64,000 nt of DNA from Saccharothrix australiensis (GTDB lineage Bacteria; Actinomycetota; Actinomycetes; Mycobacteriales; Pseudonocardiaceae), in assembly GCF_003634935.1 (NCBI RefSeq), contig NZ_RBXO01000001.1:5357501-5421500 (forward strand), given 5' to 3'. The position numbers were made by a program, and so were the translations under genes. The number at the start of each line of letters is the position of its first letter. The first letter of the stretch is position 1. Shown one piece after another: positions 1 through 64,000 of this stretch. The notes below the pieces were generated by a model, which saw nothing but the letters and a program-made list of their open reading frames with translations, ran no database searches and was not told the DNA's origin.

Positions 1-1246
1 TCGCGTCGTAGATCGCCGTGTCGCCGTGCGGGTGGTACTTGCCCATGCAGTTGTGCACGACCCGGCCCGCGACCACGAACGCGTGTTCCTCGGTGCCGAC
101 CTGGATGTCGTAGGTCGTGTCCGGCGCGGCCGGCTCGACCGCGACCACCTCGCACCGGGACGGCCCGTCGGGCGCCCCGTCGGCGCGCGCGCCGCGGATG
201 ACGTCGACCAGCTCGTCGTGGCCGGTCTTCGTCCAGCGCAGCAGGGCTGCGGCGAGGGCCGCCGCGTGGCGACCGGCGACCCGCAGGCCGTCGGGCGCCC
301 GCTCGGCGCGGATGCCCGCGTCGGCGAGCATCGCGTACAGCGCGTCGCCGGTGTCGGCGAACCCGATCGACCGGCCCTCGCGCACGTGCCCGGCGGCGTC
401 GAACAGGCCGGCCAGGAACGGCGCCCAGCGGGCGCGCTCGGCCAGCACGGACGGCGGCGTGCCGAGGAGCGCGGCGCCCAGGTCGGCGTGCGGCGCGAAC
501 GCGAGCACGTGGCGGTCCACGCCGTCCTCGCCCTCGTGCTTGTCGCGCTCGACCGCCACGTCCCGCGCGATGGCCCAGCCGTGCGCGGTGTCCACCGGGT
601 CGGTGGCCGCCAGCTCCAGGCGGACCCGGCCGGCCACCTCCTCACCGACCGCCGAGACCAGGCCCAGGACGTACGCGGCCACGTCGCCGCCGTCCGCGAC
701 CAGGGTCGCGTGCCGGTCCGCGCCGAAGCCGACGGTGCGGCGGCCGACGAGGTCGCGGGCGTCGGTCCACGCGCCGTCGTCGGTGCGGAACCGCTGGCCG
801 GGCGTGACGAGCATGGTGTCGCCGTCCGCCCACGTGACGCGGACCAGCTCGGAGACCGGGTTCTCGTACGCCTGCACGACCCGGACCGGCCGGCCGGAGC
901 CGTCCAGCACGCGGTCGCCGACCTCGATCGCCTCGATCGGGCGCAGGCCCTCGGGCGTGGACACCAGCGCGCCGCGCACGAAGCAGTCGCCGACCACGCG
1001 GGAGGACTTGACGTACGGGCTGGTCGGCCGGTGGCCCTGCTCGTTCATCGAGAACAGGATGCGGCGGTGCACCGGCTTGAGGCCGTCGCGCGCGTCGGGC
1101 AGCGCGCGCGAGTGGATGACCGAGTAGGCGTACTCCAGGTACGAGTCCTCGATCTCCGTGGTCAGCGAGTTGTCGAACACCTGCGCGCCCGCGCGGTCGA
1201 AGGCGGACGGGTCGACCCTGGTCGTGGGGGTCTTGCGGCGAGCCAC
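1..1246 (-). CDS. parC: DNA topoisomerase IV subunit A (ParC/GyrA family), partial, intein-containing
   Basis: Breakage-reunion subunit of a type IIA topoisomerase; it would act with the ParE-like subunit encoded just upstream. The GTG start at 1246 has an AGGAG Shine-Dalgarno and lies 13 bases after the parE stop. The first 87 residues read as ParC/GyrA, with [15 protein letters not shown] and SSRVVGD. The frame then enters a 312-residue intein (50-985) and resumes as [16 protein letters not shown], so the family motif [14 protein letters not shown] is split. The gene runs off the left edge, so the catalytic tyrosine and C-terminal blades are not visible. It is called ParC rather than GyrA because no dnaA/recF context is present; a second gyrase pair elsewhere is assumed, not seen. 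The long plus-strand frame over this region is the antisense shadow of the intein. Confidence 0.9.
50..985 (-). other. Intein inside parC, endonuclease motifs degenerate
   Basis: In-frame insertion of 312 residues between VVGD and CMGKYHPHG. It begins with Cys ([13 protein letters not shown], block A) and ends with VVAGRVVHN, the His-Asn of block G, followed by Cys as the +1 extein residue. These are the residues needed for protein splicing. Block B reads TPGQ where TxxH is usual, so the conserved histidine is a glutamine. Two LAGLIDADG-like segments are visible, LGLVSAVG (around 640-676) and LAGLFDAAG (around 389-415); both have lost acidic residues, which suggests a decayed homing endonuclease. 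Splicing activity is inferred from the intact ends and from the essential nature of the host gene. Confidence 0.92.
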
Positions 1247-1259
1247 TGTTTCTCCTGCG

Positions 1260-3302
1260 TCAGACGTCGATCGCGGACTGGTCGACCCGGACGGCCGACT
1301 CGACGAGCCACGCCCGGCGCGGCTCCACCTTCTCACCCATCAGCAGCTCCAACGCGGCCTCCGCGGCCTCCGCGTCGGTCATGGTGATGCGCCGGACGGA
1401 CCGGGTCGCGGGGTTCATCGTGGTCTCCCACAACTCGTCCGCGTCCATCTCGCCGAGCCCCTTGAACCGGGGCACCGGCTTGACGACCGTCCTGCCCGCC
1501 TTCTCCAGCCGCGCGACGGTCTGCTCCATCTGCCGCTGCGTGAACGTGAAGTGGGTCTCGGCGTTGCGGCCCTTGGTCACGACCTTGTGCAGCGGCGGCA
1601 TCGCGGCGTACAGCCGGCCGTCCTCGATCACCGGCCGCATGTACTTGGCGAACAGCGTGATCAGCAGCGTGCGGATGTGCGAGCCGTCGACGTCCGCGTC
1701 CGCCATGAGGATCACCCGGCCGTAGCGCATGGCGGCGAGGTCGAACGTGCGCCCGGTGCCCGCGCCCAGCACCTGCACGATGGACGCGATCTCGGCGTTG
1801 CGCAGGGTGTCGGCGAGGCTCGCCTTCTGCACGTTCAGGATCTTGCCGCGCAGCGGGAGCAGCGCCTGGTACTCGGAGACGCGCGCCATGCGGGCCGAGC
1901 CCAGCGCGCTGTCGCCCTCCACCAGGAACAGCTCGCTGCGCGCCACGCCGGTCGTGCGGCAGTCGACCAGCTTCGCGGGCATCGCCGCGCCCTCCAGCGC
2001 CGTCTTCCGGCGGGCGGCGTCCTTCTGCTGCTTCTGGGTCAGGCGGACGCGGGAGGCGTCCACGACCTTCTGCAGCACCACCTTCGCCTCGGCCTTGGTG
2101 CGGCGGTCCTCGGTCCAGGACCGCACCTGCTTCTCGACGATGCCGAGGACGACCCTGGTGATGCCGGCGGTGGACAGCTCGTCCTTCGTCTGGGACGTGA
2201 ACTGCGGCTCGGGGATGCGCACGTGCACCACCGCCGTCATGCCCTCCAGCACGTCCTCCAGCGTCGGCGGGTCCTCCTTGGGCTTGAGCAGGCCGCGGGT
2301 CCGGCCGATGGCCTCCTGCACCGCCTTGAGGACGGCCCGCTCGAAACCGCGGCGGTGCGTGCCGCCGTGGACGTTGCGGATCGTGTTCGTGAAGCACTCG
2401 ACGACGCGCTCGTAACCGGTGCCCCAGCGCAGCGCGATCTCGACCTCGGCGTGGCGCTCGACCTTGGACCGCATGACGCCGTTCTCGTCGGCCGCGTTCT
2501 CGTGGTAGACGCCCGTGCCGTTGATCAGCAGCGTGCCGGAGACGGGCTTCTCGCCGGACGGCGCGAGGAAGTCGACCATGTCGGACAGGCCGCCGGGGTA
2601 GTGGAACGTCTCCTCCGTCGGCGCCTCGCCGGTCGCGTCGCGCAGCACGTAGGTGACGCCGGGCACCAGGAACGCCGTGTTGCGCAGCTTCGCGCGGACC
2701 GCCTCGACGTCGAGCGCGGCGCCGTTCTCGAAGTAGCGGGCGTCGTGCCAGTAGCGGATCGAGGTGCCGGTGCGCTTGGTGCGGCCGGTGACGCGCAGGC
2801 CGGACTCGCGGGTGAACGCCGCGTTCGGGCCCGGCCCGTCGAACGTGCCGGGCACGCCGTGCGCGAACGACATCTCGTGCTTGCGGCCCTCGCGCATCAC
2901 CACCACGTCGAACCGGTGGGACAGGGCGTTGACGGCGGACGCGCCGACGCCGTGCAGGCCGCCGGACGTCTTGTACCCGGAGCCGCCGAACTTGCCGCCC
3001 GCGTGCAGCCGGGTCAGCACCAGCTCGACACCGGACAAGCCGGACTTGGCGTGGACGCCCGTGGGGATGCCCCGGCCGTCGTCGTCGACCTGGACGCTGC
3101 CGTCGGCGTGCAGGGTCACCACGATCTTCGTGGCGTGCCCGGCCACGCCCTCGTCGGTGGAGTTGTCGACCACCTCCGTGAACAGGTGGTTGATCCCCCG
3201 GCTGTCGGTGGACCCGATGTACATGCCGGGGCGCTTGCGAACCGCTTCCAGACCTTCGAGGTGGGTCAGGTCGTCGGCCCCGTACAGGATCTCAGCGGTC
3301 AC
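1260..3302 (-). CDS. parE: DNA topoisomerase IV subunit B (ParE/GyrB family)
   Basis: ATPase and TOPRIM subunit of a type IIA topoisomerase, 680 residues, close to the short actinobacterial GyrB/ParE length. The GHKL ATPase motifs are clear: [10 protein letters not shown] near residue 43, DDDGRGIP near 73 and [10 protein letters not shown] near 111. The TOPRIM part shows [11 protein letters not shown] and [11 protein letters not shown], followed by [20 protein letters not shown]. The GTG start at 3302 is preceded by a GGGGGAG Shine-Dalgarno. parC follows 13 bases after the stop, so the two are probably co-transcribed. No intein is present in this subunit. ParE rather than GyrB is inferred from the neighbourhood only. 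Confidence 0.93.
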
Positions 3303-3393
3303 CGGGTCGTTCTCCCCCAGGCTTGATGTGCGAGGTGGTGCTGTGCGTCGAGCGGCTCACGGTAGACGAGGGTAACTGCCGGGTCCGAGGTGT

Positions 3394-3538
3394 TTGATTG
3401 CCGCTGCTCCGCAGACGGCGGGCTCGGCCGCCTGAAGTCGGGCCATCGCGCCTGATTTCCCGCTGTGTTGGATGGCCGCTGCTTCGCAGACGGCGGGCTC
3501 GGCCGCCCTGTGGTCGGGCCATCGCGCCTGATTTCCCG
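3394..3538. repeat. Two tandem imperfect copies of a ~75-base repeat
   Basis: Copies at about 3403-3462 and 3478-3538 share GCTGCT(C/T)CGCAGACGG, GGGCTCGGCCGCC and TCGGGCCATCGCGCC followed by TGATTTCCCG. They lie upstream of parE. The period is a multiple of three, so an open minus-strand frame (3299-3553) runs through them; I do not regard it as a gene. Confidence 0.75.
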
Positions 3539-3576
3539 TCGATCGAAAAGCATGATCGACGGGAAATGAGGCGCGA
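3522..3576. terminator. Long inverted repeat (23-base arms, 9-base loop)
   Basis: Arms at 3522-3544 and 3554-3576 pair with a single mismatch around the loop GAAAAGCAT. The inner 14 bases, ATTTCCCGTCGATC and GATCGACGGGAAAT, are perfect. It lies between the end of the TPR gene (3729) and the parE start, so it could end the upstream minus-strand transcript. There is no U-run, so the role as a terminator is uncertain. Confidence 0.5.
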
Positions 3577-3586
3577 CAACCCGACG

Positions 3587-3710
3587 GCGGCCTCGCGGCG
3601 CGGGAGCGGTAGCGAGGTGAGAGCAGACGCGGCCTCGCGGCGCGGGGGTAGCGGGGCGTGAGAGCCCGACTTGGCCTCGCGGGAGCGGTAGCGGGGTGTG
3701 GGAGGCGGGC
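3587..3710. repeat. Three degenerate tandem repeats of ~40 bases
   Basis: GGCCTCGCGGCGCGGG followed by GGTAGCG(A/G)GG(T/C)G recurs near 3589, 3630 and 3672, with the last copy diverged. The block lies in the same non-coding spacer as the 75-base repeats. No function is apparent. Confidence 0.55.
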
Positions 3711-3728
3711 TCGCGGTGTGGGGGTGGG

Positions 3729-4907
3729 TCACCCCTCCAGTTGGCGCCACAGGTGGTGGGAGGCTGTTGACTCTGTGTGGCGGCCCAGTTGGTCCAGTGC
3801 CCAGGCCCGGTGGAAGGCCGCCCGTGCCACGCCTGCCCCGCCCAGTGCGACGCCCCGGTCGAACGCGTGCACCGCCTCCTCCAGGCGGCCCGCCGCCAGC
3901 AGCGCGTCGCCCCGGAGCGCCCACGTCCGGTGGTCGTTCGGGTCGAGCGCCACCAGCTCGTCGGTCGCCGCCACCGCCTCGGCAGGCGCGCCGGTCCTCA
4001 GGTGGGTGCGGGCGATGGTCTCGTGCAGGGGGTAGGCGTAGTCGTCGTGCGCGAGGCGTTCCAGCGCGGTGCGCGGCCGGGCGGCGCGCTGGCTCGCCGC
4101 GGCCCGGTCCAGCAGGTCCCACGTCGCGGCGAGGTCGCCCCGCAGGAACGGCACGAACGCCAGCGCCCGGTAGTGCGCCTGCGCGGCCAGCGGCTCGTCC
4201 GGCGGGAACCGCGCGACCAGGGCGGCGGCCTCGTCCAGCACCGCCGTGGCCGCGCCGCGCCGACCGTTGCGGACCAGCACGAACAGCGCCAGCGCGTGCC
4301 GGTCGCCCGCCGGGAGCCCCTCGTCGCGGGCGCCGGCCAGCGCCAGGCCCTCCACCTCGGCGGACGACGGGCGCGACCAGTGCAGCACCGCGAGCTGCCG
4401 GACCGCGAGGCCGGGGGTGAACCCCCGGAACGGGGACGTGCCCAGCACCTCCGCCGCGTGCCGCTGGTAGCCCAGGCGCAGCAGCAGGTCGGCCGCGACC
4501 GACCGCTCGGCAGGCGCCGGCCCGCCGCGGACGCGGTCGAGCACCCGCCACCACAGCGGCGACGCGAGGTCGCGCGGGAACGCCGCCATGTCGGGCCCGA
4601 TCGCGTCGAGCCTGCCGCGGCTCGCCGCCGCGTACACCCGCGTCAGCGGCGACGGGCTGGTGTTGAAGCGCGGCAGCGCGGCGGCCTCGCCGTCCGCGAA
4701 GTGCCGCGCGACGGCGTGCGTCACCTCCGCCGGCCGCGACGACCACGGCCCCGGGTCGGCCAGCCCCGGCCAGACGCCGCACCGCGCCGGGACACCCGCC
4801 GACGCCAGCGCGACGAGCCTGCGCGCGAGCGCCCGGAGCCCCGGGTCGGGCTCGTAGCGCGGTGGCACGACGGCCTCGCCGAGGTCGCCCACCCCCTCAT
4901 GGTGCAC
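3729..4907 (-). CDS. Tetratricopeptide-repeat protein, function unknown
   Basis: 392-residue alanine-, arginine- and leucine-rich soluble protein made of helical repeats. The clearest TPR-like pairs are in the C-terminal third: HETIARTHLRTGAPAEAVAATDELVALDPNDHRTW, then ALRGDALLAAGRLEEAVHAFDRGVAL, then AFHRAWALDQLGRHTES. No signal peptide, membrane segment or catalytic domain is seen. The GTG start at 4907 is the furthest upstream and may be early. The downstream parE is 427 bases away across a repeat-rich spacer, so no operon is implied. A scaffold role is the most that can be said. Confidence 0.7.
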   Translation of the reverse strand: MHHEGVGDLGEAVVPPRYEPDPGLRALARRLVALASAGVPARCGVWPGLADPGPWSSRPAEVTHAVARHFADGEAAALPRFNTSPSPLTRVYAAASRGRLDAIGPDMAAFPRDLASPLWWRVLDRVRGGPAPAERSVAADLLLRLGYQRHAAEVLGTSPFRGFTPGLAVRQLAVLHWSRPSSAEVEGLALAGARDEGLPAGDRHALALFVLVRNGRRGAATAVLDEAAALVARFPPDEPLAAQAHYRALAFVPFLRGDLAATWDLLDRAAASQRAARPRTALERLAHDDYAYPLHETIARTHLRTGAPAEAVAATDELVALDPNDHRTWALRGDALLAAGRLEEAVHAFDRGVALGGAGVARAAFHRAWALDQLGRHTESTASHHLWRQLEG

Positions 4908-5034
4908 CGCGCGCGCCCGCCGTGCGAGCGCCGACCGCCGGCCACGGCGTCACCCGGCGCACCGGCCGGGCGACGACGCGGGAAGTCCGACAAGGGCCCA
5001 CCCCGTCCGGGCAGGCCCCCGCCGCCGCGAGAGG

Positions 5035-8000
5035 TCAGACGTTGCGCCGGTACTGGCCGCCGACCTCGAAGAACGCCTCCGTCACCTGCCCCAGCGTGCA
5101 CACCCGAGCCGCGTCCATCAGCACCTCGAACACGTTCTCCCCGGACTGCGCGGCCTCCTTCAACCGCCGCAGCGCCGGCTCCGCCTCCGCCGCGTGCGCC
5201 GCCGCGAACGCCTGCGTCCGCTCCACCTGCGACCGCTTCTCCTCCTCGGTCGCCCGCGCCAGCTCGATCGTCACGTGCTCCCGCTCACCGCTGTCCGGCA
5301 GGAACGTGTTCACGCCGATCAACGGCAGCGAACCGTCGTGCTTGCGCTGCTCGTAGAGCATCGACTCGTCCTGGATGCGACCGCGCTGGTAACCGGTCTC
5401 CATCGCGCCCAGCACGCCGCCGCGCTCGGACAACCGGTCGAACTCCATCAGCACGGCCTCTTCGACCAGGTCCGTCAGCTCGTCGATGATGAACGAGCCC
5501 TGCAACGGGTTCTCGTTCGCCGACAGGCCCCACTCCTTGTTGATGATCAGCTGGATCGCCATCGCCCGCCGCACCGACGACTCCGTGGGCGTCGTGATCG
5601 CCTCGTCGTAGGCGTTGGTGTGGAGCGAGTTGCAGTTGTCGTACAGCGCGCACAGCGCCTGGAGCGTCGTGCGGATGTCGTTGAAGTCCATCTCCTGCGC
5701 GTGCAGCGACCGACCGGAGGTCTGCACGTGGTACTTGAACTTCTGCGACCGCTCGTTCGCGCCGTAGCGCTCCCGCATCGCCACCGCCCAGATCCGCCGC
5801 GCCACCCGGCCGATCACGCTGTACTCGGCGTCCATGCCGTTGGAGAAGAAGAACGACAGGTTCGGCGCGAAGTCGTCCACGTGCATCCCGCGCGCCAGGT
5901 ACGACTCGACGTAGGTGAACCCGTTGGCCAGCGTGAACGCCAACTGGCTGATCGGGTTCGCACCCGCCTCCGCGATGTGGTAGCCGGAGATCGACACCGA
6001 GTAGAAGTTGCGCACCTTCCGCCGGATGAACCACTCCTGGATGTCGGCCATCATCCGCAGCGAGAACTCGGTGGAGAAGATGCAGGTGTTCTGCCCCTGG
6101 TCCTCCTTGAGGATGTCGGCCTGCACCGTGCCGCGCACGTTCGCCAGCGCCCACGCCCGCAGCTCCTCGGCCTCGGCCTCGGTCGGCTCCCGGCCCTCGG
6201 CCGCGCGGAACGCGTCGATCCGCTGGTCGACCACCGTGTTGAGGAAGAACGCCAGGATCGTCGGCGCGGGCCCGTTGATCGTCATCGACACCGACGTGGT
6301 CGGCGCGGTCAGGTCGAAGCCGTCGTAGAGCGCCTTCATGTCGTCCAGCGTCGCGATGGACACCCCGGACGTGCCGATCTTGCCGTAGACGTCCGGCGGC
6401 GTGTCCGGGTCCCGCCCGTACAGCGTCACCGAGTCGAACGCCGTCGACAGCCGGGTCGCCTCCGACCCCTTCGACAGGTACTTGAAGCGCCGGTTGGTGC
6501 GGAACGCGTCACCCTCGCCCGCGAACATGCGGGCCGGGTCCTCACCGTCCCGCTTGAACGGGAACACCCCCGCCGTGTACGGGAAGTGACCGGGCAGGTT
6601 CTCCTTGCGCAGGAACCGCAGCAGCGTCCCCTCGTCGTCGAACCTCGGCAGCGCCACCCTCGGCACCTTGTTCCCCGACAACGTCTCCCGCGTCAACCGG
6701 GTGTGGATCTCCTTGTCCCGCACCCGCACCACCAGCTCGTCACCGGTGTAGTCCTCCACCACGCCCGGCCACGCCGCCAGCAGCTCCGCCGACCCGGCGT
6801 CCACGCGCCGCTCCGCCGCCGCCAGCAGCTCCGCGACCGCGGCCGTGTCGTGCCCGGCCGCCGCCAGCTCGTCCCGCGCCGCGCGCAGGTGCGCCACCCG
6901 GCGCACCGCGTCGACGTGCGTCTCCGTCGCCCGGTGGTAGCCGCGCACCGTCTCCGCGATCTCCGCCAGGTACCGCGCCCTGGCCGCGGGCACGACCGTC
7001 GACGCCGACGTCGACACCTTGCCCGCCACCGGCGCCAGCGCGCCCGGCGACAGCTCCAGCCCCCGCCGCGCCAGCTCGCCGCGCAGGTGCTGGTACAGCG
7101 CCGTCACGCCGTCGTCGTTGAACGTCGCCGCGCTCGTGCCGAAGACCGGCATGTCCTCCCACGCCACGCCGAACGCCTCGCGGTTGCGCACCAGCTGGCG
7201 CGCCACGTCCCGGCGGGCGTCCTCCGCGCCGCGGCGCTCGAACTTGTTGATCGCCACCGCGTCCGCGAAGTCCAGCATGTCGATCTTCTCCAGCTGCGAC
7301 GCCGCGCCGAACTCCGGCGTCATGACGTACAGCGAGAGGTCGACGAACGGCACGATCGCCGCGTCGCCCTGGCCGATGCCGGGCGTCTCCACCACGATCA
7401 GGTCGAACCCGGCCGCCTTGCACGCCAGGATCGCGTCGCCCAGCCCCTCCGGCACCTCGCTGCCCGCGCGGCGGGTGGCCAGCGACCGGAAGAACACCCG
7501 GTCGCCGTCCAGGCAGTTCATCCGGATGCGGTCGCCCAGCAGCGCGCCGCCGCCGCGCCGCCGGGTCGGGTCCACGGCCAGCACCGCGATGCGGAGCTTG
7601 TCCTCCTGGTCCAGCCGGAAGCGGCGGACCAGCTCGTCGGTCAGCGACGACTTGCCCGAGCCGCCGGTGCCGGTGATGCCCAGCACGGGCACCGGGCGCG
7701 CGGCCCGGACGACCCGCTCGCGCACGTCGGCGGGCAGCCGCCCGGCCTCGATCGCCGTGATCGCGCGCGCCAGCACGTCGTCCGCCCCGGTGAAGAGCCC
7801 GTCCCAGGACGACGGCGCGACCGCCGCCAGGTCCCGGTCGCAGGACTCCACCATGAAGTTGATCATCCGCGCGAGGCCCAGCTCCTGCCCGTCGGCGGGC
7901 GAGAAGATCCGGGCCACCCCGCGCGAGTGCAGCAGCTCGATCTCCTCCGGCACGATGACGCCGCCACCGCCGCCGAAGACCTTGACGTGCCCCGCGCCGC

Positions 8001-8271
8001 GCTCGGCCAGCAGCTCCACCAGGTAGCTGAAGTACTCGACGTGGCCGCCCTGGTAGGCGCTGATCGCGATGCCCTGCACGTCCTCCTGCACGGCCGCGGC
8101 GACGACCTCGCGCACCGACCGGTTGTGACCGAGGTGGACGACCTCCGCGCCCTGCGACTGGAGGATGCGGCGCATGATGTTGATGGCCGCGTCGTGGCCG
8201 TCGAACAGGCTGGCCGCGGTGACGAACCGGACGGGGTGCTCGGGCACGTGCAGCGGGCTGGCGTCGGACAC
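5035..8271 (-). CDS. icmF: Fused isobutyryl-CoA mutase (IcmF)
   Basis: Coenzyme-B12-dependent interconversion of isobutyryl-CoA and n-butyryl-CoA, with its own GTPase chaperone, in branched-chain and butyryl-CoA metabolism. The 1078 residues follow the IcmF order. Residues 1-140 are the B12-binding domain, with D24-G-H26 for the lower axial histidine and the glycine-rich FGGGGGVIVP. Residues 190-420 are the MeaI-type G domain, with P-loop GTGGSGKSS at 201-209, ETPGIGQGDA and NKFERRGAEDARRD. The rest is the mutase barrel, with ARMFAGEGDAFRTNRRFKYL, YGRDPDTPPD, GTSGVSIATLDDM and TNAYDEAITTP. No break is seen. The gene stands alone. The region upstream of 8271 is AT-richer and probably holds its promoter. 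Confidence 0.96.
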   Translation of the reverse strand: MSDASPLHVPEHPVRFVTAASLFDGHDAAINIMRRILQSQGAEVVHLGHNRSVREVVAAAVQEDVQGIAISAYQGGHVEYFSYLVELLAERGAGHVKVFGGGGGVIVPEEIELLHSRGVARIFSPADGQELGLARMINFMVESCDRDLAAVAPSSWDGLFTGADDVLARAITAIEAGRLPADVRERVVRAARPVPVLGITGTGGSGKSSLTDELVRRFRLDQEDKLRIAVLAVDPTRRRGGGALLGDRIRMNCLDGDRVFFRSLATRRAGSEVPEGLGDAILACKAAGFDLIVVETPGIGQGDAAIVPFVDLSLYVMTPEFGAASQLEKIDMLDFADAVAINKFERRGAEDARRDVARQLVRNREAFGVAWEDMPVFGTSAATFNDDGVTALYQHLRGELARRGLELSPGALAPVAGKVSTSASTVVPAARARYLAEIAETVRGYHRATETHVDAVRRVAHLRAARDELAAAGHDTAAVAELLAAAERRVDAGSAELLAAWPGVVEDYTGDELVVRVRDKEIHTRLTRETLSGNKVPRVALPRFDDEGTLLRFLRKENLPGHFPYTAGVFPFKRDGEDPARMFAGEGDAFRTNRRFKYLSKGSEATRLSTAFDSVTLYGRDPDTPPDVYGKIGTSGVSIATLDDMKALYDGFDLTAPTTSVSMTINGPAPTILAFFLNTVVDQRIDAFRAAEGREPTEAEAEELRAWALANVRGTVQADILKEDQGQNTCIFSTEFSLRMMADIQEWFIRRKVRNFYSVSISGYHIAEAGANPISQLAFTLANGFTYVESYLARGMHVDDFAPNLSFFFSNGMDAEYSVIGRVARRIWAVAMRERYGANERSQKFKYHVQTSGRSLHAQEMDFNDIRTTLQALCALYDNCNSLHTNAYDEAITTPTESSVRRAMAIQLIINKEWGLSANENPLQGSFIIDELTDLVEEAVLMEFDRLSERGGVLGAMETGYQRGRIQDESMLYEQRKHDGSLPLIGVNTFLPDSGEREHVTIELARATEEEKRSQVERTQAFAAAHAAEAEPALRRLKEAAQSGENVFEVLMDAARVCTLGQVTEAFFEVGGQYRRNV

Positions 8272-8468
8272 GACGACTCCTTCGGCATCGCGGAACTGCC
8301 CCCAGAATACTAGGACATCCGTCTATCGGAAGTAATACGGAACTGTGCGTCGGGTCACCACGACCGCGACCCCGGCCCACCGCAGGTCTACCACCCCGCG
8401 CGCCCGCCGGTCACTCCGGAGGTGCGCGCGATCACCGCGTGTCCAGGGGCGACGGGTAGGCTTCGATC

Positions 8469-8801
8469 ATGGGACCACGGCGTGCGCGGAGCGGCGACCG
8501 CCCGGCCACGCGCACCCCGGACGCGGTCGGCGAGCGGTTCGCGGACCCGGCCACCGGTCGCGCCGCCACCCGCGTACCCGCCGCCACCGGGCCGCCGACC
8601 ACCGGGCCGCCGCCGCGCCCGGCACCGCCCGCACCGGCGGTCGACGTGCGCGCACCCGACCGCCGAGCGGTTCCGGGCGAGCGGCGGACCCGTGGCCGCG
8701 CCGGGTGCCGCGCGCTCCCGTTCGCGCAGGTCACGGCCGCGCCGGCCCGTTCGCCGACCCTGATCGCCCACCCGCCGCACGCGCGTGTAGCTTTCGCATG
8801 A
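8469..8801 (+). CDS. Possible small Pro/Arg/Ala-rich protein
   Basis: A 110-residue frame of low complexity with no recognisable domain. The only support is positional: ATG 8469 sits six bases after TAGGCT (8457-8462), the spacing of an actinobacterial leaderless promoter that recurs at other genes in this window. Codon bias cannot separate it from the overlapping frames on both strands. If it is not a gene, the stretch 8272-8820 is non-coding apart from the icmF promoter. Confidence 0.25.
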   Translation: MGPRRARSGDRPATRTPDAVGERFADPATGRAATRVPAATGPPTTGPPPRPAPPAPAVDVRAPDRRAVPGERRTRGRAGCRALPFAQVTAAPARSPTLIAHPPHARVAFA

Positions 8802-8820
8802 AAGGGGTAGGAGTCCGCCC

Positions 8821-8982
8821 ATGAGCAGCACACCGATCTACGACGAGCTGGCCGCCATCCTGCTCGTCGACCAGCCGACGAAGGCCGAGCCCGGCAGGCC
8901 GGTCGCGCCGGAGCCCGTCGAGCAGCCGCCCAAGCAGGTCCGCACCGGCGGCCGACGGCGCAAGCCCGAGCCCGACGCCTGA
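8821..8982 (+). CDS. Small hypothetical protein (53 residues)
   Basis: Begins MSSTPIYDELAAILLVDQPTK and ends in a basic tail, GGRRRKPEPDA. ATG 8821 has a strong purine-rich Shine-Dalgarno (AGGGGTAGGAG at about 8803-8813). A short acidic/hydrophobic head, a Pro-Glu-Ala-rich middle and a Lys/Arg tail resemble small conserved actinobacterial proteins of unknown role, but I cannot name a family. It lies alone between icmF (opposite strand) and alkB. Confidence 0.6.
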   Translation: MSSTPIYDELAAILLVDQPTKAEPGRPVAPEPVEQPPKQVRTGGRRRKPEPDA

Positions 8983-9019
8983 TCTTTAGTCCACACTGAA
9001 GGAATAATGATCATTGCGG

Positions 9020-9035
9020 TCGAACAGGCGTTCGA
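9020..9035. promoter_or_regulatory. LexA-type SOS box upstream of alkB
   Basis: TCGAAC-AGGC-GTTCGA matches the actinobacterial LexA consensus TCGAAC-N4-GTTCGA without mismatch, and the palindrome extends to GGTCGAAC/GTTCGACC (9018-9037). A TAGGCT -10-like element follows at 9043-9048, eight bases before the alkB ATG, so bound LexA would cover the promoter. DNA-damage induction is inferred. Confidence 0.85.
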
Positions 9036-9056
9036 CCTGAGCTAGGCTCCGCACCC

Positions 9057-9674
9057 ATGCAGGTGTCGCTGTTCGACGACGGCGCGGAGCCACCCGGCCT
9101 GCGCCCGCTCACCGGCGTCCGCCGCACCGTGCTGGGCGACGGCGCGTGGATCGACGTGCTCCCCGGCTGGCTCACGGGCGCGGACGAGCTGTTCCGGCGG
9201 CTGGCGGCGGACGTGCCGTGGCGCGCCGAGCGCCGGCAGATGTACGAGCGCGTGGTGACCGTGCCGCGCCTGCTGTGCTTCTACGGCGAGGACGCCGCGC
9301 TGCCCGACCCCGTGCTGGCCGAGGCCCGCGCCGCCCTCAGCGACCGGTACGCCGACGAGCTGGGCGAGCCGTTCCGGACCGCCGGGCTGTGCTACTACCG
9401 CGACGGCCGCGACAGCGTGGCCTGGCACGGCGACACCATCGGCCGCGGCGGCGCCGAGGACACGATGGTCGCGATCGTGTCGGTCGGCACGCCCCGCGCC
9501 CTCGTGCTGCGCCCGCGCGGCGGCGGCGCGACCGTCCGGTACGCGCTGGGCCACGGCGACCTGGTCGTGATGGGCGGGTCGTGCCAGCGGACGTGGGAGC
9601 ACGCCGTGCCCAAGACCGCGAAGTCCGTCGGGCCGCGCATCAGCATCCAGTTCCGGCCGCGCGGGGTGCGCTGA
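9057..9674 (+). CDS. alkB: AlkB-type 2-oxoglutarate/Fe(II) DNA repair dioxygenase
   Basis: Oxidative demethylase that repairs N-alkylated bases, 205 residues, the usual size of the actinobacterial AlkB branch. The iron ligands are visible as H124-x-D126 in VAWHGD and the distal H182 in WEHAVPK; the 2-oxoglutarate arginines are R194 and R200 in PRISIQFRPR. The substrate lid LLCFYGEDAAL and the GLCYYRDGRDSVAWHGD block are typical. The ATG at 9057 is favoured because a TAGGCT -10-like element lies eight bases upstream with no Shine-Dalgarno, suggesting a leaderless or near-leaderless transcript. A perfect SOS box precedes it, placing the gene in the damage response. Confidence 0.93.
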   Translation: MQVSLFDDGAEPPGLRPLTGVRRTVLGDGAWIDVLPGWLTGADELFRRLAADVPWRAERRQMYERVVTVPRLLCFYGEDAALPDPVLAEARAALSDRYADELGEPFRTAGLCYYRDGRDSVAWHGDTIGRGGAEDTMVAIVSVGTPRALVLRPRGGGATVRYALGHGDLVVMGGSCQRTWEHAVPKTAKSVGPRISIQFRPRGVR

Positions 9675-9717
9675 CGGTCCACCCGCTCGCCGGGTGACGC
9701 GCGCCACCCGACGGCCA

Positions 9718-9734
9718 TACCATACCGTATGGTA
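9718..9734. promoter_or_regulatory. Palindromic operator of the TetR gene
   Basis: TACCATAC and GTATGGTA flank a central C, a perfect 8+1+8 palindrome ending 10 bases before the TetR start codon. TetR proteins commonly bind such sites in their own promoter, so autoregulation of the three-gene unit is likely. Confidence 0.75.
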
Positions 9735-9744
9735 CGGTCGGGGC

Positions 9745-10290
9745 GTGGTGAGCAGGCGGGACTGGTTGGACGTCGGGTTGCGGGTGCTGGCCGAGGACGG
9801 CGCGCCCGCGCTGACCGTCGAGCGGCTGAGCGGGCGGCTCGGCGTCACGAAGGGCTCGTTCTACCACCACTTCAAGGGGATGGGCGGGTTCAAGCAGGAC
9901 CTGCTCGCACATTTCGAGGCCGAGTGCACCACCGGCTACATCGAGCGCGCCGAGCAGGGCGGCGGCACCGCCCGCGACCGGGTCGAGCGCTTGATGCGGC
10001 TGGTGCTGGCCGACGGGGAGGACCGGCCGCCGCTGGAGCCCGCCATGCGCGCGTGGGCGTTGCAGGACGCCGACGTCCGGGCCGCGCAGGAGCGGGTCGA
10101 CCGCGAGCGGATCGCCTACCTGGCGGGGCTGTGGGCGGCGATCGGGCCGGCGGAGGACGCGCTGCCGACGGCCCGGCTGCTCTACCTCGTGCTGGTCGGC
10201 GCGGACCACGTGCTGCCGCCGGTGGGCGCGGCCGACCTGCGGGAGGTCTACGCACTCGCCCTGCGACTGGTCGACCGGGGGACGACATGA
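9745..10290 (+). CDS. TetR-family transcriptional regulator
   Basis: 181-residue one-component repressor. The N-terminal helix-turn-helix is clear: WLDVGLRVLAEDGAPALTVERLSGRLGVTKGSFYHHFKGM, about residues 7-46. The C-terminal ligand domain is not recognisable. Two GTG codons, 9745 and 9748, could start it; 9745 is given. The stop overlaps the start of the next gene by four bases (ATGA) and that gene overlaps the third in the same way, so the three form a translationally coupled operon behind the palindrome at 9718-9734. The regulator probably controls the two membrane proteins. Confidence 0.9.
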   Translation: MVSRRDWLDVGLRVLAEDGAPALTVERLSGRLGVTKGSFYHHFKGMGGFKQDLLAHFEAECTTGYIERAEQGGGTARDRVERLMRLVLADGEDRPPLEPAMRAWALQDADVRAAQERVDRERIAYLAGLWAAIGPAEDALPTARLLYLVLVGADHVLPPVGAADLREVYALALRLVDRGTT

Positions 10291-10667
10291 GACCGCACTG
10301 GGTGCCGAGGTTGCTCGTCTTCACCGCGGTGATGCACTTCCTGTGGGCGTTCGCGCAGCCCAACGCGTGGTCCGCGATCGCGCGCGACGGGTTCTTCCGC
10401 GCGGTGGTGGACGAGGGCGCGGCGGACTTCTGGTCGCGCGAGGCGACCGTCTGGTTCATGGTGGGCGGCGTCGCGCTGCTCGCGCTGGGCACGTTGACGC
10501 GGAAGGCGGTGCGCGACAACGGGCGGCTGCCCGCGCAGCTCGGCTGGTACCTGCTCGCCATGGGCGTGCCGCTGGTCGTGCTGTACTTCCCCGCCACGGG
10601 CGGCTGGGCGCTGGTCGTCATCGGCGTCCTGGCGCTGACCGCGCGCGAGGGGGCGAGGGCGGCGTGA
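10287..10667 (+). CDS. Small integral membrane protein (DUF6463-like)
   Basis: 126 residues with four hydrophobic segments, roughly residues 7-25, 55-72, 85-100 and 105-120, separated by short charged loops. The start overlaps the TetR stop (ATGA) and the stop overlaps the next GTG. The pattern of a TetR gene followed by a small membrane protein beginning MxPHWxPRLLVFTAVMHFLWA resembles the DUF6463 group; I recall this from family knowledge and could not check it. No catalytic residues are apparent. Confidence 0.75.
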   Translation: MRPHWVPRLLVFTAVMHFLWAFAQPNAWSAIARDGFFRAVVDEGAADFWSREATVWFMVGGVALLALGTLTRKAVRDNGRLPAQLGWYLLAMGVPLVVLYFPATGGWALVVIGVLALTAREGARAA

Positions 10668-11056
10668 CGGCGTTGCGGGTCGTGCTGGTGCTGCTGGGGC
10701 TGTTCGTCGTCGGCACCGGCCTGGCGGACGTCGTGGTGGGCCCCGCCGTGCTGCCGGGCAGCCCGTCGGCCACGCCGACGCTGGACAGCCACTACCGGTT
10801 CTTCGCGACCATGTGGCTGGCGCTGGGCGTGGTGCTGCTGTGGGTCGCGCCGCGGGTCGACCGGGCGACCGCGGCGCTGCGCGGCGCGTGCGCGGCGGTG
10901 TTCGCGGGTGGCGTCGCCCGGATCGTGTCGCTGCTCGCGGTGGGCCCGCCGCACGGGCTGCTGGTGTTCTTCATCGGGGTCGAACTCGTCCTGCCGCCCG
11001 CGCTGGTGTGGTGGCAGCGGGCCGTGTCGGCGCGGGCGGGCGCGGCCGGGTCCTGA
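10664..11056 (+). CDS. DUF4345-like membrane protein
   Basis: 130 residues with four hydrophobic segments. The conserved-looking block LDSHYRFFATMWLALGVVLLWVAP, then FAGGVARIVSLLAVGPPHGLLVFFIGVELVLPPALVWWQ, matches DUF4345 as I know it. The GTG start shares its last two bases with the preceding stop (GTGA overlap), making it the third member of the TetR-led operon. Function unknown; probably a bilayer protein under control of the linked regulator. Confidence 0.8.
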   Translation: MTALRVVLVLLGLFVVGTGLADVVVGPAVLPGSPSATPTLDSHYRFFATMWLALGVVLLWVAPRVDRATAALRGACAAVFAGGVARIVSLLAVGPPHGLLVFFIGVELVLPPALVWWQRAVSARAGAAGS

Positions 11057-11092
11057 CGGCGGCGGGCCGGGCGCCGACCCGCCGCGGACCCG

Positions 11093-12760
11093 TCAGCCGC
11101 GCAGGGCGGGGAAGTCCTCTTCCCGGTACTCCCCCGCCCTCCGCTCACCCGTCTCCCGGCCGCGCAGCTCGACCCGGCGGATCTTGCCCGAGACCGTCTT
11201 CGGCAGCTCCGCGAACTCCAGCCGGCGAACCCTCCGGTACGGCGCGAGGTGCTCCCGCGCGTGCCGCAGGATCTCGAACGCCGTCCGCTCGTCGGCCGCG
11301 AAACCGTCGGCGAGCACGACGTACGCCTTCGGCACGGCCAGCCGGACCGGGTCCGGCGACGGCACGACCGCCGCCTCCGCCACCGCCTCGTGCTCCAGCA
11401 GCACGCTCTCCAGCTCGAACGGCGAGATGCGGTAGTCCGACGCCTTGAACACGTCGTCGGCGCGCCCGACGTAGGTCAGGTACCCGTCCTCGTCCACCGA
11501 GCCGATGTCGCCCGTGTGGTAGTAGCCGTCGCGCATCACCTCGGCGGTGCGCTCGGCGTCGCCGTGGTAGCCCGTCATCAGGCCCAGCGGGCGGTCCGAC
11601 AGGTCCAGGCAGATTTCGCCCTCCGCGCCCGGCCGCCCGGTCACCGGGTCGACCAGCACCACCGGGAAACCGGGCGCGGGGCGGCCCATCGAGCCGGGCT
11701 TCACCGGCTGGCCGGGCGTGTTCGCGACCTGCACGGTGGTCTCGGTCTGGCCGAAACCGTCCCGGATGGTCACGCCCCACGCCGCGCGGACCCGCTCGAT
11801 CACCTCCGGGTTGAGCGGCTCGCCCGCGCCGACCACCTTGCGCGGCGGCGTGCGCAGCACCGTCAGGTCGGCCTGGATCAGCATCCGCCACACCGTCGGC
11901 GGCGCGCAGAAGCTCGTCACGCCGCAACGGTCCATCTCGGCCATCAGCCGCGCCGCGTCGAACCTCGCGTAGTTGACGACGAACACGGTCGCCTCGGCGT
12001 TCCAGGGCGCGAAGACGTTGCTCCAGGCGTGCTTCGCCCACCCCGGCGACGAGATGTTGAGGTGCACGTCGCCCGGTTCCAGCCCGATCCAGTACATCGT
12101 GGACAGGTGGCCGATCGGGTAGGAGGCGTGCGTGTGCTCGACCAGCTTGGGCCGGGCGGTCGTGCCCGAGGTGAAGTACAGCAGCAGCGCGTCCGACGCC
12201 CGCGTGACGCCGTCGGGGGCGAAGTCGGCGTCGGCGTCCCGCGACCGGGCGTAGTCGAGCCAGCCCGGCACGGGCGGGCCGACCGCGATGCGCGTGTACC
12301 CGCCGGGCACGTCGGCGAACTTCCCGGTGTCGGCCGCGCCCGCCACCACGTGCCGCGCCGCGCCGCGCTCGACGCGGTCCACCAGTTCGGCCGGCCCGAG
12401 CAGGGTGGTCGCCGGGATGACCACCGCGCCGAGCTTCATCGCCGCCAGCAGCACCTCCCACAGCTCGACCCGGTTGCCCAGCATCAGCACGACCCGGTCG
12501 CCGCGCCGCACCCCGTTGTCGCGCAGCCAGTTCGCCACCTGGTTCGACCGGCGGGACAGCTCGGCGAACGACCAGCGCCCCTCGCGGCCGTCCTCCTCCA
12601 CGATCCACAGCGCGGTCCGGTCCTCGCCCCGCGCGACCTCGTCGAACCAGTCCAGCGCCCAGTTGAACTCGACGGGGTCGGGCCAGCGGAAGCCGGCACG
12701 GGCGGTGGCGTAGTCGGTCGCGTGGCGCAGCAGGAAGTCACGGGCGTCGCGGAAGTCCAT
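11093..12760 (-). CDS. AMP-forming acyl-CoA synthetase
   Basis: Adenylate-forming ligase that activates a carboxylic acid and thioesterifies it to CoA, 555 residues. Visible motifs are LLLYFTSGTTARPKLVEHTH (A3/P-loop), DGFGQTETT (A5), DGYYHTGDIG (A7), VGRADDVFKASDYRISPFELE (A8) and ELPKTVSGKIRR with the catalytic lysine (A10). NISSPGWAKHAWSNVFAPWNA resembles medium-chain (ACSM-like) enzymes. ATG 12760 (MDFRDARDFLL) is preferred over an upstream frame beginning MPAPAHRARV, because the extra residues are Arg-rich and unlike the family. No carrier protein adjoins it. It converges with the DUF4345 operon. Confidence 0.9.
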   Translation of the reverse strand: MDFRDARDFLLRHATDYATARAGFRWPDPVEFNWALDWFDEVARGEDRTALWIVEEDGREGRWSFAELSRRSNQVANWLRDNGVRRGDRVVLMLGNRVELWEVLLAAMKLGAVVIPATTLLGPAELVDRVERGAARHVVAGAADTGKFADVPGGYTRIAVGPPVPGWLDYARSRDADADFAPDGVTRASDALLLYFTSGTTARPKLVEHTHASYPIGHLSTMYWIGLEPGDVHLNISSPGWAKHAWSNVFAPWNAEATVFVVNYARFDAARLMAEMDRCGVTSFCAPPTVWRMLIQADLTVLRTPPRKVVGAGEPLNPEVIERVRAAWGVTIRDGFGQTETTVQVANTPGQPVKPGSMGRPAPGFPVVLVDPVTGRPGAEGEICLDLSDRPLGLMTGYHGDAERTAEVMRDGYYHTGDIGSVDEDGYLTYVGRADDVFKASDYRISPFELESVLLEHEAVAEAAVVPSPDPVRLAVPKAYVVLADGFAADERTAFEILRHAREHLAPYRRVRRLEFAELPKTVSGKIRRVELRGRETGERRAGEYREEDFPALRG

Positions 12761-13012
12761 CGGTCGAGCGTCGGCCGTCGGGAGCCGGCGCGCCACCCCC
12801 GTTCGGAGGTGTCGTCGCGGCGCTCGGCGGACCCGCGCGCGATGAGCGGGCGCGGGCATGCGCGGCGCAGCGGGCGCGGGCGGCGTGGCGTGACGTGGCG
12901 CAGCGCGGTGTGATGGGGCGCGGCCCGGTGTGGTGCGGCGGGCGGGTGTGCGGGCGGCGCGGCGCGGTGAGCGGGCGGCGCGGCGTCCCCCGTGGACGGG
13001 CGCGGCGGGGAG

Positions 13013-13504
13013 CTAGAAGTCGCCGAGCTCCGCGCGGACCCGCGCGCACTCCGTCCGCAGGCCGCCGTCCACCGCCTGGCTGATCTCGTGCAGCGACCGC
13101 AGCTGCTCGGGCGTCAGCACGTCGAACAGGTGCTCGCGCACGGCCGTCACGTGGCCGGGCGCGGCGGCGTCCAGGGCGGCGAACCCGCGCTCGGTGAGCT
13201 GGGCGATGGAGCCGCGCCGGTCCGACGCGCACGCCCGCCGCTCGACCAGCCCCTCCTTCTCCAGCTTGGCCACGGCGTGGGAGAGCCGGCTGCGCGACGA
13301 GTGGCAGTTGACCGCCAGCTCGCTCATCCGCAGCGCACGGCCGGGCGCCTCCGAGAGCGCGACCAGGATCTCGTAGTACGCCATCGGCATCCCGGAGTCG
13401 CGCTGCATCTGCCGGTCGAGGTGTTCGGTGAACTTCGTCACGGCGGCCATGAAGCCGCGCCATATCCGCTGTTCATCGGCGCTCAGCCACCGCACGTCGC
13501 TCAT
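13013..13504 (-). CDS. MarR-family transcriptional regulator
   Basis: 163-residue winged-helix repressor. The DNA-binding core is LRMSELAVNCHSSRSRLSHAVAKLEKEGLVERRACASDRRGSIAQLTERG, about residues 55-110, with the DxRG wing. It is divergent from the yceI-family gene, and the 88-base spacer holds two GTTGANNNTTCAAC sites. Its own promoter appears as TATGAT (13511-13516, minus strand) six bases from the ATG, suggesting a leaderless message. It most likely represses itself and yceI; the ligand is unknown. Confidence 0.92.
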   Translation of the reverse strand: MSDVRWLSADEQRIWRGFMAAVTKFTEHLDRQMQRDSGMPMAYYEILVALSEAPGRALRMSELAVNCHSSRSRLSHAVAKLEKEGLVERRACASDRRGSIAQLTERGFAALDAAAPGHVTAVREHLFDVLTPEQLRSLHEISQAVDGGLRTECARVRAELGDF

Positions 13505-13510
13505 GCCCCC

Positions 13511-13569
13511 ATCATACGGTTCTGTTGAACCTTCAACCAGGATGCGCTATGTTCAGTTGAGAGTTCAAC
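13511..13569. promoter_or_regulatory. Divergent promoters with twin MarR operators
   Basis: GTTGANNNTTCAAC occurs at 13524-13537 and 13556-13569, 32 bases apart, about three helical turns. On the plus strand TTGAAC (13525-13530), a 17-base spacer and TATGTT (13548-13553) make a good sigma-70-type promoter for the yceI gene. On the minus strand TATGAT serves the MarR gene. The first operator overlaps the plus -35 and lies upstream of the minus -10; the second covers the expected plus start of transcription. Confidence 0.78.
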
Positions 13570-13592
13570 CAGACCGAAACCAGAAGGACACC

Positions 13593-14141
13593 ATGACCAC
13601 GCAGACTGAGCAGATCCCCGGCTACCTCGCGGGCACGTGGGCGATCGACCCGGTGCACTCGGACGTTTCCTTCGTGGTCCGCCACCTCGGCGTCTCCAAG
13701 GTCCGCGGCCACTTCGACACCTTCGAGGGCACGATCGTCACGGCGGAGAACCCGCTGGAGTCGACGGTCACCGCGAAGATCGCGACCGCGTCGATCAACA
13801 CCAAGAACGCCCAGCGCGACGCCCACGTCAAGAACGAGGACTTCCTCGACGTGGAGAACCACCCCGAGCTGACCTTCACCTCGACCGGCGTGCGCGCCCA
13901 CGGCGAGGGCTACCTCGTCGACGGCCAGCTGACCCTGCGCGGCGTCACCAAGCCGGTGACGCTGGAGCTGGAGCTGAACGGCTTCGGCGACGGCATGGCC
14001 GAGGGCTCCAAGGTCGCGGGCTTCTCGGCCAGCACCGAGATCAGCCGCAAGGACTTCGGCGTGACCGGCGGCCCGGCGGGCGCGGCCGTCGGCGACAAGA
14101 TCACCATCCTGCTGGAGATCGAGGCCACCCTCCAGTCCTGA
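13593..14141 (+). CDS. YceI-family protein (isoprenoid-binding lipocalin-like fold)
   Basis: 182 residues with the YceI signature: GTWAIDPVHSDVSFVVRHLGVSKVRGHFDTFEGTI at the start, AKIATASINTKNAQRDAHVKNEDFLDVENHPELTF in the middle, and RKDFGVTGG near the end. YceI proteins form an extended hydrophobic barrel that binds polyprenyl chains. This one has no signal peptide, so it is cytosolic, as usual in actinobacteria. ATG 13593 has an AGAAGGA Shine-Dalgarno. It is under the MarR-bound divergent promoter and is followed by a hairpin. Confidence 0.92.
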   Translation: MTTQTEQIPGYLAGTWAIDPVHSDVSFVVRHLGVSKVRGHFDTFEGTIVTAENPLESTVTAKIATASINTKNAQRDAHVKNEDFLDVENHPELTFTSTGVRAHGEGYLVDGQLTLRGVTKPVTLELELNGFGDGMAEGSKVAGFSASTEISRKDFGVTGGPAGAAVGDKITILLEIEATLQS

Positions 14142-14152
14142 GCGACACCGTC

Positions 14153-14190
14153 GAAGGGGCTTGTCGGCGACGCGCCGGCGGGCCCCTTTC
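14153..14190 (+). terminator. GC-rich hairpin after the yceI-family gene
   Basis: AAGGGGC (14154-14160) pairs with GCCCCTT (14182-14188), with an inner pairing GCGACGCGCCGGC region. A short T-run (TTTC) follows. It lies 12 bases after the stop codon and is a plausible intrinsic-type terminator for a high-GC genome. Confidence 0.5.
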
Positions 14191-14531
14191 GCGCGTCCGG
14201 GACCACGAACGCGCCACCCGGCCCGCCCTCGCCACGGCACGCGCGACCGGCAGCACGCGCCGTGGCGTGGTTCACCGGATCGTGCACCCCGATATTCCCT
14301 CTCGTGCCGCATTTCGGTAAGTTTTCGATCACCGCCGTGACCGCCCGTGAACCATGAGCCCCTATCCCCCGTATCAGGATCCGGGACCGCAGTCCCCCGG
14401 TACGCCTGAAGCAGCGGAACTCGATCCGGACACGGTCCGCTCTCGGGGTGTAGACCACGTGGGTGACAGGGGTTGTACTCATGGCACCATCTGGCGCAGC
14501 ACGCGCCGGACGCAGGCGAGGGAGGACCGGT
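14191..14531. other. Intergenic stretch, no convincing gene
   Basis: Contains a locally AT-richer patch around 14290-14330 and purine-rich sequence ending in a GGAGGA Shine-Dalgarno at 14521-14526 for the next gene. A frame opening at ATG 14354 is Pro-rich and overlaps the next gene; I do not support it. Confidence 0.4.
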
Positions 14532-15035
14532 GTGAACGCCCAGACCGAACAGGTCGACGACCTTCGACTCGTCGCGCTGCCCACCGCGGTCAACGTCGCG
14601 GACTTGTTCGTGCGCTTCTCCCTGGGCGAGTGGCGGCTGCGCTCCATGCAGGACGAGGCCGCGCAGACCGCGCGCCGCCTGGTCGGCGCGGCCGTCGACG
14701 TGGCCGACCGCCGCCTGCCCCACCTCCTGCTGGTCCGGCTGCGGCTCAGCGGCAGCCACCTGGTGGTCGAGGTCGAGGGCAACCGCGTCGCGCTGCCGCC
14801 GGAGCTGGCCGGCGGCCGGGCCGGGCTGGTCGACCTCACCGCGGGGGGCCGCCTCGCCTGGTGCGAGCTGACCCTGCCGTCGGGCATGAACGCCTCCGCC
14901 GTCCCCCTGCCGCGCCGCGAGCCGCGCCGCTCGCCCGCCGCCGAGCAGCTGGGCGACGAGCCGGACGTCGACCCCGAGCTGATCCAGCGCATCCTCTACG
15001 GCCTGGGCGGCGCGGCCGAGCGGCGTCGCGACTGA
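14532..15035 (+). CDS. Degenerate histidine-kinase-like ATP-binding protein
   Basis: 167 residues. [64 protein letters not shown] has the shape of the single-domain HATPase (RsbW-like) proteins common in actinomycetes. The N box and glycine-rich ATP lid are not recognisable, so it may not bind ATP. The C-terminal tail is Pro/Arg-rich and ends in RILYGLGGAAERRRD. GTG 14532 is chosen for its GGAGGA Shine-Dalgarno; a longer frame from 14463 is possible. Regulatory function is inferred only from fold resemblance. Confidence 0.6.
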   Translation: MNAQTEQVDDLRLVALPTAVNVADLFVRFSLGEWRLRSMQDEAAQTARRLVGAAVDVADRRLPHLLLVRLRLSGSHLVVEVEGNRVALPPELAGGRAGLVDLTAGGRLAWCELTLPSGMNASAVPLPRREPRRSPAAEQLGDEPDVDPELIQRILYGLGGAAERRRD

Positions 15036-15057
15036 GGCGACGCCGCCCGCGCCCGGC

Positions 15058-15900
15058 TCACCGCGCGAGCGCCGCCAGGGCGACCGCCAGCACGCCCATA
15101 CCGCACCACGACACGAGCGGCAGCCGCTCGTGCAGCACCACCACCCCGAGCACCGCCGCCACGGCCGGCTCCGCGAGCGTCAACGTGGTCGCCGCGGCGG
15201 CGGACGTGTGCCGCAGGCCCCGGCCGAACAGCAGGTAGGCCACGAACGTGGTGAACACCGACAGGTGCGCCACCACCGCGACGCCCGCCCCGGTGCCCAG
15301 CCACCCGACGCCGAGCACGAGCAGCACCGGCAGGGTGAGCGCGGACGCCCCGCCGAACACCGTGCCGACCACCGCCCGCGATGGCAGGCCCTGGCCGATC
15401 AGGTGCGCGCAGATCACCGAGTACGCGGCGTAGGACAGGCCCGCGACCAGCGCCGCCGCCACGCCGACCAGGTCGACGCGCGCCTCGCCGCCGCCCAGCA
15501 CGAGCAGCGCGCACCCCGCCACGGCGGTCAGCGTGACCAGCGGCCGGGCCCGGACGCCCAGCACGACCGGCGCGGTGGCCAGCGCCACGGTGGTGGCGAC
15601 CGCCACCCCGGTGCGCGCCACGGCCGGGTAGAACGCCAGCGCGTACCCGGCGACGGCGACCGCGCCCAGCGCGAGCAGCCGCCGGTCGGCGGTGCGGACC
15701 ACTTCGCGCGTGCCGCGCGCGGTCAGCAGCAGCAGGCAGCCGCCGACCACCAGGCCGGCCGCGCCGACCGCCGCGGCGGGCGCGGACTCGGGTGCCAGGG
15801 AGCTGACGGTGCCGGTGGTGCCCCACAGGACGCACGCCGCCAGGATGGGCAGCGGGCCGTGGAGGAAACGTGGACGTGCTCGTACTCCGACAGATGACAC
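15058..15900 (-). CDS. EamA-family (drug/metabolite) transporter
   Basis: 280 residues with about ten hydrophobic segments in two repeats of the EamA type: LPILAACVLWGTTGTVSSLAPES opens the first, LVAGLSYAAYSVICAHLI the second, and [32 protein letters not shown] is the conserved last pair. It should export a small metabolite across the inner membrane; the substrate is unknown. The GTG start at 15900 has a GGAGAA Shine-Dalgarno. It converges with the ATP-binding-like gene upstream in the window and stands alone. Confidence 0.88.
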   Translation of the reverse strand: MSSVGVRARPRFLHGPLPILAACVLWGTTGTVSSLAPESAPAAAVGAAGLVVGGCLLLLTARGTREVVRTADRRLLALGAVAVAGYALAFYPAVARTGVAVATTVALATAPVVLGVRARPLVTLTAVAGCALLVLGGGEARVDLVGVAAALVAGLSYAAYSVICAHLIGQGLPSRAVVGTVFGGASALTLPVLLVLGVGWLGTGAGVAVVAHLSVFTTFVAYLLFGRGLRHTSAAAATTLTLAEPAVAAVLGVVVLHERLPLVSWCGMGVLAVALAALAR

Positions 15901-16057
15901 GGGTTCTCCGTTCGCGGGGGTTTTCCGGGGATCGCGAACGGGCGCACACGGCGGTGCCGGCGTGCGTGGGAGGAGCCGCGGGTGCGCCCGTCAGGCGACC
16001 GGCGGCGGCAGAACGACGTGCCAGTGGGTGTCCACGGTCGGATTCTAACCGCATGGG

Positions 16058-16063
16058 TACGCT
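16058..16063 (+). promoter_or_regulatory. Leaderless -10 element (TACGCT)
   Basis: TACGCT lies six bases before ATG 16070, with no Shine-Dalgarno between. This is the TANNNT-to-start spacing of leaderless actinobacterial messages. Confidence 0.55.
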
Positions 16064-16069
16064 GGGATC

Positions 16070-16684
16070 ATGGACATCGGCGTCGCGGATGACCTGCTGC
16101 GGCGGTCCCTCGTGGTCTACAAGTTCGCGGTCGAGGAGCTCATGACCAAGCTCCGCATCCTCAGCGAGGAGTTCGACCTCGTGCACAGCCACGACCCCAT
16201 CGAGCACGTCACGCAGCGCGTGAAGCGGCCGGACGCCATCCTGGACAAGCTGCGCCGCAAGGGGCTGGCCCCCGACCTCGCGCTCGCCGCCGAGCACCTC
16301 GACGACGTGGCGGGCGTGCGCGTGGTGTGCCCCTTCGTGTCCGACGTGTACCGGGTGCGCGACATGCTGGCGCGGCAGAGCGACGTGGAGATCCTCAAGA
16401 CCAAGGACTACATCGCCGCGCCGAAGCCCAACGGCTACCGCAGCCTGCACCTGATCGTGCGCATCCCGGTCTTCCTGTCCGACCGGGTGGAGCACGTCAA
16501 GGTGGAGGTGCAGCTGCGCACCATCGCGATGGACTTCTGGGCGACGCTGGAGCACAAGCTGTTCTACAAGTACGACGACCAGGTGCCCGCCGGTTTCGTG
16601 GACGAGCTGACCAGCACGGCGGCCATCGCCGCCGAGCTGGACGCGCGCATGGAGTCCCTGCACCAGAAGGTGCAGCGGGACTGA
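16070..16684 (+). CDS. Small alarmone synthetase (RelA/SpoT synthetase domain only)
   Basis: 204-residue GTP pyrophosphokinase that would make (p)ppGpp. There is no hydrolase, TGS or ACT domain, so it belongs to the short RelQ/YjbM-like group. Motifs are IEHVTQRVKRPDAILDKL (basic synthetase helix), DVAGVRVVCPF, DYIAAPKPNGYRSLHLIV and VEVQLRTIAMDFWATLEHKLFYK, where the Q and E coordinate substrate and metal. N-terminal ELMTKLRILSEEF is typical. Stress modulation of growth and secondary metabolism is the known role of the family. ATG 16070 fits a leaderless start. Confidence 0.93.
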   Translation: MDIGVADDLLRRSLVVYKFAVEELMTKLRILSEEFDLVHSHDPIEHVTQRVKRPDAILDKLRRKGLAPDLALAAEHLDDVAGVRVVCPFVSDVYRVRDMLARQSDVEILKTKDYIAAPKPNGYRSLHLIVRIPVFLSDRVEHVKVEVQLRTIAMDFWATLEHKLFYKYDDQVPAGFVDELTSTAAIAAELDARMESLHQKVQRD

Positions 16685-16728
16685 CGCCGCGCCGGACGGC
16701 GGGCGGGGCCGGTGCGACGCCGGACGGC

Positions 16729-17202
16729 TCACGCCAGTGGCAGCTCGCCCTCGTCGTCCGGGTCGATGCGCCGCTCGGCGGCGGTGATCGGGACGTCGTC
16801 GATGCTCGCCTCGCGCCGCCGCATCAGCCCGTCGGGCGCGAACTCCCAGTTCTCGTTGCCGTGGCTGCGCCACCACCGGCCCTCGTCGTCGTGCCACTCG
16901 TACTGGAACCGCACGGCGATCCGGTCGCCCGCCCACGCCCACAGCGACTTGCGCAGCACGTACCGGTGCTCGCGCGCCCACTTGCGGGTGAGGAAGGCGA
17001 TGATCTCGTCGCGGCCGGTGATGAACTCGGACCTGTTGCGCCACACCGAATCCGGCGTGTAGGCCGCCGCCACGCGCAGCGGGTCGCGCGTGTTCCAGGC
17101 GTCCTGCGCGGCCCGGACCTTGCGGCGGGCGGACTCCTCGTCGAACGGCGGCACGAGGGCGGCCGGCCCCGGACCCGGTGTCGCGACACCCAAGGGGATC
17201 AC
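16729..17202 (-). CDS. DUF1348 / NTF2-like protein
   Basis: About 157 residues in the small alpha+beta NTF2/SnoaL-like barrel. The conserved run [54 protein letters not shown] and [14 protein letters not shown] is the DUF1348 pattern. Biochemical role unknown. GTG 17202 (VIPLGVATP) is chosen; another GTG about 15 codons later, at [13 protein letters not shown], would fit family length equally well. It is divergent from the CGNR regulator gene, with four shared half-sites between them. Confidence 0.85.
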
Positions 17203-17206
17203 CTCT

Positions 17207-17277
17207 TCTAACGGTTGGTCGACGCCCTTGACGTTAGAAGAACGGTCTAACGGATGCAAGCCCGTGTTAGCGTTAGA
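17207..17277. promoter_or_regulatory. Four TCTAACG/CGTTAGA half-sites in a divergent promoter
   Basis: TCTAACG at 17207-17213 and 17246-17252 and CGTTAGA at 17232-17238 and 17271-17277 form two identical inverted pairs, 25 bases centre to centre, repeated after 14 bases. The block fills the space between the DUF1348 gene and the CGNR gene. The inner pair, CGTTAGA-N7-TCTAACG, is a perfect inverted repeat. The last half-site overlaps a TAGCGT -10-like element six bases before the CGNR start. The linked CGNR protein is the obvious candidate binder. Confidence 0.7.
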
Positions 17278-17279
17278 CC

Positions 17280-17828
17280 GTGTCGTCCGACGAGCCGCGG
17301 CCCGTCCGCCTGATGAACACGGTCCGCGCGGACCGCTCGGGCGTGCGCGACCACCTCACCACCGCCGCGGAGCTGACCGCGTGGCTCGGCGCGCCGGCCG
17401 ACGCCCGTGACCTGGCCGCGTTCCGCGTGCTCCGCCGGGCCCTGCGCGACCTGGCCGCCGAGCTGACCGGCGACACCCGGCCCGTCGCCGCCGACCGAGA
17501 CCCGCACCGGGCCGTCGGGCACGTCAACGACGCGGTCGGGCGCGCCGACAGCCGGCCGCGACTGGCCCTGGTCGACGGCGAGCCGCGCCGACGCCCCGCC
17601 GGCGACGCGTCGCCCGCCGCCCGCGCCCTCGCCGGGATCGCCGCCGAGGCCGTCGAGCTGTTCACCGGTCCCGACCGCGCGCTGCTGCGCGCCTGCCACG
17701 CGCCGGGCTGCGTGCTCTACTTCGTCCGGGACCACCCCCGCCGGGAATGGTGCTCGCCCGCGTGCGGCAACCGCGCCCGCGCCGCCCGGCACTACCGGCG
17801 GGTCGCCTCGCGGCGGACGCCCGGCTAA
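17280..17828 (+). CDS. CGNR zinc-finger regulator (ABATE domain)
   Basis: 182 residues. The N-terminal part ([41 protein letters not shown]) matches the ABATE stress-response domain. The C-terminus holds the zinc finger: [36 protein letters not shown], with Cys pairs C-x4-C and C-x3-C and the CGNR tetrapeptide. These proteins are putative DNA-binding regulators of stress or detoxification genes. GTG 17280 follows TAGCGT by six bases, so it is probably leaderless. It likely regulates itself and the divergent DUF1348 gene through the half-sites between them. Confidence 0.9.
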
Positions 17829-18186
17829 CCGGCAAACGACGCCGACGGCTCGGGGTTACGGCCGCCGGCGGTGATTCTTCGAAATTTCTTCGCACTCGCC
17901 AAAAATGGACCTCCGACCGCGGCGGCCGGCCGCATTACCGGTTGACAGTTTTCCCGCCACGCCTCCCTAAAAAGGCTCGCAAACATCGGTGATATTACGG
18001 AACCGACCAGTCCAAACCAGTCCGTTCGAGTGAACCCGGAAGATCGTCCCGAGAACGTGCGGTTACGCCGGGACAAACCAGGGAATCTCTATTCGACAAA
18101 TGCTCCGTTTGGCGGTCGCGATGATCCCGGAACGGCCGTCAACGTTGGTTCGCAGCCGATCGGCTCATTCTTCCTAAGGACCTGTG
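17829..18186 (+). promoter_or_regulatory. AT-richer leader region of the NRPS operon
   Basis: 358 bases without a gene, visibly lower in GC than the surroundings. It includes TTGACA at 17942-17947 with TAAAAA 20 bases later, a weak promoter fit. A direct repeat ACCAGTCC sits at 18006-18013 and 18016-18023, ten bases apart and so on one helical face, which suits an activator. AAGGA at 18176-18180 is the Shine-Dalgarno for the first gene. No regulator gene is linked. Confidence 0.45.
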
Positions 18187-19452
18187 ATGGACACCGAACG
18201 CATCGCGAGACGATTAGCGGGGCTCGCGCGCGACCACCTGGTGCCCGGCGCGCAACTCGCCGTGCACCGCCCCGGCGCCGAGTTGTGGACGACCGAGGTC
18301 GGCCTGCCCGCCGACGCGGCCGTCCCGATCGGCTCGATCACCAAGACGTTCACCGCCACCGTCGCGATGGCCCTGGTCTCCGACGGCGACCTCGACCTCG
18401 ACGCGCCGCTGCCGGACGTGGACCACCCGCTGACGCTGCGCCACCTGCTCAGCCACACCGGCGGCCTGCCCTCCGACCCGGACGACGTCCGCACCACCTC
18501 GCTGCGCCGCCACGCCCTGGAGGCGAGCCGGAACCTGGCGCCGCTGCACCGGCCGGGCGCGGGCTTCTCCTACTCCAACATCGGCTACGTCCTCGTCGGC
18601 CACCTCATCGAGGTGGCCACCGGCATGTCCTGGTGGGAGGCGGTGGACGCGGTGCTGCTGCGGCCCCTGGGGCTGCGCCCGCACTTCACCGTCGGCCCCG
18701 ACACCGACCGCGACGCGGTGCCCGGCCACGCCGTCAACCCGGCGCTGCGCCGCGTCGTCCCGGTGCGGCAGTCGCTGGCCCTCGTGGACGCGCCCGCGGG
18801 CGCGCTGGCCGCCAGCGCGACCGACCTGGTGACCTTCGGCCGGATGCTGGCGGGCGCGCCGCCGCACCTCGTGACCGCCGCCGACCTCGCCCTGATGCGC
18901 GCGCCGGTGCGGCACGCCGAGCCGTTCGGGATGGCCGACGGGTGGGGGCTGGGGCTCGCGCTGTACGAGCGCGACGGCGTCACCTGGGTCGGCCACGACG
19001 GCACCGCCGACGGCACGTCGTGCCACCTGCGGATCAACCCCGCCGACGGCTCCGCGGTGGCGCTGACCACCAACGGCAGCAGCGGCTTCGCGCTCTGGCG
19101 GGACCTCGTGCCGGAATTGGCCGCGGCCGGGCTGCCGGTGGGCGATTACGACGGGGTGCGCGACCTGCGCGACCCGATCCCGCCGCCGCCGGACTGCGCG
19201 GGCGACTTCCTCAACGGCGACACCGAATACTCGGTGCGGCCCGCCGGCCGGGAGGTGCTCAAGCTCACGGTGGACGGCGAGCCGTTCGCGGACCTCTCGT
19301 TGTTCGACGGGCTGGTGTTCGCGATGCGGGATTCCGACACCGGCGACACGAGCCAGACGGGCCGTTTCCTGCGCAACCCCCGCGGTGGCGGGATCGAGTG
19401 GATACAGATCGGTGGCCGGCTCGCTCGGCGGCACGTCACGCAAATGGTCTGA
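18187..19452 (+). CDS. PBP-type thioesterase / peptide cyclase candidate (beta-lactamase fold)
   Basis: 421-residue serine hydrolase of the class C beta-lactamase/PBP family. Catalytic motifs are S50-ITK53 (SxxK), Y129-S-N131 (YxN) and H270-D-G272 (HxG). There is no signal peptide or lipoprotein signal, so it is cytosolic, unlike cell-wall PBPs. The C-terminal ~110 residues look like the beta-rich lipocalin-like extension found in SurE. It is the first gene of the NRPS operon, and the NRPSs lack a fused thioesterase and end in an epimerase. This is the known setting of PBP-type thioesterases such as surugamide SurE, which release and macrocyclise peptides with a D-residue at the C-terminus and an L-residue at the N-terminus. 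Cyclase function is inferred from family and context. ATG 18187 has an AAGGA Shine-Dalgarno. Confidence 0.85.
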   Translation: MDTERIARRLAGLARDHLVPGAQLAVHRPGAELWTTEVGLPADAAVPIGSITKTFTATVAMALVSDGDLDLDAPLPDVDHPLTLRHLLSHTGGLPSDPDDVRTTSLRRHALEASRNLAPLHRPGAGFSYSNIGYVLVGHLIEVATGMSWWEAVDAVLLRPLGLRPHFTVGPDTDRDAVPGHAVNPALRRVVPVRQSLALVDAPAGALAASATDLVTFGRMLAGAPPHLVTAADLALMRAPVRHAEPFGMADGWGLGLALYERDGVTWVGHDGTADGTSCHLRINPADGSAVALTTNGSSGFALWRDLVPELAAAGLPVGDYDGVRDLRDPIPPPPDCAGDFLNGDTEYSVRPAGREVLKLTVDGEPFADLSLFDGLVFAMRDSDTGDTSQTGRFLRNPRGGGIEWIQIGGRLARRHVTQMV

Positions 19453-19527
19453 GAAATCACGTTTGAACCGTCCCTGTTGCGGGTAGTAACCGCCGCCCGC
19501 CTGTTCCGGAGAAAGGTTCTGCTCGCG

Positions 19528-22500
19528 ATGACGTCTGCCCGAAACCTGCCGAGAATGGTGGACGCGCAGGTCGACCGGACACCCGACGCGCCCGCGATCG
19601 TGTCCGCCGACGGCGTGGTCCCCTACCGCGAGCTGGCGGCACGGGCCAACCGGCTCGCGCACCGCCTGATCGCCCGCGGCGCCCGCGCGGAACGCGTGGT
19701 GGCGATCGCCCTGCCCCGCTCGGTGGACAACGTCGTCGCGCGGCTGGCGGTGCTCAAGACCGGCGCCGCCTACCTGCCGGTGGACCCCGCCTACCCGGCG
19801 GAGCGGATCGCGTTCATGCTCGCCGACGCCGACCCGCTGCTCGTGCTGGACGGCCCCCTCGACGACGCCGCCGGCCCGGACGCGCCGGACACCGACCCCG
19901 GTGTGCCGATCCACCCGGACTCCCCGGCGTACGTGATCTACACGTCCGGCTCGACCGGACGGCCGAAGGGCGTGGTGGTGACCCACCGCGGGCTGCCCGC
20001 GTTCTCCGACGCCGAGGTGGCGCACTTCGACGTGCGGCCGGGCGACCGGGTGCTCCAGTTCTCCTCGCCCAGCTTCGACGCCTCGGTGCTGGAGCTGTGC
20101 ATGGCGCTCCCGGTCGGCGCGGCGCTGGTCGTGCCGCCGGAGGGTCCGCTGCTGGGCGACCAGCTCGCGGACGTGCTCCGGGACTTCGGCGTGACGCACG
20201 CGCTGATCCCGCCGGTCGCGCTGGCCACCGTGCCGCACCGGCCGCTGCCCGCGTTCCGCACGCTCGTCGTCGGCGGCGACGCGTGCCCGCCCGACCTGGT
20301 CGAGCGGTGGTCGCCGGGGCGGCGCATGGTCAACGCCTACGGCCCGACCGAGTCGACGGTCGTCACGAGCTGGAGCGGTCCGCTGACGCCGGGCGGGCCG
20401 CCGCCGATCGGCAGGCCCGTCCCCGGCACCGGGGTCCGGGTCCTGGACGAGGAGCTGGCCGAGTGCGCCGAGGGCGAGCTGTACGTCACCGGCGTCGGCC
20501 TGGCGCGCGGCTACCTCGGCCGGCCGGGGCTGACCGCGACCAGGTTCGTCGCCGACCCGTTCGGGCCGCCGGGCGCGCGGATGTACCGGACGGGCGACGT
20601 GGTGCGGGTGCGCGCCGACGGCGAGCTGGAGTTCGTGGGCCGCGCCGACCACCAGGTGAAGATCCGCGGCTTCCGGGTGGAGCCCGGCGAGGTCGAGGCG
20701 CTGCTGCGGGAGCACCCCGCGGTGCGCCAGGCCGTCGTGGTGGCGCGGGGCGAGCCCAAGCGGCTGGTCGCCTACGTGGTGGGCGGTACGGCGGGGCTGC
20801 GGGAGCACCTGGCGGCGACGCTGCCCGACTACCTGGTGCCGTCGGCGTTCGTCGCGCTGGACGCGCTGCCGCTGAGCCCCAACGGGAAGCTGGACCGGGC
20901 CGCGCTGCCCGCGCCGGTCGTCGGCGACGTGCCGGCGGGCTTCGTCGCGCCCCGCACCGGGGACGAGCGTCGGGTCGCGGCGGTGTGGAAGGACGTGCTG
21001 GGCGTGGCGCACGTTGGCGCGCACGACGACTTCTTCGCGCTGGGCGGCGACTCGGTCCTGGCCGTGCGGGCGCTGGCCAGGCTGGGCGGGCTGCCGGTGC
21101 GGGCGATGTTCGAGCACCGCACGGTCGAGGCGCTGGCGCGGGCGCTGCCGACGCGCTCACCGATACCCCGCGTGCCGCGCGGCCGCCCGCTGCCGCTGTC
21201 GACGGCGCAGCGGCGGCTGTTCTCGCTGGACGGCACCGCCGAGCAGAACACGGCCGCCGCGCTGCGGCTGACCGGCCCGCTGGACGTGCCCCGGTTGGCG
21301 CGGGCGCTCGACGCCCTGGCGCGGCGGCACGACGCGCTGCGCACCACGTTCGACGTCGTCGACGGCGAACCGGTCCAGGTCGTCGCGGAGAGCGGCGCGA
21401 TCCCGCTGGTCGAGGGCGACGAGCGGGACCTGGCGACGCCGTTCGACCTGCGGCGCGGCCCGCTGGCGCGGGCGGTGCTGCGCCGCCTCGGCCCCGACGA
21501 CCACGTGCTCGCGCTGGTGCAGCACCACATCGTCACCGACGGCTGGTCGGTCGGCGTGCTGCTGGCCGAGCTGGCCGACCTCTACGCCGGCGTCGAGCCG
21601 CCGCCGCCGACCGCCCAGTACCCGGACTTCGCGGCGTGGGACGCGTCGCGGCCGGAGGGCGACGTGGCGTACTGGCGCGACCGGCTGGTCGGCATCGAGG
21701 CGCTGGACCTGCCCACCGACCGGCCGCGCCCACCGCTGCGCACGACGTCCGGCGCGGTGCTGCGCCGCCCGCTGCCCGCCGACCTCGTGCGGCGGCTGGC
21801 CGACGTCGGGCGGGCGCACGACGCGACCCTGTTCATGACGCTCACCGCCGCCGTGCAGGTGCTGCTGTCGTCCCGCAGCCGGCAGCGGGACGTCGCGCTG
21901 GGCACGGTGACCTCCGGCCGGGACCACGCGGACCTGGAGCGGGCGGTCGGGTTCTTCGTGCGCACGCTGGTCCTGCGCTCGTGGGTCGACCCGGAGCTGC
22001 CGTTCACCGGTTTCCTCGACCACGTCCGGGACACCGTGCTGGAGGCGTTCGCGCACGACGACGTGCCGTTCGACCGGGTGGTGGCCGCGGTCGGGGCGGA
22101 CCCGGACCCGAGCCGCACGCCGCTGGTGCAGGCCGTGGTCGCGCTGCACCCGCCGCTGGTGGAGCGCGCGGACTTCGGCGGGCTCACGGCGACCGAGCAC
22201 GACCTGCCGCGCCCGAACGCCCGGTTCGACCTCGTGGTGGAGTTCTGGCCGAGGGACGACTCCCTGACGCTGACCGTGGAGCACAACACCGACCTGTTCG
22301 ACGCCGCGACCGTCGAGCGGCTGGCCGAGGACCTGGAGGCGCTGCTGCGCCAGGTGGTCGACGACCCGGACCGGCCGCTGCGCGGGCTGGTCGAGCTGGA
22401 CTTCCCGCCCGACGACACGGTCCGCGTCCGGGGGATGCGGGTCGACGTCGCGGCCGTGGAGGAGGTGCTGCGGCGGCACCACGAGGTGTCCGACGCGGTG

Positions 22501-25500
22501 GTGGTGGCCACCGAACGGCGGCTGGTCGCGTACGTGACCCCGCCGGTGAGCCCGGCCGCGCTGGAGGGTTTCGCGGCCCAGGTGCTGCCCGCGCACAGCG
22601 TGCCGACGACGTTCGTCGGGCTCGACCGGCTGGACCGCGACGACCTGCCCGCGCCGCCCGACGAGCCGCGCGCCTACGTCGCGCCCCGCACGCCCGTGGA
22701 GGCCGTGCTGGCGCGGGTGTTCGCGGAGGTGCTGGGCGCGGCGCGGGTCGGGGTGCGGGACAACTTCTTCGCGCTGGGCGGCGACTCCATCCTCGGCATC
22801 CAGGTCGTCACCCGCGCCCGCCAGGCCGGGCTGGTGCTGACCTCGCGGGACATCTTCGCGCACCAGACGATCGCCGCGCTCGCGCCGCACGTGACGCGCG
22901 ACCTGCCGCCCGCCACCGACCAGGGCGAGGTGACCGGCGAGGCGCCGACGACGCCGATCCAGCGCTGGTTCCTCGGCACCGGCTCGACGCTGTTCGAGCA
23001 GTCCCTGGTGGTGGACCTCGACACCGACCTGGACGAGGCGGCGCTGCGCGTCGCGGTGGACGCGCTGGTCGCGCACCACGACGCGCTGCGGATGCGGTTC
23101 GAGGGCGACCGGCAGGTCGGCGAGCCCGTCGGGCGCGGTGAGCCGCTGCTGCGCGCCGAGGCGCTGGGCGCGCGGTCCGTGCGGCTGACCGCGCACCACC
23201 TCGTGGTGGACGGGGTGTCGTGGCGCATCCTGGCGGAGGACCTGGTGACCGCCCACCGGCAGGCCGCGGCGGGCGGGGCCGTCCACCTCGGGCGGAAGAC
23301 GACGTCGTTCCGCGACTGGGCGCGGCGGCTGCGCGACCACGCGGTCGCCGGCGGGTTCGACGCCGAGCTGCCGCACTGGGAGGCGGTGTCCGGGGAGGGC
23401 GTCCCGACCGACCGCGACGGGCCCAACACCTTCGCCACCGCGCGGGCGGTGACCGTGCGGCTCACCGGCGACGAGACGGCGGCGCTGCTGCGCGACGTGC
23501 CGGACGTGTACCGCACGCAGGTCAACGACGTGCTGCTGACCGCGCTGGGCCGGGTGCTGGCCGACTGGACGGGCCGCGACCGGGTCTTGGTCGACCTGGA
23601 GGGACACGGCCGCGAGGAGCTGTTCGACGACGTCGACCTGTCCCGCACGGTCGGCTGGTTCACCACGGTCTTCCCGGTGGCGCTGGACGTGCCGCGCGGG
23701 TGGGGCGAGGCGTTGAAGGCGGTGAAGGAGCGCTTGCGCGCGGTCCCGAACCGGGGCATCGGCTACGGCGCGCTGCGCCACTTCGCGGGCGGGCCGGTGT
23801 GCGACCCGGCGGTGAGCTTCAACTACCTGGGTCGGTTCACCGCCGACCAGCGGGACCTCGACCTCGCCGCCGACCCGGACATGCCGCGACCGCACCTGAT
23901 CGACGTCGTCGGCCGGGTGCAGGCCGACCGGCTGGAGTTCACCTGGCACTACAGCGCGGCCGTCCACGACGAGGCGACCGTCGCGCGGCTCGCCGACGAA
24001 TTCGCCGGGGCGCTGCGGGCGATCGTCGCGCACTGCCGGGAACCGGGCGCGGGCGGGCGCACCCCGTCGGACTTCCCGCTGGCGCGGCTCACCCAGGACG
24101 AGGTGGACCGGATCACCGGCGAGGACGCGTACCCGCTGACGCCGATGCAGGCGGGCATGGTGTTCCACGGCCTCGGTGAGCAGGGCGCGTACTTCCAGCA
24201 GACGACGTTCGTGGTGGACGGCGTGCCGGACTCCGCCGCGCTCGCCCGGTCCTGGCAGCGCGTCGTGGACCGGACCCCGGTGCTGCGCAGCTCGGTGTTG
24301 TGGGAGGGCGTCCGCGAGCCGTTGCAGGTGGTGCACGAGCACGCCGAGGTGCCGTTCACCTTCCTGGACTGGAGCGACCTGGACGAGGCGGCGCGGGCCG
24401 AGCGGCTGTCGGCGCTGCTGGCCGCCGACCGGTCGGTGGGCATCGACCTCGCGACGCCGCCGCTGATGCGGGTCGCGATCATCCGGCTCGCGCCGGCGAC
24501 CGTGCGGGTGCTGTGGACGTTCCACCACGTCCTGCTCGACGGGTGGAGCGTGTTCCAGGTGCTGTCCGACGTGCTGGGCGAACCGGCCGAGCGGCCACCG
24601 TTCCGGGACTACGTGGCGTGGCTCGCGGACCAGGACGGCCAGGCCGCCGAGCGGCACTGGCGGCAGGTGCTCGGCACGTTCGACGCGCCGACGCCGCTGC
24701 CCGCCGACCGGCCCGCCCTCGGGCCCGCGACGTCCTCCGCCCGGCACTCGGTCGAGCTGACCGAGGCCGAGTCGGCGCGGCTGTACGAGTTCGCCCGCGA
24801 GCACCGGCTGACGCCGAGCGCGATCGTGCAGGGGGCGTGGGCGCTGCTGCTGGCCAGGTCGTCGGGGCGGCGGGACGTGTGCTTCGGCGCGACGGTGTCG
24901 GGTCGGCCCGCGGACCTGCCGGGCGTGGACGCGATCACCGGCATCTTCATCAACACCCTGCCGGTGCGGGTCCGGGTGGACGGCGCCCGGCCGGTCGCGG
25001 AGTGGCTGCGCGACCTCCAGGCGGCGCAGGCGGAGTCCCGCCGGTTCGAGCACGTGCCGCTGACCGCGTTGCGGGCGTGGAGCGGGGTCGAGGCGGGCGC
25101 CGCCCTGTTCGACAGCGCGGTGGTCTTCGAGAACTACCCGGTCGACCTCGCCGACGGGATGGGGCTGCGCGAGCTGGAGGCCGTCGAGACGACGAGCTTC
25201 CCGCTCAGCGCCACGGTCTACCCGGCGCGCCGGCTGGGCGTGCTGCTCGGCTACGAGCCCGCGATGTTCGACGCAGGCACCGTGGCCCGGCTCGGCGAAC
25301 GGCTGACGGCGCTGCTGGTGGGCCTCACCGCCGACCCCGACCGGCCGGTGGCGCGGGTGCCTTGGCTGTCGGAGGACGAGCGCCGCCGGGTGCTGGTCGA
25401 GTGGAACGGCCGCGGCCACAGCGCGCCGCGCACGACCATCCCGGCGCGGTTCGCCGAGCAGGCCGCCCGCACGCCCGACCGCGTCGCCGTGGCACTGGCC

Positions 25501-27096
25501 GACGACCGGCTGACCTACCGCGAGCTGGACGAGCGGGCGAACCGGTTGGCGCACCACCTGATCGGCCTCGGCGCGAGTCCGGAACGCCTGGTGGCGCTGC
25601 TGCTGCCCCGCTCGGTCGACCTGGTCGTGGCGGTGCTGGGCGTGCTGAAGTCGGGCGCGGCCTACCTGCCGATCGACCCCGCCTACCCGGCCGACCGGAT
25701 CGCGGGCGTCCTCGCCGACGCCGACCCCGCCGTCGTGCTGGACGCGGTGCCGGACCTGACCGGGTACCCGGCCACCGCACCGGACGTGCGGTTGACGCCG
25801 GACAACGCGGCGTACGTGATCTACACGTCGGGCTCGACCGGGCGGCCCAAGGGCGTGGTGATCCCGCACGGCAACGTCATCCGCCTGTTCTCCGCCACCA
25901 ACCACTGGTTCCACTTCGACCACACCGACGTCTGGACACTGTTCCACAGCTACGCCTTCGACTTCTCCGTCTGGGAACTGTGGGGACCCCTCCTGCACGG
26001 CGGACGCTTGGTGGTCGTGCCGCACGACACCTCGCGAACACCGCGCGACTTCGCCCGCCTGTTACGCGAAGAGGGCGTCACGGTGCTCAACCAGACACCC
26101 TCGGCGTTCTACCAACTCATCCCCGAACAACCCGACGCCCGCTACATCATCTTCGGCGGAGAAGCCCTCGACCAGCACAAACTCCACAACTGGCACGGCA
26201 CCGGCCAACTGGTCAACATGTACGGCATCACCGAAACCACCGTCCACGTCACTCACACCCACGCCGACGGCACCATCGGTGAACCGATACCCGACCTGCG
26301 CGTCTACGTCCTGGACGACGATCTCCAACCCACTCCACCCGGCATCACCGGCGAAATGCACATCGCCGGACCCGGACTCGCCCGCGGCTACCTCAACCGA
26401 CCCGGCCTCACCGCACAACGCTTCATCGCCAACCCCTACGGCCCACCCGGCACCCGCCTCTACCGCACCGGCGACCTCGCCCGATGGCACAACGGCAAAC
26501 TCCACTACCACGGCCGCACCGACCACCAACTCAAGATCCGCGGCTTCCGCATCGAACCCGGCGAAGTCGAAGTGGTCCTCGGCGCGCATCCTGCGGTCGC
26601 CCAGGTCGTTGTGCTGGAGCAGGACCAGCGTCTGGTGGCGTACTACGTGCCGAACGGGCCCGTGCAGGTTTCGGAACTGCGCGGTCACGCCTCGGCCGTG
26701 CTGCCGGAGCACATGGTCCCGTCGGCGTTCGTGGCACTGGACCGACTGCCGCTCAACGCCAACGGCAAGTTGGACCGCGTCGCGCTCCCCGCGCCCGAGC
26801 GCGACGCGGTCACCTCCACCGACTACGTCGCGCCGCGCACCGGCACCGAAGAGGCGATCGCGGCCATCTGGGCCGACGAGCTGGACGTCGACCGGGTCGG
26901 CGTGGAGGACAGCTTCTTCGCGCTGGGCGGCGACTCGATCCGCAGCCTGCGCATCACGTCCCGGACCAAGGCGGCGTTCGGCGTCGACCTCTCGCCGCGC
27001 GACGTGCTCACCGCGCGCACGGTGTCCTCGCTGGCCGACCTGGTGGAAGACCTGGTCCTGGCCGACCTCGAAGCCCTCGCCGACCGGGAAGCGTGA
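19528..27096 (+). CDS. Non-ribosomal peptide synthetase 1 (modules 1-3)
   Basis: 2522 residues. Module 1: A (5-465) and T (Ser509), no C domain, so it initiates. Module 2: C of LCL type (552-960, HHIVTDG at 666), a remnant of an A domain (about 963-1047), T (Ser1087) and E (1130-1530, HHLVVDG at 1223). Module 3: C of DCL type (1535-1960, HHVLLDG at 1666), A (1968-2427) and T (Ser2470), ending there. The module 1 pocket reads D-A-L-L-V-G-A-V-V-K (hydrophobic, amino acid not assigned). Module 3 reads D-F-W-N-I-G-M-V-H-K, the established threonine code. Module 2 has no adenylation core, and its epimerase is 37 residues shorter than the others before the active site. ATG 19528 is chosen for GGAGAAAGG upstream. 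The partner NRPS starts three bases after the stop. Confidence 0.95.
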   Translation: MTSARNLPRMVDAQVDRTPDAPAIVSADGVVPYRELAARANRLAHRLIARGARAERVVAIALPRSVDNVVARLAVLKTGAAYLPVDPAYPAERIAFMLADADPLLVLDGPLDDAAGPDAPDTDPGVPIHPDSPAYVIYTSGSTGRPKGVVVTHRGLPAFSDAEVAHFDVRPGDRVLQFSSPSFDASVLELCMALPVGAALVVPPEGPLLGDQLADVLRDFGVTHALIPPVALATVPHRPLPAFRTLVVGGDACPPDLVERWSPGRRMVNAYGPTESTVVTSWSGPLTPGGPPPIGRPVPGTGVRVLDEELAECAEGELYVTGVGLARGYLGRPGLTATRFVADPFGPPGARMYRTGDVVRVRADGELEFVGRADHQVKIRGFRVEPGEVEALLREHPAVRQAVVVARGEPKRLVAYVVGGTAGLREHLAATLPDYLVPSAFVALDALPLSPNGKLDRAALPAPVVGDVPAGFVAPRTGDERRVAAVWKDVLGVAHVGAHDDFFALGGDSVLAVRALARLGGLPVRAMFEHRTVEALARALPTRSPIPRVPRGRPLPLSTAQRRLFSLDGTAEQNTAAALRLTGPLDVPRLARALDALARRHDALRTTFDVVDGEPVQVVAESGAIPLVEGDERDLATPFDLRRGPLARAVLRRLGPDDHVLALVQHHIVTDGWSVGVLLAELADLYAGVEPPPPTAQYPDFAAWDASRPEGDVAYWRDRLVGIEALDLPTDRPRPPLRTTSGAVLRRPLPADLVRRLADVGRAHDATLFMTLTAAVQVLLSSRSRQRDVALGTVTSGRDHADLERAVGFFVRTLVLRSWVDPELPFTGFLDHVRDTVLEAFAHDDVPFDRVVAAVGADPDPSRTPLVQAVVALHPPLVERADFGGLTATEHDLPRPNARFDLVVEFWPRDDSLTLTVEHNTDLFDAATVERLAEDLEALLRQVVDDPDRPLRGLVELDFPPDDTVRVRGMRVDVAAVEEVLRRHHEVSDAVVVATERRLVAYVTPPVSPAALEGFAAQVLPAHSVPTTFVGLDRLDRDDLPAPPDEPRAYVAPRTPVEAVLARVFAEVLGAARVGVRDNFFALGGDSILGIQVVTRARQAGLVLTSRDIFAHQTIAALAPHVTRDLPPATDQGEVTGEAPTTPIQRWFLGTGSTLFEQSLVVDLDTDLDEAALRVAVDALVAHHDALRMRFEGDRQVGEPVGRGEPLLRAEALGARSVRLTAHHLVVDGVSWRILAEDLVTAHRQAAAGGAVHLGRKTTSFRDWARRLRDHAVAGGFDAELPHWEAVSGEGVPTDRDGPNTFATARAVTVRLTGDETAALLRDVPDVYRTQVNDVLLTALGRVLADWTGRDRVLVDLEGHGREELFDDVDLSRTVGWFTTVFPVALDVPRGWGEALKAVKERLRAVPNRGIGYGALRHFAGGPVCDPAVSFNYLGRFTADQRDLDLAADPDMPRPHLIDVVGRVQADRLEFTWHYSAAVHDEATVARLADEFAGALRAIVAHCREPGAGGRTPSDFPLARLTQDEVDRITGEDAYPLTPMQAGMVFHGLGEQGAYFQQTTFVVDGVPDSAALARSWQRVVDRTPVLRSSVLWEGVREPLQVVHEHAEVPFTFLDWSDLDEAARAERLSALLAADRSVGIDLATPPLMRVAIIRLAPATVRVLWTFHHVLLDGWSVFQVLSDVLGEPAERPPFRDYVAWLADQDGQAAERHWRQVLGTFDAPTPLPADRPALGPATSSARHSVELTEAESARLYEFAREHRLTPSAIVQGAWALLLARSSGRRDVCFGATVSGRPADLPGVDAITGIFINTLPVRVRVDGARPVAEWLRDLQAAQAESRRFEHVPLTALRAWSGVEAGAALFDSAVVFENYPVDLADGMGLRELEAVETTSFPLSATVYPARRLGVLLGYEPAMFDAGTVARLGERLTALLVGLTADPDRPVARVPWLSEDERRRVLVEWNGRGHSAPRTTIPARFAEQAARTPDRVAVALADDRLTYRELDERANRLAHHLIGLGASPERLVALLLPRSVDLVVAVLGVLKSGAAYLPIDPAYPADRIAGVLADADPAVVLDAVPDLTGYPATAPDVRLTPDNAAYVIYTSGSTGRPKGVVIPHGNVIRLFSATNHWFHFDHTDVWTLFHSYAFDFSVWELWGPLLHGGRLVVVPHDTSRTPRDFARLLREEGVTVLNQTPSAFYQLIPEQPDARYIIFGGEALDQHKLHNWHGTGQLVNMYGITETTVHVTHTHADGTIGEPIPDLRVYVLDDDLQPTPPGITGEMHIAGPGLARGYLNRPGLTAQRFIANPYGPPGTRLYRTGDLARWHNGKLHYHGRTDHQLKIRGFRIEPGEVEVVLGAHPAVAQVVVLEQDQRLVAYYVPNGPVQVSELRGHASAVLPEHMVPSAFVALDRLPLNANGKLDRVALPAPERDAVTSTDYVAPRTGTEEAIAAIWADELDVDRVGVEDSFFALGGDSIRSLRITSRTKAAFGVDLSPRDVLTARTVSSLADLVEDLVLADLEALADREA
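22411..22665 (+). other. Adenylation-domain remnant in NRPS1 module 2
   Basis: Between the C and T domains of module 2 only about 85 residues remain. VRVRGMRVDVAAVEEVL corresponds to motif A8 and the rest to the small C-terminal A subdomain. Motifs A1-A7 and the whole substrate pocket are missing. The A10 lysine is also absent (VGLDRLDRDDLPAPP where other modules have an NGKLDR-type motif). The module cannot adenylate its own carrier protein. Confidence 0.9.
25810..26565 (+). repeat. Thr adenylation-domain block, copy 1
   Basis: Nearly identical in DNA to 40261-41016. From about 25890 onward codon choice shifts to many A- and C-ending codons (CAA, AAA, CTC, CGA), unlike the G/C-ending flanks. 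The block starts at the A3 motif and ends at the A8 motif, suggesting a recently moved adenylation core. Confidence 0.85.
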
Positions 27097-27099
27097 ACC

Positions 27100-30000
27100 A
27101 TGACCACGTCCAAGGAAAGCCGCATCTCCGCGCTGCCCGCACACCTGCGGGAGCGCCTGCGCGACCGGCTGGCCGGCAAGGGCGCGCCGGTCGCGACCGA
27201 GCCCGCCATCCCGACCGCGCCGCGCACGGGTCCGCTGCCGCTGTCGCCCGGCCAGCGGCGGCTGTGGTTCCTCGACCAGTTCCAGCCCGGCGACACCGAG
27301 TACAACAGCGCCTTCGCGCTGCGGCTGCGCGGGCCGCTCGACGTGCCGCGCCTCACCGGGGCGGTGCGCGGGCTGGTGCGGCGGCACGAGTCGCTGCGCA
27401 CCGCGTTCGACCAGGTCGACGGGCAGCCGGTGCAGGTCATCCACGCCGACCCGGTGCTCGACGTGCCGCTGGTGGACGCGCCCGACCCGGACGCCGCGCT
27501 GCGCGCCGAGGTGGAGCGGCCGTTCGACCTGGCGCGCGGTCCGCTGTTCCGGGCGGTCGTGCTGCGGGTCGCGCCCGAGGACCACGTGCTGCTGCTGACG
27601 TCCCACCACATCGTCGTGGACGGCTGGTCGCTCGGCGTGCTGGTGGAGGAGCTGGGCGCGCTGTACCGGGGCGAGGCGCTGCCGCCGCCCGCGCTCCAGT
27701 ACGCGGACTACGCGGTGTGGCAGCGGGACCGGCCGGTGCGCGTCGACTACTGGCGCGAGCGGCTGGCCGGCGTGCAGCCGCTGGAGCTGCCGACCGACCG
27801 GCCCCGGCCCGCCGAGCGGACCTCGGCGGGCGCGACCCGCGGGTTCACCGTGCCGGCCGCGCTCACCGCGCGGCTCGCGGAGCTGGCCCGCGCCAACGAG
27901 ACCACCCTGTTCACCGTCCTGCTCACCGCGTGCCAGGTGCTGCTGGCCCGCTACACCGGGCAGGACGACATCGCGGTCGGCACGGTGACCAGCGGTCGCG
28001 GCCGACCGGAGTTGCAGCGGCTGGTGGGCTTCCTCGTCGGCACCGTCGTCATCCGGTCCACTGTGGACACGTCGCGCACGTTCGAGGAGCTGCTGCGCGA
28101 GACCGGGGCGGTCGCCCTCGACGCGTTCGCGCACGACGACGTGCCGTTCGACCGGGTGGTGGAGGCGGTCGCGGCGCGCCGCGACCCGAGCCGCACGCCG
28201 CTGTTCGACGTGATGGTGTCGATGCAGAACGTGGGTGGCTCGCTGCCCCGGTTACCCGGCCTGGAGGTGGCCGAGCAGCCGCTGACCCGGCGCAAGGCGA
28301 TCTTCGACCTCGGCATCGACTTCACCGCCGCCGACGACGGCGTCCACTGCCTGGTCGAGTACAACACCGACCTGTTCGACGCGGCCACCGTGGACCGGAT
28401 GTGCCGCCACCTGCACGTCCTGCTGGCGCGCTGCGCGGCCGAGCCGCGCCGCCGGCTCGCCGACGTGCCGCTGCTGCTGGGCGACGAGCCGGACCCGCGC
28501 GGCGCGGCGATGGCGGTGCCGGCCACGACGTTCCCCGCGCTGGTCACGGCGCAGGCCGCCCGCACGCCCGACGCCACCGCCGTGGTGTGCGGAGAGGTCC
28601 GGCTGACCTTCGCCGAGCTGGAGGCGCGGTCGAACCGGCTGGCCCACCGCCTGGTCGCGGACGGGGTGCGGCCCGAGCAGGTCGTCGCGCTGTCGGCGCC
28701 GCGCGGCGCGGACGCCGTCGTGGCGGTGCTGGGCATCCTGAAGGCCGGTGCGGCGTACCTGCCGGTGGACCCGTCGCTGCCGGAGCGCCGCCGGGCGTAC
28801 CTGACGGGCGATTCCGGCGCGGTGCGGGTGATCGACGGCCCGGTCGACACGGCGGGGATGCCCGACACGCCGCCTCCGGTCCGCCTGCGCCCGGACCACG
28901 CGGCGTACGTCATCTACACCTCCGGCTCCACCGGCCGGCCCAAGGGCGTGGTCGTCGAGCACCGGAACCTGGTGAACCTGCTGCACAACCACCGGGAGGA
29001 GTTCGGCCCGGAGCGCCTGCGGATCGGGCTGACCGCCGTGTTCTCGTTCGACACGTCGTGGGACGGCCTGGCGCGGCTGGCCGACGGACACGAGGTGCAC
29101 GTCCTGACCGACGACGTCCGCCTCGAACCCGCCGCGCTGGTCGACTACGTCCGCGAGCACCGCATCGACTTCCTCGACCTCACACCCTCCTACGTCCAAC
29201 AGCTCCTCCCCGCCGGACTCCTCGACGGCGACCACACGCCCAAGATCCTCATGCTCGGCGGCGAAGCCCTGCCCACGTCCCTGTGGCGGGAACTCCTCGA
29301 CGCACCGACGCGGGCCTACAACTTCTACGGCCCCACCGAGACCACCGTCGACGCCGTCTCGACGCCCGTGACGGGCGACCGGCCGGTCATCGGCCGCCCG
29401 CTGCGCAACCTCACGGCCTACGTGCTCGACGCGAACCTCCAGCCGCAACCCGAGGGCGTGCCCGGCGAGTTGTTCATCGCGGGCGCACAGGTCGCGCGCG
29501 GCTACCTCAACCGACCCAGCCTCACCGCACAGCGGTTCCTGCCCGACCCCTTCGGACCACCCGGCACCCGCATGTACCGCACCGGCGACCGCGTCCGCTG
29601 GACCGACGACCGACTCGAATACCTCGGCCGCACCGACGACCAGGTCAAGATCCGCGGCTACCGCATCGAACCGGGCGAAGTCGAAACCGCACTGCTCAGC
29701 CACCCCGACGTCGGCGAGGCGGCGGTCGTCGCGCGCACCGACCACGGGCACACCCGGCTCGTCGCCTACGTCGTCACCACCGCGCCGGTCGACCTGCGCG
29801 CCCACCTCAAGCCGCTGCTGCCGGACTACCAGGTCCCGGCGGCGTTCGTGGAGCTGGACCGCATCCCGTTGACGCCCAACGGGAAGCTCGACCGGGCGGC
29901 GCTGCCCGCGCCGCGGGTGGCCGGCGACGACCACGTCGCGCCGACGACGCCCGAGGAGGCCGAGCTGGCGCGCATCTGGGCCGACGTGCTGGGCGTGGAG

Positions 30001-33000
30001 CGGGTCGGCGCGCACGACAACTTCTTCACCCTCGGCGGCGACTCGATCCTGTCGATCCAGCTCGTGTCGCGCGCCCGGCGGGCCGGGTTCCGGCTCACCT
30101 CGCGGGACGTGTTCCGCCACCAGACCGTGGCGGAGCTGGCGCGGGCCGCGACGGCGGCGGCCGAGCCCGCGCCGCGGCGCGTGTTCACCGGCCCCGCGCC
30201 GCTGACGCCGATCCAGCGCTGGTTCTTCGCCGAGCACGGGCCGCTGGCGCACTTCACGATGACGCTGCTGGTGGAGCTGGAGCCGTCGGTGGACGAGGAG
30301 GCGCTGCGGAGCGCCGTGCGGGCCGTCGTCCGGCACCACGACGCGCTGCGCCTGCGGTTCCGGCGGGTGGACGGCCGGTGGGCGCAGGAGGTGGCCGACG
30401 GCGACGACGACGTGTTCCGCGTCGAGGCCGGAGTGGACACCGACGCCGACACCGAGGCCCGCGTCCGGGCGGCCCGGCAGGACCTGGACCTCTCCGACGG
30501 ACCGCTGCTGCGGGCCGTGCTGCTCCGCGGCGCGCGGCCGGCGTTGCTGTTGACCGCGCACCACCTGGTGGTGGACGGCGTGTCGTGGCGAATCCTGTTG
30601 GCGGACCTGGAGAAGGCGTACCGGGGCGAGGCCCTGGAGCCGGTCGGGACGTCGTTCACCCAGTGGGCGCACCGCCTCGCCGAGCACGTGCGGTCGGGCG
30701 CGCTGGACGACGCGCTGCCGCACTGGCGCTCCATGCCCGAGCCGGTCGCCCTGCCGGTGGACCGGGACGGCCCCAACACGGCGGGCTCCGCGCGCGTGGT
30801 GTCGGTGCGGCTGGACCGCGAGACGACCGACGCGCTGCTGCACCGCGTGCCGCCCGTGTACCGGACGCAGGTCAACGACGTGCTGCTGAGCGCGCTGGGG
30901 CGCGTGCTGGCCGAGTGGACCGGCCGGGACTCGGTGGCGGTGGCGCTGGAGGGCCACGGCCGCGAGGAGCTGTTCGACGACGTCGACCTCTCCCGCACCG
31001 TCGGCTGGTTCACCACGCAGTTCCCGGTGGTGCTGGACACGTGCGACGACTGGGGCCGCACCCTCAAGGCCGTCAAGGAGAACCTGCGCGCCGTGCCGCA
31101 CCGGGGGCTGAGCTTCGAGGCGCTCGGCGTCGGTACGCCGCTGCCGGCGGTCTCGTTCAACTACCACGGCCGGTTCGAGGTCGCCGACGGCGGCTTCTAC
31201 CGCGCCCGCCGCGACGCCGCGGGCGAGGACGTCGCGCCGGACCGGCCGCGCGGCCACCTGCTGGAGGTCACCGGGCTGGTCGAGCACGGCGAGCTGGCGC
31301 TGCGCTGGGAGTACTCGGACCACGCGCACGACCGCGCGACCGTGCGGCGGCTGGCCGACCGGATGCTCGACGCGCTGCGGGAGGTCGTGGCGCACTGCGC
31401 GACGCCGGGCGCGGGCGGCTGGACCCCGTCGGACTTCCCGCTGGCCCGGCTCACGCAGGAGCAGGTCGACCGGATCGCCGGGCCGGACGTGGAGGACGTC
31501 TACCGGCTGACGCCGTTGCAGGCGGGCATGGTGTTCCACAGCCTGGTCGAGCCCGGCGCGTACGTGGACCGGGTGCGGCTGGTGCTGGACGGCGTCACCG
31601 ACCCGGCGGCGCTGGCCGAGGCGTGGCAGCGGGTCGTGGACCGCACGCCCGTGTTGCGCAGCAGCGTGGTGTGGGACGGGGTCGACGAGCCCGTGCAGGT
31701 GGTGCACCGGCACGTGACCGTGCCCGCCGACGGCGAGCTGGACCTCGGTGTCGCGCCGCTGCTGCGGGTCCGGGTCACGCCGCTGTCCGACGAGCGCGTG
31801 GAGCTGGTGTGGTCGTCGCACCACGTGATCCTGGACGGGTGGAGCACCGGCCAGGTGTTCGCGGAGGTGCTGGAGCACTACCGCGCCATCACCGGGGGGC
31901 GGCCCGCGCGGCTGCCCGCGCGCCGCCCGTTCCGCGACTACCTCCGCCGGCTGGCCGACCTGGGCGACGCCGAGCGGGACGCCGCCGAGGCGTACTGGCG
32001 GTCGGCGCTGTCCGAGGTGGACGTGCCGACGCCGCTGCCCTACGACCGGCCGCCCGCCGAGGCGCACCGGGCGGCGGCGACGGCGTCCGTGCGCGTCGAG
32101 GTGGACCTCGGCGGCGCGCCGCAGCGGGCCGGGCTGACCGTCAACACCGTCGTGCAGGGCGCGTGGGCGCTGCTGCTGGCGCAGGTGTCCGGCGAGCACG
32201 ACGTGGTGTTCGGCAGCACGGTGTCCGGCCGCCCGGCCGAGCTGCCCGGCGTCGAGACCATGATCGGCATGTTGATCAACACGGTGCCGACGCGGGTGAC
32301 CGTCGACCCGGCCGCCCGCGTCGGCGCGTGGCTGCGGGAGTTGCAGGCCGCGCAGGGCGAGGCGCGCCGGTACGACCACACGGCGCTGGCCGACATCCAG
32401 TCGTGGGTGGGCGCGCGGCTGTTCGACAGCGTGGTGGTGTTCGAGAACTACCCGTTCGACCGGGACGGCGACGGGCCGCGGGTGGTCGAGGTCGACGCGG
32501 TGGACGACACGACGCTGCCGCTGGCCCTCACCGCGTCCGGGACCGACCGGCTCGCCCTGGAGCTGGCCTACGACCCCGACCTGTTCGACGTCGCCACCGC
32601 CGACCGGCTCGCGGGCCGGCTGCGCGACCTCGTCGCGGCGATCGCGCGGGACGTCGACGCGCCGGTCGCCGACCTGTCGCGGCTGTCGCCCGAGGACGAG
32701 CGGCGCGTGCTGGTCGAGTGGAACCGGACCGCGCTCGACACGCCGGCCGCGCTGTACCCGGAGGTGTTCGCGGCGCAGGCCGCCCGGACGCCGGACGACA
32801 CGGCGCTGGTGTTCCGCGACGCGCGCTGGACGTTCGCCGAGCTGGACGCGCGGGCGAACCGCCTGGCGCACCACCTGGTCGCGCGGGGCGCGGGACCGGA
32901 GCGGGTGGTGGCGGTGCGGCTGCCGCGCTCGGCCGACGTGGTCGTGGCCGTGCTGGCGGTGCTCAAGGCGGGCGCGGTGTACCTGCCGGTCGACGTCGGC

Positions 33001-36000
33001 CTGCCCGCCGAGCGCGTGGACTTCCTGCTGGCCGACGCGCGGCCGGCGCTCGTGCTGGACGAGCTGCCCGACACGTCCGGGCTGCCCGGCACCGCTCCCC
33101 CGGTGCCGCTGCGCCCGGACCACGCCGCCTACGTGATCTACACGTCGGGCTCGACGGGGCGGCCCAAGGGCGTCGTGGTCGAGCACGGGCAGCTCGCGAA
33201 CCTGTTCCACGCCAACCGGCACGACCTGATGGGCGAGCGGACGTCCTTCGCCCTCACCGCGACGTTCTCGTTCGACACGTCGTGGGAGGGCCTGCTGTTC
33301 CTCGCCGGCGGCGGCGAGCTGCACGTCATCGACGAGGAGCTGCGCCTGGACCCGGCCGCCCTGGTCGACTACGTCCGGACGCGCGGCATCGGCACCGTCG
33401 ACCTCACGCCGTCCTACGCGCACCGCCTGGTCGAGGCCGGCCTGCTGGACTCCGGTGTCCGCCGCGTCCTGCTCGGCGGCGAGGCGGTCGACGCGGCGCT
33501 GTGGCGGGCGATCGCCGCCTCCGCCGTCGAGGGCTTCAACTACTACGGGCCGACCGAGACCGCGGTCGACGCGGTGTCGACCGCCATCACCGGTGACCGG
33601 CCGGTGATCGGCCGGCCGCTGCACAACCTCGCCGCCTACGTGCTCGACCGCGACCTGCGGCCGGTGCCGCCGGGTGTGGTGGGCGAGCTGTTCGTGGCGG
33701 GCGCGCAGGTCTCGCGCGGCTACCTCGGGCAGCCCGGCCTGACCGCGCGGCGCTTCCCGCCCGACCCGTTCGGCCGGCCGGGCGCGCGGATGTACCGGAC
33801 CGGCGACCGCGTGCGGTGGCTGCCCGACGGTCGGCTGGAGTACCTGGGCCGGGCCGACGACCAGGTCAAGATCCGGGGGTTCCGGGTCGAGCCGGGCGAG
33901 GTGGCCGCCGCGCTGCGCGCGGTGCCGGGCGTGCGCGACGCCGTCGTGGTCGTCCGGGACGGCCGGCTCGTCGGGTACGTCACCGGCGTGCCCGAGCGCG
34001 ACGCGCGGGCGGCGCTGGCCGCGTCGCTGCCGGATCACCTGGTGCCGTCGGCCGTGGTGGTCCTGGACAGCTTCCCGCTGGCGCCCAGCGGGAAGGTCGA
34101 CCGGCGGGCGCTGCCGGAGCCGGCGTTCACCGGCGGTCGCGTCGAGCCGGCCACCGACGCCGAGCGGACCGTCGCCGCGATCTGGGCCGACGTCCTGGGC
34201 CTGGCGCGGGTCGGCGCGGAGGACGACTTCTTCGCGCTGGGCGGCGACTCGATCCTCAGCATCGGCGTGACGTCGCGGCTGCGCGCCGCCTTCGGCGTGC
34301 AGCTCTCGCCGCGCGCGGTGTTCGAGCACCGCACGGTGCGCGCGCTCGCTTTTGTGCTCGCGGGCGCCGCCGCCGCGGACGCCATCCCGGTGCTGCCGCG
34401 CGGTGGCCCGCACCCGCAGTCGCCCGCGCAGCGGCGGCTGTGGTTCCTGGACCAGTTCGAGCCCGGCGGTGTCGAGTACGTGACGCCGACCGCGTGGCGG
34501 CTGCGCGGCCCGCTCGACGTCGGCGCGCTGCGGCGCGCGGTGAACGGGCTCGTCGCCCGGCACGAGTCGCTGCGCACGACGTTCGACGACGCGGGGCAGG
34601 TCGTGCGCGAGCCGTTCGACGTGCCGCTGACCGTGGAGGGCCGCCCGTGGGAGCAGGTGGTGCGGCAGGAGGCCACGACGCCGTTCGACCTGCGGGAGGG
34701 CCCGCTGGTGCGGGCGCGGCTGGTGCGGGTGGCCGACGACGACCACGTGTTCGTGCTGACCCTGCACCACATCGTCACCGACGGCTGGTCCACCGGTGTG
34801 CTGGCCCGCGACCTCGGCGCGCTGTACGCCGGCGACGAGCTGCCGCCGCTGCCCGTGCAGTACGTGGACTTCACGGCGTGGCAGGAGGCGCCGCCGGTCG
34901 ACTACTGGGCGCGGCGGCTGGCCGGCGTCCCGCCGCTGGAGCTGCCCACCGACCGGCCCCGGCCGGCGGTGCGCACGGGCGCGGGCGCGATGCGCTCGTT
35001 CACCGTGCCGGCGGAGGTCGCGGCGGCGGTGAAGGAGCTGGCGCGGCGGCACGGCGACACGGTGTTCACCACGCTCGTCGCGGCCTGCCAGGCGCTGCTG
35101 GCCCGGTACACCGGGCAGGACGACATCGCGGTCGGCACGGCGGTGTCGGGCCGGGGTCGCGCCGAGCTGGACGACGTGGTCGGCCTGTTCGTCAACACCG
35201 TCGTCCTGCGGTCCACAGTGGACACGAGGCGGAGCTTCACCGAGCTGTTGACCGGGGTGCGGTCCGCGGTGCTCGACGGGTTCGCGCACCAGGACGTGCC
35301 GTTCGAGCGGGTCGTGGAGGCCGTGCGCCCGGACCGCGACCCGAGCCGCAACGCCCTGTTCGACGTCATGGTGCTGGTGCAGAACACCGGTGACGCGGCG
35401 CCCGTGCTGCCGGGCGTGGTCGCGACCGAGCTGCCGCTGCCGCTGACCACCGCCACCTGCGACCTGACGTTCGAGTTCGGCGAGTCCGACGGCGCGCTGC
35501 TGGGCGCGGTCGAGTACAGCACCGACCTGTTCGACGCCGCCACCGTCGACCGCATGGCGCGGCACCTGGTCGCGCTGCTGGCCGGGGTCGCCGCCGCGCC
35601 CGACCGGCCGCTGTCGGCGATCCCGCTGCTGTCGGGCGACGAGCCCGACCCGCGCGGCAGGGTCACCGACGTGCCGCACACGACGTTCCCCGCGCTGTTC
35701 GAGGCCCAAGCCGCGCGCACGCCGCACGCGACCGCCGTGGTGTGCGGCGACACGCGCCTGACCTACGCCGAGGTGGACGAGCGCGCGAACCGGCTGGCCC
35801 ACCACCTGATCGCGCGGGGCGCGTCGCCCGAGCGCGTGGTCGCCGTGCTGCTGCCCCGGTCCGCCGACGTCGTGGTGGCGATCCTGGCCGTGCACAAGGC
35901 GGGCGCGGTGTACCTGCCGGTCGACCGGGACCTGCCGCGCGAGCGGGTCGACTTCCTGCTGCGGGACGCCGACCCGGCGCTGGTGCTCGACTCGTGGCCG

Positions 36001-39000
36001 GACCTCGCCGGGTGCCCGGCGCACCGGCCGGGCGTGCCGGTGCGGCCGGACCACGCGGCGTACGTCATCCACACCTCCGGCTCCACCGGCACGCCGAAGG
36101 GCGTCGTGGTGGAGCACCGCCACCTGGTCAACCTGCTGCACAACCACCGCGCCGACTTCGCGGCCGAGCCGCTGCGGGTGGCCTTGTCGGCGGTGTTCTC
36201 GTTCGACACGTCCTGGGAGGGCCCGCTGCTCATGGCCGACGGCCACGAGCTGCACGTCCTGACCGACGACGTCCGCCTCGAACCCGCCGCGCTGGTCGAC
36301 TACGTCCGCCAGCACCGCATCGACTTCCTCGACCTCACACCCTCCTACGTCCAACAGCTCCTCCCCGCCGGACTCCTCGACGGCGACCACACGCCCAAGA
36401 TCCTCATGCTCGGCGGCGAAGCCCTGCCCGCCACGCTGTGGCGCGAGCTGGCGGCTTCACCGACGCGGGCCTACAACTTCTACGGCCCCACCGAGACCAC
36501 CGTCGACGCCGTCTCGACGCCCGTGACGGGCGACCGGCCGGTCATCGGCCGCCCCCTGGACAACCTGGTCGCGCACGTGCTCGACGCCGACCTCCGACCG
36601 ACACCGACCGGGGTGCCCGGCGAGCTGTACATCGCGGGCGCACAGGTCGCGCGCGGCTACCTCAACCGACCCGGCCTCACCGCACAGCGGTTCCTGCCCG
36701 ACCCGTACGGACCACCCGGCACCCGCATGTACCGCACCGGCGACCGCGTCCGCTGGACCGACGACCGACTCGAATACCTCGGCCGCACCGACGACCAGGT
36801 CAAGATCCGCGGCTACCGCATCGAACCGGGCGAAGTCGAAACCGCACTGCTCAGCCACCCCGACGTCACGCAGGCCGTGGTCGTGGCGCGGGAGCACAAC
36901 GGGCACCAGCGGCTCGTCGCCTACACCGTGGGCGCGCCGGCGGACCCGGCCGGGTGGCTCAAGGACCGGCTGCCCGACCACCTGGTGCCGTCGGCCTTCG
37001 TGGCGCTGGACGCCGTGCCGATGACGCCGAGCGGCAAGGTCGACCGCCGCGCGCTGCCCGCGCCGACGTTCACCGACGCCGGGTACGTGCCGCCCGCGCC
37101 CGGTGTCGCGGCGGAGCTGGCCGCGATCTGGGCCGACGTGCTCGGGGTGGAGCGGGTCGGCGCGCGGGACAACTTCTTCGCGCTGGGCGGCGACTCGATC
37201 CTGAGCATGCAGGTGGTGTCGCGCGCCCGGCAGGCCGGGATGCGGTTGACGGCCAAGGAGGTCTTCCTGCGGCAGACCGTGGCCGAGCTGGCGCTCGCGG
37301 TCACCGCCGACACCGGCGGCGCGCACGAGGTCGTGACCGGCCCGGCCCCGCTGACCCCGATCCAGCGCTGGTTCTTCGCCGAGCACGGGCCGCTGGCGCA
37401 CTTCACCATGTCCGTCCTCACCGACCTCGGCGACGACGTGGACGTGCCCGCGCTGCGGTCCGCGCTGCACGCGGTCGTCGCGCGCCACGACGCCCTGCGC
37501 ACGCGGTTCACGCGGGTGGACGGGCAGTGGCGGCAGGAGGTCGCGGGCACTGGGGAGGACGTGCTGCGCCTGGCGTCCACAGTGGACCACCCGGCGGAGG
37601 CCGACGCGGCGCGGAGGAGCCTGGACCTGGAGCGCGGCCCGCTGTTCCGGGCGGTGCTGTTCCCCGACGGCAAGCTGTTCCTCACCGCGCACCACCTCGT
37701 CGTGGACGCGGTGTCGTGGCGGATCGTCCTGTCCGACCTGCGGACCGCCTACGCGGGCGGCGACCTCGCGCCGGTGGGCACCCCGTTCGCCGGCTGGGCG
37801 CACCGGCTGGACGCCCACGTGCGGTCCGGCGGGTTCGACGGGGCGCTCGCGCACTGGGCGGCCGTGCCCGTGGAGGAGCCGACGCCCACGACGGCGGGCA
37901 CCGCGCGCGGCGTGTCGGTGCGGTTGGGGCGCGCCGACACCGACGCCCTGCTGCACCGGGTGCCCGAGGCGTACCGGACGCGGGTCGACGACGTGCTGCT
38001 GACCGCGCTGGCCGCGGCGTTCGGTGGCCGCGCGCTGGTCGCGCTGGAGGGACACGGCCGCGAGGAGCTGTTCGACGGCGTCGACCTGTCCCGCACCGTC
38101 GGCTGGTTCACCGCGCAGTTCCCGGTGGCGCTGGAGGTGCCCGCCGGCGACTGGGGACGCGCGCTCAAGGCGGTGAAGGAGCGGCTGCGGGCGGTGCCGG
38201 ACCGGGGGCTGAGCTACGAGGCGCTGCGCTACGCCGATCGCGGGCTGACCGGCGCGCTGCCGCGCGTGTGCTTCAACTACCTGGGCCGGTTCGAGTCCGA
38301 CGCGTTCGGCGAGGCCGAGCACGGCCGCGAGGTGCCCGACGACCTCGTGCGACCGCACCTGCTCGACATCACCGCCGCCGTGACCGACGGCGAACTCGCG
38401 CTGGAGTGGGAGTACTCCACGCAGGCGCACGACGAGGCCGAGGTGCGGGCGCTGGCCGACCGGATGGTGGACGCCCTGCGCGGCATCGTCGCGCACTGCG
38501 CGTCACCCGAGGCGTGGGGCCGCACGCCGTCGGACTTCCCGTTGGCGCGGCTCACGCAGGAGCAGGTCGACCGGATCGCCCGGCCCGACGTGGAGGACGT
38601 CTACCCGCTCACGCCGTTGCAGGCGGGGATGCTGTTCCACGACCTGGTGGACGACGGCACGGCCTACTTCAACCAGCTCCGCGTCCGACTGTCCGGTGTG
38701 GACTCGCCCGAGCGCCTCGCCCGCGCGTGGCAGCGCGTGGTCGACCGCACCCCGACCCTGCGCACCGCCGTGGTGTGGGAGGGCGTGGACGAGCCGGTGC
38801 AGGTGGTGCGCCGCGACGTGGTGCTGCCGGTGGAGTTCGCGCCGGTGACCGACGAGCTGGTGGCGCGCGACGCCCGGCGGGGGCTGGACCTCACCCGCGC
38901 GCCGTTGATGCGGCTGGTGGTCGGGCGCGTCTCCGACCACGAGGTCGACCTGCTGTGGACCTCGCACCACCTGCTGCTGGACGGCTGGAGCACCGCGCAG

Positions 39001-42000
39001 GTGTTCGGCGAGGTGCTCGCCGAGTACGCGGGTGCGGACCCGGTCGCGCGGCGGCCGTTCCGCGACTACCTGGCGTGGCTGGCCGCGCAGGACCCGGCCG
39101 CGGCCGAGGAGCACTGGCGGGGCGTGCTCGCCGGGTTCACCGCGCCCACTCCCCTGCCCTACGACCGGCCGCCGACCGACGCGCACCGCGCCGAGTCGTC
39201 GGCCCGCGTGGTGCTGGACCTGCCGGTGGACCGGGCGGCCGAGGTGGCGCGGGCCAACGGCCTGACCGTCAACACGATCGTGCAGGGCGCGTGGGCGCTG
39301 CTGCTGTCCAGGGTGTCCGGCGAGCGCGACGTCGTGTTCGGCACCACGGTGTCCGGGCGGCCGGCGGAGCTGCCCGGTGTCGAGGACGTGGTGGGCATGT
39401 TCATCAACACCGTGCCCACGCGCGTCGTCGTGGACCCGCGCGCCGGGGTCGTGCCGTGGCTGCGCCGGCTCCAGGAGGCCCAGACCGAGTCGCGGCGGTT
39501 CGACTTCGCGTCCCTCGCGCAGGTGCGGTCGTGGGCCGGCGGTCCGCTGTTCGACAGCCTGCTGGCGTTCGAGAACTACCCGGTCGAGGCGCCCGCCGGC
39601 GACGCGCCGCGAGTGGTCGGCGAGGTCGACGGCCTGGACACCACCACGTTCCCGCTGACCGTGCGGGCGCACGCCGACGACTCGCTGCACGTCGAGCTGA
39701 CCTACGACCCGCGCCTGTTCGACGCCGCCACGGTCGAGCGGCTCGGCGGGTGGCTGTCGCGCCTCATCGGCGCGATCGGCGACGACGCCGGGCGCGCGGT
39801 GGGCGAGCTGCCGTGGCTGTCCGACGACGAGCGCCGGCAGGTCCTGCACGACTGGCAGGGCTCCGGGTCCGACGGGCCGACCGGCACCATCCCGGAGCGG
39901 TTCGCCGCGCAGGCGGCGCGGACGCCGGACGCCGTCGCGGTGACCTGGCAGGGCGTCGGGCTGACCTACCGCGAGCTGGACGAGCGGGCGAACCGGTTGG
40001 CGCACCACCTGATCGGCCTGGGCGCGGGCCCGGAGCGGTTCGTGGGCCTGCTGCTGCCGCGATCGCTCGACCTGGTGGTGGCGGTGCTGGGCGTGCTGAA
40101 GTCGGGCGCGGCCTACCTGCCGATCGACCCCGCCTACCCGGCCGACCGGATCGCCGGGATGATCGCCGACGCCGAGCCGGTCGTCGTCCTGGACGGCATC
40201 CCGAATCTCGACGGGTGTCCCGACGTGGCGCCGGAAGTGGCGTTGCGGCCCGAGCACCCGGCGTACGTGATCTACACGTCGGGCTCGACCGGGCGGCCCA
40301 AGGGCGTGGTGATCCCGCACGGCAACGTCATCCGCCTGTTCTCCGCCACCGACCACTGGTTCCACTTCGACCACACCGACGTCTGGACGCTGTTCCACAG
40401 CTACGCCTTCGACTTCTCCGTCTGGGAACTGTGGGGACCCCTCCTGCACGGCGGACGCCTCGTCGTCGTACCCCACGACACCTCGCGAACACCGCGCGAC
40501 TTCGCCCGCCTGTTACGCGAAGAAGGCGTCACGGTGCTCAACCAGACACCCTCGGCGTTCTACCAACTCATCCCCGAACAACCCGACGCCCGCTACATCA
40601 TCTTCGGCGGAGAAGCCCTCGACCAGCACAAACTCCACAACTGGCACGGCACCGCCCAACTGGTCAACATGTACGGCATCACCGAAACCACCGTCCACGT
40701 CACCTATACGGAAGCCGACGGCACCATCGGTCAACCGATACCCGACCTCCGCGTCTACGTCCTGGACGACGATCTCCAACCCGTCCCACCCGGCATCACC
40801 GGCGAAATGTACGTCGCCGGACCCGGACTCGCCCGCGGCTACCTCAACCGACCCGGCCTCACCGCACAACGCTTCATCGCCAACCCCTACGGCCCACCCG
40901 GCACCCGCCTCTACCGCACCGGCGACCTCGCCCGATGGCACAACGGCAAACTCCACTACCACGGCCGCACCGACCACCAACTCAAGATCCGCGGCTTCCG
41001 CATCGAACCCGGCGAGATCGAGGCGGTGCTGGCGTCCCACCCGTCGGTGCGGCAGGTGTCCGTGGTGGTGCGGGACGAGCGGCTGGTCGCGTACGCGGTC
41101 GCGGACGGCGAGGTCGCGGTGCCGGCGCTGCGCGACCACGCGGCGCGGTCGCTGCCCGAGCACATGGTGCCGAGCGCGTACGTCCTGCTGGACCGGTTGC
41201 CGCTCAACGCCAACGGCAAGCTCGACCGGGCCGCGCTGCCCGCGCCGGGGCGGGACGCGTCGGTGGCCGACGGGTTCGTCGCGCCGAGGACGGAGGCCGA
41301 ACGGCTGGTGGCCGGCGTCTGGGCCGACGTGCTGGGCGTGGAGCGGGTCGGCGCGGAGGACAACTTCTTCGCGCTGGGCGGCGACTCGATCCTCAGCATC
41401 CGGGTGGCGTCCCGGCTGCGCGAGACGTTCGACCTGTCGCCGCGCGCGGTGTTCGACCACCCGACGGTGGCGCGCCTCGCGGCGGCGCTGACCGGTGACG
41501 CGCCGACGCCGATCCCGCGCGCGGAGGGCGAGTTCGCGCTGTCGTTCGCGCAGCAGCGGCTGTGGTTCCTGGACCAGTTCTCGCCGGGCGGCACGGAGTA
41601 CGTGACGCCGTTCGCGGTGCGGCTGCGCGGCGAGCTGGACGTGGCGCGGCTGCGGCGGGCCCTGTCGGCGCTGGTGGCGCGGCACGAGTCGCTGCGCACC
41701 ACGTTCCCGGCCGTCGACGGGCTGCCGACGCAGGTCGTGCACCCGCCGCACGAGGTGGCGCTGCCGGTGGTGGACGAGCTGCCGCCGGTCGAGCCGTTCG
41801 ACCTCGGCGCGGGCCCCCTGTTCCGGCCGGCGCTGGTGCGGGTCGGGCCGGACGAGCACGTGCTGGCGCTGACCATGCACCACATCGTCACCGACGGCTG
41901 GTCCGGCGGCGTGCTGGTGTCCGACCTGGCCGCGCTGTACGCCGGCGAGGACCTGCCGGAGCTCCCGGTCCGGTACGTCGACTTCGCCGCGTGGCAGCGG

Positions 42001-45000
42001 TCCCAGCCGCTGGACGGGCAGCTGGAGTACTGGCGGGAGCGGCTGGCGGGCGTGCCGGCGCTGGAGCTGCCCACCGACCGGCCGCGGCCCGCCGTGCACA
42101 CGACGTCCGGCGCGCAGTGCGAGTTCGCCGTGCCCGCCGGGGTCGCCGACGCGCTGCGCGACATCGCGCGGCGCACCGACAGCACGCTGTTCATGACGCT
42201 GGTCGCGGCGTGCCAGGTGCTGTTCCACCGCTGGTCCGGGCAGGAGGACTTCGCCCTGGGCACGGTCGCCGCCGGGCGCGACCGGCCCGAGGTCGAGCGG
42301 GTGGTGGGGCTGTTCGTCAACACCCTGGCGCTGCGGGCCGCGGTCGACCCGCTCGGGACGTTCCCCGAGCTGCTGGCGCGGGTGCGGACGACGGTGCTGG
42401 AGGCGTTCGCCCACCAGGACGTGCCGTTCGAGCGGGTGGTCGACGCCGTGCAGCCGGACCGCGACACCAGCCGCACACCGCTGTTCCAGGCGGTGGTGGC
42501 GCTGCAGAACGCGCCGCGGGCGGCCGGGTTCGCCGGGCTGGACGCCTCCGACGTCGCCCGACCCGTGGTGTCGACCGGGTTCGACGTGACGGTGGAGTTC
42601 ACCGAGGAGGACGGCGGCGGGCTCGCCGGGTCGATCGAGTACAACACCGACCTGTTCGACGCGGTCACCGCGCGCCGGCTGGCCGACCACCTCGGCGTGC
42701 TGCTGGCGGGCCTCGCGACGGACCACGACCGTCCAGTGTGGACGCTGCCGGTGCTGCCGCCCGACGAGCTGGCGGCGGTGGAGCGGTTCGGGCGCGGCCC
42801 GCGCGGCGTGCGGTTCGCCCCGCTCGCCCGCCTGGTCGAGCGGCAGGCCGGGCGCACGCCCGACGCGCTCGCGCTGACCGGCGCGGCCGAGCTGACCTTC
42901 GCCCAGCTCGACCGGGCCGCCAACCGGTTGGCGCACCACCTGATCGCGCGAGGCGCGGGTCCGGAGCGGCTCGTCGCCGTGCGGCTGCCCCGCTCGGCCG
43001 ACCTGGTGATCGCCGAGCTGGCGGTGCTGAAGGCGGGCGCGGCGTTCCTGCCGGTGGACCCGTCCTACCCGGCGGAGCGGATCGCGCTCATGCTCGACGA
43101 CGCCCGGCCGCTGCTGGTGCTGGACGGCCCGGTCGACGTGTCGGGCCTGCCGGGCACCGCGCCGGACGTGGCGGTGCGGCCCGAGCACCCGGCGTACGTC
43201 ATCTACACGTCCGGGTCGACCGGGCGACCGAAGGGCGTCGTGGTGACCCACGCGGGCATCGCCACGTTCTCGGCGGCCGAGATCGCGCACCTGGACGTGC
43301 GGCCCGGCGACCGGGTGCTGGAGTTCTCCTCGCCGAGCTTCGACGCCTCGGTGCTGGAGCTGTGCCTGTCGCTGCCCGCCGGCGCGGCGCTGGTCGTGCC
43401 GCCGGAGGGGCCGCTGCTGGGCGACCGGCTCGCCGAGGTGCTGACCGCGCACCGGGTGACGCACGCGCTGATCCCGCCGGTCGCGCTGGCGACGCTGCCC
43501 GACGTCGCCCTGCCGGCGTTCCGGTCGCTGGTGGTCGGCGGCGACGCGTGCCCGCCGGACCTGGTGGACCGCTGGGCGCCCGGACGGCGCATGGTCAACG
43601 CCTACGGGCCCACCGAGTCGACCGTCGTCGCCACGTGGAGCGCTCCCCTGACGCCCGGCGGCACGCCGCCGATCGGGCGGCCGATCCCCGGCACCGAGGT
43701 CCACGTGCTGGACCCGGCCCTGCGGCCGGTGCCGATCGGCGTGCCGGGCGAGCTGTACGTGTCGGGCGCGGGCCTCGCGCGCGGCTACCTGGACCGGCCG
43801 GGGTTGACCGCGTCGCGGTTCGTCGCGAACCCGTTCGGCGCGCCCGGTTCCCGCATGTACCGCACGGGCGACGTGGTGCGGTGGCGGCGCGACGGCCGGC
43901 TGGAGTTCGTCGGCCGGGCCGACGAGCAGGTGAAGATCCGCGGTTTCCGGGTCGAGCTGGGCGAGGTGGAGGCCGCGTTGCTGCGGCACCCCGACGTGCG
44001 GGAGGCCGTGGTGGTCGCGCGGGCCGACGGCGCGGGCCACAAGCGGCTCGTCGCCTACGTCGTCGGCGCGGTGGCGGACCTGCGGGACTTCCTCGCCGAG
44101 TCGCTGCCCGACCACCTGGTGCCGTCGCTGTTCGTGCCGATCGACGCCATGCCGGTGAGCCCCAACGGGAAGGTCGACCGCGCGCGGCTGCCCGCGCCGG
44201 ACTTCTCGGCGCTGTCCACGGCCGGGCACGTGCCGCCGTCCGGACCGGTGGAGGAGGCGCTGGCCGCCGTGTGGGCGGACGTCCTCGGCGTGCCCGCGGT
44301 GGGCGCGGAGGACAACTTCTTCACGCTGGGCGGCGACTCGATCCTGAGCATGCAGGTGGTGGCGCGGGCTCGGCAGGCCGGCCTGCGGTTCACCACCAGG
44401 GACCTGTTCGTGCACCAGACGGTCGCGCGGCTCGCGCCCGCGGTGCGGCTGGAGGAGGGCGGCGGCGAGCGGTCCGCCGTGGTCGGCGAGGTGCCGCTGA
44501 CCCCGATCCAGCACTGGTTCCTGCACTCCGGCCGGCGCAACCCGCACCACTTCAACCAGTCGCACCTGGTGGAGCTGGACCCGGAGGTGGACGTGGCCGC
44601 GCTGCGGGGCGCGCTGCGGGCGCTGCTCGCGCAGCACGACGCGCTGCGGACCCGGTTCCGCCACGAGGACGGGCGGTGGCGGCAGGAGGTCCCGCCGGTG
44701 TCGGACGTGGACGTGCTGACGGTCGCGTCCGGGGTGGAGGACCTGGAGGCGTTCGCGGACGAGGTGCACGCGGGGTTCGACCTCGGCACGGGTCCGCTGT
44801 TGCGCGCGGTGCTGTTCCGGGAGCCCGACCGGTCGTCGCTGCTGCTGGTGGCGCACCACCTGGTCGTGGACGGTGTCTCGTGGCGGATCCTGCTGGACGA
44901 CCTGGAGACCGCCTACCGGGGCGGCGACCTGGGCGCCAAGACGACCTCGTTCCAGGAGTGGGCGCGGCGGCTGCGCGACCACGTGGCCGCGGGCGGGTTC

Positions 45001-45711
45001 GACGCCGAGGTCGACCACTGGGCCAAGCCCCTCCCGGTGCTGCCGCGGGCGACCACGCCCGCCGAGGTCGTCACGCTGGAGCTGGACGAGGACGACACCG
45101 CGGCGCTGCTGCGCGGCGCGCCCGCCGCCTACCGCACCCGGATCAACGACGTGCTGCTCGCGGCGCTGGCGTGGGCGCTGTCCCGGTGGACGGGCTCGGA
45201 GACGGTGTCGGTCGACCTGGAGGGCCACGGCCGCGAGGACCTGTTCGACGGGGTCGACCTGTCCCGGACCGTCGGGTGGTTCACCACCGTGTTCCCGGTG
45301 GAGCTGACGGTGCCCGAGGGCGACTGGCGGACGCGGGTCAAGGCGGTGCGGCGGCAGCTCCGGTCCGTGCCGGGCAACGGCATCGGCTACGGCGCGCTGC
45401 GGCAGCACGGCCGCCTGCCCGCCGGCGGCGTGCCGCTGGTCGCGTTCAACTACCTGGGGCAGTTCGACCCCGGCTCGGCCGAGGCCGAGGGCCTGTACCG
45501 GGCAGTGCTGCCGTCCATCGGCCGGGAGCACGACCCGGCCGACCACGGCGAGCACCTGATCGACGTCGTCGGCGAGGCGGGCGGCGGCCGGCTCGGGTTC
45601 TCCTGGTACCACCACCCCGACGCGCACCCGGCGGACGTGGTGCGCGGCGTGGTGGCGGACTTCGCGGCGGCGCTGCGGGCCATCGCCGAGGACTGCCGGG
45701 GTGCGGTGTGA
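27100..45711 (+). CDS. Non-ribosomal peptide synthetase 2 (modules 4-8)
   Basis: 6203 residues, five elongation modules. M4: C(LCL, HH169)-A-T(Ser982)-E(HH1154). M5: C(DCL, HH1574)-A-T(Ser2384). M6: C(LCL, HH2556)-A-T(Ser3366)-E(HH3531). M7: C(DCL, HH3956)-A-T(Ser4763). M8: C(LCL, HH4927)-A-T(Ser5747)-E(HH5919), then stop; there is no thioesterase. Pockets read by eye: M4 D-T-(W/D)-D-M-G-F-V-D-K, M5 D-T-(W/E)-D-L-G-Y-V-D-K, M6 D-T-(W/E)-D-M-G-F-V-D-K (position 239 depends on a one-residue gap); acidic, so probably basic residues. M7 is D-F-W-N-I-G-M-V-H-K (Thr). M8 is D-A-L-L-V-G-A-V-V-K, as in module 1. The M6 epimerase has HHLVVDA instead of HHLVVDG. DCL domains follow every epimerase, so the stereochemistry is self-consistent. 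Residues 1-40 are a short N-terminal lead, possibly docking. Confidence 0.97.
29096..29712 (+). repeat. Acidic-pocket A-domain block, copy 1 (module 4)
   Basis: Two long runs, about 29096-29275 and 29462-29712, are almost identical in DNA to 36246-36430 and 36630-36867 in module 6. They show the same shift to A-ending codons as the Thr block. The interval between them, about 29275-29460, is more diverged. Confidence 0.7.
36246..36867 (+). repeat. Acidic-pocket A-domain block, copy 2 (module 6)
   Basis: Partner of the module 4 block. It covers the pocket-forming segment and the stretch up to the A8 motif. Near identity in third positions points to recent duplication or gene conversion. Confidence 0.7.
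40261..41016 (+). repeat. Thr adenylation-domain block, copy 2
   Basis: Partner of 25810-26565, differing by only scattered substitutions over about 755 bases, including the full pocket. The offset between copies is constant (about 14451), so no indels separate them. Confidence 0.85.
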
Positions 45712-46934
45712 CCACCTCGTTGGCGCGCAACCGGAACTACACGCTGCTGTGGGGCGGGCAGGCGCTGGCCGAGGTCGGGTTCTCGGCCTCGCTGATCGCG
45801 TTCCCGCTGCTGGTGCTGGCGATCACGGGGTCGCCCGCGGCGTCCGGCCTGGTCCTCGCGGTCGACGCCACCGCGCAACTGCTGGCGGGCCTGCCCGCCG
45901 GCGCGCTGGTCGACCGGTGGGACCGCAGGCGGATCATGCTGGCGTGCGAGGCGGCGCAGGCGCTGGCGCTGGGCTCGCTGGTGCTCGCGCTGCTCGGCGA
46001 CGCGGCGTCGGTGCCGCACATGGTCGCCGTGGCCGCGGTCCTGGGCGTGTGCCGGGCGTTGTTCGAGCCGGCCGAGGACGCCTGCCTGCCCCGGCTCGTG
46101 CCGGACGCGCAGCTCGCGACCGCCGTGGCGATGAACGCGGCGCGGTCGTCGTTGGGCCAGATGTCGGGCACCGCGCTGGGCGGCGCGCTGTTCGCGGTGG
46201 CGCGCTGGGCGCCGTTCCTGCTCGACCTGGTGACGCACTGCCTCGCGTTCGTGGCGCTGCTGTTCCTGCGCGTGCCGCCGCGCGAACCGGTCGCGGTCGC
46301 CGAGCGGCACCTCCTGCGGGAGATCGGCGACGGCCTGCGCTGGGTGTGGCGGCGGCGCGAGATCCGCGTGACGGCGCTGTGCGCGGTGGTGCTGAACCTG
46401 TTCTTCACCGCGTTCTACCTCGTGGTCATCGTACTGGCGGAGGCGCGCGGTGTGTCGTCCGCCGCGATCGGCGTGATGGCCGCGATGCTCGGCGTCGGTG
46501 GCGTGGTGGGCGCGCTGATCGCGCCGTGGCTGCACCGCGTGCTCGGGCCGTACGTGTCGATCGCGGCCGTGTTCTGGGTGTTGACGCTGTTGACGCCCGT
46601 GGCCTACTTCGTGTCCGACGGGTTCGTGATGGGCGGGTTGTTCGCGCTCATGACGTTGTTGGCCCCCACCGCGAACACGACGATCTCCACCCACCAGCTG
46701 CTGCTCACGCCGGACGCGATGCGCGGGCGGCTCAGCGGCGTGGTGTCGGTGGTGCTGGGGGCGGCGGGTGCGCTCGGGCCCGCGTTGGGCGGCCTGCTCA
46801 CCGAGTTCCTCTCCGCCGACCGCGCCGTGCTGGTGTGCGCGGTCGGCATCGCCCTGGTTACCGCGTTCGTGACGATCAGCCCGACGTTGCGGCGCTATTC
46901 CGCTGAACAGGAAGGTGTTCCGAATGAGGTCTGA
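45708..46934 (+). CDS. MFS exporter of the peptide operon
   Basis: 408 residues with about 12 hydrophobic segments. The opening [69 protein letters not shown] holds the MFS motif A between helices 2 and 3 and resembles EntS-type exporters. The GTG start overlaps the NRPS2 stop (GTGTGA), and the stop overlaps the MbtH gene by 11 bases, so expression is coupled to the synthetases. It most likely exports the finished peptide and gives self-resistance. No siderophore genes accompany it, so the EntS likeness does not imply an iron role. Confidence 0.9.
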
Positions 46935-47118
46935 CATCGCCTACCAGGTGCTGGTCAACGACGAGGGCCAGTACTCGCTGTGGCCCGCGCACCAGCCCGT
47001 GCCGGCGGGGTGGGTCGCCGACGGCAAGACCGGCACCGTGGACGAGTGCTCCGCCCACGTCGACTCGGTGTGGACCGACATGCGGCCGAAGTCGTTGCGG
47101 GACGCCATGTCCGACTGA
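46924..47118 (+). CDS. MbtH-like protein
   Basis: 64-residue NRPS accessory protein that binds adenylation domains and helps them fold or activate. The family residues are seen in YQVLVNDEGQYSLWPAHQPVPAGW and SVWTDMRPKSLRDAM, including the three conserved tryptophans. ATG 46924 is chosen for AGGAAGG at 46909-46915; the gene begins inside the exporter gene. It is the last gene of the operon; the next gene is convergent. Confidence 0.95.
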   Translation: MRSDIAYQVLVNDEGQYSLWPAHQPVPAGWVADGKTGTVDECSAHVDSVWTDMRPKSLRDAMSD

Positions 47119-47192
47119 CCGCCCCGGCGGTCCGGTGGCACCCGGCCCGCGCCCGCTCGTCACGGCGGGCGCGAGCCGGCGCACCGTCGGCC

Positions 47193-47207
47193 AGTCCATA
47201 ATGGACT
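47193..47207. promoter_or_regulatory. 15-base palindrome between convergent genes
   Basis: AGTCCAT and ATGGACT flank a single A. It lies 75 bases after the MbtH stop and just past the end of the oxidoreductase gene, where no promoter is expected. Role unknown; it could be a chance palindrome or a transcription end signal. Confidence 0.35.
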
Positions 47208-47225
47208 TCCGTGCGGCGCGGCCGG

Positions 47226-48224
47226 TCAGGCGTCGCGCAGGACGACGTCGGCGTCCGTCCGGGCCGACTCGACCAACGCCCGCCCCACGCGGGCGGTGCG
47301 CGCCGAGTCGGCCAGGGACACCAGCGGGGTGTCGCCCGTGCGCACGGCCCGGTGGAACTCGGCGGCCTGGTGCTCGTACGGGTCGGCGGCCGGCACCACC
47401 TCCCGCCGGACGCCCCGCCCGGTCACGACGGTGATCACGCCGTCCTCGCGGCCCAGCGCCCAGGCGTTGTCGACCGCGATCGAGCCGTCGACGCCCTGGA
47501 GCTCGTAGCGCGACCGGGGACCGTAGTCGAACCCGTAGTCGAGCAGGGCCGCGCGACCGCCGCCGAAGTCCAGCACGGCCACGGCGCTCGTGTCGACCGC
47601 CGCGCCGCCCTCGGCGTGGAACCGGGCGCGGACCCGCTCCGGCGGCCGGCCGAACGCCCACAGCGCCACGTCGAACGCGTAGCAGCCGACGTCCCAGGTC
47701 GCGCCGCCGCCCAGCGCGGGGTCGTACCGGGTGCCGTCCGCCGCGGTCGTCCGCCCCGCGAACGCGGCCCGCACCACGCGGAGGTCGCCGATCACGCCCG
47801 AGGCCAGCAGCTCCGCCACGCGCCGCTGCTGCGGGTGGCAGCGGTACATGTACGCCTCCATGACCGTGCGGTCGCCGGCCGCCCGCCCGATCCGCGCGAC
47901 GTCCTCTTCGGACAACGCCAACGGCTTCTCGCACAGCACGTGCTTCCCCGCCGCCAGCGCCCGCAGCGTCCACGGCACGTGCTCCGAGTTCGGCAGCGCG
48001 ATGTAGACGGCGTCGACCCCGTCGTCCGCCAGCAGGGCGTCGAAACCGTCGTGCGCGGTCGCGCCGAACGGCTCGGCGAACCGGGCCGACGCGGCGAGCC
48101 TGCCGGGCCGCGCGGCGACCGCCGTGACCGCGTTGCCGGGCGTGCGGTGGATCGCCGGCGCGACGCTGCCGCTGATGCGGGCCGTCGCGCCCAGCACGCC
48201 CCAGCGCAGTTCCAGGTCGGTCAC
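47226..48224 (-). CDS. Gfo/Idh/MocA-family oxidoreductase
   Basis: 332-residue NAD(P)-dependent sugar/cyclitol-type oxidoreductase. The Rossmann fold starts WGVLGATARISGSVAPAIH (the usual third glycine of GxGxxG is replaced). DAVYIALPNSEHVPWTLRALAAGKHVLCEKPLALS contains the EKP motif. GGGATWDVGCYAFDVALWAFGRPP carries the conserved DxGCY of the substrate side. The GTG start at 48224 has a GAGGAGGG Shine-Dalgarno. It converges on the peptide operon and is not obviously part of it. Confidence 0.9.
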   Translation of the reverse strand: MTDLELRWGVLGATARISGSVAPAIHRTPGNAVTAVAARPGRLAASARFAEPFGATAHDGFDALLADDGVDAVYIALPNSEHVPWTLRALAAGKHVLCEKPLALSEEDVARIGRAAGDRTVMEAYMYRCHPQQRRVAELLASGVIGDLRVVRAAFAGRTTAADGTRYDPALGGGATWDVGCYAFDVALWAFGRPPERVRARFHAEGGAAVDTSAVAVLDFGGGRAALLDYGFDYGPRSRYELQGVDGSIAVDNAWALGREDGVITVVTGRGVRREVVPAADPYEHQAAEFHRAVRTGDTPLVSLADSARTARVGRALVESARTDADVVLRDA

Positions 48225-48465
48225 GTGCCCTCCTCGTCGCGGCACAGCCTAACCGCGGGCCGGGGCGCGGACGACCGGGTCCGCGAGCCGCGCACCGACC
48301 CGGCACCCGGCGGCGGCCGACCACCCGATCCGGCGACCCACCGGAACGCGGGCCCGACGCCGGCCGGGACCACCGCGCCGATATCACGAGCGGGCGCGCG
48401 GCGGCAACGCGCCCGCGCACCCCCCTCACCGAGCGGTTCACGGGCGATCAGCGAGACTTGACACC

Positions 48466-50136
48466 ATGACCGCCGATGCTCCCGACGACGACAGGACCAG
48501 CTTCGCAGACCTCGGGCTGCGCCCCGAACTGCTGCGGGCGCTCTCCGGACTCGGCTACGAAGAGCCCACCCCCATCCAGCGGGAGGCCATCCCGCCGCTG
48601 GCCGCCGGCCGGGACCTGCTCGGGCAGGCCGCCACCGGCACCGGCAAGACGGCGGCGTTCGCGCTGCCCGTGCTGGAGCGGATGGGCGAGGGGGGCCGGG
48701 CCGAGCGCGCGCCGTTCGCCCTGGTGCTGGTGCCCACGCGGGAACTGGCCGTGCAGGTGTCGGAGGCCGTGCACCGGTACGGGCGGGAACTCGGCGCGCG
48801 GGTGCTGCCGATCTACGGCGGTCAGCCCATCGGGCGACAGCTGCGGGTGCTGGAGCAGGGCGTGGACGTCGTCGTCGCCACGCCCGGCCGCGCGGTCGAC
48901 CACCTCAACCGGGGCACCCTGAACCTGGACCAGCTCCAGGTCGTCGTGCTGGACGAGGCCGACGAGATGCTCGACATGGGCTTCGCGGAGGACCTGGACG
49001 CCATCCTCGCGGAAGCGCCGGCCGAGCGGCAGACCGTGCTGTTCTCCGCCACCATGCCGCCGCGCATCGACCGGCTGGCCCGCCGGCACCTCACCGACCC
49101 GGCGCGGATCACCATCGGCCGCGAGCAGACCGAGCCCGGCGAGGCGCCGCGCGTGCGGCAGAGCGCCTACGTCGTGCCCCGCGCGCACAAGCCCGCCGCG
49201 CTGGGCCGGGTGCTCGACGTGGAGGCGCCGACCGCCGCCATCGTGTTCTGCCGCACCCGCGACGAGGTGGACCAGCTCACCGAGACGCTGAACGGGCGCG
49301 GCTACCGCGCGGAGTCGCTGCACGGCGGCATCAGCCAGGAGCAGCGCGACCGGGTCATGGGCCGGTTGCGCAACGGCACCGCCGACCTGCTGGTGGCCAC
49401 CGACGTGGCGGCCCGCGGCCTGGACGTGGAGCAGCTCACGCACGTCGTCAACTACAACGTGCCGTCCGCGCCGGAGTCCTACGTGCACCGCATCGGGCGG
49501 GTCGGGCGCGCGGGCCGCGAGGGCGTGGCCATCACGCTGGCCGAGCCCCGCGAGCACGGGATGCTCAAGACCATCGAGCGGGTCACCAAGCAGCGCATCC
49601 AGGTGGAGAAGGTGCCCACCATCGCGGACCTGCGGGCCCGCCGGCTCGAGCTGACCCGCGCGGCGCTGCACGAGAGCCTGCTGGAGGACGACCTGGAGGG
49701 CTTCCGGGTCGTCGTCGAGACGCTGGCCGACGAGTTCGACGTGATGGAGGTCGCGCTGGCGGCGGTGAAGCTCGCCCACGAGGCGAGCGGTGCGGCGGCC
49801 GACGAGGAGGAGATCCCCGAGGTCGTGCCGCGCGGCGACCGCCGCGGCGGCGAGCCGCGCCGGGAGCGCAAGCCCCGCCGGCCGACGGCGGGCATGACGC
49901 GGCTGTTCGTCGGCGCGGGCCGCAGCGCGGGCATCCGCCCGCAGGACCTGGTCGGCGCGATCGCGGGCGAGGCGCGGCTGCCCGGCCGGGAGATCGGCGC
50001 GATCGAGATCGCCGACCGGTTCTCGCTGGTGGAGGTGCCGGACGGGTCGGCGCAACAGGTGATCACGGCGCTGCGCGGCGCGACCATCAAGGGCCGCAAG
50101 GTGACCGTGCGCCGGGAGCGCGACGACCCGCGCTGA
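48466..50136 (+). CDS. DEAD-box RNA helicase (CsdA/DbpA-like)
   Basis: 556 residues. RecA-like core motifs are the Q motif (FADLGL, PTPIQ38), AATGTGKT (55-62), PTREL, TPGR, DEAD at 163-166, SAT at 194-196, ARGLD and YVHRIGRVGRAG. The C-terminus after an acidic/basic linker, MTRLFVGAGRSAGIRPQDLVGAIAGEARLPGREIGAIEI, is the DbpA RNA-binding domain. It should unwind structured RNA in ribosome assembly or cold response. It stands alone, preceded by a 241-base non-coding gap. Confidence 0.94.
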   Translation: MTADAPDDDRTSFADLGLRPELLRALSGLGYEEPTPIQREAIPPLAAGRDLLGQAATGTGKTAAFALPVLERMGEGGRAERAPFALVLVPTRELAVQVSEAVHRYGRELGARVLPIYGGQPIGRQLRVLEQGVDVVVATPGRAVDHLNRGTLNLDQLQVVVLDEADEMLDMGFAEDLDAILAEAPAERQTVLFSATMPPRIDRLARRHLTDPARITIGREQTEPGEAPRVRQSAYVVPRAHKPAALGRVLDVEAPTAAIVFCRTRDEVDQLTETLNGRGYRAESLHGGISQEQRDRVMGRLRNGTADLLVATDVAARGLDVEQLTHVVNYNVPSAPESYVHRIGRVGRAGREGVAITLAEPREHGMLKTIERVTKQRIQVEKVPTIADLRARRLELTRAALHESLLEDDLEGFRVVVETLADEFDVMEVALAAVKLAHEASGAAADEEEIPEVVPRGDRRGGEPRRERKPRRPTAGMTRLFVGAGRSAGIRPQDLVGAIAGEARLPGREIGAIEIADRFSLVEVPDGSAQQVITALRGATIKGRKVTVRRERDDPR

Positions 50137-50233
50137 CCCGACCAGCGCCGCCCCCTGCCCGCGCCGACCCCGGCCGCCGCATCCGGGCCACGCCGGCACC
50201 GGGCCGCGCGAATGCCGGCCGCGCGGACGCGCG

Positions 50234-51351
50234 TCACGGGCGCGGGTGCGGGGCCGCGCCGGCCGGCGTGCCGAACGCGAAGGGCACGTCGCCCGCGTGC
50301 CAGGCGGGCGGCCGGGTGAACCTGGCCGGCCGCGCGCCGTGCCGCTCGGCCGGCCTCGTGGTGGGCTCGGCCAGCACGTGGTCGCCGAGCAGCCGCACGT
50401 GGGCGTCGGCGACGGTCGGGAACAGCGCCCGGTAGCCGGCCGGGACGTGCGGCGGCAGCCCGGTCGCGCGGCCGAACCGCGCGTACTCGTCGGCGGCGCG
50501 CACGGGCCTCAGCGCGCCGACCCGCTCGAACAGCCGGTGCTCGTCGGCGGTGTGGCACAGCAGAGCGCGTCGACGCCGTCCGGCAGGGCGGGCAGCCGGT
50601 CCGCGACCGGGCCGAACAGCACCGGGTCGTAGGCGAGCGGGCCGCTGGTCTGCGCCCTGGCCGGCGCGTCGGCCGAGGCGACCGCCGAGGCGGGGCCGGT
50701 GGTGTCGACCCACCGCGCGACGCGGCGCGCGAAGCCCTCGGTGTAGCAGCGGTTCGGGACGCTGTGGGCGATCACCCGGCGCACCGCGCCCGGCGCGGCG
50801 GCGGCGAGGAACAGCGCCGAACCCGCGCCCGCCGACTGGCCCGCGACGGTGATCCGGTCCGGGTCGCCGCCGAACACGGCGATCTCGTCGCGCACCCAGT
50901 GCAGCGCGGCGAGCTGGTCGAGCAGCCCCCGGTTGCGCGGCCGTCCCCCGACGTGCCCGAACCCCTCGAACCCGAGCCGGTGGTTGCAGGTGACGACGAC
51001 CAGCCCGGCGCGGGCCAGGGCCGTGCCGTCGTAGTCCGGTCGGGCGGACGAGCCGAACGCGTACGCCCCGCCGTGCAGGAAGAGCAGCACCGGGAGGCCG
51101 TCCGCCGCCGACGGCGCCCAGACGTCGAGGCTCAGCACGTCCTCGTCGCCCGGTCGCCAGACCGGCGCGCCGGGCAGTTCGGCGGACCGCGGCGCGACCG
51201 GTCCGAAGTCGAGGCAGTCGCCGACGTGGTCGACCCGCGTCAGCGCGTGGAGCCGGCGCGGGCCGAACGGCGGTTCCGCGTACCGGATGCCGAGGAACGC
51301 GTCGACACCGCCGGCCGTGGCCCTGCCCCGGAAACGCCCACGTCGTGCCAT
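50234..51351 (-). pseudogene. Frameshifted, shortened carboxylesterase
   Basis: The first frame (51351 to 50509) encodes a type B carboxylesterase: FLGIRYAEPPFGPRRL, DEDVLSLDVWAP, LLFLHGGAYAFGS (oxyanion hole) and FGGDPDRITVAGQSAGAGSALFLAA with the nucleophilic serine. Near 50561-50569 the frame shifts: homology continues in another frame as LLCHTADEHRLFERVG and AWHAGDVPFAFG, which holds the catalytic histidine, to a stop at 50234. A one-base loss or two-base gain explains it. Even repaired, about 372 residues is well short of the usual ~500, mostly at the C-terminus. This is a decaying gene or, less likely, a sequencing error. Confidence 0.8.
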
Positions 51352-51358
51352 CGCCGAC

Positions 51359-51364
51359 TACTCT
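51359..51364 (+). promoter_or_regulatory. Leaderless -10 element (TACTCT)
   Basis: Six bases before ATG 51371 with no Shine-Dalgarno. It lies in the 19-base gap between the divergent esterase and decarboxylase start codons. Confidence 0.6.
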
Positions 51365-51370
51365 GCCACG

Positions 51371-52798
51371 ATGGGTGACCCGTTGATCTCACGTGACGAC
51401 GCCGCCGAGGCGCTGGGGATGGTGGCGCGGGCGGCCGGCCCGTACCTGGACGCGTTGCCGCACCTGCCGGTGCGGGACCCCGCGCACGAGCACCTGTTGG
51501 AGCAGCTCGACGGTCCGCTGCCGGAGGACGGCGACGGGACGATCACGGCCGTGGCCGACCTGCTGCGCATCGGGACCAAGGCCGCCACGCACTCGTCGGG
51601 GCCGAGGTTCTTCCACTTCGTCGTGGGCGGCGCGACGCCTGCCGCGCAGGCGGGCGACTGGATCACGTCGCTGCTGGACCAGGCCGCCGGCCTGTGGCTG
51701 ACGTCACCGCTGGCGGCGCGCGCCGAGACGGTGGTGCTGCGGTGGCTCAAGGAGATGTTCGGGCTGCCGGCGTCCTACGGCGGCGTGCTGACGCCGAGCG
51801 CGACGTTCGCGAACCTCACCGGGCTGGCGTGCGCGCGGCACTGGTGGGCGGCGGAGCACGGCGCGGACGTGACGGCGGACGGCCTGGCCGGGCTGCCCCG
51901 GATGCCGGTGTTCTCCAGCGGCTACGTGCACGCCAGCAGCCGGAAGGCGTTGCAGCTGCTGGGGTTGGGGCGCGACGGCGTCCGCACGCCCACTCGGGAC
52001 GACGCGGGCAGGCTCGACCTGGACGCGCTGGACCGCGAGCTGGCGCGGTCCGGGCCTGCGGTGCTGATCGCGAACGCGGGCGAGGTCAACGGCGGGGACT
52101 TCGACCCCGTGGCCGAGATGGCGGACCTGGCGCGGCGGCACGGCGCGTGGCTGCACGTCGACGGCGCGTTCGGGTTGTTCGCCGCGCTGTCGCCGCGCAC
52201 GGCGCACCTGGTGCGCGGGATCGAGCGGGCCGACTCGGTGGCCGCCGACGGGCACAAGTGGCTGAACGTGCCGTACGAGAGCGGGTTCGCGTTCGTGCGG
52301 GACGCGTCGGTGCTGGGGCGGGCGTTCGGGTCGTGGAACGCCGCCTACCTGCCGGCGCCGGACGAGGAGTTCGTGAACTACAACAACCTCGGCCCGGAGT
52401 CCTCGCGGCGGGCGCGGGCGCTGCCGATCTGGGCGACGCTGCGCGCGTACGGCCGGGACGGTCACCGGGCGATGGTGGAGCGGCACCGGAACCTGGCCGT
52501 CCACCTGGGACGGATCGTCGAGCGGTCGGCGAACCTCGAACTGCTCGCGCCGGTGACCCTGTTCGTCGTCTGCTTCCGCTACCGGCCGCCGGGCGTGCCG
52601 GAGGCGGAGTTGGACGGGTTGAACCGGCGGCTGGGCGAGGAGCTGGTGGCCGACGGCCGGGTCTACGCGGGCACCACCGTGTACCGGGGCGTGGTGGCGC
52701 TGCGGCCCGCGATCGTGAACTGGCGCACCACGACCGAGGACGTCGACCTGCTGGCGTCGGTGGTGGAGGAGATCGGCGCGCGGCTGACGGGCCGGTAG
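51371..52798 (+). CDS. PLP-dependent group II decarboxylase
   Basis: 475-residue amino-acid decarboxylase of the aromatic-L-amino-acid/diaminobutyrate decarboxylase type (fold I). Seen are GPRFFHFVVGGATPAAQAGDW near the start, GVLTPSATFANLTGLACAR (phosphate binding), GEVNGGDFDPV, WLHVDGAFGLFAAL (the Asp pairing with the PLP ring nitrogen) and SVAADGHKWLNVPYESGFAF with the Schiff-base lysine. Substrate cannot be told from sequence. ATG 51371 is chosen over upstream codons because of the TACTCT element six bases before it. The P1 peptidase gene follows after 10 bases. Confidence 0.9.
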   Translation: MGDPLISRDDAAEALGMVARAAGPYLDALPHLPVRDPAHEHLLEQLDGPLPEDGDGTITAVADLLRIGTKAATHSSGPRFFHFVVGGATPAAQAGDWITSLLDQAAGLWLTSPLAARAETVVLRWLKEMFGLPASYGGVLTPSATFANLTGLACARHWWAAEHGADVTADGLAGLPRMPVFSSGYVHASSRKALQLLGLGRDGVRTPTRDDAGRLDLDALDRELARSGPAVLIANAGEVNGGDFDPVAEMADLARRHGAWLHVDGAFGLFAALSPRTAHLVRGIERADSVAADGHKWLNVPYESGFAFVRDASVLGRAFGSWNAAYLPAPDEEFVNYNNLGPESSRRARALPIWATLRAYGRDGHRAMVERHRNLAVHLGRIVERSANLELLAPVTLFVVCFRYRPPGVPEAELDGLNRRLGEELVADGRVYAGTTVYRGVVALRPAIVNWRTTTEDVDLLASVVEEIGARLTGR

Positions 52799-52801
52799 CA
52801 T
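52796..52801 (+). promoter_or_regulatory. -10 element (TAGCAT) overlapping a stop codon
   Basis: The TAG stop of the decarboxylase is the first half of TAGCAT, seven bases before the GTG of the next gene. This would allow a separate leaderless message for the peptidase. Confidence 0.5.
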
Positions 52802-52808
52802 CCGGGAC

Positions 52809-53879
52809 GTGCGCAACGCCGTCACCGACGTGACCGGGGTGCGGGTGGGGCACGCGACCCGCGTCGGCGGCGGCGCGCTCACCGGCACCACCGCCGTGCT
52901 GTTCCCACCGGGCACGCTGTCCACTGTGGACGTTCGGGGCGGTGGCCCGGCGACCCGCGACACCGCCGCGCTCGACCCCCGCTACGGCGGGCGCGTGGTG
53001 GCGGGCGTGGTGCTGACCGGCGGCAGCGCGTACGGGCTGGCGGCGGCCGACGGCGCGGCGCTCGAACTGGGTTCGCCGGTGCCCGCCGCCGCCCTGTTCG
53101 ACCTGGGGCGGGGAGGCGCGTTCCACGCCCACCCGACGCCGGAGCTGGGCGTCGAGGCGGTGCGGGCGGCCGGGGTGGCGGTGGGCGAGGGCAACGTCGG
53201 CGCGGGCACGGGCGCGCTCAACGCCGGGCTGAAGGGCGGCATCGGCACCGCGAGCGCCGCGCTGGGCGGCGGTGTGGTGGTCGGCGCGATCGCGGCGCTC
53301 AACGCCGTGGGGCCGTCGGTCGACCCGGCGACCGGGCTGCCGATGGCGGCGTGGACGGGGTGGCCGGGCGAGTTCCCGGAGGCGGGCGGCGACGACCTCG
53401 GCGCTCCTCCGCGACCGTTCCGGGACCCGCCGGCCGGCCCGCCGGCCACGCCGCTCCGCGACCCGTCCGGCAAGCCGTTCGACGGGCCCGCCGGTGATCC
53501 GTTCAGCGCCGGTGGCCCGTTCGACGGCCCCGGTGGCGGCCAGTTCAACACGGTGATCGGCGTGGTCGTGACCAACGCGCGGGTGCCGCGACTGTTCGCG
53601 GTGGCCAACGCCGCCCACGACGGGTTGGCGCTGGCCGTGCGGCCCGCGCACGGGATGTACGACGGCGACGCGGTGTTCGCGGCCTCCACCGGGACGCACG
53701 AGGCGCCCGTGGAGGCCGTGCTGGACGCCGCGACGCGGGTCTTCGCGCGGGCGCTGGTGCACGGGCTCCTGGCCGCCGAGTCCGTGACGACACCGCGGGG
53801 CCACCTCACGGCCTACCGCGACCGATACCCGCGCACCGCCGCCCACTACCGGAAACCACTCGCGCCACCCGGCGACTGA
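52809..53879 (+). CDS. P1-family (DmpA-like) aminopeptidase with low-complexity insert
   Basis: 356-residue N-terminal-nucleophile hydrolase that matures by self-cleavage. The alpha part has VTDVTGVRVGHATR, GVVLTGGSAYGLAAADG and VGEGNVGAGTGA. The predicted cleavage is at FN/TVIGVVVTNA (around 53549), leaving Thr as the nucleophile, and HGMYDGDAVFAAST follows. About 50 residues just before the cleavage site are an unusual Pro/Gly/Asp/Phe repeat (PFRDP, PLRDPSG, KPFDGPAG, DPFSAGG, PFDGPGG) not expected in the family. GTG 52809 is 10 bases after the decarboxylase stop. Confidence 0.88.
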   Translation: MRNAVTDVTGVRVGHATRVGGGALTGTTAVLFPPGTLSTVDVRGGGPATRDTAALDPRYGGRVVAGVVLTGGSAYGLAAADGAALELGSPVPAAALFDLGRGGAFHAHPTPELGVEAVRAAGVAVGEGNVGAGTGALNAGLKGGIGTASAALGGGVVVGAIAALNAVGPSVDPATGLPMAAWTGWPGEFPEAGGDDLGAPPRPFRDPPAGPPATPLRDPSGKPFDGPAGDPFSAGGPFDGPGGGQFNTVIGVVVTNARVPRLFAVANAAHDGLALAVRPAHGMYDGDAVFAASTGTHEAPVEAVLDAATRVFARALVHGLLAAESVTTPRGHLTAYRDRYPRTAAHYRKPLAPPGD

Positions 53880-53983
53880 CGGCGCGCCGGACTCCCGCCT
53901 CGCACCCACCGGACCACCCGCGCCCACCGCGCCGCCTACTCCACCGCACCGGCCCACACCACCCGGACCGCTCCCGCCGCCCG

Positions 53984-55390
53984 TCAGGGGTGCCGAGGCC
54001 GCGAGCCGTGGCGGACGCGGTCGGCGACCGGCACCGAGATGTACCCCGACAGGTCCAGCACGCCTCCGGTGGTGCGGTCCAGCTCCTTGGCGAACCCCAC
54101 GATCGCGGCGTCCACGCGGTCCATCAGCCAGGCCAGCAACACCACCACGACGTCCGCCAGCACCCCGACCGGGAACGGCATGTCGTCCCGCTGCCCGGCC
54201 GTCACGGCGTGCGCGAAGTCGGTCATGCCGCGCTCGGTCAGCTCGCGCGGCCCGGTCTCGATGGCGCGCTTCATCGAGTCGACCACCAGCGGCACCACGG
54301 ACGCCCACGTCGCGCGGGGAGCGGTCTCGCAGATCAGCCCACCGCACAGCGCGGTCGTCCACAGCGCCTCCGGGTCGCGCGCCCGCACCGCGCCCACCGC
54401 GAGGTTCGGCAGCAGCACCGCGCCCTGCTCCCACTCCCCCTTGGCGACCAGCAGCTCGACCGCGTGCCGGTAGTGCTCCAGCGCCGCCGCGTGCTCGCCG
54501 CACGCGGTGAGCACGCGGCCCAGGTCGTCGTGGCAGCGCGCCAGCTCCACCGGCGACCCGAGCCGCTCCGCCAGCGCCACGCCGACCGTCGCGCAGTGCC
54601 GCGCGCCCGCCAGGTCGCCGAGGTCCCGGTGGCACGCGCCGAGTTCGCGCAGCGCCGCCAGCTCCGACCGGTCGTCGTGCCCGTCCCGGAACAGCTCCAC
54701 CGCACGCACACCGGCCTCGACGGCGGCGGCCAGGTCGCCCGCCGCGCGGTGCCGCGCGCACTCGGCCAGCTCGGACGCGGCCTGCCGGGTCCGGTCCACC
54801 GGCTCGGCCGCGTCGTCATGGCCCTCCGCGTGGTCCTCCGCGGCGTACCGCGCCGCGGTCGCGTGGTCGTCACCGCTCAGCTCACCCAGCACGCCGATCG
54901 CCTCCATCAGCCGCGCCCGGCCACCACCGGCCCGCAGCGCGTCCCGTGCCTCCGGCGCGGCCTGCCGCGCCTCCTCCGGTCCGCCTCGGCGGGCCGACAG
55001 CCGCACCGTCCCCGGCCGCACGTCCGCCCGGTCCCGGCACGCGTCACCCCACCCCGCACACCCTGCGAAGTCCGCGAGCGCGGCGTCGTATTCCCCGCGC
55101 TCCCCGTGCCGCCGCCCGGTGGTCGCGCAGCGCCGCGCCCAGCGCCCACCCACCTCGGCGTCGGACGTGACATCCGGCGCGCCACCGCGCAACGCCCGCC
55201 ACGCGGCGGCGGTCAGGTCGGTGCTCCGGGACAACCGCACCGCGGTCATCCCGTCGAACAGGCGTCCGCCGCCACAGCCGAGATCGGTGGGAGCCGGGTC
55301 GAGGGCTGCGGGACCGGGGGCGGCGAAAACGGACGCGGGCGTGCCCTCGGAGGGCCCGAACCTGTTTCCGGGTGGTGCACCGAGGCCCAC
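53984..55390 (-). CDS. TPR-repeat protein, function unknown
   Basis: Up to 468 residues, mostly helical repeats: ASELAECARHRAAGDLAAAVEAGVRAVELFRDG, LAALRELGACHRDLGDLAGARHCATVGVALAERLG, and LARCHDDLGRVLTACGEHAAALEHYRHAVELLVAKGEWEQGAVLLPNLAVGAV. The C-terminal ~110 residues are not repeats and contain one hydrophobic stretch (VGVLADVVVVLLAWLMDRV). GTG 55390 has a GAGGGG Shine-Dalgarno; ATG 55249 (MTAVRLSRSTD) is an alternative, since the first 47 residues are Gly/Pro-rich. No partner domain is seen. Confidence 0.65.
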   Translation of the reverse strand: MGLGAPPGNRFGPSEGTPASVFAAPGPAALDPAPTDLGCGGGRLFDGMTAVRLSRSTDLTAAAWRALRGGAPDVTSDAEVGGRWARRCATTGRRHGERGEYDAALADFAGCAGWGDACRDRADVRPGTVRLSARRGGPEEARQAAPEARDALRAGGGRARLMEAIGVLGELSGDDHATAARYAAEDHAEGHDDAAEPVDRTRQAASELAECARHRAAGDLAAAVEAGVRAVELFRDGHDDRSELAALRELGACHRDLGDLAGARHCATVGVALAERLGSPVELARCHDDLGRVLTACGEHAAALEHYRHAVELLVAKGEWEQGAVLLPNLAVGAVRARDPEALWTTALCGGLICETAPRATWASVVPLVVDSMKRAIETGPRELTERGMTDFAHAVTAGQRDDMPFPVGVLADVVVVLLAWLMDRVDAAIVGFAKELDRTTGGVLDLSGYISVPVADRVRHGSRPRHP

Positions 55391-55535
55391 CGACTCACAC
55401 CCCTCGCGACGACGACTCCACCGGATGATGGTGGCGCGCAGAAACTACGCCACCGACTCCGCTCGACGGCACGACATCCCGCAGGTGGACGAGGTTGTTA
55501 TCCGGTCGCCGCGCCCCGGCGCCGACGGACGCCGC

Positions 55536-55595
55536 CACGGACACCGACCGACACCGACACGACACGGACCGACACCGGCACCGGCATCGGCACTC
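55536..55595. repeat. Simple-sequence tract of ACACCGAC/ACACGAC units
   Basis: A run of short purine-pyrimidine units (GACACCGAC, GACACGAC, GACACCGGCACC) upstream of the TPR gene start. A similar tract lies at 58940-59010. No coding role. Confidence 0.5.
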
Positions 55596-55643
55596 GACAG
55601 CGCGCACGTGCACCGCGTGCCTAGGAGCAACTCCGATTCCCAG

Positions 55644-55664
55644 TGATGTCAGTGACTGACATCA
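55644..55664. promoter_or_regulatory. Perfect 21-base palindrome
   Basis: TGATGTCAGT and ACTGACATCA flank one G. It lies just past the end of the diguanylate cyclase gene and about 250 bases upstream of the TPR gene start on the minus strand. Its size suits a homodimeric repressor operator. With a one-base loop it is a poor hairpin terminator. Confidence 0.55.
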
Positions 55665-55690
55665 GTCGGAAAAGCACACCCGGTCATGCA

Positions 55691-57016
55691 CTAGGTGCCG
55701 GGGTGCTCGGAGCGCGCGGCGGGCAACCAGCGGTTCCGGCGGTGGCCGCCCGCCACCCGCACCTGGTCACGCCCCTGGCGCTTCGCCTCGTAGAGGGCCG
55801 CGTCCGCGGCGGCCAGCAGACCCTCCAGGGTGTCCTCCGCCACGTCCGGCCACACGGCGATGCCGATGCTGACGGTCAGGCCGCCCACCGTGCCGCCCTC
55901 GCCGTCGTCGGCCACCACCTCGTGCACCTGCCGCCGCATCCGCTCGGCGATGGCCAGCGCCTCGGCCCGCTCGACGGACGGCAGCAGCACCGCGAACTCC
56001 TCGCCGCCGAACCGGCCCAGCGCGTCACCCCGCCGCACCACCCCGCCCAGCGCGACGGCGATGCGGCGCAGCACCGCGTCGCCGATCTGGTGGCCGTGCG
56101 TGTCGTTGATGTCCTTGAAGTGGTCGACGTCGACCATGAACAGGCCGACGGTCGCGCCGGGCGGCTGCCGCCGGGTGCGGTCGAGTTCCACCCTCGCCTG
56201 GAGGTGCCACGCCTCCGCGTTGAGCAGCCCGGTCTTGGCGTCGGTGCGGGCGGCCAGTTCGAGCTGGTGGATCAGCACGGTGCGGTGCAGGGCGACGGCG
56301 GCGACGACCATCGGCACCGCGAAGCCCGGCCACGACGCGACCGCGAGCGCCACGAACGCGCCGAGCGCGAGCTGGCCCGCCTCCAGCAGGTTGTCCGAGG
56401 GGCTGCCGGCCGCGTCCTTCAGCGAGCGGGGCCGCACGGTGAGCAGGATGACCGCGCCGACCAGGGCGGTGTTCACCAGCCACTGGGCGGTGCCCGCGCC
56501 GACCAGGCCGACCAGGTCCAGCCAACCCTCCGGGCGGTGCGCGCCGAGGCGGTCGCGCAGGCCCGTGACGCCCGCCACGGCGCTCGCGGCCAGTGCCGCC
56601 AGCACCATCATCGACGTGGTGAACACGTTCCGGTGCGGTGGTCGGGACGCGTCCCAGCGGCCCACGACCCACCACCGGTGCGCGTAGATCGACACCACCA
56701 GCGCCACCGCGAGCGACGGCGGCAGGACGATCGCGCCCGCCACGATCCAGATGCTGCACAGGTCGACGTGCGGCAGGTGGCTGTGGTCGCGGCGGATGCG
56801 CTCGATCCAGCGGGAGCAGTGCAGGTGCAGGGCGGCGCACCCGGCCAGGACGGCGAACGGCGTCCACGCGTCGGCGGGCACCGGCCACGCGGCGGACGCG
56901 ACGACCGCGACCACCGCCAGCAGGTCCACCGACAGCACGTACACCAGGGCCCGCCTCGGCAGGGACCATAGTGTCCAGCGTCGGTCACCCGACGACGCCG
57001 ACCTCGCTCCGCCCAT
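55691..57016 (-). CDS. Membrane-bound diguanylate cyclase (GGDEF)
   Basis: 441 residues. The first ~250 hold about seven hydrophobic segments (RALVYVLSVDLLAVVAVVASAAW, FAVLAGCAALHLHC, IWIVAGAIVLPPSLAVALVVSIYAH, and others), an integral membrane sensor. The C-terminal GGDEF domain has AARTDAKTGLLNAEAWH, MVDVDHFKDINDTHGHQIGDAVL and, near residue 336, FGGEEF, an active-site variant known to be competent. RRGD five residues before it is an intact inhibitory I-site. It should make cyclic di-GMP, which controls development in actinomycetes. ATG 57016 is chosen for GGAG upstream; a longer frame starts at 57070. Confidence 0.92.
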   Translation of the reverse strand: MGGARSASSGDRRWTLWSLPRRALVYVLSVDLLAVVAVVASAAWPVPADAWTPFAVLAGCAALHLHCSRWIERIRRDHSHLPHVDLCSIWIVAGAIVLPPSLAVALVVSIYAHRWWVVGRWDASRPPHRNVFTTSMMVLAALAASAVAGVTGLRDRLGAHRPEGWLDLVGLVGAGTAQWLVNTALVGAVILLTVRPRSLKDAAGSPSDNLLEAGQLALGAFVALAVASWPGFAVPMVVAAVALHRTVLIHQLELAARTDAKTGLLNAEAWHLQARVELDRTRRQPPGATVGLFMVDVDHFKDINDTHGHQIGDAVLRRIAVALGGVVRRGDALGRFGGEEFAVLLPSVERAEALAIAERMRRQVHEVVADDGEGGTVGGLTVSIGIAVWPDVAEDTLEGLLAAADAALYEAKRQGRDQVRVAGGHRRNRWLPAARSEHPGT

Positions 57017-57065
57017 GCTTCTCCACGACTGTCTGATCCGGACTGTGAACGCGCCCGAACGGACC

Positions 57066-57082
57066 GTCACAGTAATTGTGAC
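57066..57082. promoter_or_regulatory. Inverted repeat upstream of the diguanylate cyclase
   Basis: GTCACA and TGTGAC flank GTAAT, 50 bases upstream of the cyclase start. This is the opposite polarity to a Crp site (TGTGA-N6-TCACA), so a Crp role is not supported; an unrelated repressor site is possible. Confidence 0.5.
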
Positions 57083-57135
57083 CTGCGCGGATGTCAGCCG
57101 CTAGCGGGGTGACGCGACACACAGGAGGTGCCGCC

Positions 57136-57156
57136 GTGCGCGACAAGATCTGGTGA
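57136..57156 (+). CDS. Hexacodon ORF copy 1 (VRDKIW)
   Basis: GTG-CGC-GAC-AAG-ATC-TGG-TGA preceded by AGGAGG (57123-57128) at ideal spacing. First of three copies in 185 bases. The conserved block is Shine-Dalgarno plus ORF; sequence after the stop is unrelated between copies. Confidence 0.4.
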   Translation: MRDKIW

Positions 57157-57204
57157 ACCCGACCGTACCCCCGGAACCCGCCGGAGACGAGGGAGGTGGC
57201 GGAC

Positions 57205-57225
57205 GTGCGCGACAAGATCTGGTGA
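57205..57225 (+). CDS. Hexacodon ORF copy 2 (VRDKIW)
   Basis: Same seven codons, GTG start, with GGGAGG (57191-57196) upstream. It lies 69 bases after copy 1. Confidence 0.4.
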   Translation: MRDKIW

Positions 57226-57299
57226 CCGGCGAGCCCGACGCACGCGGACGACCGACGAGCCGGCGCGACCGGCCACGCGCGGAGGGGAGGTGCGCCGCC

Positions 57300-57320
57300 A
57301 TGCGCGACAAGATCTGGTGA
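57300..57320 (+). CDS. Hexacodon ORF copy 3 (MRDKIW)
   Basis: Same codons but an ATG start, with GGGGAGG upstream (57284-57290). It lies 95 bases after copy 2. The change of start codon from GTG to ATG, keeping a start, favours translation over a DNA-binding role. Confidence 0.4.
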   Translation: MRDKIW

Positions 57321-57627
57321 TCTCCCGATCGGGACGGCGCGGTGGCCGCGACGAGCACGCGGCCCCGCGGCCCCGGCCGACCACCCCGGCGAGCGACGCG
57401 GTCCCGGCAACAGCGCCCCACCACCGCACCCGGCCACGCCGCCACCGCACCCGGCCACGCCGCCGCCCGCCCGGTCCACGCCGCCGCCCGCCCGGTCCGC
57501 GCACCGTCACCCGCCGGCCAACCCGCCACCACGCGGCCGGGTCACCACGCGGCCGGGTCAGCCCTCGCACCGGCACCACACCCGGCCGAGCCATCACCCC
57601 TGCCCCGCCACCGCACCGGCCACACCG
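57321..57627. other. Intergenic stretch, no gene seen
   Basis: Very GC-rich, with short repeats of CGGCCACGCCGCC and CGCCCGGTCC around 57430-57500. Long frames on both strands here are low-complexity Pro/Arg or Gly/Arg shadows. Confidence 0.4.
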
Positions 57628-58821
57628 TCACCCCGCCGAGACAGCCGCCGACACCCGCGACCAGGCGATCGCCACCACCACCGCCAGCAGCACGCCGGCC
57701 AGGCCCGACACCGCGATCGCCGCCGTCGCCGAACCGGTGGCCCCGGCCAGCAGCCCTCCCCCGGCGACACCGACGCCCTGCGCCGCCACCAGGCCGCTGC
57801 GCGCGAACCCGAGCGCCTGCCCGCGTTGGGCGTCGGGCACGAGGCGCACGAACGTCGCCCCCGCCGTGACCTGGTAGGCGCTGAACGCACCGCTCGACGC
57901 CAGCAGCGCCACCGCGCCCACCAGGTCGGGCGCGAGCAGGTAGCCCACCAGCGGCACGGCCGTCGCCACCGCCAGCAGCCCCAGCAGGCGGACCCGGCGC
58001 GTGGCGGGCAGGAACCGCAGCAGGACGGTCCCCAGCACCATCCCGGCCGGGTCGGCCGCGAGCAGCACGCCGACCCCCGCCGCGCCCGCGCCCGCCTCCG
58101 CCGAGAACGGCGCGGCCAGCCCTTCCGGCACCACGGTGAACAGCGCGAGCCACCCCAGCGCGACGAGCAGCCGCAGCCGCCGGTCGCGCCACACGAGCGC
58201 CGCGCCCTCCCGGATGCGCACGCGGGCCCGTTTCACCTCGCCGGGCGCGGGGCGGTGGCGCAGGCCGAACCGCAGCAGCAGCGCGGACGCCGCGAACGTC
58301 GCCGCGTCGACCGCCAGCGCGCCGGACGTGCCCAACCACGCCACGACCAGCCCGCCGCCCGCGAACCCGAGCAGCAGACCCGCCTGGTGGGTGATCAGGT
58401 GCACCGACTGGCCCGCCTCGTACCGGTCGCCGAGCACGGTCGGCAGCAGCGCGCCCTGGGCGGCGGCGAACGGCGGCTCCGCCAGCTGCGCGGCCACCAG
58501 CAGCGCCGCGAGCAGCGGCAACGGCACGCCGGGCACCGCCATGACGGCCAGCAGCGCGGCACGCAGCAGGTCGGCGGCGACCATGACCGCCCGCCGGGGG
58601 TACCGGTCGGCGAGCCCGGTCAGCAGGACGCCCGACACGAGGGCCGGGAGCATGGTCAACGCGTAGGTGAGCGCGGTCCACGCGGCCGAGCCGGTGCGCT
58701 GGAACACCAGCACCGACAGCGCCACGCGGGCGAGCTGGTCGCCCACGGTCGACAGGGCCGCCGCCGCCCACAGCACCCGGAACTCGGGCACGGTGAACGC
58801 GGCCCGGAAACCCGTGCCCAC
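57628..58821 (-). CDS. MFS transporter
   Basis: 397 residues with about 12 hydrophobic segments. FRVLWAAAALSTVGDQLARVALSVLVFQRTGSAAWTALTYALTMLPALVSGVLLTGLADRYPRRAVMV includes MFS motif A (GLADRYPRRAVM). It resembles drug-efflux and EntS-like members. Substrate unknown. The GTG start has GGAGGTGCC upstream. It is not adjacent to a biosynthetic gene; on the far side of its 3' end lie the hexacodon ORFs on the other strand. Confidence 0.88.
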   Translation of the reverse strand: MGTGFRAAFTVPEFRVLWAAAALSTVGDQLARVALSVLVFQRTGSAAWTALTYALTMLPALVSGVLLTGLADRYPRRAVMVAADLLRAALLAVMAVPGVPLPLLAALLVAAQLAEPPFAAAQGALLPTVLGDRYEAGQSVHLITHQAGLLLGFAGGGLVVAWLGTSGALAVDAATFAASALLLRFGLRHRPAPGEVKRARVRIREGAALVWRDRRLRLLVALGWLALFTVVPEGLAAPFSAEAGAGAAGVGVLLAADPAGMVLGTVLLRFLPATRRVRLLGLLAVATAVPLVGYLLAPDLVGAVALLASSGAFSAYQVTAGATFVRLVPDAQRGQALGFARSGLVAAQGVGVAGGGLLAGATGSATAAIAVSGLAGVLLAVVVAIAWSRVSAAVSAG

Positions 58822-59168
58822 GGCACCTCCGGTGATCTCCGCGAGTGGCGCGGCGTGCGGTCAGGCACGTCACCGTACAAGCCGCGGGGGTGCGCCGAGC
58901 GGGCGGCGGTCGCCTTCACCCGGCAGGCCCATCGACCAGGCACACGCTCCCACAGGACCCGACACGGTCCGACACACGACGACACGACACCACACGGCCC
59001 GATCCGCACCGGCTCGACACACGCACCGCCCCACCCCGGCGCGGCACCGCCCCGCACACCCCGGCGCGGCATTCCGCACCACCCGACGAAGGCGTCGGCA
59101 CGGCATCCCGCACCACCCCGCCAGGCGCACCGGCACGGCGCGCGGACCGCCGTGCCGGTGCCGTCCGC
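58822..59168. other. Intergenic stretch with simple repeats
   Basis: 347 bases. Contains ACACGAC/ACACCACAC tracts (about 58940-59010) and repeated GGCGCGGCA(C/T) and GCACCACCC units (59037-59130). No gene supported. Confidence 0.4.
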
Positions 59169-59801
59169 TCAGGTCGCGGAACCCGACAGCAGCGACCGCG
59201 CCAGCGTCACCAACTCGCCCGGAGCCGTCTCGGGCGACCCGGCGTCGTACGGCGGTCGCGGGTCGTACTCGATGCCGAGCTGGGTGAACATCGCCCGGTC
59301 GTCACCCCAGATCAGCCCCACCAGGGTGAGCGCCATGTCGATGCCCGCGGACACGCCCGCGCCGGTGACGACCGACCCGTCCCGCACCACCCGGTCGGTG
59401 CTGACCACGGCGCCCAGCTCGGCCAGCCGGTCGCGCACCGCCCAGTGGGTGGTGGCCGGTCGGCCGTCGAGGATGCCCGCCGCCGCCAGCAGCGTCGAGC
59501 CGGTGCACACCGACGTGGTCCAGGTGGCGGTCGGGTGCACCTTGCGCAGCCACGCCGCGACCGCCCCGTCCGCCAGCGCGGCCTCCCACACCCCGCTGCC
59601 GGGCACCACGATGATGTCGGCGCGGTCCAGCTCGTCGAACGTCACCGTCGGCGTGATCACCAGCCCCGCGTCGCACGTCACCGGGTCCGGCGTCGCCGCG
59701 ACGAAGTGCGCCGTCACGCCCTCCTGGTGCCCCAGGACCTCGTAGGGGCCGATCAGGTCCAGCGCCGTCATCTTCGGGTAGAGCACGAAAGCCAGGTCCA
59801 T
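59169..59801 (-). CDS. DJ-1/PfpI-family protein (isonitrile-hydratase-like)
   Basis: 210 residues. MDLAFVLYPKMTALDLIGPYEVL is the typical first strand and helix with the conserved Asp and Glu. IIVVPGSGVWEAAL and WTTSVCTGSTLLAAAGILDGRPATTHW carry the nucleophile elbow with the reactive cysteine. It resembles isonitrile hydratase and the N-terminal half of GlxA regulators. Substrate unknown. ATG 59801 is preceded by AAGGAG. It lies 34 bases after the GlxA-type gene and is probably controlled by it. Confidence 0.9.
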   Translation of the reverse strand: MDLAFVLYPKMTALDLIGPYEVLGHQEGVTAHFVAATPDPVTCDAGLVITPTVTFDELDRADIIVVPGSGVWEAALADGAVAAWLRKVHPTATWTTSVCTGSTLLAAAGILDGRPATTHWAVRDRLAELGAVVSTDRVVRDGSVVTGAGVSAGIDMALTLVGLIWGDDRAMFTQLGIEYDPRPPYDAGSPETAPGELVTLARSLLSGSAT

Positions 59802-59835
59802 CGGTGCCTCGCTCCTTCGGTACGGGGCGCGGACC

Positions 59836-60789
59836 TCACGCCGCGCCCGTGGTGCGGAACCTGTTGCGGTAGCCGCCCGGTGTCACGCCGAGCACCCGGC
59901 CGAACGCCCTGCGCAGGGTCTCCGCCGAGCCGAACCCGCTGCGGCGCGCCACGACGTCCAGCCCCTCGTCACCGGTCTCCAGCAGCGCCGCCGCCGCCTC
60001 CACCCGCGCCCGCTCCACGTACCGGGCGGGCGGCAGCCCGACCCGGCGCGGGAACACGCGGGCGAAGTGCCGCGTGCTCATCGCCGCGCAGCGGGCCATC
60101 TCCTCGACGGTCCACCGCGCGGCCGGGTTGTCGGCGATGGCGTCCAGCACGGCCCGCAGCCCCGGTTCGCGGACCGCGGGCACGCGCGAGCGGACGCTGA
60201 ACTGCGACTGCCCGCCCGGCCGCTGCAGGAACACCACCAGCCAGCGGGCCACCAGCCTGGCCAGCGCCGCGTCGTGGTCGGTCTCCAGCAGCGCCAGCGC
60301 GAGGTCGATGCCCGCCGTGACGCCCGCCGAGGTGGCCAGCCGCCCGTCGCACACGAAGATCGCGTCCCGCACGACCCGCACCGACGGGTGCAGCGCGGCC
60401 AGCTCGTCGCAGTACGCCCAGTGCGTGGTGGCCCGCGCGCCGTCCAGCAGACCCGCCGCGGCCACCACGAACGCCCCCGTGCACACGGCGGCGACGCGGC
60501 GCGAGACCCCGGCCACCCGGCGCAGCTCCGCCAGCAGCTCGCGGTCGCGCGCCGCCTCCTCGAACCCGGCGCCGCCGACCACGACCACCGTGTCCACCGG
60601 ACCGGTGACCGCACGCAGATCGTCGGCGCCCAGCGGGATCCCCGAAGCCGTGAACCCACCGCCCACGGCGGCCACCCGCACCCGGTACCCGCCGCGCAGG
60701 AGGGCCGCGGCCCGGAACACCTCGACGGGTCCGGCGATGTCCAGCAACGTCGCGTCGTGGTACCCGACGACGACCACTTCACGTTCCAC
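59836..60789 (-). CDS. GlxA-family regulator (DJ-1 domain plus AraC helix-turn-helix)
   Basis: 317 residues. The N-terminal DJ-1/PfpI-like domain has VVVVGYHDATLLDIAGPVEVFRAA and AAVCTGAFVVAAAGLLDGARATTHWAYCDEL. The C-terminal AraC domain has WTVEEMARCAAMSTRHFARVFPRRVGLPPARYVERARVEAAAALLE and LDVVARRSGFGSAETLRRAFGRVLGVTPGGYRNRF. GTG 60789 (VEREVVVVGYHD) is chosen for the GGAAAAGG Shine-Dalgarno; an earlier start at 60852 would add 21 residues. It likely activates the following DJ-1 gene. Confidence 0.92.
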   Translation of the reverse strand: MEREVVVVGYHDATLLDIAGPVEVFRAAALLRGGYRVRVAAVGGGFTASGIPLGADDLRAVTGPVDTVVVVGGAGFEEAARDRELLAELRRVAGVSRRVAAVCTGAFVVAAAGLLDGARATTHWAYCDELAALHPSVRVVRDAIFVCDGRLATSAGVTAGIDLALALLETDHDAALARLVARWLVVFLQRPGGQSQFSVRSRVPAVREPGLRAVLDAIADNPAARWTVEEMARCAAMSTRHFARVFPRRVGLPPARYVERARVEAAAALLETGDEGLDVVARRSGFGSAETLRRAFGRVLGVTPGGYRNRFRTTGAA

Positions 60790-60866
60790 ACCGTCCACCT
60801 TTTCCACGGCGGGTGAGGGCGGCAACGACCCGTGACCCTCGATTCCCGCCACGCTACGGTCGGGGC

Positions 60867-61619
60867 GTGCTGAGGATGGAGATCGACGGCGGCACCGCGA
60901 CCGCCGAGCAGCTCGCGCCCGCCCTGCTCGCCAATTACGGCCACTTCACGGCGATGCAGGTCCGCGACCGCCGCGTGCGCGGCCTCGACCTGCACCTGCG
61001 CCGGCTGGACGCGGCCCACCGCGAGCTGTACGGCACCGGCCTGGCCGGCGAGCGGGTCCGCGCGCTGGTCTCGCACGCGTTGGCCGACGACGTCCGCGAC
61101 GCGGCGGTGCGGGTCGTCGCGTTCGGCCCCGCCGACCCGTCGGTGCTGGTGGCGGTGCGCCCGCCGGCCGCGCCGCCGACCCGGCCGCAGCGGCTGATGA
61201 CCGTGTCGTACCAGCGGCCCCTGCCGCACGTGAAGCACCTGGGCGGGTTCGGGCAGTCGCACCACCGCAACCGCGCGCAGGCCGCCGGGTACGACGACGC
61301 GCTGCTGACCACCCCCGACGGCGTGGTCGTCGAGGGCGCGATCGCCAACATCGGCTTCCTGGACGACGCGGGGATCGTGTGGGCGGAGGCGGACTGGCTG
61401 CACGGCACGGCCATGCAACTGCTCGAACGGCGGATCCCGGCGCGGCGGGCCGTCGTGCGCCGGTCGGACCTGCGCTCCTACCGGGGCGCGTTCCTGGCCA
61501 ACTCGATCGGCGTCGTGCCCGTGTCGGGCATCGACGACGTCGACTTCGCCGTGGACGACGCCGAGATGGCCCGCATCCGGGCCGCCTACGACGCCGGGCC
61601 GTGGGACGCGTTCGAGTAG
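60867..61619 (+). CDS. Class IV aminotransferase family protein
   Basis: 250 residues of the branched-chain aminotransferase / aminodeoxychorismate lyase fold. Seen are RGLDLHLRRLDAAHRELYG, VKHLGGFGQSHHRNRAQAAGYDDALLTTPDGVVVEGAIANIGFLDDAGIVWAE and GAFLANSIGVVPVSGID. The usual Schiff-base lysine should be the K of VKHLGGF. The reaction is not predictable: transaminase or lyase. GTG 60867 follows TACGGT (60855-60860) by six bases, so a leaderless start is likely. The gene is divergent from the GlxA regulator. Confidence 0.85.
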   Translation: MLRMEIDGGTATAEQLAPALLANYGHFTAMQVRDRRVRGLDLHLRRLDAAHRELYGTGLAGERVRALVSHALADDVRDAAVRVVAFGPADPSVLVAVRPPAAPPTRPQRLMTVSYQRPLPHVKHLGGFGQSHHRNRAQAAGYDDALLTTPDGVVVEGAIANIGFLDDAGIVWAEADWLHGTAMQLLERRIPARRAVVRRSDLRSYRGAFLANSIGVVPVSGIDDVDFAVDDAEMARIRAAYDAGPWDAFE

Positions 61620-61657
61620 AAACCCCGATGCCCGGCAGGCGGCGGGCGGGAGATCGT

Positions 61658-62566
61658 GTGCGGGTGATCGACAACCCGAGGGGGGCGCTCCCGGTCGTCC
61701 TCCAACTCGCCGCCGTGTGGCTGGTCGCCGTGCTGAGCTTCGCGACCGTCGGCTTCCTGGTGCTGCTGGGGTTCTGGGCGCGCGCCCTGCCGCTGGTCGG
61801 GCTCGGCATGGCCACGCCGTTCGTGCTGTTCCTGCTGGTCGGCGCGCTCACCAGGGCCGCGAGCCCGCTCACCGGGACCGCGTGGTGGCGGTCGCTGTGG
61901 GCGCTGCTGGTGACCGCGCTCGGGCTGTGCGGCGCGGTGTACTACGCCTGCGTGCTGGAGGCGTTCGGACCGGCCCACAAGCCGTCGCAGGTGCTCCTGC
62001 TCGCCGGGATCGGGCTGCCGTTCGCGCTGGTCGCGGGCATTCTGGCGCGCGGGCTGGTGCTGCCACTTGCCTCGGCCGCCGCGACGGTGGCTCTCATCGC
62101 GGTGGGCGCCACCGCGCCCAACGCCCTGTCGTCGGACACCCCGGCGGCGCGCGTCGCGCACGCCGGGCTGCCGGGCGGGAAGCTGCTCGTCGCCCGCCCC
62201 GCGGGCTACCACCCGCCCACCCTCGCCGTCGCGGACGGGCAGGCCGTCCTGGAGTACGCGGCGACCGGCCCGGACGCGCCGCTGACCGCCGAGGCCAGGC
62301 TCATCACCCGCGCCACCCTCGGCGAGGGCCCGCACCTGGCCTACCGCGAGGACCCGGCGCACCACGTCTGGGTCCGGCGCTTCGGCCGGATGGAGGTGAT
62401 CGCCGTCGCGCGCAAGGAGGCGGACAAGGACGCCGTGCGCGAGTTCGCGCTGTCCGCCGACGAGGCCACCGACGCCGAGGTGATGCGGCTGCTGCCGCCC
62501 GCACCGCGGCGCGAGGTCGACGTCGTGGACCGCTTCACCCGCCTCATCGGCTGGTTGTTCCCCTGA
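61658..62566 (+). CDS. Integral membrane protein with C-terminal extracytoplasmic domain
   Basis: About 302 residues, family not recognised. Six or so hydrophobic segments occupy the first half (VVLQLAAVWLVAVLSFATVGFLVLLGFW, LPLVGLGMATPFVLFLLVGAL, SLWALLVTALGLCGAVYYACVL, VLLLAGIGLPFALVAGILARGLVLPLASAAATVALIAVGAT). The second half is a soluble domain with HHVWVRRFGRMEVIAVARKEADKDAVREFALSADEATDAEVMRLLPP. GTG 61658 has GGGAG upstream; ATG 61628 is an alternative. It lies 38 bases after the aminotransferase. Confidence 0.7.
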   Translation: MRVIDNPRGALPVVLQLAAVWLVAVLSFATVGFLVLLGFWARALPLVGLGMATPFVLFLLVGALTRAASPLTGTAWWRSLWALLVTALGLCGAVYYACVLEAFGPAHKPSQVLLLAGIGLPFALVAGILARGLVLPLASAAATVALIAVGATAPNALSSDTPAARVAHAGLPGGKLLVARPAGYHPPTLAVADGQAVLEYAATGPDAPLTAEARLITRATLGEGPHLAYREDPAHHVWVRRFGRMEVIAVARKEADKDAVREFALSADEATDAEVMRLLPPAPRREVDVVDRFTRLIGWLFP

Positions 62567-62680
62567 TCCCCGGCCGGCGGCGAAGGCACGGCCCGTCACG
62601 GCGGCGCGCGCACCCCGCGCGCCGACCGCACCCGGTGCGCCCGGTGCCGAACAGCGGCGGGCCGGGCGCGGGCCGACGCG

Positions 62681-63130
62681 TCAGACGGCGGGCGGACGGT
62701 CCTCGTACGGCGTCGACAGCACCACGGTGGTCCGGGTGGACACGTTCGCCACCTCCCGGATCTGCCGCAGCAGCTCCTCCAGCGCCGTCGGCGACGCCAC
62801 CCGGACGCGGAGTACGTAGGAGGCGTCCCCCGCGACCGAGTAGCACGCTTCGATCTGCGGCAGGTGCTCCAACCGCTTGGGGTAGTCGTCCGGAGCCGAC
62901 GGGTCGATCGGGGTGAGCGAGATGAACGCGGTCAGCGGCAGGCCGATCTCGTCGCCGTCCAGCCGCGCGGCGTACCCGCGCACCACACCGCGCTGCTCCA
63001 GCCGCCGCACCCGCTGGTGCACGGCCGACACGCTCAGGCCCACGCGCTCGGCGAGGTCGGTGAAGCTGCACCGGCCGTCGGCCGCCAGCTCGCGCAGGAT
63101 CGCCCGGTCGATCGGCTCCAGGTTGGTCAC
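62681..63130 (-). CDS. Lrp/AsnC-family regulator
   Basis: 149 residues. The helix-turn-helix LEPIDRAILRELAADGRCSFTDLAERVGLSVSAVHQRVRRLEQRGVVRGYAARLD is followed by an AsnC ligand domain: LPLTAFISLTPIDPSAPDDYPKRLEHLPQIEACYSVAGDASYVLRVRVASPTALEELLRQIREVANVSTRTTVVLS. It probably senses an amino acid. The GTG start overlaps the stop of the upstream M24 peptidase (GTGA), so the two are translationally coupled, linking a peptide-degrading enzyme to amino-acid sensing. Confidence 0.93.
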   Translation of the reverse strand: MTNLEPIDRAILRELAADGRCSFTDLAERVGLSVSAVHQRVRRLEQRGVVRGYAARLDGDEIGLPLTAFISLTPIDPSAPDDYPKRLEHLPQIEACYSVAGDASYVLRVRVASPTALEELLRQIREVANVSTRTTVVLSTPYEDRPPAV

Positions 63131-64000
63131 GCCGGCAGCACCACCAGATCGTGGGGCCGGTGGTTGACGCTCTCGACGCCGTCCGCGGTCGCGACCACGA
63201 TGTCCTCGATCCGCGCGCCCCAGCGGCCGGGCAGGTAGATTCCGGGCTCGACGCTGAACGCCATGCCCGCCTCCAGCGGCAGGTCGTTCCCGCGGACGAT
63301 GTAGGGCTCCTCGTGCACGTCCAGCCCGATGCCGTGGCCGGTGCGGTGCACGAAGTACTCGCCGAACCCGGCGTCCGCGATGACCTCCCGCGCGGTGGCG
63401 TCCACGGCCTCGCACGTGACGCCCGGCCGGACCGCCTCCACGGCCGCCCGCTGCGCGGCCTGGAGCACCGCGTAGGTGTCCCACACGTCCTTGTCGCGCG
63501 GCTCGCCCAGCACGTAGCTCCGGGTGGAGTCCGAGTTGTAGCCCTCTGCGACGGGACCGCCGATGTCGACGACGACCACGTCACCGGCCTCGATGACCCG
63601 GTCGGACAGGCTGTGGTGCGGCGACGCGCCGTTCGGGCCGGACCCGACGATCACGAACTCGGCCAGCTCGTGCCCCTCGGCGACGATCGCGGCGGCGATG
63701 TCCGCGCCCACCTCGGCCTCCGTGCGGCCGGGCCGCAGCCACTCCTCCATCCGCTCGTGCACGCGGTCGATGGCCGCGCCCGCCTTGCGCAGCGCGGCGA
63801 TCTCCGCCTCGTCCTTGCGCATCCGCAGCTCGCGCAGGACCGGACCGGCCAGCACCTGCTCGCCGCCGATCACCTCGCGCAGCCGCAGGGTGTGCAGCGC
63901 GGGCATCATGTCCGCGACCGCCACCCGGCCGGTGCCCTTCAACGCGCCCTTGACCAGGGCGTACGGGTCCTGGTCGTCCACCCACGTGGCGACCTCGACG
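63127..64000 (-). CDS. M24-family Xaa-Pro aminopeptidase, partial
   Basis: The frame runs off the right edge; about 290 C-terminal residues are present. They hold the pita-bread metallopeptidase core. Metal ligands are seen in VVVDIGG, YNSDSTRSY, HRTGHGIGLDVHEEP, FSVEPGIYLPG and ARIEDIVV, giving the D, D, H, E, E set. SPHHSLSDR is also typical. It should remove N-terminal residues before proline from peptides or dipeptides. The N-terminal creatinase-like domain lies outside the window. It is coupled to the downstream Lrp gene. Confidence 0.92.
   Translation of the reverse strand, partial: VEVATWVDDQDPYALVKGALKGTGRVAVADMMPALHTLRLREVIGGEQVLAGPVLRELRMRKDEAEIAALRKAGAAIDRVHERMEEWLRPGRTEAEVGADIAAAIVAEGHELAEFVIVGSGPNGASPHHSLSDRVIEAGDVVVVDIGGPVAEGYNSDSTRSYVLGEPRDKDVWDTYAVLQAAQRAAVEAVRPGVTCEAVDATAREVIADAGFGEYFVHRTGHGIGLDVHEEPYIVRGNDLPLEAGMAFSVEPGIYLPGRWGARIEDIVVATADGVESVNHRPHDLVVLPA

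Follow-up and report, generated by a model that had tools for sequence, protein, structure and literature searches.

An NRPS line with an A-less second module and a SurE-type cyclase, predicted to make an alternating cyclic octapeptide

The window analysed here, a stretch of 64,000 nucleotides from the 7.86-Mb genome of Saccharothrix australiensis (G000:C1:5357501-5421500), contains a five-gene operon for a non-ribosomal peptide synthetase (NRPS) line of eight modules, the second of which lacks the core of its adenylation (A) domain. Taken together, the evidence is probably best explained by a line in which the A domain of module 1 (A1), or less likely that of module 8 (A8), charges the carrier domains of both module 1 and module 2 (T1 and T2) to give a cyclo-(L-D)4 product. 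If this is true, the cluster provides alternating D,L cyclic octapeptides, which we know chiefly as designed molecules, from a source in nature: a compact cassette of five genes in which natural variation occurs at positions 3, 5 and 7. It would also be a clean system in which to ask how one A domain charges the carrier of an adjacent module. Both the SurE-type cyclase family and A-less modules are already known. The line itself is widespread in actinomycetes but unstudied: no paper on the product of the window cluster was found in the open-access literature searched. The genome paper on S. espanaensis counts five NRPS clusters, and the word octapeptide is absent from the available portion of its main text.

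Organisation of the locus

As had been proposed in a preliminary description of this DNA, the five genes form an operon on the plus strand between 18184 and 47118, encoding in turn an S12/PBP-type hydrolase of 422 amino acids (18184..19452), NRPS1 (2539 aa; 19477..27096), NRPS2 (6203 aa; 27100..45711), an MFS exporter (45708..46934) and an MbtH-like protein (46924..47118), the last two assigned by Pfam. Read by motifs and home-made HMMs, NRPS1 has the domain order A1-T1-C2-[A_sub remnant]-T2-E2-C3-A3-T3 and NRPS2 the order C4-A4-T4-E4-C5-A5-T5-C6-A6-T6-E6-C7-A7-T7-C8-A8-T8-E8. The line thus has seven A domains for eight T domains, and an octapeptide requires one carrier to be charged from elsewhere.

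Epimerase (E) domains are found in modules 2, 4, 6 and 8 only, and the line ends in E8 (44530..45699), with nothing after it and no thioesterase (TE) in cis; on both points the motifs and HMMs agree with what had been claimed earlier. The same is true of the division of the condensation (C) domains into two kinds: those that follow an E domain carry motifs of their own (27 protein letters, not reproduced here), and the remainder have HHIVTDGWS or HHIVVDGWS. When 49 C domains of seven lines are placed in a tree, a single branch (support 100) divides the 21 after-E rows from the 28 after-T rows. C2 (21187..22380) is of the after-T type and C3 (24127..25353) of the after-E type, the latter in all seven lines, six of them A-less; to judge from its type, C3 is still D-accepting although module 2 is A-less. 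A strictly L,D-alternating cyclic octapeptide, the product originally put forward, is still the best reading and likely correct, but only if the A-less module 2, which had been overlooked, is charged by another A domain.

Upstream of the operon lie genes for a RelA/SpoT-family protein (16070-16684) and an EamA transporter (15058-15900), both of which occur in every one of 13 upstream stretches from Saccharothrix and at none of the other loci. Elsewhere in the window (5035-8271, minus strand), B12-binding, MeaB GTPase and methylmalonyl-CoA mutase regions are fused in a single protein.

The cyclase

The SxxK, YxN and HxG motifs attributed to the hydrolase are all present, as SITK, YSN and HDG, and Pfam assigns the protein to PF00144. 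Across an alignment of 17 sequences S51, K54, Y130 and H271 are invariant and N132 nearly so. Searched against the PDB, the protein scores 237 bits with SurE and 190 with Ulm16, the next match reaching 77; at the level of sequence alignment, the matches to SurE (query residues 11-416) and to Ulm16 extend through the C-terminal region in which a lipocalin-like domain would be expected. The phylogenetic check proposed in the preliminary description was run, and the hydrolase is placed with SurE, Ulm16 and 80 homologous loci rather than with generic S12 proteins: in a tree of 89 rows, in which there are just six outgroup rows and SurE and Ulm16 form long branches, an 83-row group (support 100/97) excludes 2qmi and the five generic S12 hydrolases. 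Identity as a cell-wall PBP or generic esterase was set aside on the basis of the PDB scores and the tree. The closest named relatives, among the best 80 of 147 loci, are from Saccharothrix and are up to 91% identical.

The cyclase is a stand-alone protein encoded beside an NRPS that has no cis TE, begins without an E domain and finishes in one. According to the accessible part of a recent review, PBP-type TEs join an N-terminal L-residue to a C-terminal D-residue, which matches the L start and D end claimed for this line, and SurE favours neutral aliphatic or aromatic D-residues at the C-terminal end (PMC11735501). The pocket codes at the ring-closing positions 1 and 8 are of the DALL class in 36 of 36 lines, in keeping with this preference. 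From these features we infer that the SurE-type cyclase carries out head-to-tail macrolactamisation of the peptide.

Module 2 lacks an adenylation core

Module 2 had been taken for a full module. This is not so: the A core is absent and only a 76-residue remnant of the A_sub subdomain (22411..22638) remains between C2 and T2. In a PDB profile search this stretch aligns to the A_sub subdomain of LgrA; it has lost both the A10 lysine and the loop that precedes this residue. The Pfam count for NRPS1, two AMP-binding stretches against three carrier stretches, agrees with an A-less second module. T2 (22675..22881) is the best conserved of the eight carriers in the genus, with a median identity of 0.94 across 21 Saccharothrix lines against 0.81-0.89 for the others. 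Median dN/dS in the Saccharothrix lines, used here for ranking only because third positions are very GC-rich, is 0.11 for T2, 0.23 for A1, 0.28 for T1, 0.32 for C2, 0.37 for the remnant and 0.40 for E2, a ranking that places E2 and the A_sub remnant under no special constraint.

Might the line simply be dead, or the gap at A2 a sequencing or assembly error? A deletion seen in a single genome could be either, but the same gap recurs in each of the 21 Saccharothrix lines that were read and in five other genera, the reading frames are open and median dN/dS ranges from 0.11 to 0.40 by domain. This recurrence refutes an assembly error, and we consider this explanation as a whole very improbable; on these sequence criteria, the absence of A2 is not damage. 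That module 2 has no A domain could also mean that it is skipped and that the product is a cyclic heptapeptide. We regard this as quite unlikely, given that T2 is the best conserved carrier, that E2 (22984..24096) retains its HHLVVDGVS and EGHGRE motifs, that C3 is of the after-E type and that the A-less state extends across six genera. Module 2 thus bears marks of use, in its conserved T2 and in a C3 type that a skipped module would not need.

Which A domain charges T2?

If module 2 is in use, the nature of residue 2 can be approached through relatives in which A2 is intact. In the Actinoplanes and Amorphoplanes lines the A2 codes are DALLVGAVVK and DALLIGSVVK, with DALLLGAVVK at A1, and in the tree these A2 domains nest within the A1/A8 clade with support of 100. 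A search of 150 genomes from the family of these two genera gave eight cyclase matches: the two lines already read, three contig ends too short to read, two lines of other kinds (G229 and G242) and a third intact eight-module line (G236, outside the tree), again with DALLIGSVVK at A2 and DALLLGAVVK at A1. A2 therefore shares the A1/A8 pocket class in three of three eight-module lines with an intact A2. In relatives that keep A2 but differ in length, its code is often unlike that of A1 (L097, L098, G229 and G242, for example), which makes the match special to eight-module lines, where it is known from three cases, and no general rule. Residue 2 of the window product is accordingly likely, to judge from these relatives, to be of the A1/A8 type.

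As to the loader itself, A1 (19576..20925; code DALLVGAVVK) adjoins module 2 on the same chain, with T1 (20938..21135) and C2 between A1 and the remnant, and so is the simplest candidate; we consider it on balance the probable loader of both T1 and T2. A8 has the same code and seems less likely, although sequence singles out neither. Loading of an A-less module by the A domain of another has an experimental precedent in capreomycin, where CmnA-A1 loads CmnI (PMC12400406, in the part available).

Alternatively, T2 could receive its residue from an A domain encoded at another locus of the genome, as for ramoplanin or WS9326A, in which case residue 2 would not follow from the codes of this line. 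Complementation of A-less modules in trans is documented in the accessible parts of two papers (PMC8949500, PMC7539972) and the genome encodes several A proteins outside the locus. No A protein is a recurrent neighbour, however: none lacking C or E domains is encoded on the plus strand of 40 stretches (mostly of 40 kb), and the best 80 of 147 loci contain five A-like ORFs of this kind (36 to 199 bits against the A-core profile), four of them in the 31 A-less loci and with no common pattern. Two A proteins of the genome (603 and 544 aa) found no match at E 1e-130 in 24 other Saccharothrix genomes, at most 52 and 57 first-look candidates respectively being scored per genome; this donor comparison covered these two of the several A proteins. 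Together with the A1-type code at position 2 of the intact eight-module relatives, these results make an external donor unlikely.

With the window genes as queries against 19 clusters, no neighbour beyond the five operon genes recurs closely in other genera; the sole recurrence outside the genus consists of distant matches (~25-30%) to an acyl-CoA ligase. This ligase (11093-12859) was tried as the missing A domain and rejected, scoring 176 bits against a cut-off of 317 for amino-acid A domains, with a close copy in just one of 13 upstream stretches (10 kb each) from Saccharothrix.

Pocket codes and predicted residues

The codes of the window line are DALLVGAVVK at positions 1 and 8 (A8, 42853..44208), DFWNIGMVHK at 3 and 7 (A3, with T3, 25465..27033; A7, 39916..41256), DTWDMGFVDK at 4 and 6 (A4, 28558..29922; A6, 35713..37077) and DTWDLGYVDK at 5 (A5, 32782..34131), with none at position 2. 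We take DFWNIGMVHK to specify Thr, DVWHLSLVDK Ser and DAYWWGGTFK a Val-like residue, and presume the DALL codes to be akin to Leu and aromatic codes. Earlier guesses at the residues fit the codes at positions 1 and 3-8, with the Thr code at 3 and 7 and acidic pockets at 4-6; for position 2 there is no code to compare. Pockets 4-6 have Asp at 278 and 331 without a basic partner, which suggests that they accept basic residues; a search for a labelled relative of these pockets found none in this analysis. Alignment by MAFFT and HMMER puts W at residue 239 of these pockets, and simple counting puts E or D there. Aligning A1 and A4 with PDB entries named no substrate, and a literature search for the codes DALLVGAV, DTED.. 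and DTDD.. returned nothing, the DTWD forms favoured by the alignments being outside its scope.

Across 36 lines, the code class is constant at positions 1, 4 and 8. A single variant, carrying Glu at 331, occurs at position 6, and position 5 is Val-like in four lines, whilst positions 3 and 7 vary widely (position 3 being unread in Lentzea G100 and absent in two Allokutzneria lines). Sliding identity shows that the pocket regions of A3 and A7 in G008 and of A7 in G019 resemble A1/A8 (up to 0.97), with the ends closer to the sister species. The variation at 3 and 7 thus stems partly from swaps of A cores. Replacement of A cores within otherwise conserved modules is seen in Saccharothrix at A3/A7 (G008, G015, G019) and at A5 (G017, G007, G021, G024), by sliding identity for G008 A3 and A7, G019 A7 and G017 A5 and by code only for the other cases. 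Retention of A_sub and of the T interface in such swaps is a pattern of NRPS evolution described in the accessible text of PMC8097286, and the loss of the A2 core, which left A_sub in place, follows a boundary similar to that of the A-core swaps.

The order of substrates in the window line has a mirror symmetry about the axis 1-5 that 93 of 4000 shuffles equal. Nine of the 36 lines were tried: none of 4000 shuffles is as good in Actinoplanes G109, the symmetry is weaker in G008 (193 of 4000) and G110 (382 of 4000), and another axis gives the highest score in G099, G101, G106, G107 and G111, where between 1609 and 3957 of 4000 shuffles do equally well. Given these weak lines, mirror symmetry was dropped as a general feature and is treated as a feature of lineages.

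Distribution and history of the line

A search of 99 genomes found cyclase copies of at least 77% identity in 21 of 24 other Saccharothrix genomes, with no cyclase in G004, G012 and G014. In the window and in the 20 of these 21 clusters that were read (G005 was left out), making up the 21 Saccharothrix lines referred to above, the domain order including the A-less module 2 is identical. Among the best 80 of 147 loci from the cyclase scan, 31 start A-T-C-T, that is, without A2; the remainder retain A2, are laid out differently or offer too little sequence. Nineteen further clusters were read, 17 of them over 40 kb, G107 over 35 kb and G116 over 15 kb, and 15 are eight-module lines.

A2 is absent in 34 of the 36 eight-module lines, which come from eight genera, and is kept in Actinoplanes utahensis and Amorphoplanes auranticolor. 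The A_sub remnant is present in 25 of the A-less lines (Saccharothrix, Lentzea, Allokutzneria) and missing from nine (Actinokineospora, Actinophytocola, Kibdelosporangium). Module 2 can thus be compared across three states: intact in Actinoplanes, reduced to a remnant in Saccharothrix and wholly excised in Actinokineospora. Of the 19 other clusters, 18 also have the exporter and 13 have MbtH, which is present in neither Allokutzneria. The two Allokutzneria lines (G107 and G108; L171/L190, L162/L181) lack A domains in both modules 2 and 3, leaving six A domains for eight carriers.

Four of the 19 clusters are not eight-module lines. Two of them, a second line from Saccharothrix and one from Crossiella, have more modules; the others come from Actinokineospora pegani and from a truncated Planotetraspora contig in which A2 and A3 are both missing. 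The A. pegani line (G113; L173/L191) has six modules, the third without an A domain. G114 (L177/L195) and G115 (L168/L187) combine the five-module type of NRPS2 with a longer NRPS1 into longer lines, with related cyclase and exporter.

A 38-row tree of the C and E domains of NRPS2, made by a quick method and rooted at the midpoint, puts the four intact-A2 lines together, all others being A-less; on the unrooted tree a single loss is thus sufficient. In the cyclase tree, however, the proteins from K. aridum, Actinoplanes, Amorphoplanes, Solihabitans and Planotetraspora are not part of the 29-row clade formed by the other A-less lines, which makes exchange of parts or repeated loss possible.

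Proposed biosynthetic route

In the scheme that we favour, the A core of module 2 would have been lost in an ancestor and A1, on the same polypeptide as T2, would charge T2 besides T1 (A8 being less likely to do so). E2 would epimerise residue 2, C3 would then accept the D-residue and the chain would extend as L-D-L-D-L-D-L-D. The SurE-type cyclase would take the octapeptide off T8 and join its D-carboxyl end to L-residue 1. The predicted product is a head-to-tail cyclo-(L-D)4 ring in which positions 8, 1 and 2 share one hydrophobic type of residue, 3 and 7 are Thr and 4-6 are probably basic; the MFS protein would export it. Much more tentatively, natural cationic, strictly L,D-alternating amphiphilic cyclic octapeptides may occur across Pseudonocardiaceae and Micromonosporaceae as counterparts of the nanotube antibiotics known from design. 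In most of these lines a single A domain would charge two carriers on the same polypeptide, or three in Allokutzneria, and the A_sub remnant, where present (three genera), would serve as a docking platform for T2.

Comparison with known systems

Mannopeptimycin is an alternating hexapeptide whose line has an A-less module, with residues and tailoring unlike those of the window product. It shares a SurE-type cyclase, MppK, with the present system (PMC7459860, in the part available). In four Streptomyces loci (L142, L147, L155, L158), the NRPS upstream of the cyclase closes C-T-E without an A domain and is preceded by an A domain of code DLSVMGAVD; these lines are perhaps mannopeptimycin-like.

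In capreomycin an A-less module, CmnI, is loaded by an A domain that belongs to a different module of the line, CmnA-A1, as is proposed here for module 2. In capreomycin the A-less module is a separate protein and the accessible part of the report makes no mention of an A_sub remnant (PMC12400406); here, by contrast, A1 lies upstream on the same polypeptide and an A_sub remnant is kept in three genera.

Designed cyclic D,L-alpha-octapeptides offer a comparison at the level of the product. Even-numbered alternating rings stack into tubes, and cationic amphipathic ones are antibacterial, according to the available portions of PMC8348434 and PMC4207412. These peptides are synthetic, whereas the window product is a predicted natural ring that may, as the preliminary description suggested, stack into tubes and act on membranes.

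The nearest known octapeptide system is surugamide. Surugamide A, made by SurABCD and SurE, shares the eight modules, the lack of a cis TE, the stand-alone PBP-type TE, the L start and the D end (accessible parts of PMC11735501 and PMC11012974). Its stereochemistry is L-D-L-D-L-L-D-D, with E domains in modules 2, 4, 7 and 8, and is thus non-alternating (PMC11012974, in part), whilst the window line, with E domains in modules 2, 4, 6 and 8, departs from the E order and stereochemistry of a surugamide-type octapeptide line. Nor is an A-less module described for surugamide in the available text of these two papers, whereas module 2 of the window line is A-less.
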